From a virus, in IMG/VR virus record IMGVR_UViG_3300027126_000252, positions 1-53,733 of that record: a stretch of 53,733 nt of DNA; one strand, 5' to 3'. Each line of letters begins with the position of its first letter. Positions within the stretch are counted from its first letter, which is position 1. The position numbers and the translations under genes were made by a program. This document shows positions 1-53,733 of this stretch, piece after piece. The notes under the pieces were generated by a model. The model made no database searches and was not told the origin of the DNA. It saw only the letters and a list, made by a program, of their open reading frames with translations.

Positions 1-178
1 TTTCTAATAAAGAAGTTTGGATACTTGTTTGGAGATTTGCAACAGTAGAAGAAGGTGATAATGTAGATTTAACAAAATCAGGTTCATCTAGGAAGTATCT
101 TCCATTCATAGAGATAGGACTAAGATTGGAAGAAACTTGTTGGACTATGGAGTCATCTTTTCTATTTACGATTATCAT
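1..178 (-). CDS. Partial CDS, probable tail/appendage protein (N-terminus only)
   Basis: An open frame starts with ATG at 178 on the minus strand and runs off the left edge without a stop, giving 59 visible residues. A Shine-Dalgarno AAAGGA lies about 10 bases upstream of this ATG, and the gene follows the tail-fibre gene on the same strand with only 14 bases between them, so it is probably the next gene of the tail-fibre operon. The visible N-terminus is polar, rich in Ser and Thr (it begins MIIVNRKDDSIVQQVSSNL), and has no signal peptide. I cannot assign a family. A role as tail fibre partner or fibre-assembly protein is inferred from position only. Confidence 0.6.
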   Translation of the reverse strand, partial: MIIVNRKDDSIVQQVSSNLSPISMNGRYFLDEPDFVKSTLSPSSTVANLQTSIQTSLLE

Positions 179-192
179 TTATTTAAATTCCT

Positions 193-3100
193 TTAATTGA
201 TAGTTATAGTGCCTGAAGAAGATAATAGCCACCAATTACTACTATAAAAGTATAAAGAGACTGTTCTCTTGTCCACAACAGAATAACTAGTCCCTTCACC
301 ACAGTTGGTTGGAGTTACAGTTATAGTTTGTCCTGTCACATTTTTAATATGTATAACAGAGCCTTCATTTATAGCATCTGCTATTGTAATTACACAACTT
401 GTGTAATTACCTGTCACATGATATAAGTTATACCCTAGAACTAAAGGTTTAGTTTGGGTATTTGCTGTGAAAGTAATTGTCGATATTTTGAGATAAGACA
501 TTAAACCATGACTTATTTTCCAAGTTTGATACCCTTCATCCCATTCGATTGTAGAATTAGTGCCAGCAGTTCTTATTACTTCTATTGCTTTTGCACTTTG
601 ATCTTTATTGGGTTCGATATATATGGCGGGCATCCCATTTGGCACTTCATAAATAGAAGTAGCTGGGGAAATAGAACTCGTATAAGAAGTCCATGTACCT
701 GTTTGAGCTATTACATCACTTAATTTATAAGTGTAATTATATATTAAAGCATTGTTTAGTATGTCATCACTTAAAACGGGAGCATACTCTGTTGTTCCTA
801 TATACATCTTAAAATCATAACCTGCACCTCCAGTGGTGTCTGTTACGATATTTAAGTAATATTCTTCATTGGGGTCTTCCAGATGAGAGTTAAGATGTAT
901 AAGTGCTTGTGCTTGAAAAATAGTTGGAGAATAAGCATCTGTTGTCCTAGCGATGTATCTAGGATATCCAAGAGAAGTATCTTGTTCAAAAGCAAACGGA
1001 GCGTATTGTAAATCTAAATAGATAACTTTTCTAGTAACACCATTATCACTAGATGAAAAGATATAAAAATATTCATTTCTTGTCCTAGACCCTGCGGGAT
1101 ATTCAGCGAAAAGATAATAAATGTTATCTTGTGTTTTGATTTTTAAAGGCTGACTCAATTCCCATCTGTCATAATCCTCCTCCCATCCAATATAAGAATT
1201 TGTTAATAATCCTCTTTCAACTTCTATCGCTCTTACATCTGCTTCATTACCTGAACTTGTCCTATCAGCATTTAATAAAATAGCTGGAGTTGTACTCGTA
1301 GTAAATTTCTCAAATTTTAACTGACCATCTGTATTTAAAAGAATATCTCCCGAAGTGATATTGAGACCAAAATTAAAATCCCATCTATCATTATCTTCAT
1401 CCCATTGAATATAAGAATTTGTTAATAATCCTCTTTCAACTTCTATCGCTCTTACATCAGCTTCTTGACCTGAACTTGTCCTATCAGCATTTAATAAAAT
1501 AGCTGGAGTTGTACTCGTAGTAAATTTCTCAAACTTAACTTGACTATCTGTATTTAAGTAGAAACCAAAATTAAAATCCCATCTATCATTATCTTCATCC
1601 CATTGAATATAAGAATTTGTTAATAATCCTCTTTCAACTTCTAAAACTCTTACATCTGCTTCATTACCTGAACTTGTCCTATCAGCATTTAATAAAATAG
1701 CTGGAGTAGTAGATGTAGTAAATTTCTCAAATTTTAACTGACTATCTGTATTTAAGTAGAAACCAAAATTGAAATCCCATCTGTCATTAGTCTCATCCCA
1801 TTTGATGTTTGAATTAGTGGAAGTCCCTCTTTCTATTTGAATTGCAATAACAGTATCTGTTGGTGAAGCTACCTCATCACTATTCAATAGAATAGCACCT
1901 ATTGCTGTAAGAAAGGCATTTTTTTCCATCTTTATTATACTAGGTGATTTTAGAAGTAAGGTATTACTAAATTCCCAAAAATCATTAGTCTCATCCCACC
2001 TAATATAACTATTAGTGGATAGACCTCTTTCTACTTCTATTGCTATTACATCTGAACTAGCAACGCCTGTTTCATCAGCATTTAATAAAATAGCTGGAGT
2101 TGTACCTGTAGTGAATTTCTCAAATTTTAACTGACTATCTGTATTTAGATAAAAACCAAAATTGAAATCCCATCTATCATTAGTCTCATCCCACTTAAGA
2201 TAACTATTAGTCGAAGAACCTCTCTCTACTTCTAGTGCAATAACATCTGAACTAGCAACGCCTGTTTCATCAGCATTTAATAAAATAGCAGGAGTTGTAG
2301 AGACTGTAAATTTCTCAAATTTTAACTGACTATCTGTATTTAGATAAAGACCAAAATTAAAATCCCATCTATCATTAGTCTCATTCCATAAAATAATAGA
2401 ATTGGTACTAGAACCTCTTGCTACTTCTATCTTAGTATCTCTAGTAGGTATGCCTGAATACTGCTCACTATTCAATAAGATACCATCATCACTATTTATC
2501 TGTATACTACCTTTAGATGCTATCATTATCGTATCAGCAGAACTACTTGAAGTCATTACATATAATGCTTTATTTGTAGCTGTTGTCTCAATATAGGTAT
2601 TCCCATAAATTCTATTAGAAGGCCCATTCATATCAGCATTCACTGTTATAGGGAAATTAAAATTCCAAGAATTATTTGTATCATCCCATTGAATATATGA
2701 ATTTGTACTAGACCCTCTTTCTACTTCTATTTTAGCATCTGACCCACTACCAGACTCATCACTATTTAAGAGAATATCTACATCATGATTTAAACTATTG
2801 TTTAATCTTAAAGTTGAGAGGTAAGGAAAACTAGAACCAGCTAATAGAGTACCTGTTATTACTGCACCTCTCACATCTCTTACTTTATTCGCAGACCAAT
2901 TTGTAGAGTCTATTGTTAATAAATAAGTAAATTCAGATGTTGGAGAAGCATTTACAAGAATTAAACCTGTATATGTAGGAGCAGAACCCAATACGGTAGA
3001 ACTTATATAAAACTGAAATTCATTAAGAGAAACACAAGCAGCATTACTACTTACAGCAATATAATAACTTTTCCCAGACTCTAAATATACAACACCATTT

Positions 3101-4230
3101 ACAGTAGGTGGGTTAGTATTTGAATATGTTACAGCACCTGTCGCTTGATAGTATTTAGCAACATTACTTTCTTCTATGGAATCAAGTGAATATATAGGCA
3201 AGATTTCTCTTGTAACACCATTATCTTTTGAAGAGAATATGTAAAAGTCTTGCCCGTTTGTCAAAGAAACATTAGTATATCTCACATAAATATAATATGG
3301 AGTAAGAGAAAAACCACTTACAGATAGACTTTCAGTAAAATCCCATGCTTCATTATCTTCATCCCAAGTAATCAAAGCACTTGTACTTGCCCCTCTTTTA
3401 ACTTCTATTACAGCATTTGTAGTAGGAGTACCTGATGTCACATTCCAATTTAATACTATTGAGGAAGAACTTTGGTCAGAATGAATATTCAAATTGCCAT
3501 ATTCACCAAAAAATAAACCATTTATATCAAAAAAATGTTCTCCTATTGATACAACACTTGTGCTTACACTAGAAGAAATTACTTGATTTGTCACATCTAG
3601 CGAACTGCCATACATATCCCCTGCTTTAAAAGTAGCATATGTTTTTACTATACCACCACCACTAAAATTAGTAGTTGTACTTGAAGCACCTGTCACTGTT
3701 GCTAATTCAAACTGATTTGAAGTTTCATTCCATATAAATATCGCAGGGTTTTCTGTACTTCCTCTTTGTAAGAATAACCCTGTATCTGTCGAAGCAGTAG
3801 GACTACCACTAGCATTTTTAGCTAATGTTAATACAGGATCTTCCACTACTAATGTTGTTGTATCTATAGTAGTAGTAGTCCCATTAACAGTAAAATTACC
3901 TGCAACAATAGTATCTCCTGTAGCACTATCTACACTAAATACTGTCACATTAGATACATTTTTAACAGAAACATCACCTTTAATTAAGGTATCTCCTGTA
4001 GCGCTGTCTACACTAAATACCGTATTACTAGCTCCATCTTTAACTATTAAATCACCTAATAAATTAAACTGACCTCCAACATTCAATGCACCATCTACTG
4101 TTAAGTAATAATCCACAGTCAAATACCCTGTGATTATGGTATTCCCAAAATCACTGATAAAGATATTATTGGTGATGTTTTTACTAGCACCTGAACCAAT
4201 AATCACATTAGGCAAAGTCTTTATAGGCAT
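193..4230 (-). CDS. Long tail fibre protein built from tandem repeats
   Basis: This 1345-residue protein looks like a trimeric tail fibre. Near the N-terminus is the segment NGTTTTIDTTTLVVEDP, a motif common in fibre proteins of marine and T4-like phages. The middle is built of about ten modules with the pattern ILLNAD...IEVERG(x)xTNSxIxWDExNDRWDFNFG...LKFEKF, spaced about 63-75 residues apart; the copies between roughly residues 610 and 1025 are nearly identical. The C-terminal 90 residues are not repeated and are rich in Thr, Asn, Tyr and Trp, as expected for a receptor-binding tip. The gene is followed closely by a partial gene at 1-178 and preceded by the appendage gene at 4235-7270, all on the minus strand. 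Role: host recognition, on the outside of the virion. The repeat family is recognised from memory of similar fibres, not from a search. Confidence 0.8.
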   Translation of the reverse strand: MPIKTLPNVIIGSGASKNITNNIFISDFGNTIITGYLTVDYYLTVDGALNVGGQFNLLGDLIVKDGASNTVFSVDSATGDTLIKGDVSVKNVSNVTVFSVDSATGDTIVAGNFTVNGTTTTIDTTTLVVEDPVLTLAKNASGSPTASTDTGLFLQRGSTENPAIFIWNETSNQFELATVTGASSTTTNFSGGGIVKTYATFKAGDMYGSSLDVTNQVISSSVSTSVVSIGEHFFDINGLFFGEYGNLNIHSDQSSSSIVLNWNVTSGTPTTNAVIEVKRGASTSALITWDEDNEAWDFTESLSVSGFSLTPYYIYVRYTNVSLTNGQDFYIFSSKDNGVTREILPIYSLDSIEESNVAKYYQATGAVTYSNTNPPTVNGVVYLESGKSYYIAVSSNAACVSLNEFQFYISSTVLGSAPTYTGLILVNASPTSEFTYLLTIDSTNWSANKVRDVRGAVITGTLLAGSSFPYLSTLRLNNSLNHDVDILLNSDESGSGSDAKIEVERGSSTNSYIQWDDTNNSWNFNFPITVNADMNGPSNRIYGNTYIETTATNKALYVMTSSSSADTIMIASKGSIQINSDDGILLNSEQYSGIPTRDTKIEVARGSSTNSIILWNETNDRWDFNFGLYLNTDSQLKFEKFTVSTTPAILLNADETGVASSDVIALEVERGSSTNSYLKWDETNDRWDFNFGFYLNTDSQLKFEKFTTGTTPAILLNADETGVASSDVIAIEVERGLSTNSYIRWDETNDFWEFSNTLLLKSPSIIKMEKNAFLTAIGAILLNSDEVASPTDTVIAIQIERGTSTNSNIKWDETNDRWDFNFGFYLNTDSQLKFEKFTTSTTPAILLNADRTSSGNEADVRVLEVERGLLTNSYIQWDEDNDRWDFNFGFYLNTDSQVKFEKFTTSTTPAILLNADRTSSGQEADVRAIEVERGLLTNSYIQWDEDNDRWDFNFGLNITSGDILLNTDGQLKFEKFTTSTTPAILLNADRTSSGNEADVRAIEVERGLLTNSYIGWEEDYDRWELSQPLKIKTQDNIYYLFAEYPAGSRTRNEYFYIFSSSDNGVTRKVIYLDLQYAPFAFEQDTSLGYPRYIARTTDAYSPTIFQAQALIHLNSHLEDPNEEYYLNIVTDTTGGAGYDFKMYIGTTEYAPVLSDDILNNALIYNYTYKLSDVIAQTGTWTSYTSSISPATSIYEVPNGMPAIYIEPNKDQSAKAIEVIRTAGTNSTIEWDEGYQTWKISHGLMSYLKISTITFTANTQTKPLVLGYNLYHVTGNYTSCVITIADAINEGSVIHIKNVTGQTITVTPTNCGEGTSYSVVDKRTVSLYFYSSNWWLLSSSGTITIN
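1150..2400 (-). repeat. Near-identical tandem repeats inside the tail fibre gene
   Basis: The DNA coding for the WDExNDRWDFNFG and PAILLNAD modules is repeated about every 190-220 bp. The three leftmost copies (about 1190-1750) share long stretches that differ by only a few bases; copies toward 2400 are more diverged, and weaker copies continue to about 3460. Such arrays can gain or lose units by recombination and so change fibre length. Confidence 0.8.
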
Positions 4231-4234
4231 TTTC

Positions 4235-7200
4235 TTACCCTCCTATTAGTATTCTGTTTTTAGTGGAATATACACTTGCTATAGTACGATCTCCTGAAGC
4301 TACATAATTTGAAGCATCTAACTCAGAATATCGACTTATTAAAACTAACACGACCTCATCTGCTGAAAACAAAAGACTTTGTGCTTTCACCCTACATAAC
4401 ATAGGTATCACTGTCTTATGTTGAGATGCCCCACTTAATGGAGTTGTATATACTGCTGTACCATCTACATCTGTATATACAACCCTACTTTGACCATCTT
4501 TATCTACACCATCTAAAGTTAAATCAGCTGATATATCTAAAGGTGTTAAGATACTTAATTTTAATAAACCTGTGTTAATATTGAAATCACCTGTTGATAT
4601 AACCCCACTCGCTTTCAAATCCCATTCTTTTAATGACCCCAAAGCAGGATCAAAAGGTATCTGATCTCCAGGTGAATGATAGGGATAAGAAATCTCAGTT
4701 CCACCTTTACCTAATTGTATTGAATACATAAAGTTAGAACCAACTAAAGGCTCTAATTCAAGTGGCTCAGACACAATATCTGTTACAAGACCAGCTTTAG
4801 CACCTGCAGTCTGTGGTGCTAATGACCTATAATACAACATCATCTCATTTTGAGTGTTAATTGCATTTAAAGGATAATACTCAACATTAACTAGTACTTG
4901 AGCTGAACTTAACCCACTCACACTTAAGACCCCACTAGAAGACCCATATTCACTAGCTAAACTAGCTGTTAGTAATCCAGGTGTCGTTACTTCCTCATAT
5001 TTAGGATTGTATGTAGAATCTAATAGTTCCTTATATACTTTGTTTGGATTTGTTTCACTTGAAAAAGAAGGAACAACTCCATAAGGTTTATAAGGTAATC
5101 TTATTGTAGTGGCATTTAAACTAACTAAAGTGTCTGTTATCTTATCCCCTAAATATTCTACTAACCATTCCCTATATCCTTCTCTTAAAGCATATAACAT
5201 ACAATTATCAAGACCCACATTATCAGTAGGTCTATTTGCAGTATCTACTTCTACTATAGACCCTTGACCATAAATAGCACTAGCATCTAGATAATCTTCC
5301 ATACTAGGTGTCATGGTTAAACCATTACCTTCAGGATAATTGATTGCTAAAGAAATAAAAATTCTTCTAGGACTACCATTATCGGAAAGACCTGCCCCTA
5401 CAAAAGGATAATTTGGATTAGTAGCATCTCCACCATTTACTTCTACCCCATTATCTCCTAAAACTAAATTCACCAATGTAGTCCCTAAACCTGTTATAGA
5501 TTGAAACACTACAAAAGGCTCTTGGGGAGAGGATGTATGACCTTCGTCATGCCATGCTTCAATAACATCTATAATACAAGTCCCTGCAGGACAAACATCT
5601 GTAAAATAGACAGGTGTCCCCCCAGCATCTATAAAATCAGATAATACTCTAGTCACATCTAATTTACTTAAATCTATTTCTATAGAATCATCCATATGCC
5701 ACTTTGTACGACCAACAAGACCAGGTGTAACGGTTACAAAATCAGTTGCTGTGTCAGGGTATAACTCTATAACTAACCTATCTATTACAGGATGTGATGA
5801 AAATCTCCTCCTCACATGGTCAAATGAACCTATTTCATTACCATAAGGACTTGCTGTTGTACCGATCTGATCGCACACCAAAGGTGTATGACTCACATCT
5901 CCACTTCCACCACCTATTTCATTTAAATCACTACCATCCATTTGCCATGTCTTATAATTATTATCTAAAAGACTTTGGAACTGATAATCTAACTCTTTAC
6001 CTAAATCTAAATTATCAACTACCTTTTTTCTCATATCTAATATATCTGTGCTTACTATCTTATCAGCAAATAAACCATCAGGTCTATCACTTACACCTGC
6101 TGAGATTACTGTTAATGCTGGAGGATAAATATAAGAAGATGTAGCACCTGTATGGGTGCTTAATAAAGCACCATTTACATTTGTTAAAGGTACAAACCCT
6201 CCTGTGTTTCTCCTATTTACAAAACAAATAGGGATTGCATAAACATAACCATCTACAGTGTTTAAAGCAGTAGCACTTGTTTGATCTCCATTACCTGCCA
6301 CCCATAAACCACTATCTTGATATGGATAATTCGCATTACTTGATTTAAACTCATAACTTGAATCCACATTTGTTCCCCCACGACTATAAATAGTAGAACT
6401 AAAACCATCAGGATTTACAGTATAATCCACATTTTCTATTACTCTAAATTTATACTGAAATTGTACTCTTTTAGTCGTTTCCCTATTTACAAGGGGGTCT
6501 AAAGTATCATCACTTAACCAAACAGTACTATCAGATTGTGTATTTCCATATAGGTAGATTTTATCTGATGCAGGTTTACCATTACCATCAGACCCACCTG
6601 CAGGTTGTTGAATGATACTGATACTAGCATCTGCACTTATAATAAAGCTATTAGAACTAGCACCCACAGGAAATGTAATAAATACAAAATCTGTACCACG
6701 ACTATCAGCATCTGCTAATCCTGATGTGTTTATAGCATTAGCTAAATTTAAAGCTGTTATATATACACTTGCACCTAAATCAAAATCAGTATCACATACA
6801 AAACTTGTAGCAGGATCAACACCATTATCAAAAGTAATTGTATCTCCACTAGCTATTGTACCTAATACTCTAATTTTAGCAGTTGCAGCTACACTAGGAT
6901 GTACTAATGACCTCCACACCTCTAAAAATACAAAATCTGTTCTCTTACCTGATGATGGGGGGTTAGGTAAAGTGATCTTATTTAATTCCGTTGTGTTATT
7001 TGTATATGCTACTCTAAGTTGTCTATTCGCTACTCTTACATCAAAAGCCGAAATACCTAACACATTAGGATTCTGATTAAAGACATAATCTACAGATATA
7101 TCCTTATTCTTAGATGTAACACCACTAGGTTTATAACCATCTGTCGCTAAATCTCTACTAAGATTTAATTCACTATCTAAGACGGACTTACCTGTCTGAA

Positions 7201-7270
7201 ACACAACAGATTCATAACCTGTTTGTCTAGGGTCTATATTCCTAGATACTGTTGATATATATTTTTTCAT
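4235..7270 (-). CDS. Tail appendage/fibre-associated structural protein
   Basis: A 1011-residue protein whose N-terminus carries FQTGKSVLDSELNLSRDL, a pattern I associate with phage tail-appendage proteins (F-x-x-G-K-x-x-L-D-S-E-L-N-L) that connect fibres to the baseplate. The rest is rich in Ser, Thr, Asn, Gly and beta-forming residues, with no membrane segment or enzyme motif. It lies between the fibre gene (4 bases downstream of its stop) and another structural protein, in the same orientation as the baseplate genes, which supports a role in attaching or forming the fibre network. The first half contains a segment (about residues 130-230) with a repeated beta-sandwich feel, but I cannot name a fold. 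Function is inferred from context and the N-terminal motif. Confidence 0.6.
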   Translation of the reverse strand: MKKYISTVSRNIDPRQTGYESVVFQTGKSVLDSELNLSRDLATDGYKPSGVTSKNKDISVDYVFNQNPNVLGISAFDVRVANRQLRVAYTNNTTELNKITLPNPPSSGKRTDFVFLEVWRSLVHPSVAATAKIRVLGTIASGDTITFDNGVDPATSFVCDTDFDLGASVYITALNLANAINTSGLADADSRGTDFVFITFPVGASSNSFIISADASISIIQQPAGGSDGNGKPASDKIYLYGNTQSDSTVWLSDDTLDPLVNRETTKRVQFQYKFRVIENVDYTVNPDGFSSTIYSRGGTNVDSSYEFKSSNANYPYQDSGLWVAGNGDQTSATALNTVDGYVYAIPICFVNRRNTGGFVPLTNVNGALLSTHTGATSSYIYPPALTVISAGVSDRPDGLFADKIVSTDILDMRKKVVDNLDLGKELDYQFQSLLDNNYKTWQMDGSDLNEIGGGSGDVSHTPLVCDQIGTTASPYGNEIGSFDHVRRRFSSHPVIDRLVIELYPDTATDFVTVTPGLVGRTKWHMDDSIEIDLSKLDVTRVLSDFIDAGGTPVYFTDVCPAGTCIIDVIEAWHDEGHTSSPQEPFVVFQSITGLGTTLVNLVLGDNGVEVNGGDATNPNYPFVGAGLSDNGSPRRIFISLAINYPEGNGLTMTPSMEDYLDASAIYGQGSIVEVDTANRPTDNVGLDNCMLYALREGYREWLVEYLGDKITDTLVSLNATTIRLPYKPYGVVPSFSSETNPNKVYKELLDSTYNPKYEEVTTPGLLTASLASEYGSSSGVLSVSGLSSAQVLVNVEYYPLNAINTQNEMMLYYRSLAPQTAGAKAGLVTDIVSEPLELEPLVGSNFMYSIQLGKGGTEISYPYHSPGDQIPFDPALGSLKEWDLKASGVISTGDFNINTGLLKLSILTPLDISADLTLDGVDKDGQSRVVYTDVDGTAVYTTPLSGASQHKTVIPMLCRVKAQSLLFSADEVVLVLISRYSELDASNYVASGDRTIASVYSTKNRILIGG

Positions 7271-7283
7271 CTTATTCTCAACC

Positions 7284-7904
7284 TTAGAATGTTAAGCGCC
7301 ATGTAATAGCTAAAACAGATTGTGATGGCTTATTTATCACAGGAAAAGTTAAGTAATTGATCAATATATCATAATTTGTTAAATCTAATTCCTCATCATA
7401 TTCAGGAAATGCAACAGGATCCCCACCACCATCTAATAAAGGTGTTGTGGTAGCTGGATTTAATGACTTAGGACTTAATAAACCCATCTCATTTAATGCA
7501 CCTACAGCTTCACCCTCATTAAATACTGTTGTAAAATCTACAATCCTTGTAGGTACTGTTGAAATCGCCCCTAAAGCATCCCTATACACTACTGAACTAA
7601 ATGCTTTTCTCTTTATCTCCGTATTTAATCTTCTTTGTCTTTCATCAGCAACAGATGGCACTTGTGCTGTACCTGTTGCTCCTGTACCCACAGCTAACAT
7701 CTTTATAGCATTTCTACTTGTTAATCCACTAAAGAACATAGCACCTAAGATACTGCCATCTAAGGTATATACATTGTTTAATTTAGTCTCAACACCATCT
7801 AAAGTAATAAAGACCTCCCCCTTTACTTTATATCCACCTTCTTCGTTAAACCCAAAACCCATATTAAATCCTGTTTTAGGTTGTCTTATTTTTTCTTGAA
7901 TCAT
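7284..7904 (-). CDS. Small tail/baseplate structural protein
   Basis: A 206-residue protein without signal peptide or membrane segment. It contains the segment IKMLAVGTGATGTAQVPS followed by ERQRRLNTEIKRKAFSSVVYRD and a C-terminal beta-rich part ending in SVLAITWRLTF. Short proteins of this type, with an AVGTG turn and a pattern of beta strands near the end, are frequent between fibre-associated and baseplate genes of myoviruses. The gene sits in the minus-strand tail operon with 13-18 base gaps on either side, so it is very likely translated together with its neighbours. I do not recognise an exact family; a fibre-linker or collar role is an inference. Confidence 0.5.
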   Translation of the reverse strand: MIQEKIRQPKTGFNMGFGFNEEGGYKVKGEVFITLDGVETKLNNVYTLDGSILGAMFFSGLTSRNAIKMLAVGTGATGTAQVPSVADERQRRLNTEIKRKAFSSVVYRDALGAISTVPTRIVDFTTVFNEGEAVGALNEMGLLSPKSLNPATTTPLLDGGGDPVAFPEYDEELDLTNYDILINYLTFPVINKPSQSVLAITWRLTF

Positions 7905-7922
7905 TTACATAATCTCCTATTG

Positions 7923-10391
7923 TTATAAGTTTATAAGTGTCATTTTTACAACTTCATTTAAAGGCATTGCACTATTGTTTATAATACCACTGCCTAAATT
8001 TAAAGTTAGAGTATATCTATCATTCAATAGATTACTTGTACTATCTCCACCACCATCTAATACAAAATCTACTGCCTGACTACCCTCTTCGTCTTTCCAA
8101 CCAAGAGGACTCACACTATTATTCAAATCATTTAATATATAAAGAGAATCAGTAAATGCTCCACCACTAAACTCCATCTTTAATAACTCATCTTTATATA
8201 AACTAAACTCCCCTTGCACCCCTGAACTCGTCACAGTCTCTTTTATTAAAGATTTTCTGTATATATCTACACCTGTTTTGTTCCCTAAAGGGTCTAACAT
8301 AAATTCATCTACATCAAATTCTATTCTCTCCCCTTGTGGTATATATGCTACTTGACTCTCATTATACTCATTCGCTCTAAACCAATCCCCACTCTGACTT
8401 GTTGTCTTATTCGTTGAACAAACTACATCTATACTTAACCCATCAGCTAAACCACTAAATATAAGCTCAGTTCCCCTTAAAGTATAGCTCGTTATACTTG
8501 TAAGACCATTCTTTACGGAGATAATTTTTATAGGTTTAAAGGGTAATGTGATTTTACCTTCTGCTATTATATAAGTGCCACTAGCATTTGCTATCACCCT
8601 ATGTATAGCATCTATTGTGTCATATTTATTAAGTACAAATTTCTTATTGTTTAAACTTAGTGAAGAATTAGCTTCTGTACTGTTTAAATAGCTAGTGCCA
8701 TGTGATGATAAACTAGCATCTACTCTCTCATAAGTATATGGTTTGTTATAAGACCTTTTATACAAAACTTGGCTATTTGTTATAACTGCTTGCCTATTGT
8801 TTAAAGCATTTTCAGGATATTGTATTAGTCTTGTTTTCCTATGAGCATTTAAAACAAAATTAACATTATTTAATGACCCAAAATTTACTTCATCTGTTTC
8901 ATCTATAGGTATAGAGATTTCTAAGTTCCCGGTATATAAACTATCTAAGACTATTTCTCTTGTAAATGGATTAAAGCTAGTTATTGTTTCACTACAAATT
9001 AAATCACTAGCTAAAATAGGCAATGCTTTAATTGTATAAGGCAAATTTAAAGGTAAAATAAAAGTATCTTCATTATATAAAGATATGTTTAAAGTCCTAT
9101 AAGTGATTTGTCTTGTTTTATAGCTTATATCTATAATTTCTATATCGACTAAACCTGTGGTATCTAAAGGTAAGTTTAGCTTAATTTCATAGGCTTGTAG
9201 TTTTATGTGATCTTCTGTTATAAGTGAAACAAAGTAAGGTTTATTATTTACAAGTACAAATTCACCTTCATAGATAGGTTGAGTAGGGGTTAAGACTAAA
9301 TTACCATTTACGATATTAGCTGTGCCTGTATAACTCAATCTAGTGAAATTAAAACTAGCATTAGTAAAGTTTGAAGGTGTTTTTAAAGTGATAGAAACAA
9401 CTTTACGGATAGTGTCATCTAATTTAATTCTATCATTTTTTCTAGCTATTGTCTTAAAAACATAGAGTTTATTCGAGGGGTCCGCATAGCCTGTAATAAT
9501 AGATGTATGAACCCCTAAATCTGTCTTTCTGAGGTCTTCTTGATGATATAAACCCATAGTTAAAAGGTCTAAAGTATCAGTAGGGTTATTTACAACATCT
9601 TTAATAATAGAAGAAATAGGATTATCAAAAGTGACATGGGCAGGTTTAGTTTTAAGTAAAAGTTTATATAAGAGTTCTTGTAGGAATATAACATCTTGAC
9701 TTAAACCATAAATAATCTCATGTGTATGTAAATCACCATTACGATCTTTTGTAGCTTCTACAACACCATTAAAAATATTATGTGTATGTAAATCATCACC
9801 CCAATCATTACCTATAGGTGATGATGTAATACCGAAACCGTTTTCTTTTGAGAATACAATATGATTATGCTCATTTACTGTATCTGTGGTAGCTAAACTT
9901 GTTATTAAGGCTTCTATTATAAAGGGAGCTATATGATTTATTTCTACTTGTGAATTTACATCCTGCTTATTTAATAAGTCTACAATAGGTGCTTGTCTTG
10001 ACCCTTGTAGTAAAGCTTCTAATAAATCTAATAAGATTTGTTTAAGTTGTTTGGCATTAGAGATAATAAATCTCTCATCAGGATTTAGGAATAAAACTGT
10101 ATATAGTTTATCATATAGAAATTCATCCCTTAACTGAGAATAGTCTATATCCTCTACAATATCTAATTGTTCAGCTAGTAAAGAGGCTAAGATTTCTCCT
10201 ATACCTAAATATAAAACACGATTATTAGACCCATATTCAGAAGAGTAATTTGAAGCTAGGGATCCTGATAAGCTATTAGCAATACTTATAGCTAAAGAGT
10301 CTTCAAAATTTCTTCTCTCTTGTGATTTAACACCTATTGGGTCAGTAAATTCTCTTGGGATTGTAGGGTAAAAAGGTAATTTATTACTCAT
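7923..10391 (-). CDS. Baseplate/tail protein with repeated HxH motifs
   Basis: An 822-residue protein whose start codon overlaps the stop of the baseplate J-like gene by four bases, so the two are translationally coupled. The first 150 residues are helical and acidic, resembling the N-terminal part of baseplate-anchored tail proteins. Between about residues 170 and 220 there are three His-x-His motifs (EHNHIV, DLHTHNIF, DLHTHEII). HxH motifs bind iron in several phage needles and short tail fibres, so metal binding is plausible. The rest is beta-rich with many Asn, Thr and Ser. No enzymatic motif is seen. Best guess: a baseplate-to-fibre adaptor or wedge component; the exact family is unknown. 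Confidence 0.55.
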   Translation of the reverse strand: MSNKLPFYPTIPREFTDPIGVKSQERRNFEDSLAISIANSLSGSLASNYSSEYGSNNRVLYLGIGEILASLLAEQLDIVEDIDYSQLRDEFLYDKLYTVLFLNPDERFIISNAKQLKQILLDLLEALLQGSRQAPIVDLLNKQDVNSQVEINHIAPFIIEALITSLATTDTVNEHNHIVFSKENGFGITSSPIGNDWGDDLHTHNIFNGVVEATKDRNGDLHTHEIIYGLSQDVIFLQELLYKLLLKTKPAHVTFDNPISSIIKDVVNNPTDTLDLLTMGLYHQEDLRKTDLGVHTSIITGYADPSNKLYVFKTIARKNDRIKLDDTIRKVVSITLKTPSNFTNASFNFTRLSYTGTANIVNGNLVLTPTQPIYEGEFVLVNNKPYFVSLITEDHIKLQAYEIKLNLPLDTTGLVDIEIIDISYKTRQITYRTLNISLYNEDTFILPLNLPYTIKALPILASDLICSETITSFNPFTREIVLDSLYTGNLEISIPIDETDEVNFGSLNNVNFVLNAHRKTRLIQYPENALNNRQAVITNSQVLYKRSYNKPYTYERVDASLSSHGTSYLNSTEANSSLSLNNKKFVLNKYDTIDAIHRVIANASGTYIIAEGKITLPFKPIKIISVKNGLTSITSYTLRGTELIFSGLADGLSIDVVCSTNKTTSQSGDWFRANEYNESQVAYIPQGERIEFDVDEFMLDPLGNKTGVDIYRKSLIKETVTSSGVQGEFSLYKDELLKMEFSGGAFTDSLYILNDLNNSVSPLGWKDEEGSQAVDFVLDGGGDSTSNLLNDRYTLTLNLGSGIINNSAMPLNEVVKMTLINL

Positions 10392-13300
10392 ATAGTATCT
10401 TCCTTATAGGTAAATGAGAAAGTACCTGGCACAAAATAAGAGAATATAGAAATACCTACATTTTGAATTACACCATCATTGTTATCTGTGAAGTAATTAA
10501 GTTCAAAAGTGTAGTCAAAAATAGATTCTGTTCTAGGTATAGCTACCATAATTTTATTTGCACTATCTGTAATTGTATTAAGTCCTATCACTAAATTAGA
10601 ACTACCTATAAAAGAAGCAGTATATGCACTTAAAGGAGCATTTAATCTATCTGTGCTATCAAGTAGAGTAAATTCTTTATCATTACCATAAATACGAGCT
10701 TGATCCCCACCACCTAAGCCATCGACTACTTTATTAAATAATTCTGTATCTATAAGGTAAACTGCCACTGCATTAGAACTAAGTTCATTTAAATCTCTTT
10801 TAGTCACAGGTGTTATAATTTCTCTTAAAATTAAAGTATTTTGAGCCACTGCTAATTTATTGAGAGGAACATCTACATATGAAACACCTGTAGTTTCATC
10901 TATAAGTCTTATCACATCAGAAATTCTAAAAGTACCACCTAAACCAATACCATTAAAGAATACAGATAGACTTGCTCTTAAATTTTGGTCTACAGTAGAA
11001 GCAATAGAACCCCTTCTTATAACGATATTACCTTTAATATCAATAGGCACTTCAGTACATTCTTTTACTAAAACATCAGCTGTTAAGTGTTTATTAGAGT
11101 CTATCTTATTTTGCACACTTTGAACGATTAAATTAGTCTGATATGTAATCACATGATTTTTAGCATACTGATAAGAAAGAACTACTGTTTGCCCATCAGT
11201 TATTGTACTCGCTGTTGTCCTTGTTAAATAAGTAATACCATTTACTACTTCTATTAAGTAATCAGGATTTGCTTTGAAAGAACTCTTATATGTAGTAAGA
11301 CCATTAGAAGATTCTACTACAATAGAATAGATATCGACACCTTTTTTAGTTATCTGATAACGATAAAATCCTGTAAAAGTAACGGACTCGTCAGTTATAT
11401 TTCTCATTTCATAATCAGTGATATTTAAAAGTTCTACATAAGATGTAGATGCTCTTGAATTACCTGTTCTTAAAGGGTCTTCTTTTTTATAAAATACCCA
11501 ATCGGTATTTTGAATTAAAGCTACACCATCTTCATCAACAACAGATAAAACGGAACTCACAGGTTGTCTAGCTAAAGTAATTTTTTCACTTATAGGTTCT
11601 TGCCAGTCCCCTGTTATCACATCAGACATACTATAAGATACAGTTTGTATAGCTACATTTAATTGTATATAAACATTATCTACAATCGTATATCCTGTTA
11701 GGTCAAAATACTCATTCGTAGAATTATTTCTTAAACCAAGACCTATAGTGTTATCATTTAGCATACTAGCTATTGTTTGCCCACTATCTAATTTAAATAG
11801 ATATAAAGACTCATCACCAATAGGGATAAATAAGCTATCCCTATGAATTTGAAATGTCGGTGCAAAGACATCTGTTACTGTAGCTAGTGAAGACCCTCTA
11901 ATCCATATATCTACACAACCTGGTCCTCTATATTGATAAATAGAATCAGCTGAGATAATAAGGGAGTCTAAAACACCTGGTGTTGATCTAGTAAGTCTTT
12001 CATAACCACTTCTAGTGCCTGTATCAACGGAGGATAATACTGCTAAAGCTCTATTTGCTAAAGCTCTATTATTTTCAGCATCAGAACCACCAAAAGTTGA
12101 AGATTCATTCGTTACAAGAACTCCTACGGGACCCCCTGTTTTAATTTGTCCTGCAATAAGATTGCCTGCTAGACCTGGGTCAACAGCTTGGACGGACACG
12201 GTCACTTGGTATCTTTTTTTAACGGGATTATAATAAGAGGCAATAGAAGCTAAGTCCATAAAAGAGTTTTGGGTTGTAACAAAATTAATTGCACCTGATG
12301 AAACAGTAGTTCCTCTTGGGATACTTATAGTTCTAGTAGGTACAGTATTAGTATAGAATATGACCTCGCCGATAGCTTTACCACCTGTTCTACGAATAAT
12401 CCCAAAATTAGTTGCTAATTTATCAAAAGCATTATCTATAATAGCTTGTACTCTTGAAGGGTTGGCAAAGAATAAAGCCTGTGCTAACCCTTGTTTATAA
12501 GCACTATTTGCTACTAATATAGAAGTTCCTGTCTGTAAAGGATCATCAATATCTAGTAAAGTACTAAAAGATGTTGATCTATATATAAAGTCTAATAAGA
12601 ATCTTGTTCTTTCCATTTCAGAAACAAAAGGGTCTATAATTAAATCTCTAGCTACTGAGCCTGGTTGCACTGCTAAATCGGGTTGAAGATTTAAAACCTT
12701 ACCTATCATATTCTCTATAAGTTCATTTCTAGTGACCACAGGTATAGAGATATTTGTTGAATTTATATTTACAGGCAAACTAGCTATCTCATTAGAAGGT
12801 TTAGATTCGACCTCTGTGCCATCTATGACCTTAACAGAAGTAGCTACATAGTATAGAGGAGCAGTTAAAGGGATTGTTGAGAAATCTGCTGTTAATATAG
12901 TAGGTGGGATTGATGCTTCTGATTTAGACCTATTATGTGCAAACCTAATTTCTCTTTGAAATTCTACACTAGATAGAGATGTGGTCAATCTCAAGTTTTT
13001 AACTGTTTCAGCCACTTCACTTGTAAATACGATATCTGTTTTAAGAGTGTTGTTATCACTATCTGTTTGTATAAAGCTAAGAGTTGTATTTAAGGGATCG
13101 GCAATTTCAGCTTTTATATCTAAAGTATCAGATACAATAGTGCTTGTAGTTTCTACGGGAAATCCATAAGACACAGGATCTAAAGGTCTAGCATTTATTT
13201 TGCTATATCCAGCTGTACCACCAAATGGATAGATAGAAGCATATAAGTTATAATAGCTGACCTCACTATCGGTATGTATAAATTTAATAAGGACATCATC

Positions 13301-13654
13301 AGCTTGTCGTTCTATATCTATTTGTGGTGGTGTAGGTAGGTTGGTAGCTTGTTCGCTAGGTAAAATTAAATCTAGGGAAAAAGTTTCATTACCTGTTTTA
13401 ATAATAAATTCGTTAGTGCCTGTTAATAAAGGGTATCCATCAGGAGAAGTAGTGGGGTGTGGGAAGGTAAATTTAGTGCCGACTAAGAGTATTTCACCTG
13501 CATTTTTACTGTATACATATCCATCAATTTCTATGGTAAGGTCAGAACCGAGAGGGTCGACATTACCGTAGATAAAGATATTATCGAGTGTAGTGGAATA
13601 AGTGGCTGGACTTGTTAAAACTGTATTTAAAGGGGATGTAATAGTGATACTCAA
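10388..13654 (-). CDS. Baseplate J-like wedge protein
   Basis: A 1088-residue protein carrying the baseplate J (gpJ/T4 gp6-like) core between about residues 310 and 600: an N-terminal helical part with LQPDLAVQPGSVARDL, then ISIPRGTTVSSGAINFVT, then VQAVDPGLAGNLIAG, then FGGSDAENNRALANRAL and the TRSGYERLTRSTPGV segment. These follow the family order: entry domain, PxGT turn, N-aa-x-G loop, GG(S/T)D(A/x)E(s/n) motif. Residues 1-300 add extra beta domains beyond the usual 350-550 residue length, as in other large myoviruses. The protein forms the wedge ring that rearranges when the tail contracts. It is translated between the gp25-like gene (two bases upstream) and the HxH-motif baseplate protein (four-base overlap). 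Confidence 0.85.
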   Translation of the reverse strand: MSITITSPLNTVLTSPATYSTTLDNIFIYGNVDPLGSDLTIEIDGYVYSKNAGEILLVGTKFTFPHPTTSPDGYPLLTGTNEFIIKTGNETFSLDLILPSEQATNLPTPPQIDIERQADDVLIKFIHTDSEVSYYNLYASIYPFGGTAGYSKINARPLDPVSYGFPVETTSTIVSDTLDIKAEIADPLNTTLSFIQTDSDNNTLKTDIVFTSEVAETVKNLRLTTSLSSVEFQREIRFAHNRSKSEASIPPTILTADFSTIPLTAPLYYVATSVKVIDGTEVESKPSNEIASLPVNINSTNISIPVVTRNELIENMIGKVLNLQPDLAVQPGSVARDLIIDPFVSEMERTRFLLDFIYRSTSFSTLLDIDDPLQTGTSILVANSAYKQGLAQALFFANPSRVQAIIDNAFDKLATNFGIIRRTGGKAIGEVIFYTNTVPTRTISIPRGTTVSSGAINFVTTQNSFMDLASIASYYNPVKKRYQVTVSVQAVDPGLAGNLIAGQIKTGGPVGVLVTNESSTFGGSDAENNRALANRALAVLSSVDTGTRSGYERLTRSTPGVLDSLIISADSIYQYRGPGCVDIWIRGSSLATVTDVFAPTFQIHRDSLFIPIGDESLYLFKLDSGQTIASMLNDNTIGLGLRNNSTNEYFDLTGYTIVDNVYIQLNVAIQTVSYSMSDVITGDWQEPISEKITLARQPVSSVLSVVDEDGVALIQNTDWVFYKKEDPLRTGNSRASTSYVELLNITDYEMRNITDESVTFTGFYRYQITKKGVDIYSIVVESSNGLTTYKSSFKANPDYLIEVVNGITYLTRTTASTITDGQTVVLSYQYAKNHVITYQTNLIVQSVQNKIDSNKHLTADVLVKECTEVPIDIKGNIVIRRGSIASTVDQNLRASLSVFFNGIGLGGTFRISDVIRLIDETTGVSYVDVPLNKLAVAQNTLILREIITPVTKRDLNELSSNAVAVYLIDTELFNKVVDGLGGGDQARIYGNDKEFTLLDSTDRLNAPLSAYTASFIGSSNLVIGLNTITDSANKIMVAIPRTESIFDYTFELNYFTDNNDGVIQNVGISIFSYFVPGTFSFTYKEDTI

Positions 13655-13656
13655 TT

Positions 13657-14694
13657 TTAAGCTCCTGTTAAGTCGAATGAACCTGGGACAGCAAATACGA
13701 TATTGATATTAACGGTAGTATTTGCTCGTGAAACAACATCTACTGAAACGAGATAAGTAGTCTGATCGTCAGCAATAGGTTCTACTGTGATTCTAGATAT
13801 ACGACTTATTTTTTCTTCAAGAGTCATAGTTTGTACTTTTTCTACTTGGTTTTGTATATCAAAAACCTTGTTAATTGCTTTATTGACAGAATCTTTTAAT
13901 GCCATTTGTGTAGCACTCTGTACTTTATTGCCTATTAAATCAAAAGCATTTGTTCCGTACCATACATGATAGGGATTACTATTTACTCTTGTTAAACAGA
14001 CCTTTGCAACAGTTTGATATAATTTATCATACCCATCAACAGTTATAATCTCACCAGATGAATTAAATCGTATATCATTTTCAACACCTGTAGTCTTACA
14101 CCGAATACAATAATTTTTACCTGTCATATAATCTAATTCTAAAGTTGCTGAAACAGCCTCATTAAATACTATTTTATATCCTATATCTGACCTACCAGCT
14201 AACTTCCAACCTGAAAAGATATCCCTCCCCCTAGAAGTAAAGATGTTTGTTTTAAAACCAAAAGGCTTTAAGTCTGTACTAGCTATTTTAAGATGGGCAT
14301 AACGACCACTTTCAAAAACCTCTGTGATAGCTATTGATTTATCTTTAGCTGATGCTCTTATGGTATTAGGTAAAGAAGCATTTAATAAATCTATCATTTG
14401 TTTTTGAGATAATATTCCTTTAGGTATAGAAATAGAATAAGTGGTACCTGTATAATTGGTAATATTTATTGTGATAGGGTTAAGATTGCGATAAGGGGCA
14501 TTACTAGGGAATACAATTTCAGGAAATGTTTTTAATCCTGTAGGGGGGATAGAAATATTATCTCGCCTAATACTTAAAAAACCATCTCCTGTGATAGGTA
14601 CTCTTGTGATAAGCTCCTTTGTACTTGGAAGGTCATATTTCTCACACCTTATGACATGGGGACATAAGTGAGAAACTAAAATATCTTTACTCAT
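13657..14694 (-). CDS. gp25-like baseplate wedge protein
   Basis: A 345-residue protein. Its C-terminal 130 residues include NSNPYHVWYGTNAFDLIG, then helices, and the ending LEEKISRISRITVEPIADDQ followed by beta strands, which matches the pattern of T4 gp25-like wedge proteins (gpW in P2). Before it is NYCIRCKTTGVENDIRF, in which Cys196 and Cys199 form a CxxC pair; I associate this pair with wedge proteins of several large phages. Two more Cys (11 and 17) are near the N-terminus, so a metal site is possible. The gene lies directly upstream of the J-like gene, the usual order for gp25 and gp6 partners. It is the first gene of the minus-strand tail operon. Confidence 0.65.
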   Translation of the reverse strand: MSKDILVSHLCPHVIRCEKYDLPSTKELITRVPITGDGFLSIRRDNISIPPTGLKTFPEIVFPSNAPYRNLNPITINITNYTGTTYSISIPKGILSQKQMIDLLNASLPNTIRASAKDKSIAITEVFESGRYAHLKIASTDLKPFGFKTNIFTSRGRDIFSGWKLAGRSDIGYKIVFNEAVSATLELDYMTGKNYCIRCKTTGVENDIRFNSSGEIITVDGYDKLYQTVAKVCLTRVNSNPYHVWYGTNAFDLIGNKVQSATQMALKDSVNKAINKVFDIQNQVEKVQTMTLEEKISRISRITVEPIADDQTTYLVSVDVVSRANTTVNINIVFAVPGSFDLTGA

Positions 14695-14718
14695 TTCAAT
14701 CTCTTTTTTGTATCTTTA

Positions 14719-14747
14719 TAGATATAAGAATATAAATCATAAAAAGG
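14719..14747 (+). promoter_or_regulatory. Weak sigma70-like promoter candidate for the secreted coiled-coil gene
   Basis: In the 62-base divergent gap between the baseplate operon and the gene at 14757, the plus strand shows TTGTAT, 17 bases, then TATAAA, followed by AAGGA about nine bases before the ATG. The -35 box matches the consensus at three positions only, and the region is AT-rich, so this is tentative. Coordinates are approximate. Confidence 0.3.
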
Positions 14748-14756
14748 ATTATACCT

Positions 14757-15113
14757 ATGAAGTATTTACCTATCCTATTAGTCCCTTGTCTTTTATATGC
14801 CCAAGAAGACCCCACTTTTGTTAAGGGTTCTACTAAAAAAGATGTCGCCATATATAATAGGGATAAAGATATTGAACGACTCGAATCAGAAATCACAACC
14901 CTTAAAAAAGAAGTCCTTGATCTTAAACTCGCTTTAAAAGATAAAGACCTCGTTATAGAAAAAGAAAAGACTTCGACCACCCTATGTCAATTTAAACTTA
15001 TAGAAACATCAAGTAAATTATCTAGCTGTGAATCAGGACAAACGGCACAAATTATATTAGGTAGTTTATCCTTTATAGGTTCCGGTGTTGCTAGTGTAGG
15101 TTGCCTTAAATAA
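14757..15113 (+). CDS. Small secreted coiled-coil protein with C-terminal hydrophobic segment
   Basis: A 118-residue protein. Residues 1-15 are a signal peptide (MKYLPILLVPCLLYA) with likely cleavage before QE; a Cys at position 11 is in a poor lipobox (VPC). Residues 36-75 are a charged coiled coil (DKDIERLESEITTLKKEV and following heptads). Residues 96-117 are hydrophobic and Gly/Ser-rich, ending in GCLK, and could span a membrane. Signal, periplasmic coiled coil and C-terminal membrane helix is the arrangement of a unimolecular spanin, which fuses inner and outer membranes at lysis, but the lipobox is weak and no endolysin or holin is adjacent. The gene is alone on the plus strand between two minus-strand operons and ends inside the 3' end of purA (8-base convergent overlap). 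A minus-strand frame on the same DNA (14696-14980) is rejected as a shadow. Confidence 0.55.
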   Translation: MKYLPILLVPCLLYAQEDPTFVKGSTKKDVAIYNRDKDIERLESEITTLKKEVLDLKLALKDKDLVIEKEKTSTTLCQFKLIETSSKLSSCESGQTAQIILGSLSFIGSGVASVGCLK

Positions 15114-16170
15114 ATGAAATACACCCTCTGTTTTCACCATAGGTGTACCCTATCTTACTAACACCCGTATATTCTTTAATCTTTAATAATAACTTGTTTA
15201 AGTTCTCAATATCACTCCCCCATAGATCAACATCCTCAAGTCCTTGTTCTGTTTTAATTTTAAGAACACCCACTTGTGTAGGAATATCTGTTTTAGTAAT
15301 AATAAGTGTATCTACACCATTTACTTGTACTGCTTCTTTAAGCATAGGTAAATCGAGCCAACCAATTTTTCTAGGTCTGCCTGTAGTAGCTCCATATTCT
15401 TTACCTATCTCTCTATATTTATTTACAACTGTTTCACTTTGAACTTCTTCAAAAGTACCTGTACCGACTTTAGTTTCATATACTTTAGCAATACCAATTA
15501 CTTCTGTTAAGTCTTTATGGCTTAATCTAGTAGAATAGAAAACAGAACCTATAGTAGTACAAGAAGATGTGACATTAGGATATTCTTCACCCCATATATC
15601 TAACCTATACCCTTGACACCCTTCGAGAATAATTTCTCTACCCTCTTCTAACATATCTCTTAGGTAAACCTCAGCATCACCAATAAAATATTGTAATTTA
15701 GCTTTTTGGTCAGGTGTAGCAAAGTGGTTTAACCATGTATTCATAGTAATACCATCACGAGCAATAAAATCTCTAAGAGCAGGTCCAATACCTTTAGCAG
15801 TAGTGCCTAATCTCCTTTGATATTTAGCTATATCATCATCAATATGCCATGACATGACGACAGGAGCATAAGAACTGACGATAAGAGAATTGGGTTGCAC
15901 ATTAAATTCTTCCATCTCTTTAAGGAGTTGGATAGGATCAACAACAACAGCTCTAGTGATAACATTGGTAGCATTAGGGTTTAAGACACCACTAGGTAAT
16001 AAATGAACAACGGATTTATTACCTTCTTTGTCATATATCGTATGTCCTGCATTAGCACCACCTTGATATCTGACAATCACAGGATTATTAGTAGTATGGC
16101 ATAGATCATCAACAACACGACCTTTACCCTCATCTCCATTTTGTAAGCCTAAAATAACTTTAACAGCCAT
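15106..16170 (-). CDS. purA: Adenylosuccinate synthetase (PurA family, archaeal/phage short type)
   Basis: A 354-residue enzyme of the PurA family, which joins IMP and aspartate with GTP to make adenylosuccinate, the first step to AMP. Seen: P-loop-like LQNGDEGKGR (residues 9-18) with the catalytic Asp at 13, catalytic His in NAGHT (43), GTTAKGIGP (122-130), EGCQG (183-187), the aspartate/IMP loop ATTGRPRKIGW (261-271) and TKTD (292-295), the guanine-recognition motif of GTP-using members. Bacterial PurA is about 430 residues; this length matches archaeal PurA and phage PurZ. PurZ, which makes the precursor of 2-aminoadenine (Z), replaces the catalytic Asp and in its ATP-using form lacks TKxD. 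Both are intact here, so PurA is favoured, although a GTP-using PurZ0-type enzyme is not excluded. No DatZ, MazZ or DpoZ gene is seen nearby. It is the last gene after the methyltransferases. Confidence 0.85.
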   Translation of the reverse strand: MAVKVILGLQNGDEGKGRVVDDLCHTTNNPVIVRYQGGANAGHTIYDKEGNKSVVHLLPSGVLNPNATNVITRAVVVDPIQLLKEMEEFNVQPNSLIVSSYAPVVMSWHIDDDIAKYQRRLGTTAKGIGPALRDFIARDGITMNTWLNHFATPDQKAKLQYFIGDAEVYLRDMLEEGREIILEGCQGYRLDIWGEEYPNVTSSCTTIGSVFYSTRLSHKDLTEVIGIAKVYETKVGTGTFEEVQSETVVNKYREIGKEYGATTGRPRKIGWLDLPMLKEAVQVNGVDTLIITKTDIPTQVGVLKIKTEQGLEDVDLWGSDIENLNKLLLKIKEYTGVSKIGYTYGENRGCISFI

Positions 16171-16195
16171 TCTGATCTCCTTTTATGTAATAGGC

Positions 16196-17203
16196 TTATA
16201 TACTATACAATTTAAAATTAGAATCTAGTTTAATCATTCTATCCCTAATTGTCTTTATAGATTCATCACCTATATCTACACCTATCCAGTCCCTATTTAA
16301 CTTCTGAGCCACAGCTAAAGTGGTTCCTGACCCACAAAAGAAGTCTGCCACTAAGTCTCCTTCGTTAGATGAAGCTTTAATGATTCTTTCTAGGAGAGTT
16401 TCAGGTTTTTGGGTAGGATATCCATTTCTCTCGCTAGATTTAGGATCAACTGCTTTTATATCCCATACTGAGTCAATAGTCTTACCATCCATTCTAAATA
16501 AAACATCACTACCACAAGGGTCTCGATGATTTTCTTTTTTGAATCTTCGTAAATATCCTAAGAATCTTGTATCTTGTGATGGGTAATTACTTCCCAGGAT
16601 CTCATTATTTTCGTTGAAATAATCTTTCCATCTAGTGTAGTCAACAGTTTCACCTATAACACCATCCTTTAATAAATTGAAATTATAAACTTTTGATTTG
16701 ACATAAAAAAGAATATAGTCATGTTTTCTAGGGAAGTATTCTTTTACTTGTCCTTGATATGTTTGATAGTGCCAAATTATTTCATTCCTAAAATTACTCT
16801 CTCCAAATATCTCATTCAGCATTAATCTTATATATATGTTAGTACGATAATCTACATGAACATAGATACTTCCTGTATCTTTTAATAACAAACTCATCAG
16901 ATACAATCTCTCATAGATAAACTGTAAATAATCATCTAAAGTGAATTTATCTGTATAGGCGAAATTACCATCTTTAGTTTTAAAATCAAGCCCAGTAAGG
17001 TAAGGTGGATCAATATAGATAAGGTCTATCTTACCTTTATATTGCCCTAAGAGGCTAACCATAGCATCTAGGTTATTACCTTTGATGAGTAAACCCTTAT
17101 TAGAAGGTGGGATTAGAGAATTAGACTTTATATCTTCTATTAATCTTAAATCTTTAGGAGATTCTAAATCAGGCACTACTTTATCTTTTATCTCAAATCT
17201 CAT
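16196..17203 (-). CDS. DNA adenine methyltransferase, beta class (copy 1)
   Basis: A 335-residue DNA methyltransferase. Motif IV is DPPY (residues 65-68, in [15 protein letters not shown]), motif I is FFCGSGTT (288-295), in the order IV, recognition segment, I, typical of beta-class enzymes such as type III Mod subunits and orphan N6-adenine methyltransferases. DPPY points to N6-methyladenine (or N4-cytosine). The segment between EIIW (141-144) and GYPTQKPE (261-268) is not conserved among the four tandem copies and is the likely target-recognition domain; here it is the longest, about 115 residues. The start overlaps the stop of the preceding copy by ATGA. No restriction endonuclease is adjacent, so the group is an orphan set acting on phage DNA to resist host restriction. 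It is the fourth of the quartet in transcription order. Confidence 0.85.
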
Positions 17204-18198
17204 TTAAGTTCCTTTATCTGAAAATTAGAATCCAGCTTAATCATTCTATCTCTAATAGTCTTTATAGATTCATCTCCTATATCTACACCTATCCAGTTTC
17301 TATTTAACTTTTGAGCAACGGAGATTGTTGTCCCTGACCCACAAAAGAAATCAGCTACTAAATCCCCTTCGTTAGAAGAAGCTTTAATGATTCTTTCTAG
17401 AAGAGCTTCAGGTTTTTGAGTAGGGTAACCTAATCTTTCTTTATTGCTAGAACCACCTAATATTTTTATATCATCCCACCAGTCATTTAAAGGTGGTTTA
17501 CCTCCACTAAATTCAATAGGTTGTAAATCAGATGGTAGCTTACCTGACTTTACTGCATTGTTGTATTTATCCCAATCAAATACTGTTGCCATCTTTTTAG
17601 ATAGATTTACATTATATCCTTTCCTTTTACCACTCTCAAAAGTCTTTAAAGAACCCTCAGTAGGATTCCCATATTGAACATTAAAAGTATTATTCTCCGA
17701 TTTTACATAGTAAAGAATATAATCATGTTTATTACAAAACCTTTTGATTTTTGAAGGCATCCCCCTGTAACACCATATAATCTCATTTCTAAAATTATTT
17801 TCCCCAAATATCTCATTTAAAATTAAGCGAAGATACATATTAGTCCGATAATCTACATGAACATAAATACTTCCAGTGTCTTTTAATAGCAGGTGCATTA
17901 CATATATTCTCTCATAGATAAACTGTAAATAATCACCTAAAGTGAATTTATCTGTATAAGCGAAATTGCCTTCTTTAGTTTTAAAATCAAGTCCAGTAAG
18001 ATAAGGTGGGTCTATGTAGATAAGGTCTATTTTCCCTTTGTATTGATCTAAGAGACTGACCATAGCATCGAGATTATTACCTTTAATAAGTAAACCTTTA
18101 TTTGTGTTCTCTTTACTAGACTTTATATCCTCTATTAAATCTAATTCTTTAGGTGATTCTAAATCAGGTACTACTTTATCTTTTATTTCAAATCTCAT
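17200..18198 (-). CDS. DNA adenine methyltransferase, beta class (copy 2)
   Basis: A 332-residue paralogue of its neighbours. The N-terminal framework ([43 protein letters not shown]) and the C-terminal framework ([37 protein letters not shown]) are almost the same as in the other copies at protein and DNA level. The middle segment, from [20 protein letters not shown] to [19 protein letters not shown], is its own and should give a different target sequence. In the segment [13 protein letters not shown] it reads TIS where the other copies read TLA, a conservative change. Both ends overlap neighbouring copies by four bases (ATGA), so the quartet is one translationally coupled unit. Predicted function: methylation of phage DNA at a site distinct from the other copies. 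Confidence 0.85.
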
Positions 18199-19115
18199 TT
18201 AAGTTCCTTTATCTGAAAATTAGAATCTAGATTAACCATCCTATCCTTGATGGTTTTTATGGACTCTTCACCCATATCTACCCCTACCCAGTCCCTATTT
18301 AACTTCTGAGCTACAGCTAAAGTCGTACCTGATCCACAAAAGAAGTCTGCCACTAAATCACCTTCGTTAGAAGAAGCTTTAATGATTCTTTCTAGGAGAG
18401 CTTCAGGCTTTTGAGTGGGATAACCTAAAAGTTCGTTTTTTAACCTTCCCACAGGTGTTATATCAAACCACCAATCTTCTAATATCTTACCTTTATTTTC
18501 TAATTCATCTAAAGAGACATTACTGTTTGAAGTTTTAAACCCCAACCCACCTCTCCCATGTAAACCTGATTTATGTGGGATTCTTTGAATATTAAATTGT
18601 GTATATTTAGTCTTTGCATAAAAGAAAATAGAGTCATGTTTCCTAGAAAAATAGTCTTTAGTATTTGAGGGTCCTGAGTAACACCATATAATCTCATTCC
18701 TAAAATTACTCTCTCCTAGTATCTCATCTAGTATCAATCTTATATATGGACTTGTTCTATAATCTACATGAACATAAATGCTCCCTGTGTCTTTTAATAA
18801 CAAGTGCATTACATATATTCTCTCATAAATAAACTGTAAATAGTCATCTAAAGTGAATTTGTCTGTATAAGCGAAATTACCATCTTTAGTTTTAAAATCA
18901 AGTCCAGTAAGATAAGGTGGATCAATATAAATAAGGTCTATTTTCCCTTTATACTCATTGAGTAGACTAACCATAACATCAAGGTTGTTGCCTTTAATAA
19001 GTAAACCTTTATTAGAAGGTGGTATTAGGGAATTAGACTTTATATCCTCTATTAATTCTAAATCTTTGGATGAATCAAGATTAGGAACTACTTTATCTTT
19101 TATCTCAAATCTCAT
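18195..19115 (-). CDS. DNA adenine methyltransferase, beta class (copy 3)
   Basis: A 306-residue paralogue with intact [11 protein letters not shown] and FFCGSGTT motifs. Its recognition segment is shorter than in copies 1 and 2 and starts CYSGPSNTKDYFSRKHDSI, ending DWWFDITPVGRLKNELLGYP. The WW(D/F)DI pattern before the GYPTQKPE motif resembles that of copy 2 ([10 protein letters not shown]), which suggests those two recognition domains share an origin or parts have been exchanged. ATGA overlaps join it to copies 2 and 4. All catalytic motifs are present, so it should be active. The exact methylated site cannot be read from sequence. Confidence 0.85.
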   Translation of the reverse strand: MRFEIKDKVVPNLDSSKDLELIEDIKSNSLIPPSNKGLLIKGNNLDVMVSLLNEYKGKIDLIYIDPPYLTGLDFKTKDGNFAYTDKFTLDDYLQFIYERIYVMHLLLKDTGSIYVHVDYRTSPYIRLILDEILGESNFRNEIIWCYSGPSNTKDYFSRKHDSIFFYAKTKYTQFNIQRIPHKSGLHGRGGLGFKTSNSNVSLDELENKGKILEDWWFDITPVGRLKNELLGYPTQKPEALLERIIKASSNEGDLVADFFCGSGTTLAVAQKLNRDWVGVDMGEESIKTIKDRMVNLDSNFQIKELK

Positions 19116-20011
19116 TTAATTTCCTTTATCTGAAAATTAGAGTCAAATTTAATCATTCTATCCCTAATTGTCTTTATAGATTCATCCCCCATATCTACCC
19201 CTATCCAGTCCCTATTTAGTTTTTGAGCTACAGCTAAAGTCGTGCCGGATCCACAGAAAAAATCAGCTATTAAATCACCTTCATTAGAAGAAGCTTTGAT
19301 AATTCTTTCCAATAAAGGTTCAGGCTTTTGAGTAGGATACCCGACCTTTTCTTTACTAAAACTATTTACTAAAATAGAATTTAGAATGTCCTCTTTATTA
19401 CAATTCCATGTATCTTCAATAGCAAAACCATTACCTGTAGGAATACCTTCCCCTCTTCTAACATAAGTGGGGGGGTATGGTATATATTCTTTATTAAAAA
19501 TATAGTTATCACTTTTAGTGTAGTATAAAATGTTGTCATGGTTTCTAACCCAGTTTTTTGCTACTGATTTATATCCAGAGACCCAACCAATTCTCCATAT
19601 AATTTCTCTTTGAAAGTTCCCTGATCCAAATATCTCATCCATTATGATTTTAATATATGAACTTGTTCTATAAATACTTCCCGTATCTTTTAATAAAAAA
19701 CTCATTAAATATAGTCTCTCATATATGAATTGTAAAAAACCATCTAAAGTGAATTTATCCGTATATGCAAAATTACCGTCTTTAGTTTTAAAGTCTAATC
19801 CTGTCATATAAGGTGGGTCTATATAAATAAGGTCTATTTTCCCTTTATACTGCCCTAAGAGACTGACCATAATATCGAGATTATTGCCTTTAATAAGTAA
19901 ACCTTTATTAGTAGGCGGAATTAGACAGTTGGATTCAATATCTTCTATTAACTCAATCTCTTTAGGTGAATCAAGATTAGGATGTGCTTTATTGTCCCAA
20001 GTAAAGAGCAT
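19112..20011 (-). CDS. DNA adenine methyltransferase, beta class (copy 4, internal deletion)
   Basis: A 299-residue paralogue and the first of the quartet to be translated. Motifs DPPY (in IDPPYMTGLDF) and FFCGSGTT are intact, but where the other copies read [11 protein letters not shown] this one reads GSIYRTS: five residues (VHVDY) are missing in frame. The DNA is consistent with a 15-base loss between two TTAT repeats. The missing piece is a conserved beta strand just after motif IV, so activity may be reduced or lost. The N-terminus (MLFTWDNKAHPNLDSPKE) also differs from the [11 protein letters not shown] of the others. Its recognition segment (RIGWVSGYKSVAKNWVRN onward, with THDN-like HDNILYY) is distinct. 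It follows the divergent control region shared with the GMP reductase gene. Confidence 0.8.
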   Translation of the reverse strand: MLFTWDNKAHPNLDSPKEIELIEDIESNCLIPPTNKGLLIKGNNLDIMVSLLGQYKGKIDLIYIDPPYMTGLDFKTKDGNFAYTDKFTLDGFLQFIYERLYLMSFLLKDTGSIYRTSSYIKIIMDEIFGSGNFQREIIWRIGWVSGYKSVAKNWVRNHDNILYYTKSDNYIFNKEYIPYPPTYVRRGEGIPTGNGFAIEDTWNCNKEDILNSILVNSFSKEKVGYPTQKPEPLLERIIKASSNEGDLIADFFCGSGTTLAVAQKLNRDWIGVDMGDESIKTIRDRMIKFDSNFQIKEIK

Positions 20012-20040
20012 GAAATAGTCCTTGTTAATATTACTTTTAT

Positions 20041-20077
20041 TGTATAGTATCTATGTTTTGTTTGCTAAAACTATACA
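20041..20077. promoter_or_regulatory. Perfect 8-bp inverted repeat in the methyltransferase/guaC divergent gap
   Basis: TGTATAGT at 20041-20048 and its exact reverse complement ACTATACA at 20070-20077 are separated by 21 bases in the 84-base gap between the methyltransferase operon and the divergent guaC-like gene. It sits where promoters of both genes should lie and could be an operator for a repressor controlling both sides. The region is AT-rich, so chance is possible. Confidence 0.4.
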
Positions 20078-20095
20078 CATAAATGAGAGATAAGA

Positions 20096-21082
20096 ATGAC
20101 TCTTTTAAAAACATTTAATGACTATTTACTTTCCCCACAATACTCAAGCATCGACTCAAGAGATCATATTGACCTATCTTCACAATTAAAAGATAAACAC
20201 ACTTTACCTATTATCTCTTCCCCTATGACTACTGTCACAGAAACTGATATGGCTCTCGCTATGGAATCTAAAGGTGGTTTAGGTATTATTCATAGATATA
20301 ACAGTATAACTGACCGTACCCATCTTTCTTTTAATGCTAATAAAGCCTGTGTTGCTTTTGGTTGTAATGAATTAGACAGTATAGATAAATTCATCCATGC
20401 AGGTATCACAACTTTTTGTTTAGATGTTGCACATGGTCATACTAAAATTGTAGGTGAGACCTTAAAAGAATTGAAAGCAAGACATAAAGAAATCTATGTG
20501 ATTGCAGGTAATGTAGCTACACAAGACGGGTATGAGTTTTTAATTGATCATGGTGCAGATGCAGTTCGTGTAGGTATCGGTGGGGGGTCTATTTGTACTA
20601 CAAGAATCCAAACAGGTCATGGTATTCCTACTTTAGCTAGTGTTTTTGATTGTGCTAAATCTACATATGGGAAACCTATTATTGCTGATGGAGGAATTAA
20701 GACCACAGGAGATATGGTGAAGTGTTTAGCTGCAGGTGCAGATTTTGTTATGTTAGGGTCATATTTAGCAGGTACAGATGAAGCACCAGGCAGAGTACAT
20801 ACAGATGAACATGGGAATAAGTATAAGAAGTATGTGGGTATGGCAAGTAAAGAAGCACAATCTCAATGGAGGGGTACGGTAAGATCAGTAGAAGGTGTAA
20901 GTCATCAAGTGAATTACAAAGGATCAGTGTTAGCTATATTAGATGAGATAGCTATTAACATTAAGAGTGGTTTAAGCTATAGTGGAGCTAGAAATATTAG
21001 AGAATTACAATTAACAGCTAAGTGGGTAGAGATTAGTAATCAGGCATATGCTGAGAGTCAAGCACATATCTTTAATGGTTAG
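20096..21082 (+). CDS. guaC: GMP reductase / IMP dehydrogenase family enzyme (GMP reductase favoured)
   Basis: A 328-residue TIM-barrel enzyme. The catalytic loop is GIGGGSICTTRIQTGHG with the thioimidate Cys at 167 and Thr at 169; substrate-binding IADGGI (196-201) and MLGSYLAG (219-226) follow. There is no CBS domain, and the length fits GMP reductase (325-350 residues) rather than IMP dehydrogenase (about 490). The flap reads KYVGMASKEAQ...SVEGVSH, similar to the YFGSASE and YGMSSE flaps of GMP reductases, and lacks the RGMGS signature of IMP dehydrogenase. One doubt: the Glu after the GMSS motif of GMP reductases is shifted by one residue here (GMASKE). GMP reductase turns GMP into IMP with NADPH, feeding PurA, which is encoded on the other side of the methyltransferases. 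It ends in a four-base convergent overlap with the next gene. Confidence 0.65.
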   Translation: MTLLKTFNDYLLSPQYSSIDSRDHIDLSSQLKDKHTLPIISSPMTTVTETDMALAMESKGGLGIIHRYNSITDRTHLSFNANKACVAFGCNELDSIDKFIHAGITTFCLDVAHGHTKIVGETLKELKARHKEIYVIAGNVATQDGYEFLIDHGADAVRVGIGGGSICTTRIQTGHGIPTLASVFDCAKSTYGKPIIADGGIKTTGDMVKCLAAGADFVMLGSYLAGTDEAPGRVHTDEHGNKYKKYVGMASKEAQSQWRGTVRSVEGVSHQVNYKGSVLAILDEIAINIKSGLSYSGARNIRELQLTAKWVEISNQAYAESQAHIFNG

Positions 21083-22086
21083 AGAATTTCTAGTAATTGT
21101 CTTCTAAATTGAGGATTTTCAGAGGCTAGTTTAAAGGTTTGAGTGTATAAATTTGATAGAGCATCTTTAGCTTTACCGTACCATAAACTAAAAAATTCAG
21201 ATGTGTTTTTAATAATAGGAGTAAAGAATTTAACAGTTTGAGACCAAGACCATTTAAGGAATCGGATAATGTCATTAACAATAACAATAGGAATAGCTTT
21301 AATAAAGACATCTTGTTTTCTGATAAATTGAGCTGAATCTTTAAGATCAAGTAGTATTAGAGACCCAACTACAAGAGCAATAACTTCTAGAATACCATGC
21401 CCAATTTTACCAAGAATAACAGCAATACTGCCAGTACCACCAAAAAACATAACAATAAAACTGACAACACTAATTTCTAGGATAGTTATAGCCAATTCAG
21501 CAGTATATAATTTAGAAACTTCTTTAATCTCAGCGACTGCATAATAGAATTTTTGATATCCAGAACCAAGAAAATCTGTAATTGTTTCGCCTAAGACATT
21601 CTCAATAGTATCTTTAAATTCTTCCATAGAAACATCAAGAGCTTGTACTATTTCTTCTGGAGTATCAGCTTTTGTTATTCTAGCAATAAAAGCCAAAGAA
21701 TCTGAAGCACTCCCTGCACTCTTAGCTTTTTTACTAATAAGTTTTTCAAAATCATTTTTGGGTCTAGCTACAATTTTTTCCATTCTTCTAATCTTATTAG
21801 CAAGACCTGTTTCAACAATAATTTTTTGAAAAGATTCTAAAAATCCGGATGGAATAGTTTCTTTAAAAGACTTAGCGATTTTATTTGTAAGCTCTGAGAA
21901 GACTCCTATTTTTACTTCAGCTTGTTCTACAGGAGATAGACTTTCTAAAGCAACTTCAGCACCGCTTTCACTAGCGAGTCTCATGTTGTTTTGGGAAAGA
22001 GCTTTTAAGCAAGCTCTCTGAAGAGCTTGGCTATTATTAGTATTAGAAGCTAATTTATATAGCTTTTGTATAGTAGTTTTATTCAT
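21079..22086 (-). CDS. Unknown membrane protein with two or three helices
   Basis: A 335-residue protein. Residues 1-180 are charged and helical, with RLASESGAEVALESLSPVE near residue 40. Between about 195 and 250 there are hydrophobic segments (ELAITILEISVVSFIVMFF, then a Gly-rich turn, then ILEVIALVVGSLILLDL), i.e. two membrane helices. The rest is basic and amphipathic. I recognise no family. It is the last of three minus-strand genes; the start is two bases from the stop of the preceding gene. Together with other helical or membrane proteins at 45159 and 52598 it could be an ejected or inner-membrane-acting phage protein, but this is only a guess. Its stop overlaps the end of the guaC-like gene on the opposite strand. 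Confidence 0.55.
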   Translation of the reverse strand: MNKTTIQKLYKLASNTNNSQALQRACLKALSQNNMRLASESGAEVALESLSPVEQAEVKIGVFSELTNKIAKSFKETIPSGFLESFQKIIVETGLANKIRRMEKIVARPKNDFEKLISKKAKSAGSASDSLAFIARITKADTPEEIVQALDVSMEEFKDTIENVLGETITDFLGSGYQKFYYAVAEIKEVSKLYTAELAITILEISVVSFIVMFFGGTGSIAVILGKIGHGILEVIALVVGSLILLDLKDSAQFIRKQDVFIKAIPIVIVNDIIRFLKWSWSQTVKFFTPIIKNTSEFFSLWYGKAKDALSNLYTQTFKLASENPQFRRQLLEIL

Positions 22087-22087
22087 T

Positions 22088-22756
22088 TTAGAAAAACACT
22101 CGACTTCTAAGAGATTCTAACATTTCCATAGCTTCATAAGAAACTACAAATAGACCTGGTTCTTTACGATCAATAGAATTTAAAGCAACATTTAAAGCTG
22201 CAATGATCTTTGCACTATCCTCAAAGAAATACATAAGATTTTCACCAGCAACGATAATATTCTCATTAAGACTATTAGCAAGTTTTGTACAGCTAGTCTT
22301 AATTTGTCTTAAAGAAGGATCACTATAAATACGATTCGTAGAGACCATATCATATAAATTACTCATTCTTTTTAAGGATTGTTCTATTCGGCTACTATTA
22401 GCATTACCATAAGATGCAAATCTCTTTTGTCTTTTAGTGAGTTCATTATAGATAGCTAAGGCTTGTTCAGCTAGTTCTTCAAAACCATTACCAGCATACA
22501 TTAATTTATCAAATCTCTTAATGTTTAACATAGCTAGTTTTAAGTGATCAGCTACTTTAATATCACCACTATCACCTCTTAATTTAAAATTCTCATCATA
22601 ATTCATGACACTATCATATGTAGCACCAAAAAAAGCATAATAGCCTTTTAAAATGCTAGGACTTAGTTCTTTAACTAGACCTTCAGATAGCTTAATGATT
22701 TGAATTAAGGTAGGTAATAATGTAGGGTTATCTACTAAACCTGCATATCTTAACAT
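22088..22756 (-). CDS. Unknown helical protein, N-terminal MLRYA
   Basis: A 222-residue, mostly helical protein with no membrane segment, no signal peptide and no catalytic motif I can name. The N-terminus is MLRYAGLVDNPTLLPTLIQI; the first gene of the operon starts in a similar way with MYRYAQQ. The middle has several Lys-rich helices (TKRQKRFASYGNANSSRIEQ). It is tightly packed between its neighbours (one base gap on each side), so it is co-translated with the membrane protein downstream. A role as an internal virion protein is possible by comparison with other R-[YL]-A N-termini in this window, but there is no direct evidence. Confidence 0.5.
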   Translation of the reverse strand: MLRYAGLVDNPTLLPTLIQIIKLSEGLVKELSPSILKGYYAFFGATYDSVMNYDENFKLRGDSGDIKVADHLKLAMLNIKRFDKLMYAGNGFEELAEQALAIYNELTKRQKRFASYGNANSSRIEQSLKRMSNLYDMVSTNRIYSDPSLRQIKTSCTKLANSLNENIIVAGENLMYFFEDSAKIIAALNVALNSIDRKEPGLFVVSYEAMEMLESLRSRVFF

Positions 22757-22757
22757 C

Positions 22758-22967
22758 TTATTTTTCTCCTTGTTGTGCTTCTTCTAAAATTTCATCAAGC
22801 ATAGATAAATCATTTAATGCTTCATTTAAATTGCCAACGACTTGCATCTTTATTTCTTGTTCAACTTTTTGAATTTCTATTAAAGAGCTAACAAGCATCA
22901 TCAGATATGATCTAGAATCCGAAATTTTTTGAGAAAGTATTTTATTTTGCTGTGCATATCGGTACAT
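22758..22967 (-). CDS. Small coiled-coil protein, N-terminal MYRYA
   Basis: A 69-residue protein. After MYRYAQQNKILSQKISDS it continues as one long amphipathic helix or coiled coil (SSLIEIQKVEQEIKMQVV and onward) with an acidic end (EEAQQGEK). The upstream AAAAGGA provides a good ribosome binding site about eight bases before the ATG. It starts the three-gene minus-strand operon, and the 80 bases upstream (22968-23047) are AT-rich and contain a 12-base palindrome but no convincing promoter. Function is unknown. Confidence 0.55.
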   Translation of the reverse strand: MYRYAQQNKILSQKISDSRSYLMMLVSSLIEIQKVEQEIKMQVVGNLNEALNDLSMLDEILEEAQQGEK

Positions 22968-23047
22968 TTAAAGTTCCTTTTTTTTCTTTAATACTGTTTC
23001 TTTATATAAAGATTTTATTAAAGAGACATGAAACTTATATGAGAGAA

Positions 23048-23473
23048 TTAAATAACCCTTACCACCATATACCCTTTCCTCCAAGCATCTATTAAATTCT
23101 TCTCCACTACACTATGTCCATCCACTACAAAACAATCAGGACAATTCCTTAACTTAAAATCACATTTGCCATCCTCATATGCTAAACAAGTCTTACTATC
23201 CCCACATATACTCTCTACTTTTAATTTCTTTAAACACCCTTTAGGCTCTCTTAAACCACTCCTCATTAATGCACTTGCATCCCCCCTCATCGCCCTATCT
23301 AAATCTACCTCACTTACCACACCTATCAAATCCCCAAACTCTGTCCCCTCTAAAGTCTTATATTCCCCCCAACTGTCCTGATCATCTCTTTGTAATATTC
23401 TAGCTATCTTAGGATTACCATATGACTTATCTGTTATCGTTATAAAGATAAACCCATTTTCTCTGTACATCAT
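23048..23473 (-). CDS. Unknown protein with C-terminal six-cysteine cluster
   Basis: A 141-residue protein. The first 70 residues look like a small beta barrel or SH3-like domain (ENGFIFITITDKSYGN). Residues 80-114 hold six Cys (80, 90, 96, 104, 111, 114) in the order C-x9-C-x5-C-x7-C-x6-C-x2-C, which suggests a zinc ribbon or a compact metal-binding knuckle. The ATG overlaps the previous stop by four bases. It is the last gene in the replication operon after the primase zinc-domain gene. I do not recognise the family. A nucleic-acid-binding role would fit the neighbourhood but is inference. Confidence 0.5.
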   Translation of the reverse strand: MMYRENGFIFITITDKSYGNPKIARILQRDDQDSWGEYKTLEGTEFGDLIGVVSEVDLDRAMRGDASALMRSGLREPKGCLKKLKVESICGDSKTCLAYEDGKCDFKLRNCPDCFVVDGHSVVEKNLIDAWRKGYMVVRVI

Positions 23474-23832
23474 AAGTATTTCTTCTTTCTCTCATCTAAA
23501 CTATTAGCTAACTTCTCAACTGTATTCTCATCTATATACTCTACTAAATCTTCTAAGACTTCTTTATTTGTTGTCATTATATAACTCACTATCGGCTTAG
23601 GCTCTTCTTCTGCATCCCCTATAACTATTGCCCTATGATGTGGCAACATATGAGTTATATTTAGTATCTCCCCTAATTTTAACCATACATTAAATACTTG
23701 GGTCTCCGTTTCTAATTCAGACTCACCCTCATAATATGCCCCACATAACTGTGTTATCATCCACTGAAATACATCTTCATCCACAACATCTTCTCTTACT
23801 GGTGGAATACCATCATCATCTTCTTCTCTCAT
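23470..23832 (-). CDS. Unknown acidic protein
   Basis: A 120-residue, strongly acidic protein starting MREEDDDGIPPVREDVVDED. It appears helical and contains HMLPHHRAIVIGDAEEEP with three His in a short stretch. The length and acidity recall small phage inhibitors or DNA mimics, but no family is recognised. It is coupled by four-base overlaps to the primase zinc-domain gene upstream and the Cys-cluster gene downstream. Confidence 0.5.
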   Translation of the reverse strand: MREEDDDGIPPVREDVVDEDVFQWMITQLCGAYYEGESELETETQVFNVWLKLGEILNITHMLPHHRAIVIGDAEEEPKPIVSYIMTTNKEVLEDLVEYIDENTVEKLANSLDERKKKYL

Positions 23833-24347
23833 GTTATACTCTCTAATTTAGAAAATAAATTTTTCCATTTACTGATATCATTCTTATTATTTACCATTAT
23901 TATATCATAAACCTCCCAAAATTTTAACACTACTTCTAATTCTACATTCCTATCTCTTGTAATAGACTTTAAACGATTACTTACCCTCTTCTCCCAGTCT
24001 ATATCTTCTTCTATATCATAAGGTTTATCATCCACCTTCTTCTCTTCATATTCTTTCCATGCTGATAAATTATATTTCTTCTCCAGCACCCTACAAGCAT
24101 CCCCATATTCCAACCCTTCTTTTTCCATCGTTGTTGAAATTACATCCCTTACCTTACCACAAGCAAAACAATACCATGTCTTTGTATTATGGTAATATCT
24201 AGCACTAGGCTTGGTTTCTATCCCACTACCATGTAAATCACATTTAAACTGCTGATCTGAACCGTTTAAATATACATCATAACCGTAATCTCTTAATAAC
24301 CTATCTAAAGGCACATTCTCTTTTAATCTGTCTGATCTTAAACTCAT
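23829..24347 (-). CDS. Primase zinc-binding domain protein (split DnaG, part 1)
   Basis: A 172-residue protein whose first 100 residues match the DnaG CHC2-type zinc-binding domain: KCDLHG with Cys36 and His39, KPSARYYHNTKTWYC with Cys60, and FACGK with Cys63, preceded by NVPLDRLLRDYGYD, which matches the start of DnaG (V-x-L-x-x-x-L-x-x-Y-G). The last 70 residues are charged and helical. No TOPRIM catalytic domain follows in this gene; the polymerase part is encoded separately at 46029-46712. The zinc domain recognises the priming site on DNA. The gene follows the replicative helicase by 31 bases and its start lies in a perfect hairpin that exposes AGGAG in the loop. Confidence 0.85.
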   Translation of the reverse strand: MSLRSDRLKENVPLDRLLRDYGYDVYLNGSDQQFKCDLHGSGIETKPSARYYHNTKTWYCFACGKVRDVISTTMEKEGLEYGDACRVLEKKYNLSAWKEYEEKKVDDKPYDIEEDIDWEKRVSNRLKSITRDRNVELEVVLKFWEVYDIIMVNNKNDISKWKNLFSKLESIT

Positions 24348-24368
24348 AGTAGTATCTCCTTACTACTA
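24345..24368 (-). promoter_or_regulatory. RBS hairpin at the primase zinc-domain gene
   Basis: On the minus strand the sequence reads TAGTAGTA, loop AGGAGA, TACTACTA, then TG of the start codon. The 8-base stem is perfect. The Shine-Dalgarno AGGAG is entirely in the six-base loop, eight bases before the ATG, and the A of the ATG is the last base of the stem. Stem folding should therefore affect initiation. Confidence 0.7.
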
Positions 24369-24378
24369 TATTATATTA

Positions 24379-25902
24379 TTATAATACATCACTCAACGGA
24401 TCATCTGCTAATTGATTGCCCGTACTCCTATTTACACTAATGATAGGCAAACTACTTGGACTATAAATCTTACCTGTGGGAAATGCTACATTCGATTGAA
24501 ATGTAGGAAATGGTGCTTGATCTCTACTCTTTAAACACTGATACTGAATACAATTCTGGGCTCTCATATCATCACCAAACCAATTCGCTATTACAACATC
24601 TGCTGATCTCTCAGCTTCATTTGCATACGACAAGTGAGTTAAGTTATATTGACCCTTATTCTTTAAAGCGTGCTGATAACCTTCACGATTTATCTGAAAT
24701 AAACACAACACAGGTATCCCTTGACCACGATTAAAGTTCATTGCTAATCTCTTTAAATCTCTAATCACTTCATTCAACTTTTCTGTGGTTGAACTATATC
24801 TATTACGACTAGATAACAATAAAGCATGGTCTACTACTATTAAATCAATCTTCTCTTTCTGTGCATAAATCTCAGCTTTAGCTTTTAAATCTTCTACTGT
24901 AAAATCAAAGCTATCCGGATTATCCCCCTCAAAGTGAATTGCCCCATATGTACCTTTATTCCTACCTAACTCTAAATCAGGTAATACATAATCAAAATAG
25001 AATGTATATTCCTCAGGACTTAAACACCCATTTCTCAATTTAACAGGATCAATACCAAAATCTACAGGACTTGAAGCATCTTGTAAACCTAATGCTATTC
25101 TTTGAGCCCGAAATTTAGGGTGCATAGAATGAATTGTATGAATTGCTCTACGGCATTGATCATAGTGCATTTCTAAACTGAAATATAAAGTACTTGTATT
25201 CACTACACTCATAACAGCTTGGTTATATACAAAGTTAATAGCACTCTTAGATTTCATATGACCTGTAAATCCTGCTAGGATATACAATTCTTTCTTCCTA
25301 AATCCACCTAAAGCATCATCAATAGGTTTAAGACCACTAATAGGTAATATCTCTCTACCACTAGCTTGTGCTTTTGTATATTGATCCTTTAAATCCCCAA
25401 TATCAGTCATAGCTTCACCACCGATACGAGAACCAAAAGTAGGGGTTAAAATATCAACTAGGTTATTTGATAAATAACGACTAGCATCACGAGGTCCTTT
25501 AAGGATTCTCTTTTTACCTTGTTCTTTTACCTCAACACCTGAACGAACGATGTCTTTTGCTTCATTCATTACTTGGAGTAATCTTTTTACTCTTACTGAT
25601 TCTACTTGTAATTCAAGTTCAGATACAAAGTCCCCTTTATAAATAGGATTTACAGCTGTTAAGACTCTTACTCTATCAGCTACTTCAATCTCCGTTTGGG
25701 ATTCAAAATGCTTAACAAGTGTATCTTGATCTGGTAAATGCCCATGATTTGCCATAAATGTTTTAACATAATCCCAAATTTTGCTATCTTCGGAACTGTC
25801 AAAAGCATAAATGCTATCTCTCAATACACTATAATTGACCAACATTTGATTAGGGTCATCCCCAACTCTTGTGTCTGGTATAACACTTCTTAAAATTCTC
25901 AT
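24379..25902 (-). CDS. DnaB-type replicative helicase
   Basis: A 507-residue RecA-fold (SF4) helicase that unwinds DNA at the fork. Residues 1-150 form the N-terminal helical domain. The Walker A loop is AGFTGHMKSKSA (210-221), where the usual last Gly of GxxxxGK[ST] is Met216; Lys217 and Ser218 are kept. FSLEM (241-245) contains the catalytic Glu, IDLIVVDH (352-359) is Walker B, and LCLFQINREG (399-408) is the sensor motif. The length and motif order fit DnaB or the helicase half of T7 gp4. It overlaps the loader-like gene upstream by four bases and precedes the primase zinc domain, so helicase and part of the primase are made together. Confidence 0.85.
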   Translation of the reverse strand: MRILRSVIPDTRVGDDPNQMLVNYSVLRDSIYAFDSSEDSKIWDYVKTFMANHGHLPDQDTLVKHFESQTEIEVADRVRVLTAVNPIYKGDFVSELELQVESVRVKRLLQVMNEAKDIVRSGVEVKEQGKKRILKGPRDASRYLSNNLVDILTPTFGSRIGGEAMTDIGDLKDQYTKAQASGREILPISGLKPIDDALGGFRKKELYILAGFTGHMKSKSAINFVYNQAVMSVVNTSTLYFSLEMHYDQCRRAIHTIHSMHPKFRAQRIALGLQDASSPVDFGIDPVKLRNGCLSPEEYTFYFDYVLPDLELGRNKGTYGAIHFEGDNPDSFDFTVEDLKAKAEIYAQKEKIDLIVVDHALLLSSRNRYSSTTEKLNEVIRDLKRLAMNFNRGQGIPVLCLFQINREGYQHALKNKGQYNLTHLSYANEAERSADVVIANWFGDDMRAQNCIQYQCLKSRDQAPFPTFQSNVAFPTGKIYSPSSLPIISVNRSTGNQLADDPLSDVL

Positions 25903-26594
25903 AACTGTGCTTTCTTAAAATCTAAACTTAAATTAGGTTTCTTTTTAGTTTGTGCAGTTGCAAAGGAATCAGCACCATTTACATTATAGATTTTCCACCC
26001 ATTTAAGGTATCTTCTAATGCACTAGACCATGCTAAATGACCCTCTTGTAAAGGCTTATTAGGTTCTTCTACTATCCATGTAGCTTTATTTAAATGCTGT
26101 CTTAATTCAATCGTTTCAATTAAAACCTCACTTGTAGCTGAATTTCTAGCCCTCTTTACACCTAATCTCACAATTAACAAGTCAGGTGCTTCAGCTAAAT
26201 CTTCTAATCCCCTTACATTAATATCTCTAATAAGATCAGGGTCTACTTTATTATCATCACTGACATTAGATAACCATGCACTAATTAGGGTAGCATCAGA
26301 TACTACTCGAATATTAAGAGTGGGGTTTCTCTCACTTAGAATAGCTGTTCTTAAATGAATAGCTAATTCTGTTTGACTTGCTATTAATCTAAGGTTTTCT
26401 TTCATCTTACCTATCATAGGACTTTTACGGTCTACAGGTACAGATGATAGGTCTTTCCATGCTTTTTCACATTGTAGTTTTAAAGCTTCTTTTAACATAC
26501 AAATACAAGGAACAGTCACAGGACTTCCCATATATACTTCTTCTGTTAAAGTAAACCCATATCCTTTACACTTAGGACAATTTTTATCTGCCAT
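25899..26594 (-). CDS. Helicase-loader-like protein with degenerate AAA+ fold and zinc knuckle
   Basis: The preferred start is ATG at 26594 (MADKNCPK), since GAGG lies upstream of it; an ATG at 26606 abuts GAGG directly and would add four residues. The protein has 231 residues. N-terminal CPKCKGYG and PCIC (Cys 6, 9, 30, 32) form a DnaJ-like zinc knuckle. The C-terminal half (EAPDLLIVRLGVKRARNS and then EVLIETIELRQHLNKATWIV) resembles the end of DnaC/DnaI-type AAA+ helicase loaders (DLLIIDDLG, then L-x-x-L-I-x-x-R), but the Walker B Asp pair is replaced by Arg-Leu and no Walker A is seen. The gene overlaps the helicase by ATGA, so the likely role is a non-ATPase loader or helicase-binding protein. 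Confidence in the fold is moderate. Confidence 0.5.
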   Translation of the reverse strand: MADKNCPKCKGYGFTLTEEVYMGSPVTVPCICMLKEALKLQCEKAWKDLSSVPVDRKSPMIGKMKENLRLIASQTELAIHLRTAILSERNPTLNIRVVSDATLISAWLSNVSDDNKVDPDLIRDINVRGLEDLAEAPDLLIVRLGVKRARNSATSEVLIETIELRQHLNKATWIVEEPNKPLQEGHLAWSSALEDTLNGWKIYNVNGADSFATAQTKKKPNLSLDFKKAQL

Positions 26595-29529
26595 TTTCTT
26601 TAGCATCCTCTACTAGATCATTAAAGATGTCTTTAAGTTCATTATCAGAAACACCTATTATCTTATCGGATTCTTCATCATTTTTGAGCCTTTTTCCTAA
26701 AACATTTTCTATTAAATCCATTTTATTATGTAAGGCTTTCATAACACGATCATCTACTGTCTTAGGACATACTAAATGATAACAATATACACGATCATGA
26801 ATACTACCGATACGGATCATTCTACCTATAATCTGTAAATAATCACCTGCACTCCAGGGACTATCATAAAAGATTGTTGCTTTAGCTAACTGTAAATTAA
26901 CACCTTCAGCTGCAGCCATTGTAATCAACACCACTCTTACATCAGATTTTTCATCTTGAAATGACTCTTGAGATTTCTTTCTCTCATCATCTTTTTCCCC
27001 ACCTGTAATTCTAACACACTTAATACCTTTAGCAGTAAGTTCCCTATCTAAGATATCAATCATCTTTCTAAAACGAGAGAAGATAATAACCTTTTCACCA
27101 TCAAGTTCTTCTTCGAGAAGTTCCATAAGAATTTCTAATTTACCACTATCACCTTTAACATCTACAAGTTCAGGATGGTTTACAATTTGTTGGCAATACA
27201 TAACAGCAGTAAGTTTAGTAACTTCTTTTTCTGTCATTTCACCTGTTGTAGGGTCATACTTTTCTAAGATACCACTTAAAGCTTCTTTATACTTAGAGAT
27301 TTGAACATCAGATAAAGGAGCTTCAATTCTTTTAGTAGTTAAAGGAGGTAATTCTTGGGCAACTTCATGTTTAGGTCTACCAATAAAATAGGGGTCAATT
27401 TTAATTCTGAAAGCTTCAATATCAGATTTTCTATGACCTACAACGAATTTAATTCTTTTTCTACCGATTTGTTTATCTACACAGATACAGTAATTAGACA
27501 TAAAGACATTTTTACTAGGCATAAGACCTGGTACGGTGACTCTATAAATTGCCCATGCTTCCATAAGTCTATTTTTAATAATAGTAGCAGACAAAGACCA
27601 TACTTTTTGAGCAGCACCTGAGAGGTGGGCACAGACTTGGTGAACTTGGGTAGTTTCATTTTTAAAGGCTGTTGCTTCATCAAAGATTTGAACATGATCT
27701 TTTAAATTTTGTAGTGTTTCAAAATCCATACAAGCAGTTCTATAACCCATAATAAGAACTTTAAGACCTGTATGGGCGAAGTAGTCATCATAGACCTTTT
27801 GTCTTTTCTTTTTATCACCACTTACAACAAAGCATTTAACACCATTAGTGAATTTATCAAATTCAGATGCCCATTGGTTTAATGCTGATTTAGTAGTCAT
27901 AATGACAGCTGATGTTTCGGGGTATTTATCCCATAGGTAGCTGAGGGCAGAAATTGCTTGTAAAGTGTTATGACTTGTAATTCCATTACCTACAAAAGAA
28001 TGTTCTGGGTGATCAACTTCTATATCAAACACTTCTTTTTCATCATGTGAAATAGAAACAATAGGATCATAGAAATAGTGATTATCAATCAAAGAATTTA
28101 CATCATTACTTTCTAGGTCTAAAGAAAGATAAATCTCTTTTAACTTTTTTAAGAAATCGAAAGTAGGGTTTCTTCTATTTTGTCGAATATGACCAAAAGT
28201 ATTATAAAAAGCAGTTCCGTATTTAGTAGATATACCTTGTCCTTTAAACCCATGTAAACCAACTTCGGAATAAATCTTGGTTCTAATTTCTTCGATATAT
28301 CCCTTAGAGAATGGAATGACATCAAAATTTGCATTCTTAGGAGTGTTTCTAAATCTCTCTATTTCATTAATCTTTCTTTTTGAAACAAGACCTATGGAAT
28401 CAAGGAAGAGAATGGCATTTTGACCATGTAAACCTAAATCCCAATAATCATTGGGATTATCTTTAACCTTTTTAATCTTTCTAATAGAAACAATCCCAAA
28501 AGAAAGTAAAGCTACCTGTATTTGTTTAAGCATTTTTTCAGAAGCCGATGAAACATGAATAGATCCATTTTTTACATAGGATTCACTATCTATGAAAGTT
28601 CTTAGGAAAGAAGCTAAAATTTGTTTTTTTGACTCTAGAACACAACTAGGAATCTCTTTGTCTTTAGATAGGCAACGAGGAATACCTAAAGATAATAAGA
28701 AACGATAAATATAGACACTAGAGATAGTATAGCCCCCATTAATATATCGAATAGGATATTCAAATAAAAAGTGAATTAGATATTCTAAATGTTCACACAC
28801 TTCGGGATTTAATTTTTTGTCTTGAGTGATACAAAAAAATTTCTCCTCAGTATGATTAAACCACCCTTCAGCTAAAAGGTATCCTAAGAACATAGCTAGT
28901 TCAGAATTTAAAGAACTAGGTGTTTTATATACTTTTTTATTGGGGTGTCCTTCTCCAGTATAAGAGATGTCAGTTTCTTTCCCAAAATCTTTGATAGAAC
29001 GGTCAAGGCAAACAAAATCCCCCTCTTTAAGATCGGAAAGTTTAACCCAATCTTCTTTACCATCGGATTGACGGACTAACACGGGATGAACTTGAGAACC
29101 TTCAATTTCATATCCTAAACGAGTTTTAATTTTGATAGTAGGTTTAACACCACCATAGTAAAAACTTTTAATAGGTCTCTCTTCACCCCTAACGATAACA
29201 TTCACAGGTTCGGATAAAGATGCAAAGGTATCTTGAATTTCAACTCCGGGGTTTAGACTTGAAATAGGTACTAATCCCTTATCAGTATTTACAAGAGTAT
29301 CTCCGACAACACACTTGCCAAGTCCCGTATCATCGCCGAGAACGAATCTAGGCATGGCTAAAAGGTGCATAATACCTTGAACTTGATAGTTTCTTAGTGT
29401 TAAGGGTCTACCGTTGGGCATAGTAGTTCTTAGAATTTTACTTGGGGGAGCTTTTAATTCTGTTCTTACTCGAATCTCTTTTAGCTTTGCTATTGTCTGT
29501 TGTAGCTTAGGGTCGTCTAAATAACTCAT
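26584..29529 (-). CDS. SNF2-type DNA helicase/ATPase interrupted by an intein
   Basis: A 981-residue precursor. Residues 1-72 and 522-981 are an SNF2-like superfamily 2 ATPase: Q-motif region TLRNYQVQGIMHLLAMP, Walker A DDTGLGK followed after the intein by TLQAI, Walker B FDEATAF (616-622), and the C-terminal motifs KVIIFSRF, AAAEGVNLQLA and QIIGRMIRIGS. Residues 73-521 (449 residues) are a self-splicing intein inserted between Lys and Thr of Walker A, giving a mature enzyme of about 532 residues. Such ATPases remodel DNA-protein complexes or help recombination and replication. A sigma70-like promoter lies just upstream and this is the first gene of the replication operon. The 3' end overlaps the loader-like gene. 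Confidence 0.9.
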   Translation of the reverse strand: MSYLDDPKLQQTIAKLKEIRVRTELKAPPSKILRTTMPNGRPLTLRNYQVQGIMHLLAMPRFVLGDDTGLGKCVVGDTLVNTDKGLVPISSLNPGVEIQDTFASLSEPVNVIVRGEERPIKSFYYGGVKPTIKIKTRLGYEIEGSQVHPVLVRQSDGKEDWVKLSDLKEGDFVCLDRSIKDFGKETDISYTGEGHPNKKVYKTPSSLNSELAMFLGYLLAEGWFNHTEEKFFCITQDKKLNPEVCEHLEYLIHFLFEYPIRYINGGYTISSVYIYRFLLSLGIPRCLSKDKEIPSCVLESKKQILASFLRTFIDSESYVKNGSIHVSSASEKMLKQIQVALLSFGIVSIRKIKKVKDNPNDYWDLGLHGQNAILFLDSIGLVSKRKINEIERFRNTPKNANFDVIPFSKGYIEEIRTKIYSEVGLHGFKGQGISTKYGTAFYNTFGHIRQNRRNPTFDFLKKLKEIYLSLDLESNDVNSLIDNHYFYDPIVSISHDEKEVFDIEVDHPEHSFVGNGITSHNTLQAISALSYLWDKYPETSAVIMTTKSALNQWASEFDKFTNGVKCFVVSGDKKKRQKVYDDYFAHTGLKVLIMGYRTACMDFETLQNLKDHVQIFDEATAFKNETTQVHQVCAHLSGAAQKVWSLSATIIKNRLMEAWAIYRVTVPGLMPSKNVFMSNYCICVDKQIGRKRIKFVVGHRKSDIEAFRIKIDPYFIGRPKHEVAQELPPLTTKRIEAPLSDVQISKYKEALSGILEKYDPTTGEMTEKEVTKLTAVMYCQQIVNHPELVDVKGDSGKLEILMELLEEELDGEKVIIFSRFRKMIDILDRELTAKGIKCVRITGGEKDDERKKSQESFQDEKSDVRVVLITMAAAEGVNLQLAKATIFYDSPWSAGDYLQIIGRMIRIGSIHDRVYCYHLVCPKTVDDRVMKALHNKMDLIENVLGKRLKNDEESDKIIGVSDNELKDIFNDLVEDAKENGR
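27967..29313 (-). mobile_element. Intein with LAGLIDADG homing endonuclease
   Basis: The 449-residue element starts with Cys (CVVGDTLV, splicing block A) and ends with HSFVGNGITSHN, followed by Thr as the +1 residue. SQVHPVLV is a block B-like segment with His. Two LAGLIDADG motifs are LGYLLAEGW and FLRTFIDSES, with acidic residues Glu and Asp in the catalytic positions, so the homing endonuclease may be active. A later basic part resembles a DNA-binding helix-turn-helix. Insertion within the Walker A codon pair is a typical conserved site for inteins. Confidence 0.9.
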
Positions 29530-29545
29530 AACCTGTCCTTAATTT

Positions 29546-29573
29546 AATATAGATGATACAAACACAGTTTCAA
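29546..29573 (-). promoter_or_regulatory. Sigma70-like promoter for the replication operon
   Basis: On the minus strand TTGAAA, a 16-base spacer and TATATT precede the SNF2 helicase gene by about 17 bases. Both boxes match the consensus at five of six positions. The spacer contains GTGTTTGTATCA, which resembles the block around 49421 and 50421 on the plus strand. Confidence 0.6.
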
Positions 29574-29591
29574 AAAGAAGGTGTAGTGAGA

Positions 29592-30053
29592 TTATCTTAT
29601 ATGATTTAGTTTAAAAATGGTATCTAAAAGATTAGAATAATTTACAGCACAGGGTATTGATGATTTCCGAATAATTTCTATAAACTGCTGGTATTGTAAA
29701 ATATTACCTTCGACCATAGCTATAATCTTATTATATAAGACCTTAGACCAAGCAGTATTAAGCCATAATATAAAATCTGTAATTTCTTTAGTGGCAAGAT
29801 AGTCTTCAAAATCTGTAATATCTTGTATCTTACTAGGCATATCCTCTGCATAGTGTAAAGAGATAGCAGAGACATTACGATATAAAGAAATCTTATCCCT
29901 ATAAATAAAAGGGTATTCCTTTATATAGAATTTCCTCATACCATGTTGCATAGTTCTAGGACTATTAAGTTCAGTAAAGCTATCTTCAAGTTTATGAAGA
30001 GCCATTTTAGTGGCAATATCTAGAACTCGATGAATGTCTTGGATATCAATCAT
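29592..30053 (-). CDS. Unknown helical protein
   Basis: A 153-residue, helical protein without recognised motif. It has a regular amphipathic pattern with Lys and Ile, and the segment TKEITDFILWLNTAWSKVLY. Its start overlaps the stop of the next gene upstream by four bases, so the two are a coupled pair divergent from the tail operon. No family is recognised. It may be an accessory tail or head-completion protein because of its position, but nothing in the sequence shows this. Confidence 0.5.
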   Translation of the reverse strand: MIDIQDIHRVLDIATKMALHKLEDSFTELNSPRTMQHGMRKFYIKEYPFIYRDKISLYRNVSAISLHYAEDMPSKIQDITDFEDYLATKEITDFILWLNTAWSKVLYNKIIAMVEGNILQYQQFIEIIRKSSIPCAVNYSNLLDTIFKLNHIR

Positions 30054-30550
30054 TTTTCTAATAGCCTTTTAAGGTTTTTAATTTCTTTTTCATATTTAGA
30101 TTGAACCCCATTAACTATTTCTTTAACCCTATCTACATCAGTACTATTAATAGCATCAGTAAATTTACCTTTATTAAGGTAAGCTAGGACAACACTATCA
30201 TTCATAGGGTCGAGAGCATGGATTTCATTTTTTAGGTCAATAGAGATAAGTTTACAAACTAAGTCATTTTTAGCTAATCTTAATTTATTACCATTGGAAT
30301 TAAGTTCGATAGCAGTAGTAACAAATTTAATAGTATTAGGTTTAGTAGCTAGGGATAATGCTTTTTTAAAATTTTTAGAGATAAGTGCATCTACGATAGC
30401 TGTTCCTGAGATATGGTCTGATTTTTCAATATCTTCATAGATATTAAGTAGAAAACTAATATTACTTTCATCTTCGAGAGATGTATCGGCATTTCTAGTA
30501 GGTAGGGTATGAGTGGAATAGCCACCCCAAGATTTTTCAGAACTGTTCAT
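30050..30550 (-). CDS. Unknown protein, first of a two-gene minus-strand pair
   Basis: A 166-residue protein with a polar, Ser/Thr-rich N-terminus (MNSSEKSWGGYSTHTLPTRN) followed by helices and a charged C-terminal coil (KYEKEIKNLKRLLEK). A good AAAGGAG lies about nine bases before the ATG. It starts the pair that is divergent from the tail tube gene and shares the 90-base control region with it. No domain is recognised. Confidence 0.5.
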   Translation of the reverse strand: MNSSEKSWGGYSTHTLPTRNADTSLEDESNISFLLNIYEDIEKSDHISGTAIVDALISKNFKKALSLATKPNTIKFVTTAIELNSNGNKLRLAKNDLVCKLISIDLKNEIHALDPMNDSVVLAYLNKGKFTDAINSTDVDRVKEIVNGVQSKYEKEIKNLKRLLEK

Positions 30551-30575
30551 AATAGGACTCCTTTATATATATATT

Positions 30576-30603
30576 TTGATAAAGTATCTATAAATGATAT
30601 AAC
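30576..30603 (+). promoter_or_regulatory. Sigma70-like promoter for the tail-core operon
   Basis: TTGATA, a 16-base spacer and TATAAC lie in the 90-base divergent gap before the tail tube gene. Both boxes match the consensus at five of six positions. AGGAG sites follow at about 30609 and 30626. This is the only clear plus-strand start point for the 14.5-kb operon. Confidence 0.6.
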
Positions 30604-30640
30604 TGTATAGGAGTCTTTTTTAATATAGGAGCAAAATAAA

Positions 30641-31450
30641 ATGCCTAGTTTAGATCATAACCCAAAAGCCGATAATAAAATGAGAGCTGCTGGGTCATCA
30701 GAGATATATAAGTATGGTATGTCCCCTGATTCTCGTGCTGTTATAAGTCAAAAGATTAGACTTTTGACCCCCAGTTATGGTGGTCAAGCAGGTTCTAGAT
30801 ACCAACTTGGAGTAGTCAGTTCTTTTTCTTATAGTGGTGGTTCTAGAAGTACCGAAATTGTTAGAGGCATCGGTTTTGGGGATATTATTGCTGATCGTGT
30901 ACCTGGAGTTACAGAACCTTTTACTGGAACTATTACCAGAACTTTGTTATATCTAAGCAATTTGTTTCAAGCATTAGGATTTGCAGGTGGTGTAGATGGA
31001 CCTGTTCGTTCAGCTGCACATACTCGCTGGCCCTTTGATATGGAAGAACAAATGGTATTTACATTTATGGCTGACGACCAAGTTAGTCATGGTAGTTTCA
31101 ATAACCCTGCTTTAGTAGAGATTGATTTTTCCGGTCAAGGTGTTACTAGTGTTGAAAAGAAAGCTGACGGGACCGTTTATCCACAAAAACATAAAGCATT
31201 AATCACTTTCTTTGAAGGATGCTGGCTAACAGGTGTTGAGCCTGTGGCTAGAGAAGCTGAAGGCAGTAAAATGGAAGAAAGTGCAAATGTAGATATTACT
31301 GATGTTCACGATTTATTCACTACCTATGGCGAATTCTTAGCAACAGGTGGGGTAAATAATAGTGTAAGAACTAAAAGTGCATCTATAGGTGCCAGAGTAG
31401 ACTTGAAAACAGTCGGTGTTACTAATGGAGTAACTAACCCAGCCCAATAA
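30641..31450 (+). CDS. Tail tube protein (probable)
   Basis: A 269-residue protein at the head of the tail-core operon. It is beta-rich with long Gly/Ser/Val segments (SSFSYSGGSRSTEIVRGIGF, then EPFTGTITRTLLYLSNLFQ), and the segment KHKALITFFEGCWLTGVEPV followed by NVDITDVHDLFTTYG resembles the closing strands of tail tube or Hcp-like folds, which end in a strand with a functional residue for stacking. Its place, directly before two chaperone-sized genes and the tape measure, is that of the tail tube in many myoviruses. The sheath gene is not in this window. Function is inferred from position and fold impression. Confidence 0.65.
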   Translation: MPSLDHNPKADNKMRAAGSSEIYKYGMSPDSRAVISQKIRLLTPSYGGQAGSRYQLGVVSSFSYSGGSRSTEIVRGIGFGDIIADRVPGVTEPFTGTITRTLLYLSNLFQALGFAGGVDGPVRSAAHTRWPFDMEEQMVFTFMADDQVSHGSFNNPALVEIDFSGQGVTSVEKKADGTVYPQKHKALITFFEGCWLTGVEPVAREAEGSKMEESANVDITDVHDLFTTYGEFLATGGVNNSVRTKSASIGARVDLKTVGVTNGVTNPAQ

Positions 31451-31487
31451 CAATATAGGGTGACGACCCTTTTAACAAACGGAGATT

Positions 31488-32111
31488 ATGTATATGTCTA
31501 TATCATTAAATCAATTAAAATCAGCTATGAATAAAATCACACAAGCTGGTTACCTCGAAAGAAAAGTCACCTTAGGTGAAAATACTCTCATTATTAGAAC
31601 TTTGACTCCTAGAGAAGAATCAGAACTCCAAAAAATCATATCCGATTTATCAAGAGATGAAAATATGACTACTCTAGAATTTGTAGACCTAGTCCGTAAA
31701 GAAACTTTAAGTCGTGCTATCGTTCAAATTGACGACCTCGATATGAGAAATGTTGATATGATTGAAACGGATGAAGTCTTAGCTAATGGGGTTAAAGTTA
31801 AAGTATCTAGACAACAAGCTATTTCTGAAATGATTGAATTTCTACCTAGACTCCTTTTAAGTAAAGTCTTTGAAGAAATGAGTCGTTTAACAGAAGAAGT
31901 TGAAGAACGAACTAATAAACTATTAAAAATAGATGTCGTAGATATAGATGCTGAAATTGAAAACCTTGAAAAAAGAATTAAACAACTTGAATTTCAAAAA
32001 GAAACAAGAAAACTCGACCAAGCTACCGTAAAAAATACATCTAATGCCCTCTCTATTACTGGAGATGAAACATTAGCTGAACAATTAAAGAAGGTAGATT
32101 CATCGGTATGA
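31488..32111 (+). CDS. Tail assembly chaperone-position protein 1
   Basis: A 207-residue protein between tail tube and tape measure, the usual place for tail assembly chaperones. It starts MYMSISLNQLKSAMNKITQA; the second Met (ATG at 31494) has better spacing to the GGAG at 31481, so the real start may be there. The N-terminal part has a beta-rich segment (RKVTLGENTLIIRTLTPREE) typical of chaperones that hold tape measure proteins, and the C-terminal part is a coiled coil (ENLEKRIKQLEFQKETRKLD). The next gene follows after four bases, suggesting translational coupling. A programmed frameshift was not found. Confidence 0.5.
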   Translation: MYMSISLNQLKSAMNKITQAGYLERKVTLGENTLIIRTLTPREESELQKIISDLSRDENMTTLEFVDLVRKETLSRAIVQIDDLDMRNVDMIETDEVLANGVKVKVSRQQAISEMIEFLPRLLLSKVFEEMSRLTEEVEERTNKLLKIDVVDIDAEIENLEKRIKQLEFQKETRKLDQATVKNTSNALSITGDETLAEQLKKVDSSV

Positions 32112-32115
32112 GTAT

Positions 32116-33189
32116 ATGTCTGATTGTTTTAAAGATATAAGAGATATTATAGAAAAAGGATTTATTATTGAATCCTTTAAAATAAATGAAGTCCATATTA
32201 AAATTAAGAATCCTAACCTTCAACTTATTGAATGGTCTGAGGAATTTTCATCTCAAAATATAGAAAGAAGTATAGCTTTATTATCTAAACTTATTATTTC
32301 TATATCAGGTAGAGATACTAAAGATTTTTTCTATGAGATATTTGAAAGTCTTATGGACTCTCAAATATTCTCTATTTTGACTAAAATGTATATGTATGCG
32401 TACCGTCTCATGGGTCGAGCTATCGATGCTAATAAATACCTTGAAGCTTATTGTTATACAGAAGAATCAAGATATTTATGGAGAGCATGGAAAGCAAGAA
32501 GTCTTTTTACGACACATAGACTAGAAGACTTGAATAACATTCAAATATCCTGGGTTATATGGAATGAAGCTGAGGATGAAAGAATAGAATCAGATAGAGA
32601 TTGGGAAAAAGCATTTTTTGTAGCATCAGCAACAAACCCTAAAGGTGTTGAAAGTGTTCAAAAGAAATGGAAAAATAAAGATAATCAAGAGTTTGAAAGA
32701 AGAGAAGATTTAATAGAACAGGCAGTTAAAGGTCTTTTAGAGGAAACTAATAATGAAGTAAAAAGAAAAACTAGGAAGAAAAGACATAAAACTATGGAAG
32801 ATTTAGAGGAAGAAATGAGAAAATGGGTAGCTGGTGAGGAGGATGATCACGATATCATCGTAAGAACATATAAGGAAGAAATACAAAGTCATATTGATGA
32901 TTTAGTTCAACAAGCTGAGGAAATGAAAAAAAGGGGAAGACAAAAGAGAGCTGAGTTAGATAGTGCTATTACAGGTATTAGTTTAGTAGGTTTAACTGAG
33001 GAACAGATAAAGAGTAAAGTTAAACCTGGTATAGCAGCTCCTGATGTTAATGATGTCAATAGAAATATTATAGGCAATATCATAATGAAACCAACACAAG
33101 GTAATTTATCCATTGATGGTGATAAGGTTATAACTAATCAACCTTCTTTAATGGATAAAATAGCACAAAGAAAACCTACTATGGAGTAA
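32116..33189 (+). CDS. Tail assembly chaperone-position protein 2
   Basis: A 357-residue, charged, helical protein. Residues 1-150 are compact and include WRAWKARSLFTTHRLEDLNN and the acidic segment WNEAEDERIESDRDWEKAFF; residues 170-290 are coiled coil rich in Lys, Arg and Glu (RKTRKKRHKTMEDLEEEMRK). It is located directly before the tape measure gene, with seven bases between them. In myoviruses this slot usually holds the long form of the tape measure chaperone or a tape measure partner. The final 50 residues are Ile/Pro-rich with GISLVGLTEEQIKSK. Function is inferred from position. Confidence 0.5.
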   Translation: MSDCFKDIRDIIEKGFIIESFKINEVHIKIKNPNLQLIEWSEEFSSQNIERSIALLSKLIISISGRDTKDFFYEIFESLMDSQIFSILTKMYMYAYRLMGRAIDANKYLEAYCYTEESRYLWRAWKARSLFTTHRLEDLNNIQISWVIWNEAEDERIESDRDWEKAFFVASATNPKGVESVQKKWKNKDNQEFERREDLIEQAVKGLLEETNNEVKRKTRKKRHKTMEDLEEEMRKWVAGEEDDHDIIVRTYKEEIQSHIDDLVQQAEEMKKRGRQKRAELDSAITGISLVGLTEEQIKSKVKPGIAAPDVNDVNRNIIGNIIMKPTQGNLSIDGDKVITNQPSLMDKIAQRKPTME

Positions 33190-33195
33190 GATAAA

Positions 33196-36100
33196 ATGGC
33201 AAAATCTAAATTTGGTGGATTTGGGGGTTCTTCTTCAGATACTAAATCCTATGTAAAGTCATTAGCTGATGTTTCAGCAGCCGTTAAATATTTATCTGAC
33301 AATGTAGCTGGTTTATCTGATGAACAACAAAAACAGCTTAAAATCATTAAACAGTCAAATGATGCTAATAATAAATTATCTCAAATAATAGCAGACCAAG
33401 CACAGCCTGCTTATAGTGATTTTGCTAAACAAATAAAAGAATTAGAGAAAATACAAAAAAGTTATAATGAGAAAATGAAGGTTCAAGGCAAAGAAATGAT
33501 GGAACAGATTTCTTTGACCCAGGCATATGAAACTAAACTTAAAGCTTTAAATGAAAAAAAGAAAAAATTACAGCAAGATTATACAACGGCTGTTGATGAT
33601 AATACAAAAGCACAAATTAGTGCCCAGCAAACAGCAACAGCTAACGAATTAGCTAAAATAGAAGCAGCTTTAAAGTTACAAGAAGAAGCAACTAAACAAA
33701 AAATACAAAAATATGATGAGGAAGTTAGAAAATTTGAAGAAGCTGAGGGTGCAAAAAGAAAAGCATTAACTGAAACAGTAGAAGAAGGTAAAAAAGCATA
33801 TGATTCTTTAATGCAGAAAGCCGATGAATCTTTTAAAAAACCTATGAAAGGGATGGGAGATTTTGCTGATAGAACTAAAGTAGCTTTAGAAGGGATTCAA
33901 GGTCAAATAGATACTTTCGCTAAAATGGGATCTCTCGGAGATATTTCTCGTTTTGGTATCGGATTTGGAGAGTCTTTACAGACTGCGGGTGCTAATATGA
34001 AAGCTATGGGTGGGGTAATGGGTAAAATGGGGGGTGGGATAGCTGCTTTAGGTGGAGCTTTATCTAAAGCATTAGGTCCTATTGGTATTATTATAAGTAT
34101 TGCCGAAACCTTTATGCAAGCTGAAAAAGATCAGAAAGATTTTAATAAAGCTATTTTAGAGGGTGGTGGTGCTTTAGATTTTATGGCAAAAGAAAGTGAT
34201 AATTTACATGAAAATTTAAATTCACTTAGAAAAGGGATGCTGGATTATACAAATCTAACTAGACTAGGTATGTCACCAGAAGAAATGAGGTCTACCCTTA
34301 ATAGCTTACAAGAGTCTAATCTTACTTTAAAGAAAATGGCCCCTAATGCTTCTAATATTAAACAACAATTTGAAGGAGCTAAAACTTTAATTGGGGAAAT
34401 GAAAACAGTATCTACTGTTTTTGGTGTAGGGATTGAAGAGGTTACAAGTCATGTAGTAAGCTTAAATATGAATTTAGGTAAAACTCTTGATGAAGCTGAA
34501 GAACTTAAGAATATTAAAAGTTCTTTTGATCAGATTAGAGATGCCGCTAGTCAAGCTGGTTATAGTAATAAAAAATTCTTTAGTACTATTATTAGTGTGA
34601 CAAATGAAGTAGGGAGCATGAATGGTCGTGTTGCTGAAGCTGGTTCTTTATTTGTTAGACTTAGAAAGTTAATCGGTAAAAAAGGTGAAGAGGTTTTTGA
34701 ATCAGTTAAAGAAGGATATAAAGGTAAATCTGTACAAGAAAAAGTCACTGATGTTTATAAGGTAGGTGGAAAAAAAACTAAGCAAATTCTCCAAAGAGAA
34801 GCTGTTTTAAAAGGACAAGCCTTATTCGGTGCAGTAGATAAAGACACAGGTGGAGAACTTAGTAAAGGTGTGTATGGAGGAAAACAGCTAGGAGAACTTG
34901 AAAAGATTCTAGGTCCTGACTTAGTAAAAGGATTACGAGAAGGTAATGAAGAAGCTATAAAAAAGATTTCTCAGATGGATGCAGGAAAAAAAGCTGACAT
35001 CTTAAGAACAATACAATCAACTGAAGGTCTAGGTGCTGATGTAGCTAACACAATACAAGACTTTATGACATTATCTAGAGGTGTCGCTGGCAATATGGGT
35101 GCTACTATCAACGCACTTGAAAAAATGGGTATGGGAGGTAATTTAGCTATGATGGTCAACAAATTAAATTTTGTTGGTCTCTCAGCAGATAAATTATCTG
35201 AGACTACACTTGAAAATGTAGCTACACAAGAATTATTGAGTCAGACATTTGGGGAAAATAAAGAAGCAGTAACACAACTTCTGTCTCGTGGTATAGGAGA
35301 ATATAAAAACTATAGTGCATTAGTTGACCAATATAACAAGGAGACAGATGAAAAGAAGAAAAAAGAAATTGAAGAAAAATTAAATAAAGAAGGTCTAGGG
35401 ATTAAAGAGGGTAAACTTATTGCTAAAGGTAGTGGCAAAGAAATTAAAGATTTTAGTAGTTTCATACAAGCCTTACCCGAAAGATTTAAACCTTTAGAAG
35501 ATATGGCGACATCTGCCAAATCACAAGAAGAGCTATTACAAGAAAGTATTGATGCAACAGTTGCATCTAGTGATGCTATTGGTGCTATTTTGAAAGAGAA
35601 ATTAGACTTTCTAGGAAATCTTACATCTGGAATATTTTCTTGGATTACAGGAGATGATGATAAAAAGAAAAAACAGAAAATTCAAGACCAAGAAAAGTTA
35701 TCTGAAGAATTAAGAAGCAAAGAATCAGCTCTTTCTAAAAATAAAGAGTATCGGGCAGATGTATTAAAACAATATAGAGCAGAAACAGACCCTACTAAAA
35801 AAAAGGCTTTGAAAGATAAAATAGATGATATAGATAAAGAACTAAAAAAAGATCAAAAAAGCATAGAATTAGATAAAGCTACATCTAAACAACTCAGTAA
35901 GTATGCCGTTAAAGATAGAGGGACAGCTGAAAATATGGCTAGATATGAACTAGCTAAACAAGTTTATGATCGTGCAGGCGGAGATCAGGATAAAGAAAAA
36001 GCTTTGGCAGCCGTAGATGCTGAATTTGAAGGTGGTTGGGCAAGAAAAGAATTAGAAGCTCGTGAGAAGTTAAGAAATAGTAAGGATGAGAAGGATCAAA

Positions 36101-36990
36101 AGAAATTAAGAGAAATTGAAACAGGAAGTGAGGATAGTGGAGGGTCTGCTTTTGAAATTGAGTCTGCCAAAAAGGAGGATGAATTATATGAAAAGTATGT
36201 TGACTCTCTAGATACAAGTGGCTCTTACATAATAACTCCGTATCAGCAAGAGACACTGAAGAATCTCGATGATTTTAGAGCTGAGAAAAAAAAGTATACT
36301 TTTAAAGTAGGTGACAGTGGTGGGAATATAGGTGCGATGAAAGCTGCAGATGAGCAAGCAAAAAAAGACGAACAAGCTAAACTTGAACAAGAGGAATTAA
36401 ATAATAAATTACTTGAGGAAGAAAGAAAATTACAATATGACATTGCAAATGATACAAAGCTTATGGAAAAAGAAGCAACTATAAAATTTGAAGCCGAATA
36501 TAAAGGAGAAAAGAAATATAAACAAGAGAAAAAGAAAGAATACATAGATCAATATAAAGAAGCTAACTTAGAATTATATAAAACAAAAGAAACACAAGAA
36601 ACTGAAAAACAAGCAAAAGATATACAAGAGCTATATCTGAAACAAAAAAAAAGCTATACTCTAGAGCAAATTAAAGCAGCTATCGAAAAGAAAAAAGCAG
36701 CAGAAATTATGGGAGGAGAAGATGCTGTAAAAACGATAGAACAACATATAAAACCAGCACAAGACCTTATTATCTCTGATAAAGGTGCTTTCAGACTTAA
36801 CAGTAAAGATGATATCCTTGCTATGAAACCAGGCGGTGCTGTAGAAGAATATGTTAAATCCACAGGAGGTGGTATGGGTAAAGGTGGTAATGTTACTATT
36901 AACATTAACGGTGGCGATGAAGCTAGAGTCTTTGAAGTTGTTAAAAAAGCTATGAAATCTGCCGGTGTCGTTACTCAAGGAGGATTATAA
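33196..36990 (+). CDS. Tape measure protein
   Basis: A 1264-residue protein dominated by Lys/Glu-rich coiled coil (for example residues 60-210 and 1000-1180), with a hydrophobic Gly-rich membrane-type segment around residues 265-320 (GVMGKMGGGIAALGGALSKA, then LGPIGIIISIAETF). This is the normal layout of a phage tape measure, which sets tail length and then goes into the host membrane. If most of it is extended helix, the length suggests a tail of roughly 190 nm. The C-terminus carries GKGGNVTININGGDEARVFE, a Gly-rich turn before a strand, typical of tape measure tail-tip ends. It is in the standard place after the chaperones and before hub proteins. Confidence 0.9.
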   Translation: MAKSKFGGFGGSSSDTKSYVKSLADVSAAVKYLSDNVAGLSDEQQKQLKIIKQSNDANNKLSQIIADQAQPAYSDFAKQIKELEKIQKSYNEKMKVQGKEMMEQISLTQAYETKLKALNEKKKKLQQDYTTAVDDNTKAQISAQQTATANELAKIEAALKLQEEATKQKIQKYDEEVRKFEEAEGAKRKALTETVEEGKKAYDSLMQKADESFKKPMKGMGDFADRTKVALEGIQGQIDTFAKMGSLGDISRFGIGFGESLQTAGANMKAMGGVMGKMGGGIAALGGALSKALGPIGIIISIAETFMQAEKDQKDFNKAILEGGGALDFMAKESDNLHENLNSLRKGMLDYTNLTRLGMSPEEMRSTLNSLQESNLTLKKMAPNASNIKQQFEGAKTLIGEMKTVSTVFGVGIEEVTSHVVSLNMNLGKTLDEAEELKNIKSSFDQIRDAASQAGYSNKKFFSTIISVTNEVGSMNGRVAEAGSLFVRLRKLIGKKGEEVFESVKEGYKGKSVQEKVTDVYKVGGKKTKQILQREAVLKGQALFGAVDKDTGGELSKGVYGGKQLGELEKILGPDLVKGLREGNEEAIKKISQMDAGKKADILRTIQSTEGLGADVANTIQDFMTLSRGVAGNMGATINALEKMGMGGNLAMMVNKLNFVGLSADKLSETTLENVATQELLSQTFGENKEAVTQLLSRGIGEYKNYSALVDQYNKETDEKKKKEIEEKLNKEGLGIKEGKLIAKGSGKEIKDFSSFIQALPERFKPLEDMATSAKSQEELLQESIDATVASSDAIGAILKEKLDFLGNLTSGIFSWITGDDDKKKKQKIQDQEKLSEELRSKESALSKNKEYRADVLKQYRAETDPTKKKALKDKIDDIDKELKKDQKSIELDKATSKQLSKYAVKDRGTAENMARYELAKQVYDRAGGDQDKEKALAAVDAEFEGGWARKELEAREKLRNSKDEKDQKKLREIETGSEDSGGSAFEIESAKKEDELYEKYVDSLDTSGSYIITPYQQETLKNLDDFRAEKKKYTFKVGDSGGNIGAMKAADEQAKKDEQAKLEQEELNNKLLEEERKLQYDIANDTKLMEKEATIKFEAEYKGEKKYKQEKKKEYIDQYKEANLELYKTKETQETEKQAKDIQELYLKQKKSYTLEQIKAAIEKKKAAEIMGGEDAVKTIEQHIKPAQDLIISDKGAFRLNSKDDILAMKPGGAVEEYVKSTGGGMGKGGNVTININGGDEARVFEVVKKAMKSAGVVTQGGL

Positions 36991-36992
36991 TT

Positions 36993-37595
36993 ATGTCTTA
37001 TATACAACCCGTTATCTATTCCCCTAATGAAAACCCTAAAGGTATTAAACCCGTTGTCTTCGACATCATAGCTCCAGATGGTCAAACATCTCTACTATCC
37101 GATGGTCAAAATGATTATCGTATGATACTCCATGCTAATATGAATGATATTAGTATTTCCTATGATAAATCAATAGAACGAACTCAAACTATGGGAGGAT
37201 GGATTGAAACCCATTGGTCAGATAAACCTGTTACCATTACCCTAGCTATCGCCACAGGTGGATTTATCCATAAGGATAGAGGTCTTGTTGCTACTTCAGG
37301 ACCTGTGCCTAAAGTCGGTGGTATAGATCAAGGTCATACTAGACGAGATACCATAGGCTACCAACAATACCTAGACTTACTAGCCCTATTCCATAATAAC
37401 GGTGCTTTCTATGATCGTAAAGGTGAAATTGTTGTTCATGGTCGTATTAAAATGTCTTTTGATGGCGGTGTGTGGTTCGGTTGGTTTCAAAACTTTTCAG
37501 TAGCTGATACTGCTGATGCCCCCCATCTCTTTAAATGCTCTCTCGGCTTCCAAGTCGAAAGAGAAGTTCATGGGATAAGAACACAAGGATTATAA
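36993..37595 (+). CDS. Tail hub/baseplate protein, shorter paralogue
   Basis: A 200-residue protein immediately after the tape measure. It shares a core with the next gene: a DISISYDK-like strand (NDISISYDKSIERTQTMG), a W..(D/E)..P.(I/L)(T/E)L strand, the R-R-D-(T/S)-x-x-Y-(Q/R)-Q motif (TRRDTIGYQQYLDLLALF), then a N-N-G-A-x-x-D-R-x-G loop. These features are typical of T4 gp53/gp48-like or LysM-flanked hub proteins in jumbo phages that close the tube end. The shared core implies a gene duplication. It should be a structural protein of the baseplate hub. The exact family name is not certain. Confidence 0.55.
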   Translation: MSYIQPVIYSPNENPKGIKPVVFDIIAPDGQTSLLSDGQNDYRMILHANMNDISISYDKSIERTQTMGGWIETHWSDKPVTITLAIATGGFIHKDRGLVATSGPVPKVGGIDQGHTRRDTIGYQQYLDLLALFHNNGAFYDRKGEIVVHGRIKMSFDGGVWFGWFQNFSVADTADAPHLFKCSLGFQVEREVHGIRTQGL

Positions 37596-37598
37596 TTT

Positions 37599-38624
37599 AT
37601 GGCTACTACTCCAGACTATTTACAAACTAGACCCTTTGTCGAATTACCCACAGGTGAACTCTTTGTATTATATCCTGATGATGACATTGGTACTTACCCT
37701 ATTGATACTACAAACCCTTTATTAAGAGGATATGCCCCATTTGTCTTATATATTGAACCACCTAACATCATTCAACCTCTAAGTAAAAAGGACACTGTGC
37801 TAGATAGGGAGGGTGTTAATAAAAGCCAACCTTTCTCTTCCCCTCTTAGAAATAGGTCTTACTTAAAGACAAACCCTAATTCTTTAAGTGGTGCTACTCT
37901 CAGTAGTATTGCAGGACCTCCTACATCTGTCAGAACAGAAGCTGACAGAGATCAAACACTCCCATCTTATTTAAATGACAGACTTGTAGCTTTAGATATT
38001 CTTGACCAATACAAACAATTAAAAGATTTACCTGTCATTACTTTTCTCATAAACCCTCAAAGCATGAATATCTCTTATACTAAAATCCAAGCATACCAAG
38101 ACCAAACTAGAATGGGTTATATTTTTCAAGCATGGGGTGAAGATATTCCTACCTTAGAATTATCTTGTAAAGTCGGTAGTTATCTATCTGGACATACAGA
38201 TCCTGGTAAAGCTAGAGGTTTACACCATACAAGTAGAAGAGATAGTGCGGCTTATAGACAACTTATGAATATTCTTGCCCTATTTAAAAATGGTGCTACT
38301 ATTAGAGATAGGTTAGGCAGAACTGAAATGATCCATCAAGTAGGATACCATGTTATAGAATATGATGGTGTTCGATATACAGGACATATTAAATCTTTTA
38401 ATTGGGGTATATCACAAGAACTCTCACATGGGGGACTGGATTTTAACATGGGTTTTGAAATACTCCAAATGGATTATTTTGAAACTAGGGATGTAACAAA
38501 TGTAGTTAATGCTCAAAATGCCCGTTCTTTCCTCAACCAAGAATCAGGTTTTAATCAATTAGTTGCAAGTGGCTCTACCTCACTAGTAAATAGTGGGCTA
38601 CTAACTAAACTAGGAGTTAGCTAA
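37599..38624 (+). CDS. Tail hub/baseplate protein, longer paralogue
   Basis: A 341-residue protein. The C-terminal 190 residues repeat the core of the preceding gene: MNISYTKIQAYQDQTRMG, PTLELSCKVGSYL, TSRRDSAAYRQLMNILALF, then NGATIRDRLGRTEM and GVRYTGHIKSFNWG. The N-terminal 130 residues are extra, Pro/Ser/Thr-rich and probably extended (YLQTRPFVELPTGELFVLYP). It follows its paralogue by three bases and precedes the large hub gene, so all are made together. Role: hub or tube-initiator component of the baseplate. Confidence 0.55.
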   Translation: MATTPDYLQTRPFVELPTGELFVLYPDDDIGTYPIDTTNPLLRGYAPFVLYIEPPNIIQPLSKKDTVLDREGVNKSQPFSSPLRNRSYLKTNPNSLSGATLSSIAGPPTSVRTEADRDQTLPSYLNDRLVALDILDQYKQLKDLPVITFLINPQSMNISYTKIQAYQDQTRMGYIFQAWGEDIPTLELSCKVGSYLSGHTDPGKARGLHHTSRRDSAAYRQLMNILALFKNGATIRDRLGRTEMIHQVGYHVIEYDGVRYTGHIKSFNWGISQELSHGGLDFNMGFEILQMDYFETRDVTNVVNAQNARSFLNQESGFNQLVASGSTSLVNSGLLTKLGVS

Positions 38625-41600
38625 ATGACTATCAGTATTAAAGGTGGTACAAGTGCTACTACCACAGGTAAAATACTCGATAGACCTTATGTAGGTCTAT
38701 GGAAACCTAACTTCAGAAAAACTCTTTCTTATGCCCCAGATGCTCTTGTTTATATAAATGGGGATACATCACTTGTAGGTTGTAAAGATTGTAACAACAG
38801 AATAGACTTTCAACCATATATCACTCAAGTTTCATGTGGTGCAGGTGTTGAGGCTAGTAGTGGTGATGCTAATATCAGTTTCTCTATTCCTAAACATCAT
38901 GGCGACAGTATCTTTAAAGATGGTGCTTTTCTTATCACACCAGGTCTTGAAGTGAATATTTATATTCGTGGTGTATTTGATGTTAAAGATTTAAACAATG
39001 ATGAGATAGTAGAATATACTGACGAGAAATATAACCTTAAAGACCTTAAAATGAAACCTTACTACCCTGTATTTCATGGTGTAGTAACAAGTATATCCTA
39101 TGCTTATGGTGGTGGTTTTTATAGTGGGTCATTCTCTTGTAATAATTTGTTATATTTTTGGCAGTATCAGTCTATTACGACTAATGGAGCAGCCTTTGGA
39201 GCTAAACCTAGTGAGTCTGCTGGTTCTGTTCAAATGACAGGACATAAATTTACAGGTATGACTCCACACCAAATTATTTACAGCCTATTTAGAGATACAG
39301 GTGGCTCTGCACAAGGTGTTATTGGGGGTATTAACAAGAAATCTAATGTAAATGCTCGTGTAGGCAAACAAGATGCTTACAGTTTAAGTCTTAGATACTG
39401 GGAACGAAGATTCTCTCAAGGTATGTATGGTTTAAGGATGCATGGTGCTTCAGGTCGTTTATTTTCTAGTCTTGAACAAGTTTATTATGGAAATACAAAT
39501 GGCAGAGAAACAAATAAAGTAGCATCTGCAAATACTGGAGTTAAAAACAAAAAACAATCTAAGACAAAAACACCTAATCCTTTAGGTAATAATGAAGCTT
39601 TTCTTAGAAGAGCAAACATCATAAAAGTAGATGGGGATGGTACAAGTTCTCGTATATTTTCAAGAGGAGTTGATATTCAAATAGCAACTCAAAGTGAAAG
39701 TGGCACATCCCAAACCACTGCTGATATGCAAGCATATATCCTAGATATAGGTAATTTAGCTAATATAAATATGTGGGAAGCTTCTTATGAAACTAAACAA
39801 CAAATAGCGACTACCGTTGCTGATAAAGTTAATTTTGAATTTTATCAAGATGTAGATGGGGACTTAGTCTTTAAACCACCTCTATATAATCTTAACACTA
39901 AAGCTAGTCGTGTTTATGTGCTTAAACCGGAAGACATAGTAAGTATGAATTTTTCTGTTAAAGAACCTCAATATACTTATGCTGTTGTTAAAGGCACTTT
40001 AACAAAAAATTTAAATGGTGTTTTAGATGATGACTTTATTACACCTAAATCTACTTATATTGATTATAGGCTCGTAGCTAAATATGGGTGGAGACCTTTA
40101 GAAATAGACAGTAATGTGCATACCAATACAACATCAGCTTTCTATTATGCTGCAGCTGAACTTGATCGACAAAACCAAGAAGCTGAAACTGCTTCTGTTA
40201 CAATTACCCTTAGACCTGAATTAAAGCCTGGTTATCCTGTATATATAGAACATATAGATTGTTTTTATTATGTAACATCTGTAAGTCATGATTTTACATA
40301 TGGGTCTTCTTGTAGTACTACTATTGAAATTAAAGCTAGAAGAAAACGATTTATGCCACCTGGTGATATAAATGTTTCATATAAAGATTCACCTGAAAAG
40401 GCTGTTGATCTTATTAATACCAATAAGGGAGCTAAATACCTCAAAAAGAAAGAAAAAACAGTAAGTACCTCAGGTATAGAAGGAGAAGAAATTATTAAAG
40501 TTACAGGCTTCCCTAATGTTGTTATGGGTATTGATATGACTCGTATCGATCCTAATTTCTTTTTTATGGGGACTGAGACTCTTGAAATAGAAAAACCCTA
40601 TTTTAAGCAAATGATTATTGCTGAGGCTATAAGTTTAGGGGTTTTACAATTAGATGAAAATAGTTCTAGCGACCCTTTTAGTGCTAAGGCTAAGTTTGTA
40701 GTCTTTGATGTTGTAGAAAATGGAAGACCTAAACAAATAGGTACTATATCAGCTAATGATATAACAAGTGGACAAAAGAGCATCGGAGATATTATTCCTC
40801 AGTATCAAAAATCCTTAGATAAGATAGCTGGAAGTAAATTAAAACCGGAACAAAAAGCTGAAAACAGAGAAGCCGCCGAGTTAAAAAGAGACAAAGCTTT
40901 TAATGACTTAACAAATGTAGATGGAAATACAAATAATGGAGGACAGCAAGAAAATGTTACTTTTATATATAGTGAAGAATATGAAAAAACTCTTTTAAAC
41001 CCTGAAGATGGTACAAAGCCATCCCTAACCTTATTAGATTTAATTAACATTATGAGGGTAAATAAACAAAGAGCGAATGAAGTATCTTCAGGAATGGGGA
41101 GTACTGCTAATATCTTAGAATTACTTTCTAACAAGAAAAATGCTTTCTCCCCCCATGTGCCAGGCTACTTTAGGTATTTTAGTTGTTCTCATCCAGATCC
41201 TAAAATGCAAGGTGCTACTGAAATTGATTTTATTGAAGATAGTGGTGAGATAAAAAGTGTTGGTGAGAGACTTATAAAAACTTCTGAAGAAAGATTTAAT
41301 GGAAATAAGGTCAATATGGTAGTTCCTGACCCTACTTCAACTGATGGGGATTTAGTCACTTTTACTCAAGCATATCCCGTAGCTGGTCTTAAAGTAAAAA
41401 ATTATTTTACAAACCAAATAGATGTTATTCCTACTAATGAAATTACATCTCTTACTTTTCAAGAACACCCAGTCATACTAAAAACAGGTAAAATTGATCC
41501 CAAAAAAGATAAAGGAGAGTTATGGGTCGGACTACCTCCTGACTTGTACAGAGACAACAAGGATATGATCAAAAGACAATTTATATATGACTTTATAAAG

Positions 41601-42938
41601 AATGGTCTCAAAATAAACATAAAAAATGCTACTGCAGAGACCCTATTCCCTAGAATAATACCAGACTCAATCCAGACCAACCCAGATATAAAAGATAAGG
41701 TCAAAGCTGTTATTAAAACACCAGGAACTCTATTTAAAGACAACCCTTATGTAAAAGATTTTGAAAGTAAAAGTTATGACACTACAAACCCCTTAGAAAT
41801 ATTACTAGAATCTGCTGCGGGTAATTTATGGCAAGCTATTGAAGAAGACCACCAATCATACCTTAAGAAACAGAAACCTATTACAGAACAGAATGAAGGT
41901 GAATTTAATACAACTAAAGTAGAGTATCAAAATTTATCTAAAACTATATTTGCATTAACCGAATTAGTAATCCCCCCTATAAATAAGCCTAACTCAACAC
42001 TAACAGCTAAAGAAAAAAAACCCCAATTCAAAGAAAAAGGAAAGAGGAGTATGGTACTACCTGTATCTGATGATGAGGGTTATGAAGTTTATGGGTTTCA
42101 GGCATATGGGAGAGGTCTAGATCTTAAAGTAGGTGGTGGGTATATGTCTTTATTACAACAAGATTACACTAGAGTTCTTACCTCAGCACAATCCGAAAAT
42201 ATTTATAAGATACTAAAGAAAGATCTGACTGATCAAGAACGACTTACTGGAGTAAAAGCAGAATTAAAGGGTGTATCGGAAACTCTAAATAATATGGCTC
42301 CAGAAGAAAGAAACATTATTATCAATTCTACGGGTATTCTTTTAAATAAGGAAACTGATGATCCTAAAATTGAAATTGTAGAAGCATTTGTAACTCAATT
42401 TGCAAACAGAATCGTAAGTAATCAAGAAATAGATAAATTTGGTAAAGAGGATACTAATAGATTTGTTGTTGCTGAGAATATACCAAAAGCATTAAACCAA
42501 ATAGCTCCTGGCGGTGTTAAAAATAGTGGGTCTGTATGTCAATGTAGAGGCTATGATTCAGACTTAGACTTAGAAAACCTAGATGTTTATAATACCCCTT
42601 ATGTTAAATTAGACTTTAGTGGGTCAGAACCGGATACCTTCTCTCAGAAGCTACATGATGTGATGGTAGAAAAAGGGACAATATGGAAACAAGAACAAGC
42701 AAGTTATCGTGGTTCTGATACCACAGAAAATGGTGCAGTTTTAAGAAACATAGTAGATACAGTTATAGGTGCGGTAGATAATATTAAAAATACTGTACTT
42801 AGTGTTGATGAGAAGTTCATAGCTATTACAGAAACATACACAAGCACACTAGATGCTATTGACCAAAAAGAAAAAAAAGCACTAGAAAATAATGCATCTA
42901 AAAATGTCTTATTCACTGAGGATAAAAAAGAAAAATGA
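38625..42938 (+). CDS. Very large baseplate hub protein
   Basis: A 1437-residue protein. The first 600 residues resemble a gp27/gpD-like hub: NFRKTLSYAPDALVYINGD, a CKDCNN pair (Cys53, Cys56), an ISFSIPKHHG strand, MTPHQIIYSLFRDTGG, and the closing ASVTITLRPELKPGYPVYIE with CFYYVTSVSHDFTYGSSCST, which is the typical hub end motif (Y-V-x-x-V-x-H). The next 800 residues are unusual for hubs and are mostly helical or charged, ending in a Cys-rich piece (CQCRG near 1305) and a coiled coil. No lysozyme motif is visible. It carries the tail axis above the spike, whose gene starts in a four-base overlap with this one. The hub call rests on the first 600 residues and on position. Confidence 0.7.
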   Translation: MTISIKGGTSATTTGKILDRPYVGLWKPNFRKTLSYAPDALVYINGDTSLVGCKDCNNRIDFQPYITQVSCGAGVEASSGDANISFSIPKHHGDSIFKDGAFLITPGLEVNIYIRGVFDVKDLNNDEIVEYTDEKYNLKDLKMKPYYPVFHGVVTSISYAYGGGFYSGSFSCNNLLYFWQYQSITTNGAAFGAKPSESAGSVQMTGHKFTGMTPHQIIYSLFRDTGGSAQGVIGGINKKSNVNARVGKQDAYSLSLRYWERRFSQGMYGLRMHGASGRLFSSLEQVYYGNTNGRETNKVASANTGVKNKKQSKTKTPNPLGNNEAFLRRANIIKVDGDGTSSRIFSRGVDIQIATQSESGTSQTTADMQAYILDIGNLANINMWEASYETKQQIATTVADKVNFEFYQDVDGDLVFKPPLYNLNTKASRVYVLKPEDIVSMNFSVKEPQYTYAVVKGTLTKNLNGVLDDDFITPKSTYIDYRLVAKYGWRPLEIDSNVHTNTTSAFYYAAAELDRQNQEAETASVTITLRPELKPGYPVYIEHIDCFYYVTSVSHDFTYGSSCSTTIEIKARRKRFMPPGDINVSYKDSPEKAVDLINTNKGAKYLKKKEKTVSTSGIEGEEIIKVTGFPNVVMGIDMTRIDPNFFFMGTETLEIEKPYFKQMIIAEAISLGVLQLDENSSSDPFSAKAKFVVFDVVENGRPKQIGTISANDITSGQKSIGDIIPQYQKSLDKIAGSKLKPEQKAENREAAELKRDKAFNDLTNVDGNTNNGGQQENVTFIYSEEYEKTLLNPEDGTKPSLTLLDLINIMRVNKQRANEVSSGMGSTANILELLSNKKNAFSPHVPGYFRYFSCSHPDPKMQGATEIDFIEDSGEIKSVGERLIKTSEERFNGNKVNMVVPDPTSTDGDLVTFTQAYPVAGLKVKNYFTNQIDVIPTNEITSLTFQEHPVILKTGKIDPKKDKGELWVGLPPDLYRDNKDMIKRQFIYDFIKNGLKINIKNATAETLFPRIIPDSIQTNPDIKDKVKAVIKTPGTLFKDNPYVKDFESKSYDTTNPLEILLESAAGNLWQAIEEDHQSYLKKQKPITEQNEGEFNTTKVEYQNLSKTIFALTELVIPPINKPNSTLTAKEKKPQFKEKGKRSMVLPVSDDEGYEVYGFQAYGRGLDLKVGGGYMSLLQQDYTRVLTSAQSENIYKILKKDLTDQERLTGVKAELKGVSETLNNMAPEERNIIINSTGILLNKETDDPKIEIVEAFVTQFANRIVSNQEIDKFGKEDTNRFVVAENIPKALNQIAPGGVKNSGSVCQCRGYDSDLDLENLDVYNTPYVKLDFSGSEPDTFSQKLHDVMVEKGTIWKQEQASYRGSDTTENGAVLRNIVDTVIGAVDNIKNTVLSVDEKFIAITETYTSTLDAIDQKEKKALENNASKNVLFTEDKKEK

Positions 42939-45169
42939 TGAAACTAAACGAAGGGCAAATGAAAGCCAACCTCAATAATAGCACCCTTAGACCTAATAAC
43001 CCTAGCAAAGGTTGGTCTGCCCTCGCTTTAGGCACTGCTAAAGTTCAAATGATTAACTGGGAAGAACTTAGATGCACGATTAAAGTCCTTGACGGTGAAT
43101 TTGAAGAACCTATATATGACGGTGTTGAACTCCTATTCCCCAGCATCGGATCAAGACACTTTCTCGGTGCTATCCCTGAAGTCGGTGATATGTGTGTTGT
43201 TGGTTGGTTTGCTACTGATACTAAAGGTGCTGCAGGCAGTAAAAGACCTGCTATCCTATCCTGGCTCCCTAAAGCATACTATCTAGGTCAAGAATGGATT
43301 CCTACCCAATCCTTTAATGAAGAGGAAGGTCTCCTAAATACCCCTAAAGATAGAAAACATTTAGATGGGGTTTCTAATCGTATTCGTCATAAAATGAGAC
43401 ATTATGAACCTGGTAATATAGGTGCTTCTTCATCTCAAGGCTCAGATTTAGTTCTTGATGAAGGTGTTTTATTATCTAATAGAAGAGCTAATGAAATTAG
43501 ATTAAGGGATCAAGACCAAGCTCTTATTGTCCGTTCCTTACAACAATTCCATGCTATGGGTGGCGCCCGTATATATGGGGGTATGGTTCAAAGAGATGCC
43601 CGTATTATCCCTTATGACTTAATCTCAGATGGTCGTTTATGGGATGGACCTACTCAAGTTAAACCAGATGGGTCTCCTATAACTCAAGATGAATTACCCT
43701 TTGATTCTTTAAGAGGTACTTATCAACCACACCCCTTATTTAGAAAAACTACTTTAAATGGTAAATCAGCATTTGAACAAGATGTAAATACTACTCTTAA
43801 TAGAGCTATTGACCCATATACTTTAATGTATAAAGCTAACCTTATAGATGAAAATCTAAGGTCTACATCAGAAATAGATTTTAATTCCTATGGTGGTAAA
43901 GCAATATTAAGATATGATGCCGATGGTCAAAAAACCTTTAACCAAGCTACTACTGAATATCGTATAGAACTAAACCATACCACAGATGGATTATTACCAG
44001 TAACAGAACAAACTGATGGTATGGATATAGACCGTATACCTGAAAATAGAGGTGCATCAGATAAATCACCTTATATAGAATGGGTATTAGGTACTGTGGT
44101 AGGTAATGATGCTTTTACTGAAGGTGGTAAAAGCCTATATGGTAAACCCCTATATGCTAACGACTTAGGGATTATAGATGATGCTACAGGTCTAGATATA
44201 GAAAATCATTTAGCAACACTATTTAGAATAAAGCCTATTATAGGTGAGGATAGTCCTAGTTATGTAGGTTTTACTAAAGGTGGTGCTTTTAGGGGATATA
44301 TAGGGGCAAAAGAAGCAGTAGGGGCAAGATTAAAAGTAGAAGGTGGTTTAGGATTAGAAATCTTAGGTAATACAAATATTCTATATGGGAGTACAGGATT
44401 TACTTTAAATGGTGATGGTGCATTAGACATAAGAAGTAATAGGAATAGCATATATGTGTTTGCTGGAGGGACATTTAAAGGAAATGGTGAAGGGGATAGT
44501 ATTGTGTTAGAGGGTAAAGGGAATATATCTTTAAAGTCAAGTTCTGTTATCAATTTAGATGCCCCTACGGTTAAATTAAAAAATGCTAGTTCTTTATCCT
44601 TTTCAACACAAAGTGATTTTGCAATCAACAGTGGTGAATCAGTAAGTATAAAGACGAATACAATGAAACAAACTGTTATGGGGGGTCAAAGTTCAGCATT
44701 TAGTTCTATTAACCCTATAGTGCCTCCTAGAGATACTAAAATTTTAGGTGGTCCTGGTATAGTAGACCAAACAACATATACAGCAGGTGTTAAATTAACC
44801 ACAGCTTTAGCAAACTTAACAGATACTACTACAATACCTACGGGTGCTATTACACAAACAGTAGGTGTAGGTGCTATTACTCAAACAGCAAGTGGTAATA
44901 GTAGTATTATATCACCTGCTGGGGTTAATATTACAGCTGCAGTAGGTGTAGTTAGTTTAACTGCTTTAGCAGGTATAGCTACTATTACAGGTAATGCTGG
45001 TGTAACTATTTCATCAGTAGGTCCTGTTGCTATAAGAGGTACAACTATTACCTTATCTAGTCCAGGTGCTTCCGTAGGTCCTATTATGTGTGGAAGTGAT
45101 ATAAATCCATTAACAGGTACTCCCTTTTTAGCTACAATGATCCCAAGAGGTCAAAACCTTACACCATAG
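42935..45169 (+). CDS. Baseplate spike protein with OB-fold and beta-helix
   Basis: A 744-residue protein. Residues 45-140 have a gpV/gp5-like OB domain (TAKVQMINWEELRCTIKVLD, IPEVGDMCVVGWF, KRPAILSWLP), as in central spikes. The C-terminal 250 residues are a beta-helix of short repeats (TNILYGSTGFTLNGDGALDI, NISLKSSSVINLDAPTVKLK and on to ITAAVGVVSLTALAGIATIT), then a small GPIMCGSDINPLTGTPF tip. This is the needle that pierces the outer membrane. It begins in a four-base overlap with the hub gene, using one of two adjacent ATG codons, and ends in an 11-base convergent overlap with the next gene. Confidence 0.8.
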   Translation: MMKLNEGQMKANLNNSTLRPNNPSKGWSALALGTAKVQMINWEELRCTIKVLDGEFEEPIYDGVELLFPSIGSRHFLGAIPEVGDMCVVGWFATDTKGAAGSKRPAILSWLPKAYYLGQEWIPTQSFNEEEGLLNTPKDRKHLDGVSNRIRHKMRHYEPGNIGASSSQGSDLVLDEGVLLSNRRANEIRLRDQDQALIVRSLQQFHAMGGARIYGGMVQRDARIIPYDLISDGRLWDGPTQVKPDGSPITQDELPFDSLRGTYQPHPLFRKTTLNGKSAFEQDVNTTLNRAIDPYTLMYKANLIDENLRSTSEIDFNSYGGKAILRYDADGQKTFNQATTEYRIELNHTTDGLLPVTEQTDGMDIDRIPENRGASDKSPYIEWVLGTVVGNDAFTEGGKSLYGKPLYANDLGIIDDATGLDIENHLATLFRIKPIIGEDSPSYVGFTKGGAFRGYIGAKEAVGARLKVEGGLGLEILGNTNILYGSTGFTLNGDGALDIRSNRNSIYVFAGGTFKGNGEGDSIVLEGKGNISLKSSSVINLDAPTVKLKNASSLSFSTQSDFAINSGESVSIKTNTMKQTVMGGQSSAFSSINPIVPPRDTKILGGPGIVDQTTYTAGVKLTTALANLTDTTTIPTGAITQTVGVGAITQTASGNSSIISPAGVNITAAVGVVSLTALAGIATITGNAGVTISSVGPVAIRGTTITLSSPGASVGPIMCGSDINPLTGTPFLATMIPRGQNLTP

Positions 45170-46028
45170 GCTTCAAATTTCTATCTACATATTTATTTTT
45201 ATATAACCAATACATTTGCATAGCTAAGGCTGCAGGTAATAAAATATTCCAACCTATTTTTAAAGATTTAAGAATCATACCGCCTGGCAAATCAGGTATC
45301 AGTAAAGATAATAGATAACCCACACCAGATTCTGGTAAAGATTCTATTAACTCTTCCCAAGAGATCATACCTAACATACCTCTTACAATATCTATTATAT
45401 CCCAAGAGATTTCTGTTACAGTAGTCCATATCTTCCAATAGATATATGCTTTAATAGGTACTGACAAGGCTTTTAAAATATGACTACGACTTAATAAATC
45501 ATCTAGAAACTTTGCAAAAGGTTTAACTTTCTTACCTATACCCTTTAATATATTCTGAACAGGTAAAGGCAATTTATCTACTACATAATGTATAACATTA
45601 GTAAAGGTAGGCATATCATTATATGCTTTAATAAAAAAGTGAACGGCATCAAAATCTTTATCTAGTTTAGATAACATACTCTTTAATTGATTTTCACCTA
45701 GTTCTAAAAAAGCACCAAATTTCTTATCAAACTCTATTATAGCTTCCCATGTGTTTATAGATGTTATCCCTAACATCTCTTTAAACTTAGTCCAATATTC
45801 AGGCATCTTTTGAAATGCTTCATATAACTGCTTTATCTTAGATGCTAAACCACCAAAACCTGCTGTTTTAACAATATATTTACCAAATACCTCAAGGGTA
45901 TTTATATTTAAATCTCTTCTTACTAAACTAGCACCCCTTACCATAGGTGTTGACTTTATTGCTATGTAACAAGCATATCTTATTCTATTTCTAATCATAA
46001 CTATGTATCTCCTCATATAAGAGGACAA
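45159..46028 (-). CDS. Unknown membrane-associated protein
   Basis: A 289-residue protein with a basic N-terminus (MSSYMRRYIVMIRNRIRYAC) and amphipathic helices. Hydrophobic stretches near 190-215 (YIYWKIWTTVTEISWDIIDI) and 235-275 (GVGYLLSLLIPDLPGGMIL, SLKIGWNILLPAALAMQMYW) could sit in a membrane. No family is recognised. Its start is next to the stop of the TOPRIM primase gene (no gap), so the two are probably on one transcript. It resembles the other membrane proteins of this window only in general composition. An ejected virion protein is possible but unproven. Confidence 0.5.
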   Translation of the reverse strand: MSSYMRRYIVMIRNRIRYACYIAIKSTPMVRGASLVRRDLNINTLEVFGKYIVKTAGFGGLASKIKQLYEAFQKMPEYWTKFKEMLGITSINTWEAIIEFDKKFGAFLELGENQLKSMLSKLDKDFDAVHFFIKAYNDMPTFTNVIHYVVDKLPLPVQNILKGIGKKVKPFAKFLDDLLSRSHILKALSVPIKAYIYWKIWTTVTEISWDIIDIVRGMLGMISWEELIESLPESGVGYLLSLLIPDLPGGMILKSLKIGWNILLPAALAMQMYWLYKNKYVDRNLKPMV

Positions 46029-46712
46029 CTACATAAAATATTTATTCAAACCCTCAATACCTTCCCTAGTCCATAAATCATTAGGGTCTTTACCCCTATA
46101 TTTACACTCTACTGACCTAATACCTATCTTAGCTAATTTTCTCACTAAATCAGCTGATTTAGCTTTACCTGTTTCATCATTATCATAACAAATGTAAATT
46201 GATGACATAGGTGTATAAAATCTCTCAAATAACTTGAAGGTGTTTTCATCCATACCTGCTCTCATAGTAGAACAAACTACATGAGGTGGTCTAATTGCTT
46301 TTTGTAAAGCTACTAAATCAAATACACCTTCTACTATATAAACATCATCGCCATTCCATAATCCTTCAACTACTTTATGGGCATTGATAAGAGTAGGTAG
46401 CCATTGACTACGGTCTAGCATATACTTGTGTACTTTTTTATTACCTTCTGAGTCCCATGTTCTAGCTTCAAAGCCTATAAGTTTATTTCTAGGGCAATGT
46501 AAAGGGATAATAAGGTGATCCTTTAATCTTTCACCTTTACTACCAAAAGAACTTACAAATCTTTGACAAGGGATAGTAATATTCACTTTATTCGGGTCAT
46601 AGGTATTAAAGATAATACCTGTATTTTCATCTACACCACGAGAAACTAGATAAGAATAGTGTGTAGAACTTACAAACATTGTAGATAATAGGTCTTCGAG
46701 CCAATCAAACAT
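46029..46712 (-). CDS. Primase catalytic (TOPRIM) protein (split DnaG, part 2)
   Basis: A 227-residue protein that matches the RNA-polymerase part of DnaG. YLVSRGVDENT (21-31) matches the start of the core, DHLIIPLHCPRNKLIGFEAR (65-84) is the basic motif, HKYML (95-99) follows, VYIVEGVFDLVALQKA (124-139) carries the catalytic EG..D, and IYICYDNDETGKA (172-184) carries the metal-binding DND. GKDPNDLW (207-214) closes the domain. No zinc-binding or helicase-binding part is present; the zinc domain is a separate gene at 23829-24347. It makes RNA primers. The start codon lies in a perfect 10-base hairpin with the Shine-Dalgarno in the loop, as at the other primase gene. Confidence 0.85.
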   Translation of the reverse strand: MFDWLEDLLSTMFVSSTHYSYLVSRGVDENTGIIFNTYDPNKVNITIPCQRFVSSFGSKGERLKDHLIIPLHCPRNKLIGFEARTWDSEGNKKVHKYMLDRSQWLPTLINAHKVVEGLWNGDDVYIVEGVFDLVALQKAIRPPHVVCSTMRAGMDENTFKLFERFYTPMSSIYICYDNDETGKAKSADLVRKLAKIGIRSVECKYRGKDPNDLWTREGIEGLNKYFM

Positions 46713-46736
46713 ATATATCCTCCTATGGATATATAT
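46710..46736 (-). promoter_or_regulatory. RBS hairpin at the primase TOPRIM gene
   Basis: The minus strand reads ATATATATCC, loop ATAGGA, GGATATATAT, then G of the start codon. The 10-base stem is perfect. The Shine-Dalgarno AGGAGG spans the loop and the first two bases of the 3' arm, and the A and T of the ATG are the last two stem bases. Confidence 0.7.
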
Positions 46737-46743
46737 TATATGT

Positions 46744-46932
46744 TTATGCCCATACGGGTGGTTGTGCTTTACCTTCTTTTACATCTTTACCTAGAGATTG
46801 ACCTTTATTGTAAAATTCAAGTGCAGTAGCATCTGTGGGGGGTTCATTTTTACCAGCTAAAGCATCTTGGTATCCTCTGATAGTTTCAGTATTAATAGCA
46901 GTTGCAGGTGCTCCTGTTCTCATCATTGCCAT
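46744..46932 (-). CDS. Small unknown protein
   Basis: A 62-residue protein if the start is the ATG at 46932 (MAMMRTGAPATAINTETIRG), which has AAAGGAG seven bases upstream; a longer frame starting at 46992 would run through the divergent promoter region and is unlikely. It contains the polar segment GYQDALAGKNEPPTDATALEFY. No motif or membrane helix is seen. The gene is 31 bases upstream of the TOPRIM primase on the same strand and could be cotranscribed with it. Confidence 0.55.
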   Translation of the reverse strand: MAMMRTGAPATAINTETIRGYQDALAGKNEPPTDATALEFYNKGQSLGKDVKEGKAQPPVWA

Positions 46933-46938
46933 TTTATA

Positions 46939-46989
46939 ACTCCTTTGTTTATTTATATCGGTATAGTATAGTATATTATACAAAGGAGT
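46939..46989. promoter_or_regulatory. Mirror-image ribosome binding sites in a divergent promoter region
   Basis: ACTCCTTTGT at 46939-46948 and its exact reverse complement ACAAAGGAGT at 46980-46989 flank a 31-base AT-rich centre with TATAGTATAGTATATTATA. Each arm is the Shine-Dalgarno of one of the two divergent genes. The centre holds -10-like TATAAT (minus) and TATATT (plus) boxes. Whether the symmetry is functional or only two good ribosome binding sites is open. Confidence 0.5.
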
Positions 46990-46997
46990 CATTAAAA

Positions 46998-47240
46998 ATG
47001 AAATATCTATTTACATTATCTATTCTAAGCTTAACTTTCTTATATGCACAAGAGAAAGCACCTACACATGAAGAAATTAGAACTTGTATTGAGTACTGTG
47101 CTTTAACACCTGAAAAAAAGAAATTAAGAGAAGAGAGTAAATTTAAAGTCTGTGGCGATTGCTCTAATGCTTGCTTTAAAGATGAGTCTTGCATTATAGA
47201 AATTGAATCAGATCTTGAATATCACAAGAAAGGTAAATAA
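46998..47240 (+). CDS. Small secreted six-cysteine protein
   Basis: An 80-residue protein starting at the ATG at 46998, with AAAGGAG at 46982-46988; the longer frame from 46902 would overlap the divergent gene. Residues 1-18 are a signal peptide (MKYLFTLSILSLTFLYA) with QE after the cleavage site. The mature part has six Cys arranged C-x3-C, C-x2-C, C, C, which suggests disulfides or a metal site in the periplasm. The signal peptide ends in the same LYAQE as the coiled-coil protein at 14757. The function is unknown; membrane or superinfection-exclusion roles are only possibilities. The gene at 47241 follows without a gap. Confidence 0.6.
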   Translation: MKYLFTLSILSLTFLYAQEKAPTHEEIRTCIEYCALTPEKKKLREESKFKVCGDCSNACFKDESCIIEIESDLEYHKKGK

Positions 47241-47816
47241 ATGAGTCAAGACACTAATTTATTTGGTGGTGGTAATGTACTATCCATGTATATCCCCCTT
47301 ACTGAAATTGAAAGAGAATTTATCAGTCGTCTAGTAGAAGCTAATGACTTATATATCCTCATTCATGAATGGGGTGTTGTGAATAAATGTAGAGCTGTCT
47401 TTGGTGATAAGAATCTACATTTATATTTTACTATGGCATTTGATAGACCTGAAGCACCTATGCCCGTATGGTTCTTTGACTTAGAATTAAAAACAAGATC
47501 AGGTATTAGTCTATTTAGACAAAAGCTACCTTGTGATTATGACGGTAAACCTTTAAGTGTATGTCAAGGTGTAGAATTAGAAATGGTATGGGATATTTCT
47601 ATTAATGCTATTGACCCTAAACTGATTAAATCACTTATGCCCCAAACAATAGGTCTTACATCAAGAAGACAAGATAAAGACACAGGAGATTTAACAGTAG
47701 AGGGGAATATGAAATTAAATGCTTTACAGAAGAATACAGCATATGATTTACATAATAGAGAGAATAAGATGAAGAATGATAGATGGGGGTGGAGAAAGAA
47801 ATCTCGTAAGGTATAA
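47241..47816 (+). CDS. Unknown protein
   Basis: A 191-residue soluble protein. The N-terminal 110 residues look like a compact alpha/beta domain (IPLTEIEREFISRLVEANDL, HLYFTMAFDRPEAPMPVWFF) and the C-terminal 60 residues are basic (HNRENKMKNDRWGWRKKSRK), as in a nucleic-acid-binding tail. AAAGG lies seven bases before the start, inside the preceding gene. No family is recognised. It is cotranscribed with the secreted protein upstream. Confidence 0.5.
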   Translation: MSQDTNLFGGGNVLSMYIPLTEIEREFISRLVEANDLYILIHEWGVVNKCRAVFGDKNLHLYFTMAFDRPEAPMPVWFFDLELKTRSGISLFRQKLPCDYDGKPLSVCQGVELEMVWDISINAIDPKLIKSLMPQTIGLTSRRQDKDTGDLTVEGNMKLNALQKNTAYDLHNRENKMKNDRWGWRKKSRKV

Positions 47817-47833
47817 TTTATTTATAGTGTAGG

Positions 47834-47871
47834 TAGTAGTATAAAGTATTAGATAAAGGTTAACTACTATG
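47834..47871 (+). promoter_or_regulatory. Third RBS hairpin with TAGTAGT/ACTACTA arms
   Basis: TAGTAGT at 47834-47840 and ACTACTA at 47863-47869 form a 7-base stem around a 22-base loop that contains AAAGG (47855-47859). The last stem base is the A of the ATG. The arm sequence ACTACTATG is the same as at the primase zinc-domain gene, although the loop is larger. Confidence 0.55.
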
Positions 47872-48108
47872 TTCACACAACAAGAAAAGCTACAAATGAT
47901 TCGTGTAGCGATGCTTAAAAGACAAGCTAAAAATCTACCTAAAGAAGTTGAAGAAAAAGCTAAACTCTTTATAGAAAAAGGATATGATGTAGGCAAGGCA
48001 TGGGCAATTTCATGGTCAATTTATTGTAAGAGCATCAATCCTAAATCAGAACATTGCCATATGAGACCTAGTCAATATTTTAAAGGTCGTAAAAAGAAGA
48101 AGGTTTAA
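47869..48108 (+). CDS. Small conserved-type phage protein with AWAI-WS-YC motif
   Basis: A 79-residue basic protein. The segment GYDVGKAWAISWSIYCKSIN, then SEHCHMRPSQYF, recalls a small family seen in many phages and bacteria, with the pattern A-W-A-I-x-W-S-x-Y-C and H-C...Y-F. Two Cys and two His could bind zinc. N-terminal helices contain LKRQAKNLPKEVEEKAKLF. Its function is not known; in other genomes such genes lie near DNA-processing or packaging genes. It ends in a four-base convergent overlap with the next gene. Confidence 0.55.
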   Translation: MFTQQEKLQMIRVAMLKRQAKNLPKEVEEKAKLFIEKGYDVGKAWAISWSIYCKSINPKSEHCHMRPSQYFKGRKKKKV

Positions 48109-49382
48109 TATTTAATTAAGACATTGTATAAGATACCGTCTTCAACTTTATCAATAGAAATATCTAAATCCTGTGATTGAGTGAGATCAAGTTTATTTGC
48201 TTTAACTTGCTTTAAGAGAATTTGAGACCCCTTCTTTAAGGTTAGGGATAAATCAGTAAAGGATACTGTTCTTTCACCTTGATCTTTAGGGGTCTCAATA
48301 GGTTTAGGGGTCTCAATAGGTTTAGGGGTCTCAATAGGTTTAGGAGTCTCAACAACTTTAGGAGTCTCAATAGGTTTAGTAGCTTCGTCAACTTTAGGAG
48401 TCTCAATAGCTATTTCTCCTACAGCTGGAACAGTCTCTTCTACATGAGATACAACACTAATTATAGGTGTATCCTCACCATGAATTAAATGTAGTAAATC
48501 AGCCACTTCTTTTCTTAATTCATCAGGCAAACGAGAACTAAAGATAACCTTAAAAGAATTATTGACTCTTGATGAGTTTTTAAGATTTTCTGGATCAAGG
48601 GTCTTATCATCAAAGTATGAATATACCCATTTAGATTTAATAGGTAAGGGACACTTTTTACGGATTTCAGCAAGATACTTATCCATATATTCTTCAAGTT
48701 CATCAATATAGTAAGTATAGTTATCACCAAGATTTTGTCTGATCTTATCAAACCAAAAGTCCCTATTCTCTTTATCATCATTAGAATGATAAGGAAAATA
48801 AGAGTAGATATTACTATCTACAAGGGATTTAAAGGTGTCATAGTAAAGGTAATTACCATTAGTTTTAGTAGGTGCAGGCACTTCCTCACCCCTTTCTAAA
48901 GCCTGTTGAATTTCAAGAGCTTTTTTGCTTTTCAGTTCTTGACCAATGTCAAATATACGAGTTGACCAATTTTTGAAATCCTCAACAGCATTTAAAACTT
49001 TTTGTGTAGTTTCAATCATTGGAATGTTTAATCTTTGAGCTTCTTTTTTTGCCCAAATCCTTAAAGCATGACTTGCCATATCTTTCATTAAGCACACCAT
49101 TTCAGTACAATCAGGTACAAAACCTACTGCTCTTTTTGATGCTAACTTATGACCTATCATTATAAAATCAATACCGATTGTTTCACTCATTTGAGGCAAC
49201 CAAGTATCTCTAATTAATGGGTGATGTCCACCTACAACATAAACTTTAAGTTTGCCATCTTTTCTTAAACGATCTTCTGCTTCTCGGATATTATTAAATA
49301 CCTGTTGCATAACTCTATGTGGAGAAGAGGCAGACTGTGTATCAGTAGCTGCTTTTAGCATTAAATTTGCTATTTCTTTCAT
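48105..49382 (-). CDS. DUF2325-like Rossmann-fold protein with proline-rich linker
   Basis: A 425-residue protein. Residues 44-128 resemble DUF2325 (a small Rossmann-like domain): LKVYVVGGHHPLIRDTWLPQ, IDFIMIGHKLA, then CTEMVCLMKDMASHALRIWA and NIPMIET, i.e. the G-G-H-x, S-H-x-(L/x) and I-P-x-I features of that family. A helical middle part follows. Near residues 320-365 is a linker of tandem KPIETP units. The last 50 residues form a small beta domain (DLSLTLKKGSQILLKQVKAN). The neighbouring gene at 49447 is a diverged paralogue with the same layout but without the linker. The promoter is shared in form. Function in phage is unknown; nucleotide sensing or a defence-related role are only ideas. 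Confidence 0.55.
   Translation of the reverse strand: MKEIANLMLKAATDTQSASSPHRVMQQVFNNIREAEDRLRKDGKLKVYVVGGHHPLIRDTWLPQMSETIGIDFIMIGHKLASKRAVGFVPDCTEMVCLMKDMASHALRIWAKKEAQRLNIPMIETTQKVLNAVEDFKNWSTRIFDIGQELKSKKALEIQQALERGEEVPAPTKTNGNYLYYDTFKSLVDSNIYSYFPYHSNDDKENRDFWFDKIRQNLGDNYTYYIDELEEYMDKYLAEIRKKCPLPIKSKWVYSYFDDKTLDPENLKNSSRVNNSFKVIFSSRLPDELRKEVADLLHLIHGEDTPIISVVSHVEETVPAVGEIAIETPKVDEATKPIETPKVVETPKPIETPKPIETPKPIETPKDQGERTVSFTDLSLTLKKGSQILLKQVKANKLDLTQSQDLDISIDKVEDGILYNVLIKY
48284..48404 (-). repeat. 18-bp tandem repeats coding for KPIETP units
   Basis: The 18-bp unit GTCTCAATAGGTTTAGGG (plus strand reading) is repeated about six to seven times, three copies perfectly, others with changes. 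It codes for the KPIETP linker in the DUF2325-like protein. Unit number may vary by slippage. It is not a CRISPR array, since there are no spacers. Confidence 0.8.
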
Positions 49383-49408
49383 GTCTTGTCCTTTTTTAAG
49401 GGGGTACG

Positions 49409-49450
49409 CATTGTTAGTGTATTTGTATCAAATACGGTTATTTGTGTCAA
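49409..49450 (-). promoter_or_regulatory. Promoter B of the paralogue pair
   Basis: On the minus strand TTGACA (49445-49450), a 17-base spacer and TACAAA (49422-49427, with an upstream TG as in extended -10 boxes) precede the gene at 48105-49382. The -35 box is perfect. From the -10 box onward, ATACAAATACACTAACAATG is shared with promoter A at 18 of 20 positions. Confidence 0.6.
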
Positions 49451-50397
49451 GGTTTTAGAGATAAATTAAAGATTTTATTCTGATGAGTAGACTCAATAGA
49501 GAAAGAACCATCAGTAGTTAAATTGTTAGTAGAGATTTCTTTAATATTTAAAAAAATACCATCAGTATAACTAAGACTTAAACCATCTACATCTAAAGTA
49601 TAAATAGGGTCTTCCTCTTTATGATTAGGTAGTAAAGAAATTAGATAATTTCTATAAATCTCAGAAAGAGGTATTTCAAAATGGCGAAGATACATATCTG
49701 AAAAGAAAGATAAATCTTTATCCTTAAAGTGTTTAACTACTGCGGAAAGCCAATTTTGAACAAGTTGTATAACAAAAGGATTTTCAGGCTCTTCTAAAAT
49801 TAAAGAAGGAATATCTTTGAAATAATTCAAAAGACAATGGGGAGTAAGAACTAACTCTTTAGTGCAGAGAGCATCAACTTTTTGTTGAATAAAAGCAAAG
49901 AGAGTATCTGAATGAATTTTACTACTATAAATTTCTTCACAAGGGAAAAAATCTAAAGTCCTATCCTTATCTTCTAAGATAAGGTTTAGAAATTCTTGAA
50001 AAGAAAAAACTCTTGGTAAAGCATCTTTTTTCAAAAGTTTAGCTGTTTCACAATATACAGAAAAAGGTGGAATAGAATCATATATATGAGTTTTAATTTC
50101 AGATGCATCTTTAGATGTAGAAAAGATAGCAGGAATATTAAGTTTAGCAACTTGATCAGCTACCATTTTATTTATAGAGAGTGGGAGTTTAGGAGCATCT
50201 GTATATATAAAGAGTGCACCTGTTGAAGCTGGGGGTTTAGTGTTTTCTTTTTTTTCAAGGGACATAAAGCCATTAAGGATAAAAGGGATACCACATTCTT
50301 TTGTTAATTCGGGGAATAGAGTATCTCTAATAAAGGGGTAGTCATTTTTACTACCGATAGCAAACAGTTCGACTGCTATACGATTTGTCAGTTTCAT
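49447..50397 (-). CDS. Diverged paralogue of the DUF2325-like protein
   Basis: A 316-residue protein. Residues 1-100 align with residues 44-128 of the next gene: IAVELFAIGSKNDYPFIRDT, then GIPFILNGFMSLE and LNIPAIFSTS, with the same IRDT(W/L)(L/F)P core and the IP-x-(I) end, but the SH pair is lost (it reads PLSINKMVADQV). The C-terminal 50 residues (LSLSYTDGIFLNIKEISTN) also match the end of the paralogue. The middle is helical and not similar. The gene has a perfect consensus promoter and is divergent from the C39-like peptidase gene. The gene's stop overlaps the -35 box of the next promoter. Confidence 0.55.
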   Translation of the reverse strand: MKLTNRIAVELFAIGSKNDYPFIRDTLFPELTKECGIPFILNGFMSLEKKENTKPPASTGALFIYTDAPKLPLSINKMVADQVAKLNIPAIFSTSKDASEIKTHIYDSIPPFSVYCETAKLLKKDALPRVFSFQEFLNLILEDKDRTLDFFPCEEIYSSKIHSDTLFAFIQQKVDALCTKELVLTPHCLLNYFKDIPSLILEEPENPFVIQLVQNWLSAVVKHFKDKDLSFFSDMYLRHFEIPLSEIYRNYLISLLPNHKEEDPIYTLDVDGLSLSYTDGIFLNIKEISTNNLTTDGSFSIESTHQNKIFNLSLKP

Positions 50398-50410
50398 AAG
50401 TAAAACCTTT

Positions 50411-50457
50411 CATAGTTAGTGTGTTTGTATTATACACACAGCATTATATTATGTCAA
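50411..50457 (-). promoter_or_regulatory. Promoter A: perfect sigma70 consensus with downstream shared block
   Basis: On the minus strand TTGACA (50452-50457), exactly 17 bases, then TATAAT (50429-50434) lie upstream of the gene at 49447-50397. Both boxes match the consensus perfectly. From the -10 box on, ATACAAACACACTAACTATG (50411-50430) is shared with promoter B, and outer GTGTGT and ACACAC arms surround the -10 box, so a repressor or activator may bind here. Confidence 0.75.
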
Positions 50458-50510
50458 TAGTGTTTTAATAATTCTTGTATAGAAAGATATAAAAAACAAG
50501 GAGACTCGGA

Positions 50511-51071
50511 ATGTATACTTTCAATCGTAGGATTGCAAAAGCAAATGTAAACCCTATTCGTCAAAGAACACAATTTTCATGTGTAGCAGCATCAACAGCT
50601 ATGGCATTAAATGCTTTAGGTGTAAAATGCAATGAAGATGAAGTAAATGAAGTCATAGGTGCAAGACCAATGACAGGTGCTTCATGGGAATCTGTATTAG
50701 CTTGTGTACAACATTATGGCTGTAGAGGAACTTTAGTTACACCATCAACAGTAAAGCAATTAAAAGAATGGACTGATGCAGGTAAACCTGTATTAATAGG
50801 TTGGAATCCTGAAGGTCGTGAATGGAGTCATGCTTCATTGGTGTTTGATGTTGTAGAAAGAGAAGGTGGTGGTTTAGATGTATATGTAGCTGATTCTAAT
50901 ATACCTGATCCAGAAGAAACAGTTAGAGTAATAGATGCTAAAGAATTTTATAGTAAGTGGTATGAAAAATACAATGGCTATTTAATTCGTAGGTCAGCTT
51001 TAATGGTTGATAATGAGATTTCTCCTGAAGGTCGTCAGATTATGGCTTCCTTACGAAAGAGACGATTCTAG
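50511..51071 (+). CDS. C39-like papain-fold cysteine peptidase (probable)
   Basis: A 186-residue protein whose core matches the peptidase C39/papain-like layout: RQRTQFSCVAASTAMAL with Gln21 (oxyanion) and Cys24 (nucleophile), EWSHASLVFDVV with His107, and YVADSN with Asp128 completing a triad. It begins MYTFNRRIAKANVNPIRQ, a basic leader, and follows AAGGAG about nine bases upstream. C39-family peptidases cut after Gly-Gly or mature small precursors, so here it could process virion proteins or a leader. It is the first gene of a plus-strand block with helical proteins. A catalytic role is inferred from the triad; a structural, inactive homologue cannot be excluded. Confidence 0.6.
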   Translation: MYTFNRRIAKANVNPIRQRTQFSCVAASTAMALNALGVKCNEDEVNEVIGARPMTGASWESVLACVQHYGCRGTLVTPSTVKQLKEWTDAGKPVLIGWNPEGREWSHASLVFDVVEREGGGLDVYVADSNIPDPEETVRVIDAKEFYSKWYEKYNGYLIRRSALMVDNEISPEGRQIMASLRKRRF

Positions 51072-51319
51072 TGTCTATCTGTGGTTTATTTTCTAAGCCA
51101 CAGAGGAATAAAATTAACTTAAATAAAGAATTTTGGTTAGTTTTAGATGCAAAAAGTCGAGATGATGTAGAAAACATCATCCACTTTAGCTCCTTTATAA
51201 AATTTATTTTATTTATGAAAATAAGTGATATAGGAGTTATATATAAAAGAAACCCATACATCTTTGAAGACTTTGAATCGGCGAGTCAAGAAGCTGAACA
51301 AAGGAGAAAAATAAAATGA
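51071..51319 (+). CDS. Small unknown protein (GTG start)
   Basis: An 82-residue protein starting with GTG at 51071, whose G is the last base of the upstream TAG. It has a beta/alpha pattern (NKEFWLVLDAKSRDDVENII) and a hydrophobic stretch (SFIKFILFMKISDIGVIY), and ends with charged EAEQRRKIK. It overlaps the next gene by four bases. A minus-strand frame on the same DNA (51040-51261) is rejected as shadow, since the plus-strand gene is coupled to its neighbours. Function is unknown. Confidence 0.5.
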   Translation: MSICGLFSKPQRNKINLNKEFWLVLDAKSRDDVENIIHFSSFIKFILFMKISDIGVIYKRNPYIFEDFESASQEAEQRRKIK

Positions 51320-52104
51320 GAAATTACAATCGCAGAAGAGCTAGTTTAACCCAACCTTTAATGATGAGACATGATTACGGTGCTGATTTATATAGTTCTG
51401 AATTTGAAGGTTCAGAAATGGAATCAGAAGAATTATATGGTCGATGGACAACAGATGAGACAGTAGACCCTACTGTAAATATGAGTCCTGAAGGTAAAAA
51501 GGAATGGAATAAGTATAAGGGTAAAATTGAAGATGTGAATGAGGGTAAATTAAAATCAGCATCTAAGAGAATAGCTAGATTAAAGAATAGATATTTAACA
51601 GCAAGTAAAGAAGGTAAATTAGCTGATGAATTACTTGGTAGTTTAGATTATGATATGACAATGGATCAGTTATTAACAAAAGCTGATGAATGTGAAGAAA
51701 TGGCATCTATATTAGAAGAAGCATTAGCTTCACAGGATGTAGATACATTAGATCAACATGGTGTATTACCTGAAAGTTTAGCACAAGCTGTAAGAAATGG
51801 TATCTCTGCTTTATACGAAGCTGATCGTATAGTAAGAGATAAAGTAACAGCATTACAATCTAAAGCATTAGAATGTAGATCAAAAGCTAGGGGTATGAGA
51901 TTTGCTAGTGAAAATATGGCTGATGTAGATGGTAATTATATGTCAGTACAACATATTAGTGAAATGCAAGATATGTTGGGTGTGTTAAGTCAAAAAATAC
52001 AAAGTGGTATGCCTATGGAAGATTGGGTAGAGAGTAAGATAGCTCATGCTCATCAGATATTAGGAGATTTAGCTTCATATTTTTACTATGGGGGACATAA
52101 GTAA
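51316..52104 (+). CDS. Helical protein with WVESKI motif, possible internal virion protein
   Basis: A 262-residue, helical, acidic protein. After MRNYNRRRASLTQPLMM it has an acidic stretch and then long helices. The end (PMEDWVESKIAHAHQILGDL) resembles the W-V-x-S-K-I-x-x-A...Y segment near the end of many phage structural or core proteins. No membrane segment or catalytic motif is seen. The start overlaps the previous gene by ATGA and the stop is followed directly by the next ATG, so it is in a coupled block. A scaffold or inner-capsid role is an inference. Confidence 0.5.
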   Translation: MRNYNRRRASLTQPLMMRHDYGADLYSSEFEGSEMESEELYGRWTTDETVDPTVNMSPEGKKEWNKYKGKIEDVNEGKLKSASKRIARLKNRYLTASKEGKLADELLGSLDYDMTMDQLLTKADECEEMASILEEALASQDVDTLDQHGVLPESLAQAVRNGISALYEADRIVRDKVTALQSKALECRSKARGMRFASENMADVDGNYMSVQHISEMQDMLGVLSQKIQSGMPMEDWVESKIAHAHQILGDLASYFYYGGHK

Positions 52105-52584
52105 ATGAATAGATTAGCTAGAGAAGTAATGATTAGTCGAGTAGCTGCAGAAGGGATGTATGGCTTTACAAAAGGCATACAGAATGATGTATCTACAGCG
52201 ACTAAGAAATTAGAAAGACACATGACAAATATATCTAGGGGGCTTGAATTAAAGCATCCTGAGGCAGGTACTTTTTTTAAGTATCGTGCAAAGTCAGCGA
52301 ATTGTCCTTATTCACAAGCTCTTTTAAGAGGGTGTGTGATGTTTGACAAGCCTGTTAAACTCTATGAAGGAGTATTAGGTTTTAAACCTAATTTAGTAAA
52401 GGCTTGTTTAAAAGCGATAAATGATATGACTTTAAAAGCAGGTGAGGTAGCTTGTAATTTATATAGCAAGAATAGGGACCATATACCCTTTTTAGAGACT
52501 CATTTAAAAGAAGTAAATTGTCCTTATGCTAAGATGATATTAGAAAGCTATCCAATAGAACTTGCTAAAGATTTAGTAAAGTAA
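52105..52584 (+). CDS. Small helical protein
   Basis: A 159-residue protein starting MNRLAREVMISRVAAEGMYG, with a leader of Arg-Leu-Ala type similar to others in this window. It has a basic amphipathic structure and five Cys (NCPYSQALLRGCVMF, KACLKAI, VACNLYS and VNCPYAKM), the N-C-P-Y motif being present twice, suggesting an internal repeat. No enzyme motif is known. It starts on the base after the upstream stop, without Shine-Dalgarno beyond GGGG in the upstream gene, so it is probably coupled. Confidence 0.5.
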   Translation: MNRLAREVMISRVAAEGMYGFTKGIQNDVSTATKKLERHMTNISRGLELKHPEAGTFFKYRAKSANCPYSQALLRGCVMFDKPVKLYEGVLGFKPNLVKACLKAINDMTLKAGEVACNLYSKNRDHIPFLETHLKEVNCPYAKMILESYPIELAKDLVK

Positions 52585-52597
52585 AGGATATAAAAAA

Positions 52598-53733
52598 ATG
52601 ACTTATAGAGGCACAATAGATGAAGATAAGCAAATTGTCTTAGCACGACCCTTGAGTGCTATCGATAAGAAGCTAATTAGAGTCGCATATGTAAATCCTG
52701 ATTTAAGGGCATCAGCAATTAGAATAGTAGTTGCTGATGATAGTAATAAGTTAAAAGAATTTGCAAAAGACCGTAAATGGAAGAATCCTGAAACAAGTAA
52801 TTTAATTGGTTTTGATCGTGTATTGGAATTAGCGGGTCAAGATAAAATCTGGGCACAAAGTATTGTTAAAAAAGTCACTGACGAATATAAGAAATCGGAT
52901 ACTGCTAAAAAAGAAGATACAAAAGTAGAGCATAATATTGCTAAGAAATTACAGAAAGATGTAGAAGGGGAAATAGCAAAGTTTAAAAGTAGTGGCAAGG
53001 ATATAACTAACCCTAAAGATAGAGCTGCTTTTGAAGAGTATTTAGATCAGAAATTAAGACCAGCTCAGGAAGAAGCTTATCGTGAAAAGATAAAAGAAGC
53101 TACAGGATTAGTTGATGAGGAATATAAGAAAGCATCTGAAGGTTTACTAGGGAAAGGTTTGAGAAGAGCATTAAGTCAAACATTTGACGAATTGGGGTTA
53201 TCTAAATTAGCTGATTTGGTTAAACCACCAGAAATTCCTAGTAATTTAGGTACAGCAGGTACAGCTGTGGGGGCAGGTATCTTAGGTCAAATATCAGCTA
53301 GTTTTGTTGGTGCAGGTGGTGGTGCGGCAGGAGTTGCCGCAGCTGGAGGAGGTATCTTAAGTTCTATTGGGGGTTTAGCTTTAGGTATTGGTAAAGCAGT
53401 TGTTCTAAGTCCTTTTGCTCTTGCAGCAGGCGCTGCTCTTTCTTATAAAGTTTATCAAAAGTTTAAGGAAACTCCTGAAGGAGTTAAAAGAGATGCTTTG
53501 ATAAAAAAATTCAACGAAAAGAAAGATGAAGTGTCTAAAAAAATAGAAAGCGAGCATAAGTATAAAGAAATAGGTAAAGCAGATGCTGCCATTACAGGTA
53601 TGAAAGAATTTTATAAGGATGAGAAGTTTGATGATGATTTATTAGGGGATGATTTAACAATAGATGAGTTATTGAAAATTTCTGAAAATGAAGATTCAGA
53701 CAATGAGGATAGAAAAAGAGCAAAAAAAATACT
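52598..53733 (+). CDS. Partial CDS, Gly/Ala-rich membrane-type protein (N-terminus present)
   Basis: A frame from ATG at 52598 runs to the right edge without a stop, giving 378 residues. It has a basic N-terminal part, a charged middle (TAKKEDTKVEHNIAKKL and so on), then a long Gly/Ala-rich hydrophobic region at about 213-290 (GTAVGAGILGQISASFVGAG, then GAAGVAAAGGGILSSIGGL and ALGIGKAVVLSPFALAAGAA), followed by a charged tail (KFNEKKDEVSKKIESEHKY). The Gly/Ala region could insert in a membrane, as in ejected or internal virion proteins of other phages. Family unknown. It is in the same block as the peptidase-like gene. Confidence 0.6.
   Translation, partial: MTYRGTIDEDKQIVLARPLSAIDKKLIRVAYVNPDLRASAIRIVVADDSNKLKEFAKDRKWKNPETSNLIGFDRVLELAGQDKIWAQSIVKKVTDEYKKSDTAKKEDTKVEHNIAKKLQKDVEGEIAKFKSSGKDITNPKDRAAFEEYLDQKLRPAQEEAYREKIKEATGLVDEEYKKASEGLLGKGLRRALSQTFDELGLSKLADLVKPPEIPSNLGTAGTAVGAGILGQISASFVGAGGGAAGVAAAGGGILSSIGGLALGIGKAVVLSPFALAAGAALSYKVYQKFKETPEGVKRDALIKKFNEKKDEVSKKIESEHKYKEIGKADAAITGMKEFYKDEKFDDDLLGDDLTIDELLKISENEDSDNEDRKRAKKI

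Follow-up and report, generated by a model that had tools for sequence, protein, structure and literature searches.

The window, the whole stretch of 53,733 nt analysed here, is a metagenome contig and a fragment of a huge bacterial virus. It contains four PF01555 beta-class methyltransferase (MTase) genes, all encoded by the minus strand and placed head to tail. An earlier note on this DNA had described the four genes; they run from right to left, with the transcription order M4-M3-M2-M1. Each MTase ORF overlaps the next by 4 nt (ATGA). The M4/M3 junction is identical to each of the other two at 70 of 81 nt, and the M3/M2 and M2/M1 junctions agree at 76 of 81 nt. The C-terminal tail of M1 is unlike that of the other copies and carries no embedded ribosome-binding site. 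ATGA-type overlaps are nothing special in this window, where seven further same-strand neighbour pairs (ORFs of at least 80 aa) have a 4-nt overlap. The overlap, together with a ribosome-binding site embedded in the end of the gene before it, is, judging by the sequence, a layout suited to coupled translation. The PurA-like gene probably lies on the same transcript as the array. The promoter and terminator scan was uninformative, with 21 promoter-like sites observed against 28.8 expected.

Table 1 Coordinates of the MTase array and its neighbours in the window.
Feature	Position	Strand	Description
PurA-like adenylosuccinate synthetase	15106..16170	-	25 nt downstream of M1, same strand
M1	16196..17203	-	last array gene; beta-class m6A MTase (predicted), 335 aa
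M1 TRD	16421..16771	-	117 aa
M2/M1 junction	17195..17218	-	design as M4/M3: embedded ribosome-binding site and ATGA
M2	17200..18198	-	third array gene; beta-class m6A MTase (predicted), 332 aa
M2 TRD	17428..17772	-	115 aa
M3/M2 junction	18190..18213	-	design as M4/M3: embedded ribosome-binding site and ATGA
M3	18195..19115	-	second array gene; beta-class m6A MTase (predicted), 306 aa
M3 TRD	18423..18683	-	87 aa
M4/M3 junction	19107..19130	-	AAAGGA ribosome-binding site within the final M4 codons, then ATGA overlap
M4	19112..20011	-	first array gene; beta-class m6A MTase (predicted), 299 aa; in-frame 5-residue deletion
M4 TRD	19340..19594	-	85 aa
M4 15-nt deletion point	19669..19670	-	conserved core strand, between DPPY and TRD
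GMP reductase/IMPDH-family gene	20096..21082	+	divergent from M4

All four proteins score 156–195 bits against Pfam N6_N4_Mtase (PF01555, cut-off 26.7) and share the motif order DPPY, target-recognition domain (TRD), FxGxG. A fold search run on the AlphaFold model of M3 returned the beta-class MTase fold (Z 20–26.5), with M.BceJIV (26.5), CcrM (25.2) and EcoP15I Mod (25.2), as well as M.MboIIA and M.RsrI, among the matches. By Pfam, motifs and the M3 model fold, M1–M4 are predicted beta-class N6-adenine DNA MTases. At 299–335 aa they do not reach the size of a full-length Mod, which is about 550–650 aa or more and includes a C-terminal domain; the Mod-type proteins used for comparison measure 546 (M. 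cynos), 571 (M. lentus), 609 (L. fermentum) and 747 aa (L155). They also differ from the SPbeta-type multispecific C5-MTases, having PF01555 instead of PF00145, a DPPY motif and a single variable segment per protein. The simple sequence repeats that mark phase-variable modA-type genes were not found, with no simple or tandem repeats suited to phase switching reported in the interval 16000-20200.

The four copies were thought to have nearly identical DPPY and FFCGSGTT regions around a varied middle of about 60–115 residues. Both motifs are invariant, and the alignment of the four genes, proposed as a check in the earlier note, finds the flanks alike and the middles diverged: nucleotide identity is 74.5–85.0% in the N flank, 45.3–52.7% in the middle and 80.6–84.2% in the C flank. 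The middles do vary in length and sequence, but their actual range is 85–117 residues. At the protein level, the framework from NKGLLIK onward is 79–95% identical among the copies, compared with 30–39% for the middle. Identity falls sharply past EIIW and climbs sharply at GYPTQKP. In copy-versus-copy blastn comparisons both flanks match in every pair, far above chance (210–509 nt, 78–88% identity). In the pairs M1–M3 and M2–M3 the matches also take in about 70 nt of the middle; otherwise the middle is unmatched. M4 further departs from M1–M3 over roughly its first ten residues. That alleles of several strains were joined end to end during assembly is extremely improbable, as the copies differ at 15–25% of flank nucleotides, all three inner junctions are exact and have been conserved, and similar arrays occur in other contigs; the metagenomic origin of the window, and a nearest relative (G002) that ends in the GMP reductase gene next to the MTases, would fit such an artefact.

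In the framework tree the four copies form one clade (support 100/98), and this phylogeny shows one framework ancestry for all of them. The TRD tree is different: here a single clade of the four TRDs was rejected (AU test, p 1.46e-5). The trees rest on 37 selected rows, namely the four window proteins, L155, 14 of the 84 M4-family loci, nine of the 21 loci L134-L154 and nine further sequences. The single clade was rejected again with 33 rows and a fresh alignment, in which M2, Phaeobacter, M. lentus and Spirosoma were left out as long branches (p 9.86e-6); by the warning of the tool, long branches remain in both TRD trees. M1 groups with L155 (100/95), M3 with L. fermentum (99/92) and M4 with the family of L051, a Pseudofulvimonas Mod (98/86). 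Each of the TRDs of M1, M3 and M4 is closer to a different outside Mod-type MTase than to the other two. Independent TRD ancestry for these three copies is shown at the level of the trees, and duplication with TRD replacement, beyond drift, is supported for them. The earlier note had proposed this course for all four copies; M2 has weak and mostly partial matches, and for this copy the proposal stands less well.

The H-D-x-I stretch, a short segment common to all four middles, and the 39% identity between the M2 and M3 middles would agree with one shared specificity, in which the middles are fast-evolving structural parts. We consider this very improbable. The AU tests reject a single TRD clade, and the M4 TRD reaches 71% identity to bacterial enzymes whose N flanks are only 25–53% identical. 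The earlier note had named middles that are conserved parts of one specificity as a finding against its reading, and with regard to the ancestry of M1, M3 and M4 the AU tests refute that possibility. The C flanks of the copies resemble outside enzymes at 57–69% and the N flanks less, at 40–46%. Since the C flanks are also similar to outside enzymes, the case for a mosaic rests on the contrast with the sibling copies and on the trees.

Searches with the individual recognition segments found outside MTases for M1, M3 and M4, but for M2 the best matches are weak (about 30–39%) and mostly partial. The M1 TRD is 45% identical over 115 aa to L155, a type III-like Mod whose locus contains a Res-like gene (PADLOC REase_III, E 1e-16). 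With its anchors (127 aa) it is 54% identical to the viral contig L162. TRD-only searches with M1 gave no match in phages or plasmids, and the search of bacterial genomes covered one phylum. The M2 TRD gave no match in phages, nor in two phyla, searched without a positive control. The M3 TRD, searched in one phylum and 28 other genomes, is 51–54% identical to a Mod-type MTase on a Limosilactobacillus fermentum plasmid. Its locus matches REase_III (E 8e-13) and, equally well, PbeA (7e-13), and the best PADLOC model for the MTase itself is type II, not type III. Homology to Mod TRDs is clear for M1 and M4, and for M3 it is to a Mod-type enzyme with a type II best model.

The M4 TRD has a widespread family of relatives among bacterial and archaeal MTases (45–71% identity), some of which adjoin type III Res-like genes. 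As the family loci were picked with TRD patterns covering about 18 of the 85 residues, the high TRD identity is partly a selection effect; one search kept 80 of 156 relatives, and one of the 84 loci (L133) gave no ORF match. A Res-like ORF is present in 25 of 83 M4-type loci, with flanks of up to 6 kb that are often cut by contig ends. It is strongly matched at L044 and L045 (PADLOC REase_III, E 4e-95 and 5e-234). The TRD-only search with M4 found no match in phages. Three loci, L090, L093 and L106, encode short MTases of 328–339 aa with an M4-type TRD, as in M4 itself. Unlike the array, they have one such gene per stretch and come from contigs of uncultured bacteria; no Res-like ORF was found in the stretch examined. 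Among outside frameworks, that of L093 lies closest in the tree. M4 probably represents the oldest layout, because its framework branches first and this nearest outside framework has an M4-type TRD. In IMG/VR, peptide-pattern searches for close framework relatives gave one distant locus each. The genome contigs gave no close framework relative, and the exact junction pattern was also without a match, in a database that may leave out records close to the window. All 629 matching records in the phage collection are below 60% identity.

The four genes had been described as complete. M4, however, contains an in-frame 15-nt deletion in the conserved strand following DPPY, and we rejected the view that all four copies are equally intact. 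The deletion removes a near-invariant Asp that is kept in 30 of 31 aligned family rows, M4 being the sole row without it. Model pLDDT around the deletion is lower than in the same stretch of M3. M4 may now be impaired by this deletion, and for this reason three active specificities can be assumed with more certainty than a fourth. The flanks evolve with a dN/dS of 0.08–0.15 between copies, a pattern of purifying selection on every copy as estimated from the alignments. The flank dS of 0.71–1.62 indicates that the copies are old. Gene conversion between copies was not detected: two-two site patterns show no significant clustering (p 0.11; 0.44 per codon).

These data bear on the idea that the array is mainly a recombination store, in which the framework repeats let TRDs shuffle and no more than a subset of the copies is active at any one time. 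The lengths and identities of the repeats would permit it, the separate TRD ancestries and the M4 deletion are compatible with it, and a second array (L205, see below) shows duplication with an altered middle. However, the site-pattern clustering is not significant, the copies are old, repeats for phase switching are missing, and the ribosome-binding site at every inner junction suggests that all copies are translated. We regard a mere store as quite unlikely.

In line with the earlier note, the array has no restriction partner among the proteins scanned. The neighbours of the MTases are the PurA-like and GMP reductase-like genes instead of an adjacent Res gene, and no type III Res (PADLOC REase_III) was found among 14 window proteins scanned, the four MTases and ten others, in a window that is itself a fragment. 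The remaining window proteins were scanned, where at all, against Pfam, PHROGs or NCBIfam only. The GMP reductase/IMPDH-family gene is present in four of eight related records searched. The array was not found in the sister records G001-G007, all of which are fragments; a framework-HMM search of these identified distant MTases only, in G003, G004 and G007. In G002, the nearest relative, the contig ends inside the GMP reductase gene adjoining the array position, and in two sister records a different MTase adjoins this gene. A link between the array and 2-aminoadenine (Z) DNA was considered and dropped, since the PurA-like protein falls short of the PurZ cut-off (134 bits, with 300 required) and keeps the GDEGKG motif, at which PurZ enzymes differ. 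It is also under the curated PurA cut-offs (276 vs 402).

We favour the interpretation that the locus is an orphan array that probably provides the phage with three m6A specificities, perhaps four, with which to evade restriction. The array would consist of short Mod-like N6-adenine MTases with one catalytic framework and TRDs of different origin, M1–M3 having arisen through duplication and TRD replacement. The four genes would be expressed together during infection, and each active copy would methylate adenine in its own motif on the phage DNA. In specificity, the TRDs would correspond to bacterial R-M enzymes of type III and related kinds, and the modified genome could thereby withstand such systems in its present host or in the next one.

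Methylation could also serve the phage itself, in replication timing, packaging, expression or marking against a phage nuclease. P1 Dmt, for example, is needed for pac-site methylation, as described in PMC12707154. The lack of an R-M partner among the 14 proteins scanned, and some outside relatives that occur singly, with no Res-like gene next to them in the stretch examined, are consistent with such a role. Nevertheless, several diverged TRDs common to Mod-Res loci hardly fit a fixed internal function. As the array was not found in the fragmentary sister records, two of which have a different MTase there, no conserved internal role is seen, and we judge this option unlikely. Restriction evasion remains our preferred reading.

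The earlier note knew of no coupled quartet of this kind. In the open-licence papers searched we found no tandem or same-framework phage m6A array, a weak absence given that scope. However, arrays of the same design occur in three of 90 sampled viral loci, representing two independent cases (L185/L186 and L205). The 90 loci are a sample chosen for this MTase kind, from 80 of 386 relatives kept, and give no rate for phages. Like the array described here, these IMG/VR loci have conserved ends, different middles and a 4-nt overlap between two neighbours. They differ from it in type and number: L185/L186 encode three SPPY-type MTases, an adjacent pair and a third copy about 4 kb away, and L205 has two copies of an MTase type of about 500 aa. 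That this layout recurs in two further viral contig groups, there with different MTase families, suggests repeated use. Tandem one-framework arrays with exchangeable TRDs might be a recurrent phage device that stores a repertoire of specificities in the genome, formed in several MTase families as genes were duplicated and TRDs captured from the R-M enzymes of hosts, and leaving a record of the host restriction met that could be read for host prediction; we put this forward tentatively, with less than even confidence.

Phage MTases, and in Bacillus phages single enzymes with several TRDs, are already known. Here, separate genes have a common framework and, in at least three copies, TRDs of different ancestry. 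The layout would link the methylation of a phage's own DNA directly to the pool of TRDs found in bacterial type III-like systems, and it opens a simple way to test whether phages accumulate specificities from their hosts.

Two known systems parallel the design. In modA of Neisseria and Haemophilus, the variable DNA recognition domain is exchanged en bloc within the Mod framework, and several modA recognition domains have >50% identity to Mods from unrelated species (PMC3311624). The array shares with modA the common framework and the exchangeable recognition domain. While modA consists of alleles of one full-length phase-variable locus across strains, the array comprises four half-length genes in one phage, with no Res seen among the 14 proteins scanned and no simple repeat found. 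In temperate Bacillus phages (such as SPbeta), several TRDs are arrayed in one C5-MTase, and phage MTases serve as a protective modification (PMC12707154). As predicted for our array, these enzymes give one phage several specificities and use modular TRDs against host restriction. The SPbeta enzymes carry several TRDs per polypeptide and modify cytosine-C5, whereas the array has separate genes for DPPY adenine MTases with one TRD each. Clustered MTases are also found in Flavobacterium phage tooticki6-1, three of PF01555 and one of PF00145; its PF01555 members are 25–47% identical and, unlike the array, share no common framework with swapped TRDs.

We confirmed four methyltransferase (MTase) open reading frames in the window, M1–M4, lying head to tail on the minus strand with each joined to the next by an ATGA overlap. 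All belong to the N6_N4_Mtase family, and the DPPY and FFCGSGTT motifs are invariant in the four. DPPY in such enzymes suggests an N6-adenine target, and from this motif the same target is suggested for M1–M4. As the earlier note had described, the flanks are nearly identical and the middle is divergent. Protein identity among the copies is 79–91% from NKGLLIK to EIIW and 88–95% from YPTQKP onward, against 30–39% in the middle segment, the putative target-recognition domain (TRD). Nucleotide identity drops sharply at both TRD borders.

The framework and TRD trees, each covering 37 MTases, give different histories for these parts. In the flank tree M1–M4 form one clade (support 100/98), with the short MTase of an uncultured bacterium, L093, as the closest outside row. 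The four middle segments do not form one clade. M1 groups with L155, the locus of a 747-aa type III-like modification subunit (100/95), M3 with a Limosilactobacillus fermentum plasmid enzyme (99/92) and M4 with the family of L051, a Pseudofulvimonas locus (98/86). Forcing all four TRDs into a single clade is worse by 80 log units (AU p 1.46e-5). When the segments are realigned without M2 and three outside rows, a joint clade of M1, M3 and M4 is worse by 115 log units (p 9.86e-6). Long branches persist in the TRD trees. Since the flanks form one clade, the middles split and a single TRD clade is costly, the trees point to one framework that acquired TRDs of at least three ancestries, in line with the proposed duplication followed by replacement of recognition segments. 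Flank dS between copies of 0.71–1.62 and dN/dS of 0.08–0.15 indicate an old array with maintained flanks. No gene conversion was detected among the four copies.

The M4 TRD has matches in four records of the plasmid collection, including MTases of Mycoplasmopsis cynos (49% identity across the whole TRD) and Mammaliicoccus (54% over half its length), both followed by a type III restriction (Res) subunit (PADLOC E 4e-95 and 5e-234). A pattern search yielded 84 M4-type loci, 4 of them viral and the other 80 drawn from 156 genome relatives. An MTase matching the M4 TRD is present in 83 of the 84 (TRD identity 43–71%, median 59%; N and C flank medians 42% and 57%), and 25 of these 83 carry a Res-like ORF. 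The M3 TRD matches the L. fermentum Mod-type enzyme at 51% over all 87 residues (flanks N 46%, C 67%). The best PADLOC model for this enzyme is a type II MTase, and the helicase that follows gives weak scores both for type III Res (8e-13) and for PbeA (7e-13). Weaker M3 matches occur in one Acutalibacteraceae phage (37.5%), a second plasmid record, and 1 of 28 and 14 of 338 genomes. The M1 TRD matches one of 395 genomes from the phylum of a Bacteroidales MAG (45% over 115 residues; flanks N 40%, C 69%) and the viral contig L162 (54%). The genome match is a 747-aa MTase with a type III score of 1e-113, and one gene away lies a Res-like ORF (1e-16). The M2 TRD has mostly partial matches of 32–39% in one phylum (7 of 398 genomes) and weak plasmid matches, with none among 395 and 398 genomes of two other phyla or in phages. 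Because three genomes match both, it may be distantly related to the M3 class.

M4 carries a 15-nt in-frame deletion in the strand following DPPY, and lacks a near-invariant Asp that is kept in 30 of 31 aligned family members and is missing in M4 alone. The fold is still recovered in the AlphaFold model (mean pLDDT 75.0, pTM 0.77; M3, 74.8 and 0.77). Near the deletion and DPPY, block confidence is 82 versus 93 in M3 for residues 61–70, and 81 versus 94 for residues 111–120. That M4 is an active MTase appears somewhat doubtful. Since its flank dN/dS against the siblings is still low (0.08–0.15), M4 would have lost its function only recently, if at all.

At each inner junction, the upstream gene carries an AAAGGA ribosome-binding site in its final codons, ending 6 nt before the next ATG. 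This layout suggests that translation of the array is coupled. The 81-nt windows at these junctions have 70–76 positions in common. The last copy, M1, has a different tail without this site, and the PurA-like gene that follows has its own AAAAGGAG. Since 4-nt overlaps occur at seven other neighbour pairs of the window, the overlap alone is ordinary.

Judged by sequence, M1 and M4 clearly have TRDs of the type III Mod kind. M1–M4 are not classed as Mod subunits because they are short (299–335 aa versus 546–747), do not have the C-terminal half, and no Res was seen among the 14 window proteins scanned. A PADLOC scan of ten other window proteins found no restriction gene, its one match being the helicase at 26584-29529. 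In the most likely scenario, orphan MTases translated together would mark phage DNA at three motifs, or perhaps four, recognised by host type III-like systems, whose Res partners would then not cut it.

The cited passages on modA alleles of Neisseria and Haemophilus describe the same arrangement of a single framework with recognition domains exchanged en bloc, with >50% matches to Mods of other species (PMC3311624). In Bacillus temperate phages, the cited text places several TRDs in one enzyme (PMC12707154), whereas the window phage has separate tandem genes for putative adenine MTases. Jumbo phages may hold more than one type of methylase, according to the cited passage (PMC7824862). Tandem separate-gene adenine arrays with mixed-ancestry TRDs were not found in searches of an open-licence library.

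The array does have parallels. Among 90 viral loci picked by MTase patterns, whose counts describe a sample and not a rate, 25 have two or more MTases, and three (L185, L186 and L205) have copies with a common framework. L185 and L186 count as one case because they are 99.99% identical over 9,884 nt. Two of their three SPPY-type copies overlap by 4 nt and one lies ~4 kb away. The two ~500-aa-type copies of L205 are 82% identical in the N flank, 33% in the middle and 89% in the C flank; they overlap by 4 nt and may belong to a longer array broken by assembly. The remaining multi-MTase loci contain pairs 24–45% identical, and the four copies of the window are the largest same-framework set in the sample. 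Short MTases with an M4-type TRD also occur in uncultured bacteria (L090, L093 and L106), beside a gene that we take to resemble a phosphate permease, and are a candidate conserved orphan MTase.

Coordinates of the array, its neighbours and compared loci
Feature	Position	Strand	Remarks
PurA-like gene	15106-16170	-	flanks array
M4, M3, M2, M1 (order of transcription)	within 16196-20011	-	ORFs of 299, 306, 332, 335 aa
GMP reductase-family gene	20096-21082	+	flanks array, divergent
Helicase gene with insert	26584-29529	-	insert at residues ~75-512, ~440 residues
Distant beta-class MTase after GMP reductase gene, sister phages	L037:8163-9110, L038:2314-3249		21-25% identity
Three paralogous SPPY-type MTases (two variable segments each) and one distant beta-class MTase	L186:1-7365		one viral locus
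Two tandem MTases, similar ends, different middles	L205:1-3159		3.2-kb contig beginning inside first copy

We infer that the 53,733-base IMG/VR virus record is a piece of a huge tailed phage, because it contains a baseplate wedge match and a weak, below cut-off sheath-initiator match, and its relatives include contigs of up to 316 kb (helicase 81–97% identical in the best segment) and a 485-kb uncultured phage (47% identity). Two sister contigs, G003 and G004, carry the GMP reductase gene at 94% identity, and after it comes a different beta-class MTase (21–25% identity). A third, G006, has the GMP reductase gene (81%) and no MTase by framework HMM search. As sister contigs show a different MTase or none found here, the spot seems to gain, lose and exchange MTases. 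The PurA-like and GMP reductase-family genes together point from GMP through IMP to AMP, a route that perhaps feeds an AT-rich genome; both are also present in G003 and G006, ~30 kb apart.

The helicase insert is missing in six relatives (L010–L014 and L017, three of which look like one sequence), where residue 74 joins residue 513. Related sequence occupies the site in L009 and LR745208, and the insert is probably an intein. The plus-strand genes at 36993-37595 and 37599-38624 cross-match each other's counterparts in relatives at 26–30% identity, and are old tandem paralogues.

Follow-up and report, generated by a model that had tools for sequence, protein, structure and literature searches.

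The phage represented by IMG/VR virus record IMGVR_UViG_3300027126_000252 encodes what is likely a two-protein DnaG-type primase, whose halves would work in trans and would most likely be assembled on the phage's own DnaB-type helicase. The zinc-binding domain (ZBD) and the RNA-polymerase domain (RPD) lie in separate genes with intact zinc and active-site residues, the two co-occur, no fused primase accompanies them, and their predicted folds are those of a DnaG zinc domain and a DnaG-type RPD. The window analysed here is the whole 53,733-bp record, a linear metagenomic fragment of a larger genome. Its relevant features are collected in Table 1.

Table 1. Coordinates of the primase genes, their neighbours and other features in the window
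Feature	Coordinates	Strand	Description
Purine gene	15106..16170	minus	flanks the methyltransferase array
Methyltransferase array	16196..20011	minus	four paralogous adenine-specific DNA methyltransferase genes in tandem
Purine gene	20096..21082	plus	flanks the methyltransferase array
141-aa protein	23048..23473	minus	four cysteines (C90, C96, C104, C114); most conserved neighbour of the ZBD gene
120-aa protein	23470..23832	minus	acidic, no family; overlaps the ZBD stop by 4 bases
ZBD protein gene	23829..24347	minus	172 aa, CHC2 zinc-binding
DnaB-like replicative helicase	24379..25902	minus	507 aa; DnaB_C E=3e-19; phrog_19 E=3e-31
235-aa protein	25899..26606	minus	N-terminal cysteines in CxxC and CxC motifs; lies upstream of, and overlaps by 4 bases, the helicase gene
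SNF2-family helicase with an intein carrying a LAGLIDADG domain	26584..29529	minus	same cluster as the ZBD and helicase genes
289-aa protein	45159..46028	minus	immediately downstream of the RPD gene; no family match in Pfam, PHROG or NCBIfam
RPD protein gene	46029..46712	minus	227 aa, DnaG-type RNA-polymerase/TOPRIM
82-aa protein	46744..46992	minus	directly precedes the RPD gene; conserved MAMMRTG start; no known family
425-aa protein	48105..49382	minus	TPKPIE repeat run (18-bp DNA repeats 48266-48409); weak DUF2325 match

Two halves of one DnaG model

The first-pass annotation had described two complete genes about 22 kb apart, each with its own start site and each lacking the domain of the other. 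All of this is borne out. The coordinates given for both genes are correct, the strand, which had been left out, is minus in both cases, and the measured gap is 21.7 kb (24348-46028), with a block of plus-strand genes in between. A Shine-Dalgarno-like AAGGAG precedes the ATG of the ZBD gene, and AGGAGG precedes that of the RPD gene. Against TIGR01391 (dnaG, NCBIfam), the ZBD protein matches positions 42-120 and the RPD protein positions 192-356 (E=1.8e-15), and the two therefore cover non-overlapping parts of a single DnaG model. Profile searches likewise placed them on different parts of PDB entry 2au3, the Aquifex DnaG.

The ZBD protein matches PF01807 at E=2.3e-8, exceeding the cut-off, and the ligands of its CHC2 zinc ribbon (C36, H39, C60 and C63) are invariant in 48 of 48 ZBDs, over which many residues flanking the ribbon are also kept. 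Its AlphaFold model (pLDDT 84.1) contains the zinc ribbon, a helix hairpin at residues 69-91 (helices 69-77 and 81-91), a low-confidence stretch at 100-113 that is predicted to be a flexible or disordered linker, and a confidently modelled C-terminal three-helix bundle at 118-171. Foldseek aligned the zinc domain with that of Bst DnaG (1d0q; E=9.3e-5, TMt 0.75). The bundle has no family or named relative in Pfam or the PDB; inside it lies the conserved pair W144-E145, the tryptophan being kept in 47 of the 48 relatives.

The RPD protein, which has no zinc domain, matches Toprim_2 in Pfam (E=3.2e-11), positions 151-331 of the DNA primase family phrog_47 (E=2.6e-22) and, as a profile, 2au3 (E=3.3e-16); its DNAG_N match is sub-threshold (E=0.0083, 16.7 bits against a cut-off of 26). 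It carries the motifs E128, D132, D177-N-D179 and K208-D209-P210. Alignment of 20 RPDs taken from genomes that have both halves, with relatives down to about 30% identity, revealed that E128, D132, D177, D179, K208, D209 and P210 are invariant, as are R25, R84 and W104. K92, which like R25 and R84 belongs to the N-terminal lobe, is kept in 18 of 20, and so is W4 in the conserved W-L helix at the start of the RPD. The catalytic roles proposed for these residues follow from what is established for DnaG and from their alignment with solved structures. The AlphaFold model of the RPD (pLDDT 90.8) ends at the last TOPRIM helix, and its top Foldseek matches are the DnaG RPDs of Aquifex, B. subtilis, S. 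aureus, M. tuberculosis and E. coli, with T7 gp4 and T4 gp61 also among the matches. Bacterial DnaG (Aquifex 2au3, E. coli 1eqn) aligns with both halves, catalytic residues included, but is encoded by one gene, whereas the window has two genes and neither product gives a Pfam or NCBIfam match to the C-terminal DnaB-binding domain of DnaG.

The shortness of the RPD relative to bacterial RPDs, its DNAG_N score below the cut-off and the position of its gene among structural or unknown genes, away from the helicase, might suggest that the TOPRIM protein is a repair or RNA-processing enzyme, with host DnaG priming phage replication. This reading is very improbable, as primase RPDs match the model at E values of 1e-10 to 1e-7 against values above 0.02 for small TOPRIM proteins and RecR, with the profile searches also favouring primase RPDs. 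In addition, the N-terminal lobe retains R25, R84 and, in 18 of 20 proteins, K92, and a ZBD is always present in the large genomes.

Distribution of the separate halves in related phages

Profile searches for a full-length DnaG, as advised by the first-pass annotation, found none in the window, and a DNAG_N search of the record returned nothing above threshold. Since the virus record that makes up the window is incomplete, relatives were also searched for a complete primase, which the annotation had named among the findings that would refute its reading. Record-wide searches used PF01807, phrog_47 and the RPD profile. No complete primase gene was found in any record: searches with phrog_47, PF01807 or PF08275 yielded no full-length DnaG, and a fused primase gene is absent from every searched record of the lineage. 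Run with one and the same model, the controls each gave one fused match (T4 8-362, P-SSM2 13-353, Atu_ph07 31-353 and RaK2 47-356), and LR745208.1 gave two half matches. A Prim-Pol (archaeo-eukaryotic primase) model found nothing in 14 records, with its own controls positive.

Scans of viral contigs, confirmed by tblastn, revealed 27 RPD and 18 ZBD loci with single sequences and 24 RPD and 67 ZBD loci with profiles. More than 20 records (about 20 distinct phages, with LR745208.1 and the window among them) contain both halves, in every case as separate genes. The 12 searched records with a length of about 249 kb or more (G010, G014, G018, G020, G021, G030, G034, G036, G043, G044, G045 and G052; 249-536 kb) all carry a single ZBD and a single RPD but no fused primase; their halves lie 21-238 kb apart and occur in both relative orientations. 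Five further records measure 200-230 kb; one of them (G048) has both halves, and only the ZBD was seen in the other four (G032, G042, G047 and G053), which may be fragments. Over all records, the separation, taken as a linear distance within the record, has its minimum at 12.2 kb (G003, G004 and G005, opposite strands). It is about 20-22 kb in the window, G001 and G002 (same strand) and in G020 (opposite strands), 27 kb in G027, 54-69 kb in G017, G028, G030 and G031, 87-160 kb in G034, G018, G044, G036, G052, G021, G010 and G043, 184-190 kb in G045 and G048, and 238 kb in G014. In three records (G016, G017 and G019) the RPD appeared to be fused to an extra domain within an open frame of 474 aa; the start-to-stop ORF encodes 220 aa, and there is no such fusion.

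The origin of the window as a metagenomic fragment could invite the view that an assembly artefact or a local rearrangement has split a fused gene. The chance of this is close to negligible, because many independently assembled contigs carry the same split with varying spacing and orientation; each gene also has a complete start and no remnant of the other half. Retention of the split across a family of very large phages therefore points to a stable design and not to a broken gene. Over 20 genomes, the distance matrices of the ZBD and RPD are correlated (Mantel r=0.85, p=1e-4), and the two trees have 9 of 17 bipartitions in common. This fits co-inheritance of the halves and is no proof of contact, because common descent alone predicts such a correlation. 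The lineage is not close in sequence to annotated phages, strong full-length tblastn matches being confined to LR745208.1. A search of genome contigs turned up a single near relative (L158), which lies in a bacterial MAG, and three distant matches.

Separate primase halves are already known in giant phages (Iyer et al. 2021; phage G). In one sentence that gives no mechanism, Iyer et al. (2021) stated that a stand-alone primase-type zinc ribbon tends to accompany the DnaG-like primases of group 2 jumbo phages (PMC7824862); the lineage of the window (relatives of 249-536 kb) resembles that group in having separate zinc-ribbon and DnaG-like TOPRIM genes. The group-2-type phages P-SSM2, RaK2 and Atu_ph07, like T4, have one fused primase, so this sentence may mean other members. 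The layout seen in the window is also found in a cultured phage, Bacillus phage G, where gp229 is a 210-aa ZBD protein annotated as 'DNA primase', three genes from the DNA helicase gp226, and gp419, a 235-aa 'DnaG-like DNA primase', lies 154 kb away on the other strand. Both are remote from the lineage (12.8 and 23.5 bits, respectively, against its profiles), and phage G differs in the tail of the ZBD and in having K-G-T-D in place of the K-D-P-N/G motif. In the T5-like Aeromonas phage AhSzq-1, a ZBD-only 'DNA primase' ORF is separate from the RPD frame, but the two are adjacent rather than distant. Short CHC2 'DNA primase' proteins of other phages, e.g., Mycobacterium phage Aeneas and Enterococcus phage ECP3, are present in BFVD, and Bacillus phage Goe3 (KY368640.1, 83942-85015 and 111154-111372) combines a fused primase with a second, stand-alone CHC2 zinc protein. 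Literature searches found no paper on a split DnaG primase as such, and primase is absent from the main text of Al-Shayeb et al. 2020. The new elements are the conservation across the lineage, the ZBD tail and the four-cysteine neighbour gene.

A primosome that would assemble in trans

The closest guide to how such halves might cooperate is the T4 primosome, in which gp61 contacts the helicase twice, through HIM1 and HIM2, on successive gp41 dimers (PMC10359460). HIM1 is a helix-turn-helix following the zinc ribbon (74-97) and is not conserved in sequence, HIM2 is a C-terminal helix after TOPRIM (327-341), and the gp61 ZBD and RPD make separate contacts with the helicase (PMC10359460). The interdomain linker (97-115) has been proposed as a measuring tape, although the pentamer was still the main product of four out of five linker mutants and even the shortest linker had only a small effect (PMC10359460). 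As these mutants are mostly normal, a primase cut at the linker could work if its halves find each other. Like T4, the window combines a predicted helix hairpin after the zinc ribbon, a minimal RPD without the bacterial C-terminal domain, and a DnaB-type helicase, and helices 69-77 and 81-91 of its ZBD are predicted at the position of HIM1. Unlike T4, whose gp61 is one fused ZBD-RPD gene of about 340 aa, it has two genes, an extra C-terminal bundle on the ZBD and no helix at the HIM2 position: the RPD segment KDPND...NKYFM-end aligns by motif with KDVND... of T4, which continues to HIM2 at 327-341, whereas the RPD of the window ends earlier. A further arrangement is seen in T7 gp4 and Twinkle, where primase is fused to helicase; the helicase of the window is a separate gene.

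Of the readings of the two genes, pairing in trans has the best support, because the halves are co-conserved with intact zinc and catalytic residues and no complete primase was found. Briefly, the ZBD protein would recognise the site of priming in the lagging-strand template and keep hold of the 5′ end of the growing primer, the RPD protein, from its separate gene, would synthesise the RNA primer, and the two would meet on the hexamer of the DnaB-type helicase. With no covalent ZBD-RPD linker, the disordered residues that follow the zinc domain run instead into the three-helix bundle, which may replace the covalent link as a module docking on either the RPD or the helicase. The finding named in the title of Corn et al. 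2005 is reportedly cross-talk of primase subunits in trans. Several points weigh against this reading. Binding of ZBD to RPD and primer synthesis are predictions from sequence, neither half has a recognisable C-terminal helicase-binding domain of DnaG, the RPD stops before the position of the T4 helix HIM2, the extra bundle of the ZBD has no known relative, the distance correlation would arise from shared descent alone, and the four ZBD-only records of 200-230 kb, possibly fragments, show no partner.

The first-pass annotation had offered as an alternative that the zinc protein guides another enzyme, which is less likely. In its broader form, with the RPD alone as the primase and the ZBD repurposed as a helicase cofactor, a regulator or such a guide, this is distinctly unlikely. 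It would accommodate the extra C-terminal bundle, the ZBD-only records, the placement of the ZBD gene beside the helicase in several genomes and its frequent placement beside the four-cysteine protein rather than the RPD gene. It sits poorly with the retention of all zinc ligands and many flanking residues in 48 of 48 ZBDs and with the presence of both halves in every large record searched, and in T4 and T7 the ZBD serves in priming-site recognition and 5′-end coordination (PMC10359460). The 141-aa four-cysteine protein, possibly metal- or Fe-S-binding, might itself join the ZBD and RPD in a multi-subunit primase with the ZBD bundle as the assembly module; this extension is unlikely, and if true, subunit exchange on the helicase, not a covalent linker, would control primer length and start.

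For the two-protein primase preferred here, the consequences concern the linker above all. In fused primases the ZBD-RPD linker is proposed to help measure primer length, shortening it in T4 having only a subtle effect (PMC10359460). A natural linker-free primase, kept in a deep lineage of huge phages, would make the role of the linker in primer length directly testable, and the halves of a two-component primase can be supplied separately. The split would also explain phage annotations with two 'DNA primase' genes or with seemingly truncated primases.

Neighbouring genes and other features of the window

The helicase gene lies directly upstream of the ZBD gene with a spacing of 31 bp and adjoins it in L028-L033, L044 and L045. 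The first-pass annotation had placed only the zinc part next to the helicase. This holds in the window but not in G016, G017 and G019, where the helicase is about 5 kb from the RPD gene, and the linkage of primase to helicase is therefore not fixed. The 235-aa protein adjoins the helicase in 13 related loci and has no significant family match in Pfam or PHROG; from its position, it is possibly a helicase loader. The SNF2 gene matches SNF2-rel_dom (E=2.4e-27), Helicase_C (E=2.1e-24), LAGLIDADG_3 (4.4e-13) and Intein_splicing (2.7e-11), and the counterpart ORFs seen in relatives measure about 535-540 aa, consistent with no intein.

On the other side of the ZBD gene, the 120-aa protein is kept beside the ZBD in relatives (12 distinct rows). 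In 32 of the 50 distinct ZBD loci that offer enough sequence, the 141-aa protein is encoded on the strand of the ZBD gene and no more than 1.5 kb downstream of it; its cysteines are invariant in 18 of 18. It has no PDB, Pfam or PHROG family and is a candidate third primosome component or metal protein. Around the RPD gene, the 82-aa protein is found upstream in most near relatives, in some inside a longer open frame, and is absent beside distant RPDs and beside L003/L049. The 289-aa protein has relatives next to the RPD only among the closest phages.

Elsewhere, the window contains baseplate wedge genes, the repeat-bearing 425-aa protein listed in Table 1 and the methyltransferase array, whose four genes overlap one another in turn by a few bases and are, over parts of their length, about 84-86% identical in DNA sequence. 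Of the purine genes beside the array, the one at 15106..16170 encodes a 354-aa adenylosuccinate synthetase homologue, scoring 276 bits with PurA and 134 bits with PurZ, both below cut-off, and the one at 20096..21082 an IMPDH/GMP-reductase homologue; these genes could bear on DNA base modification.
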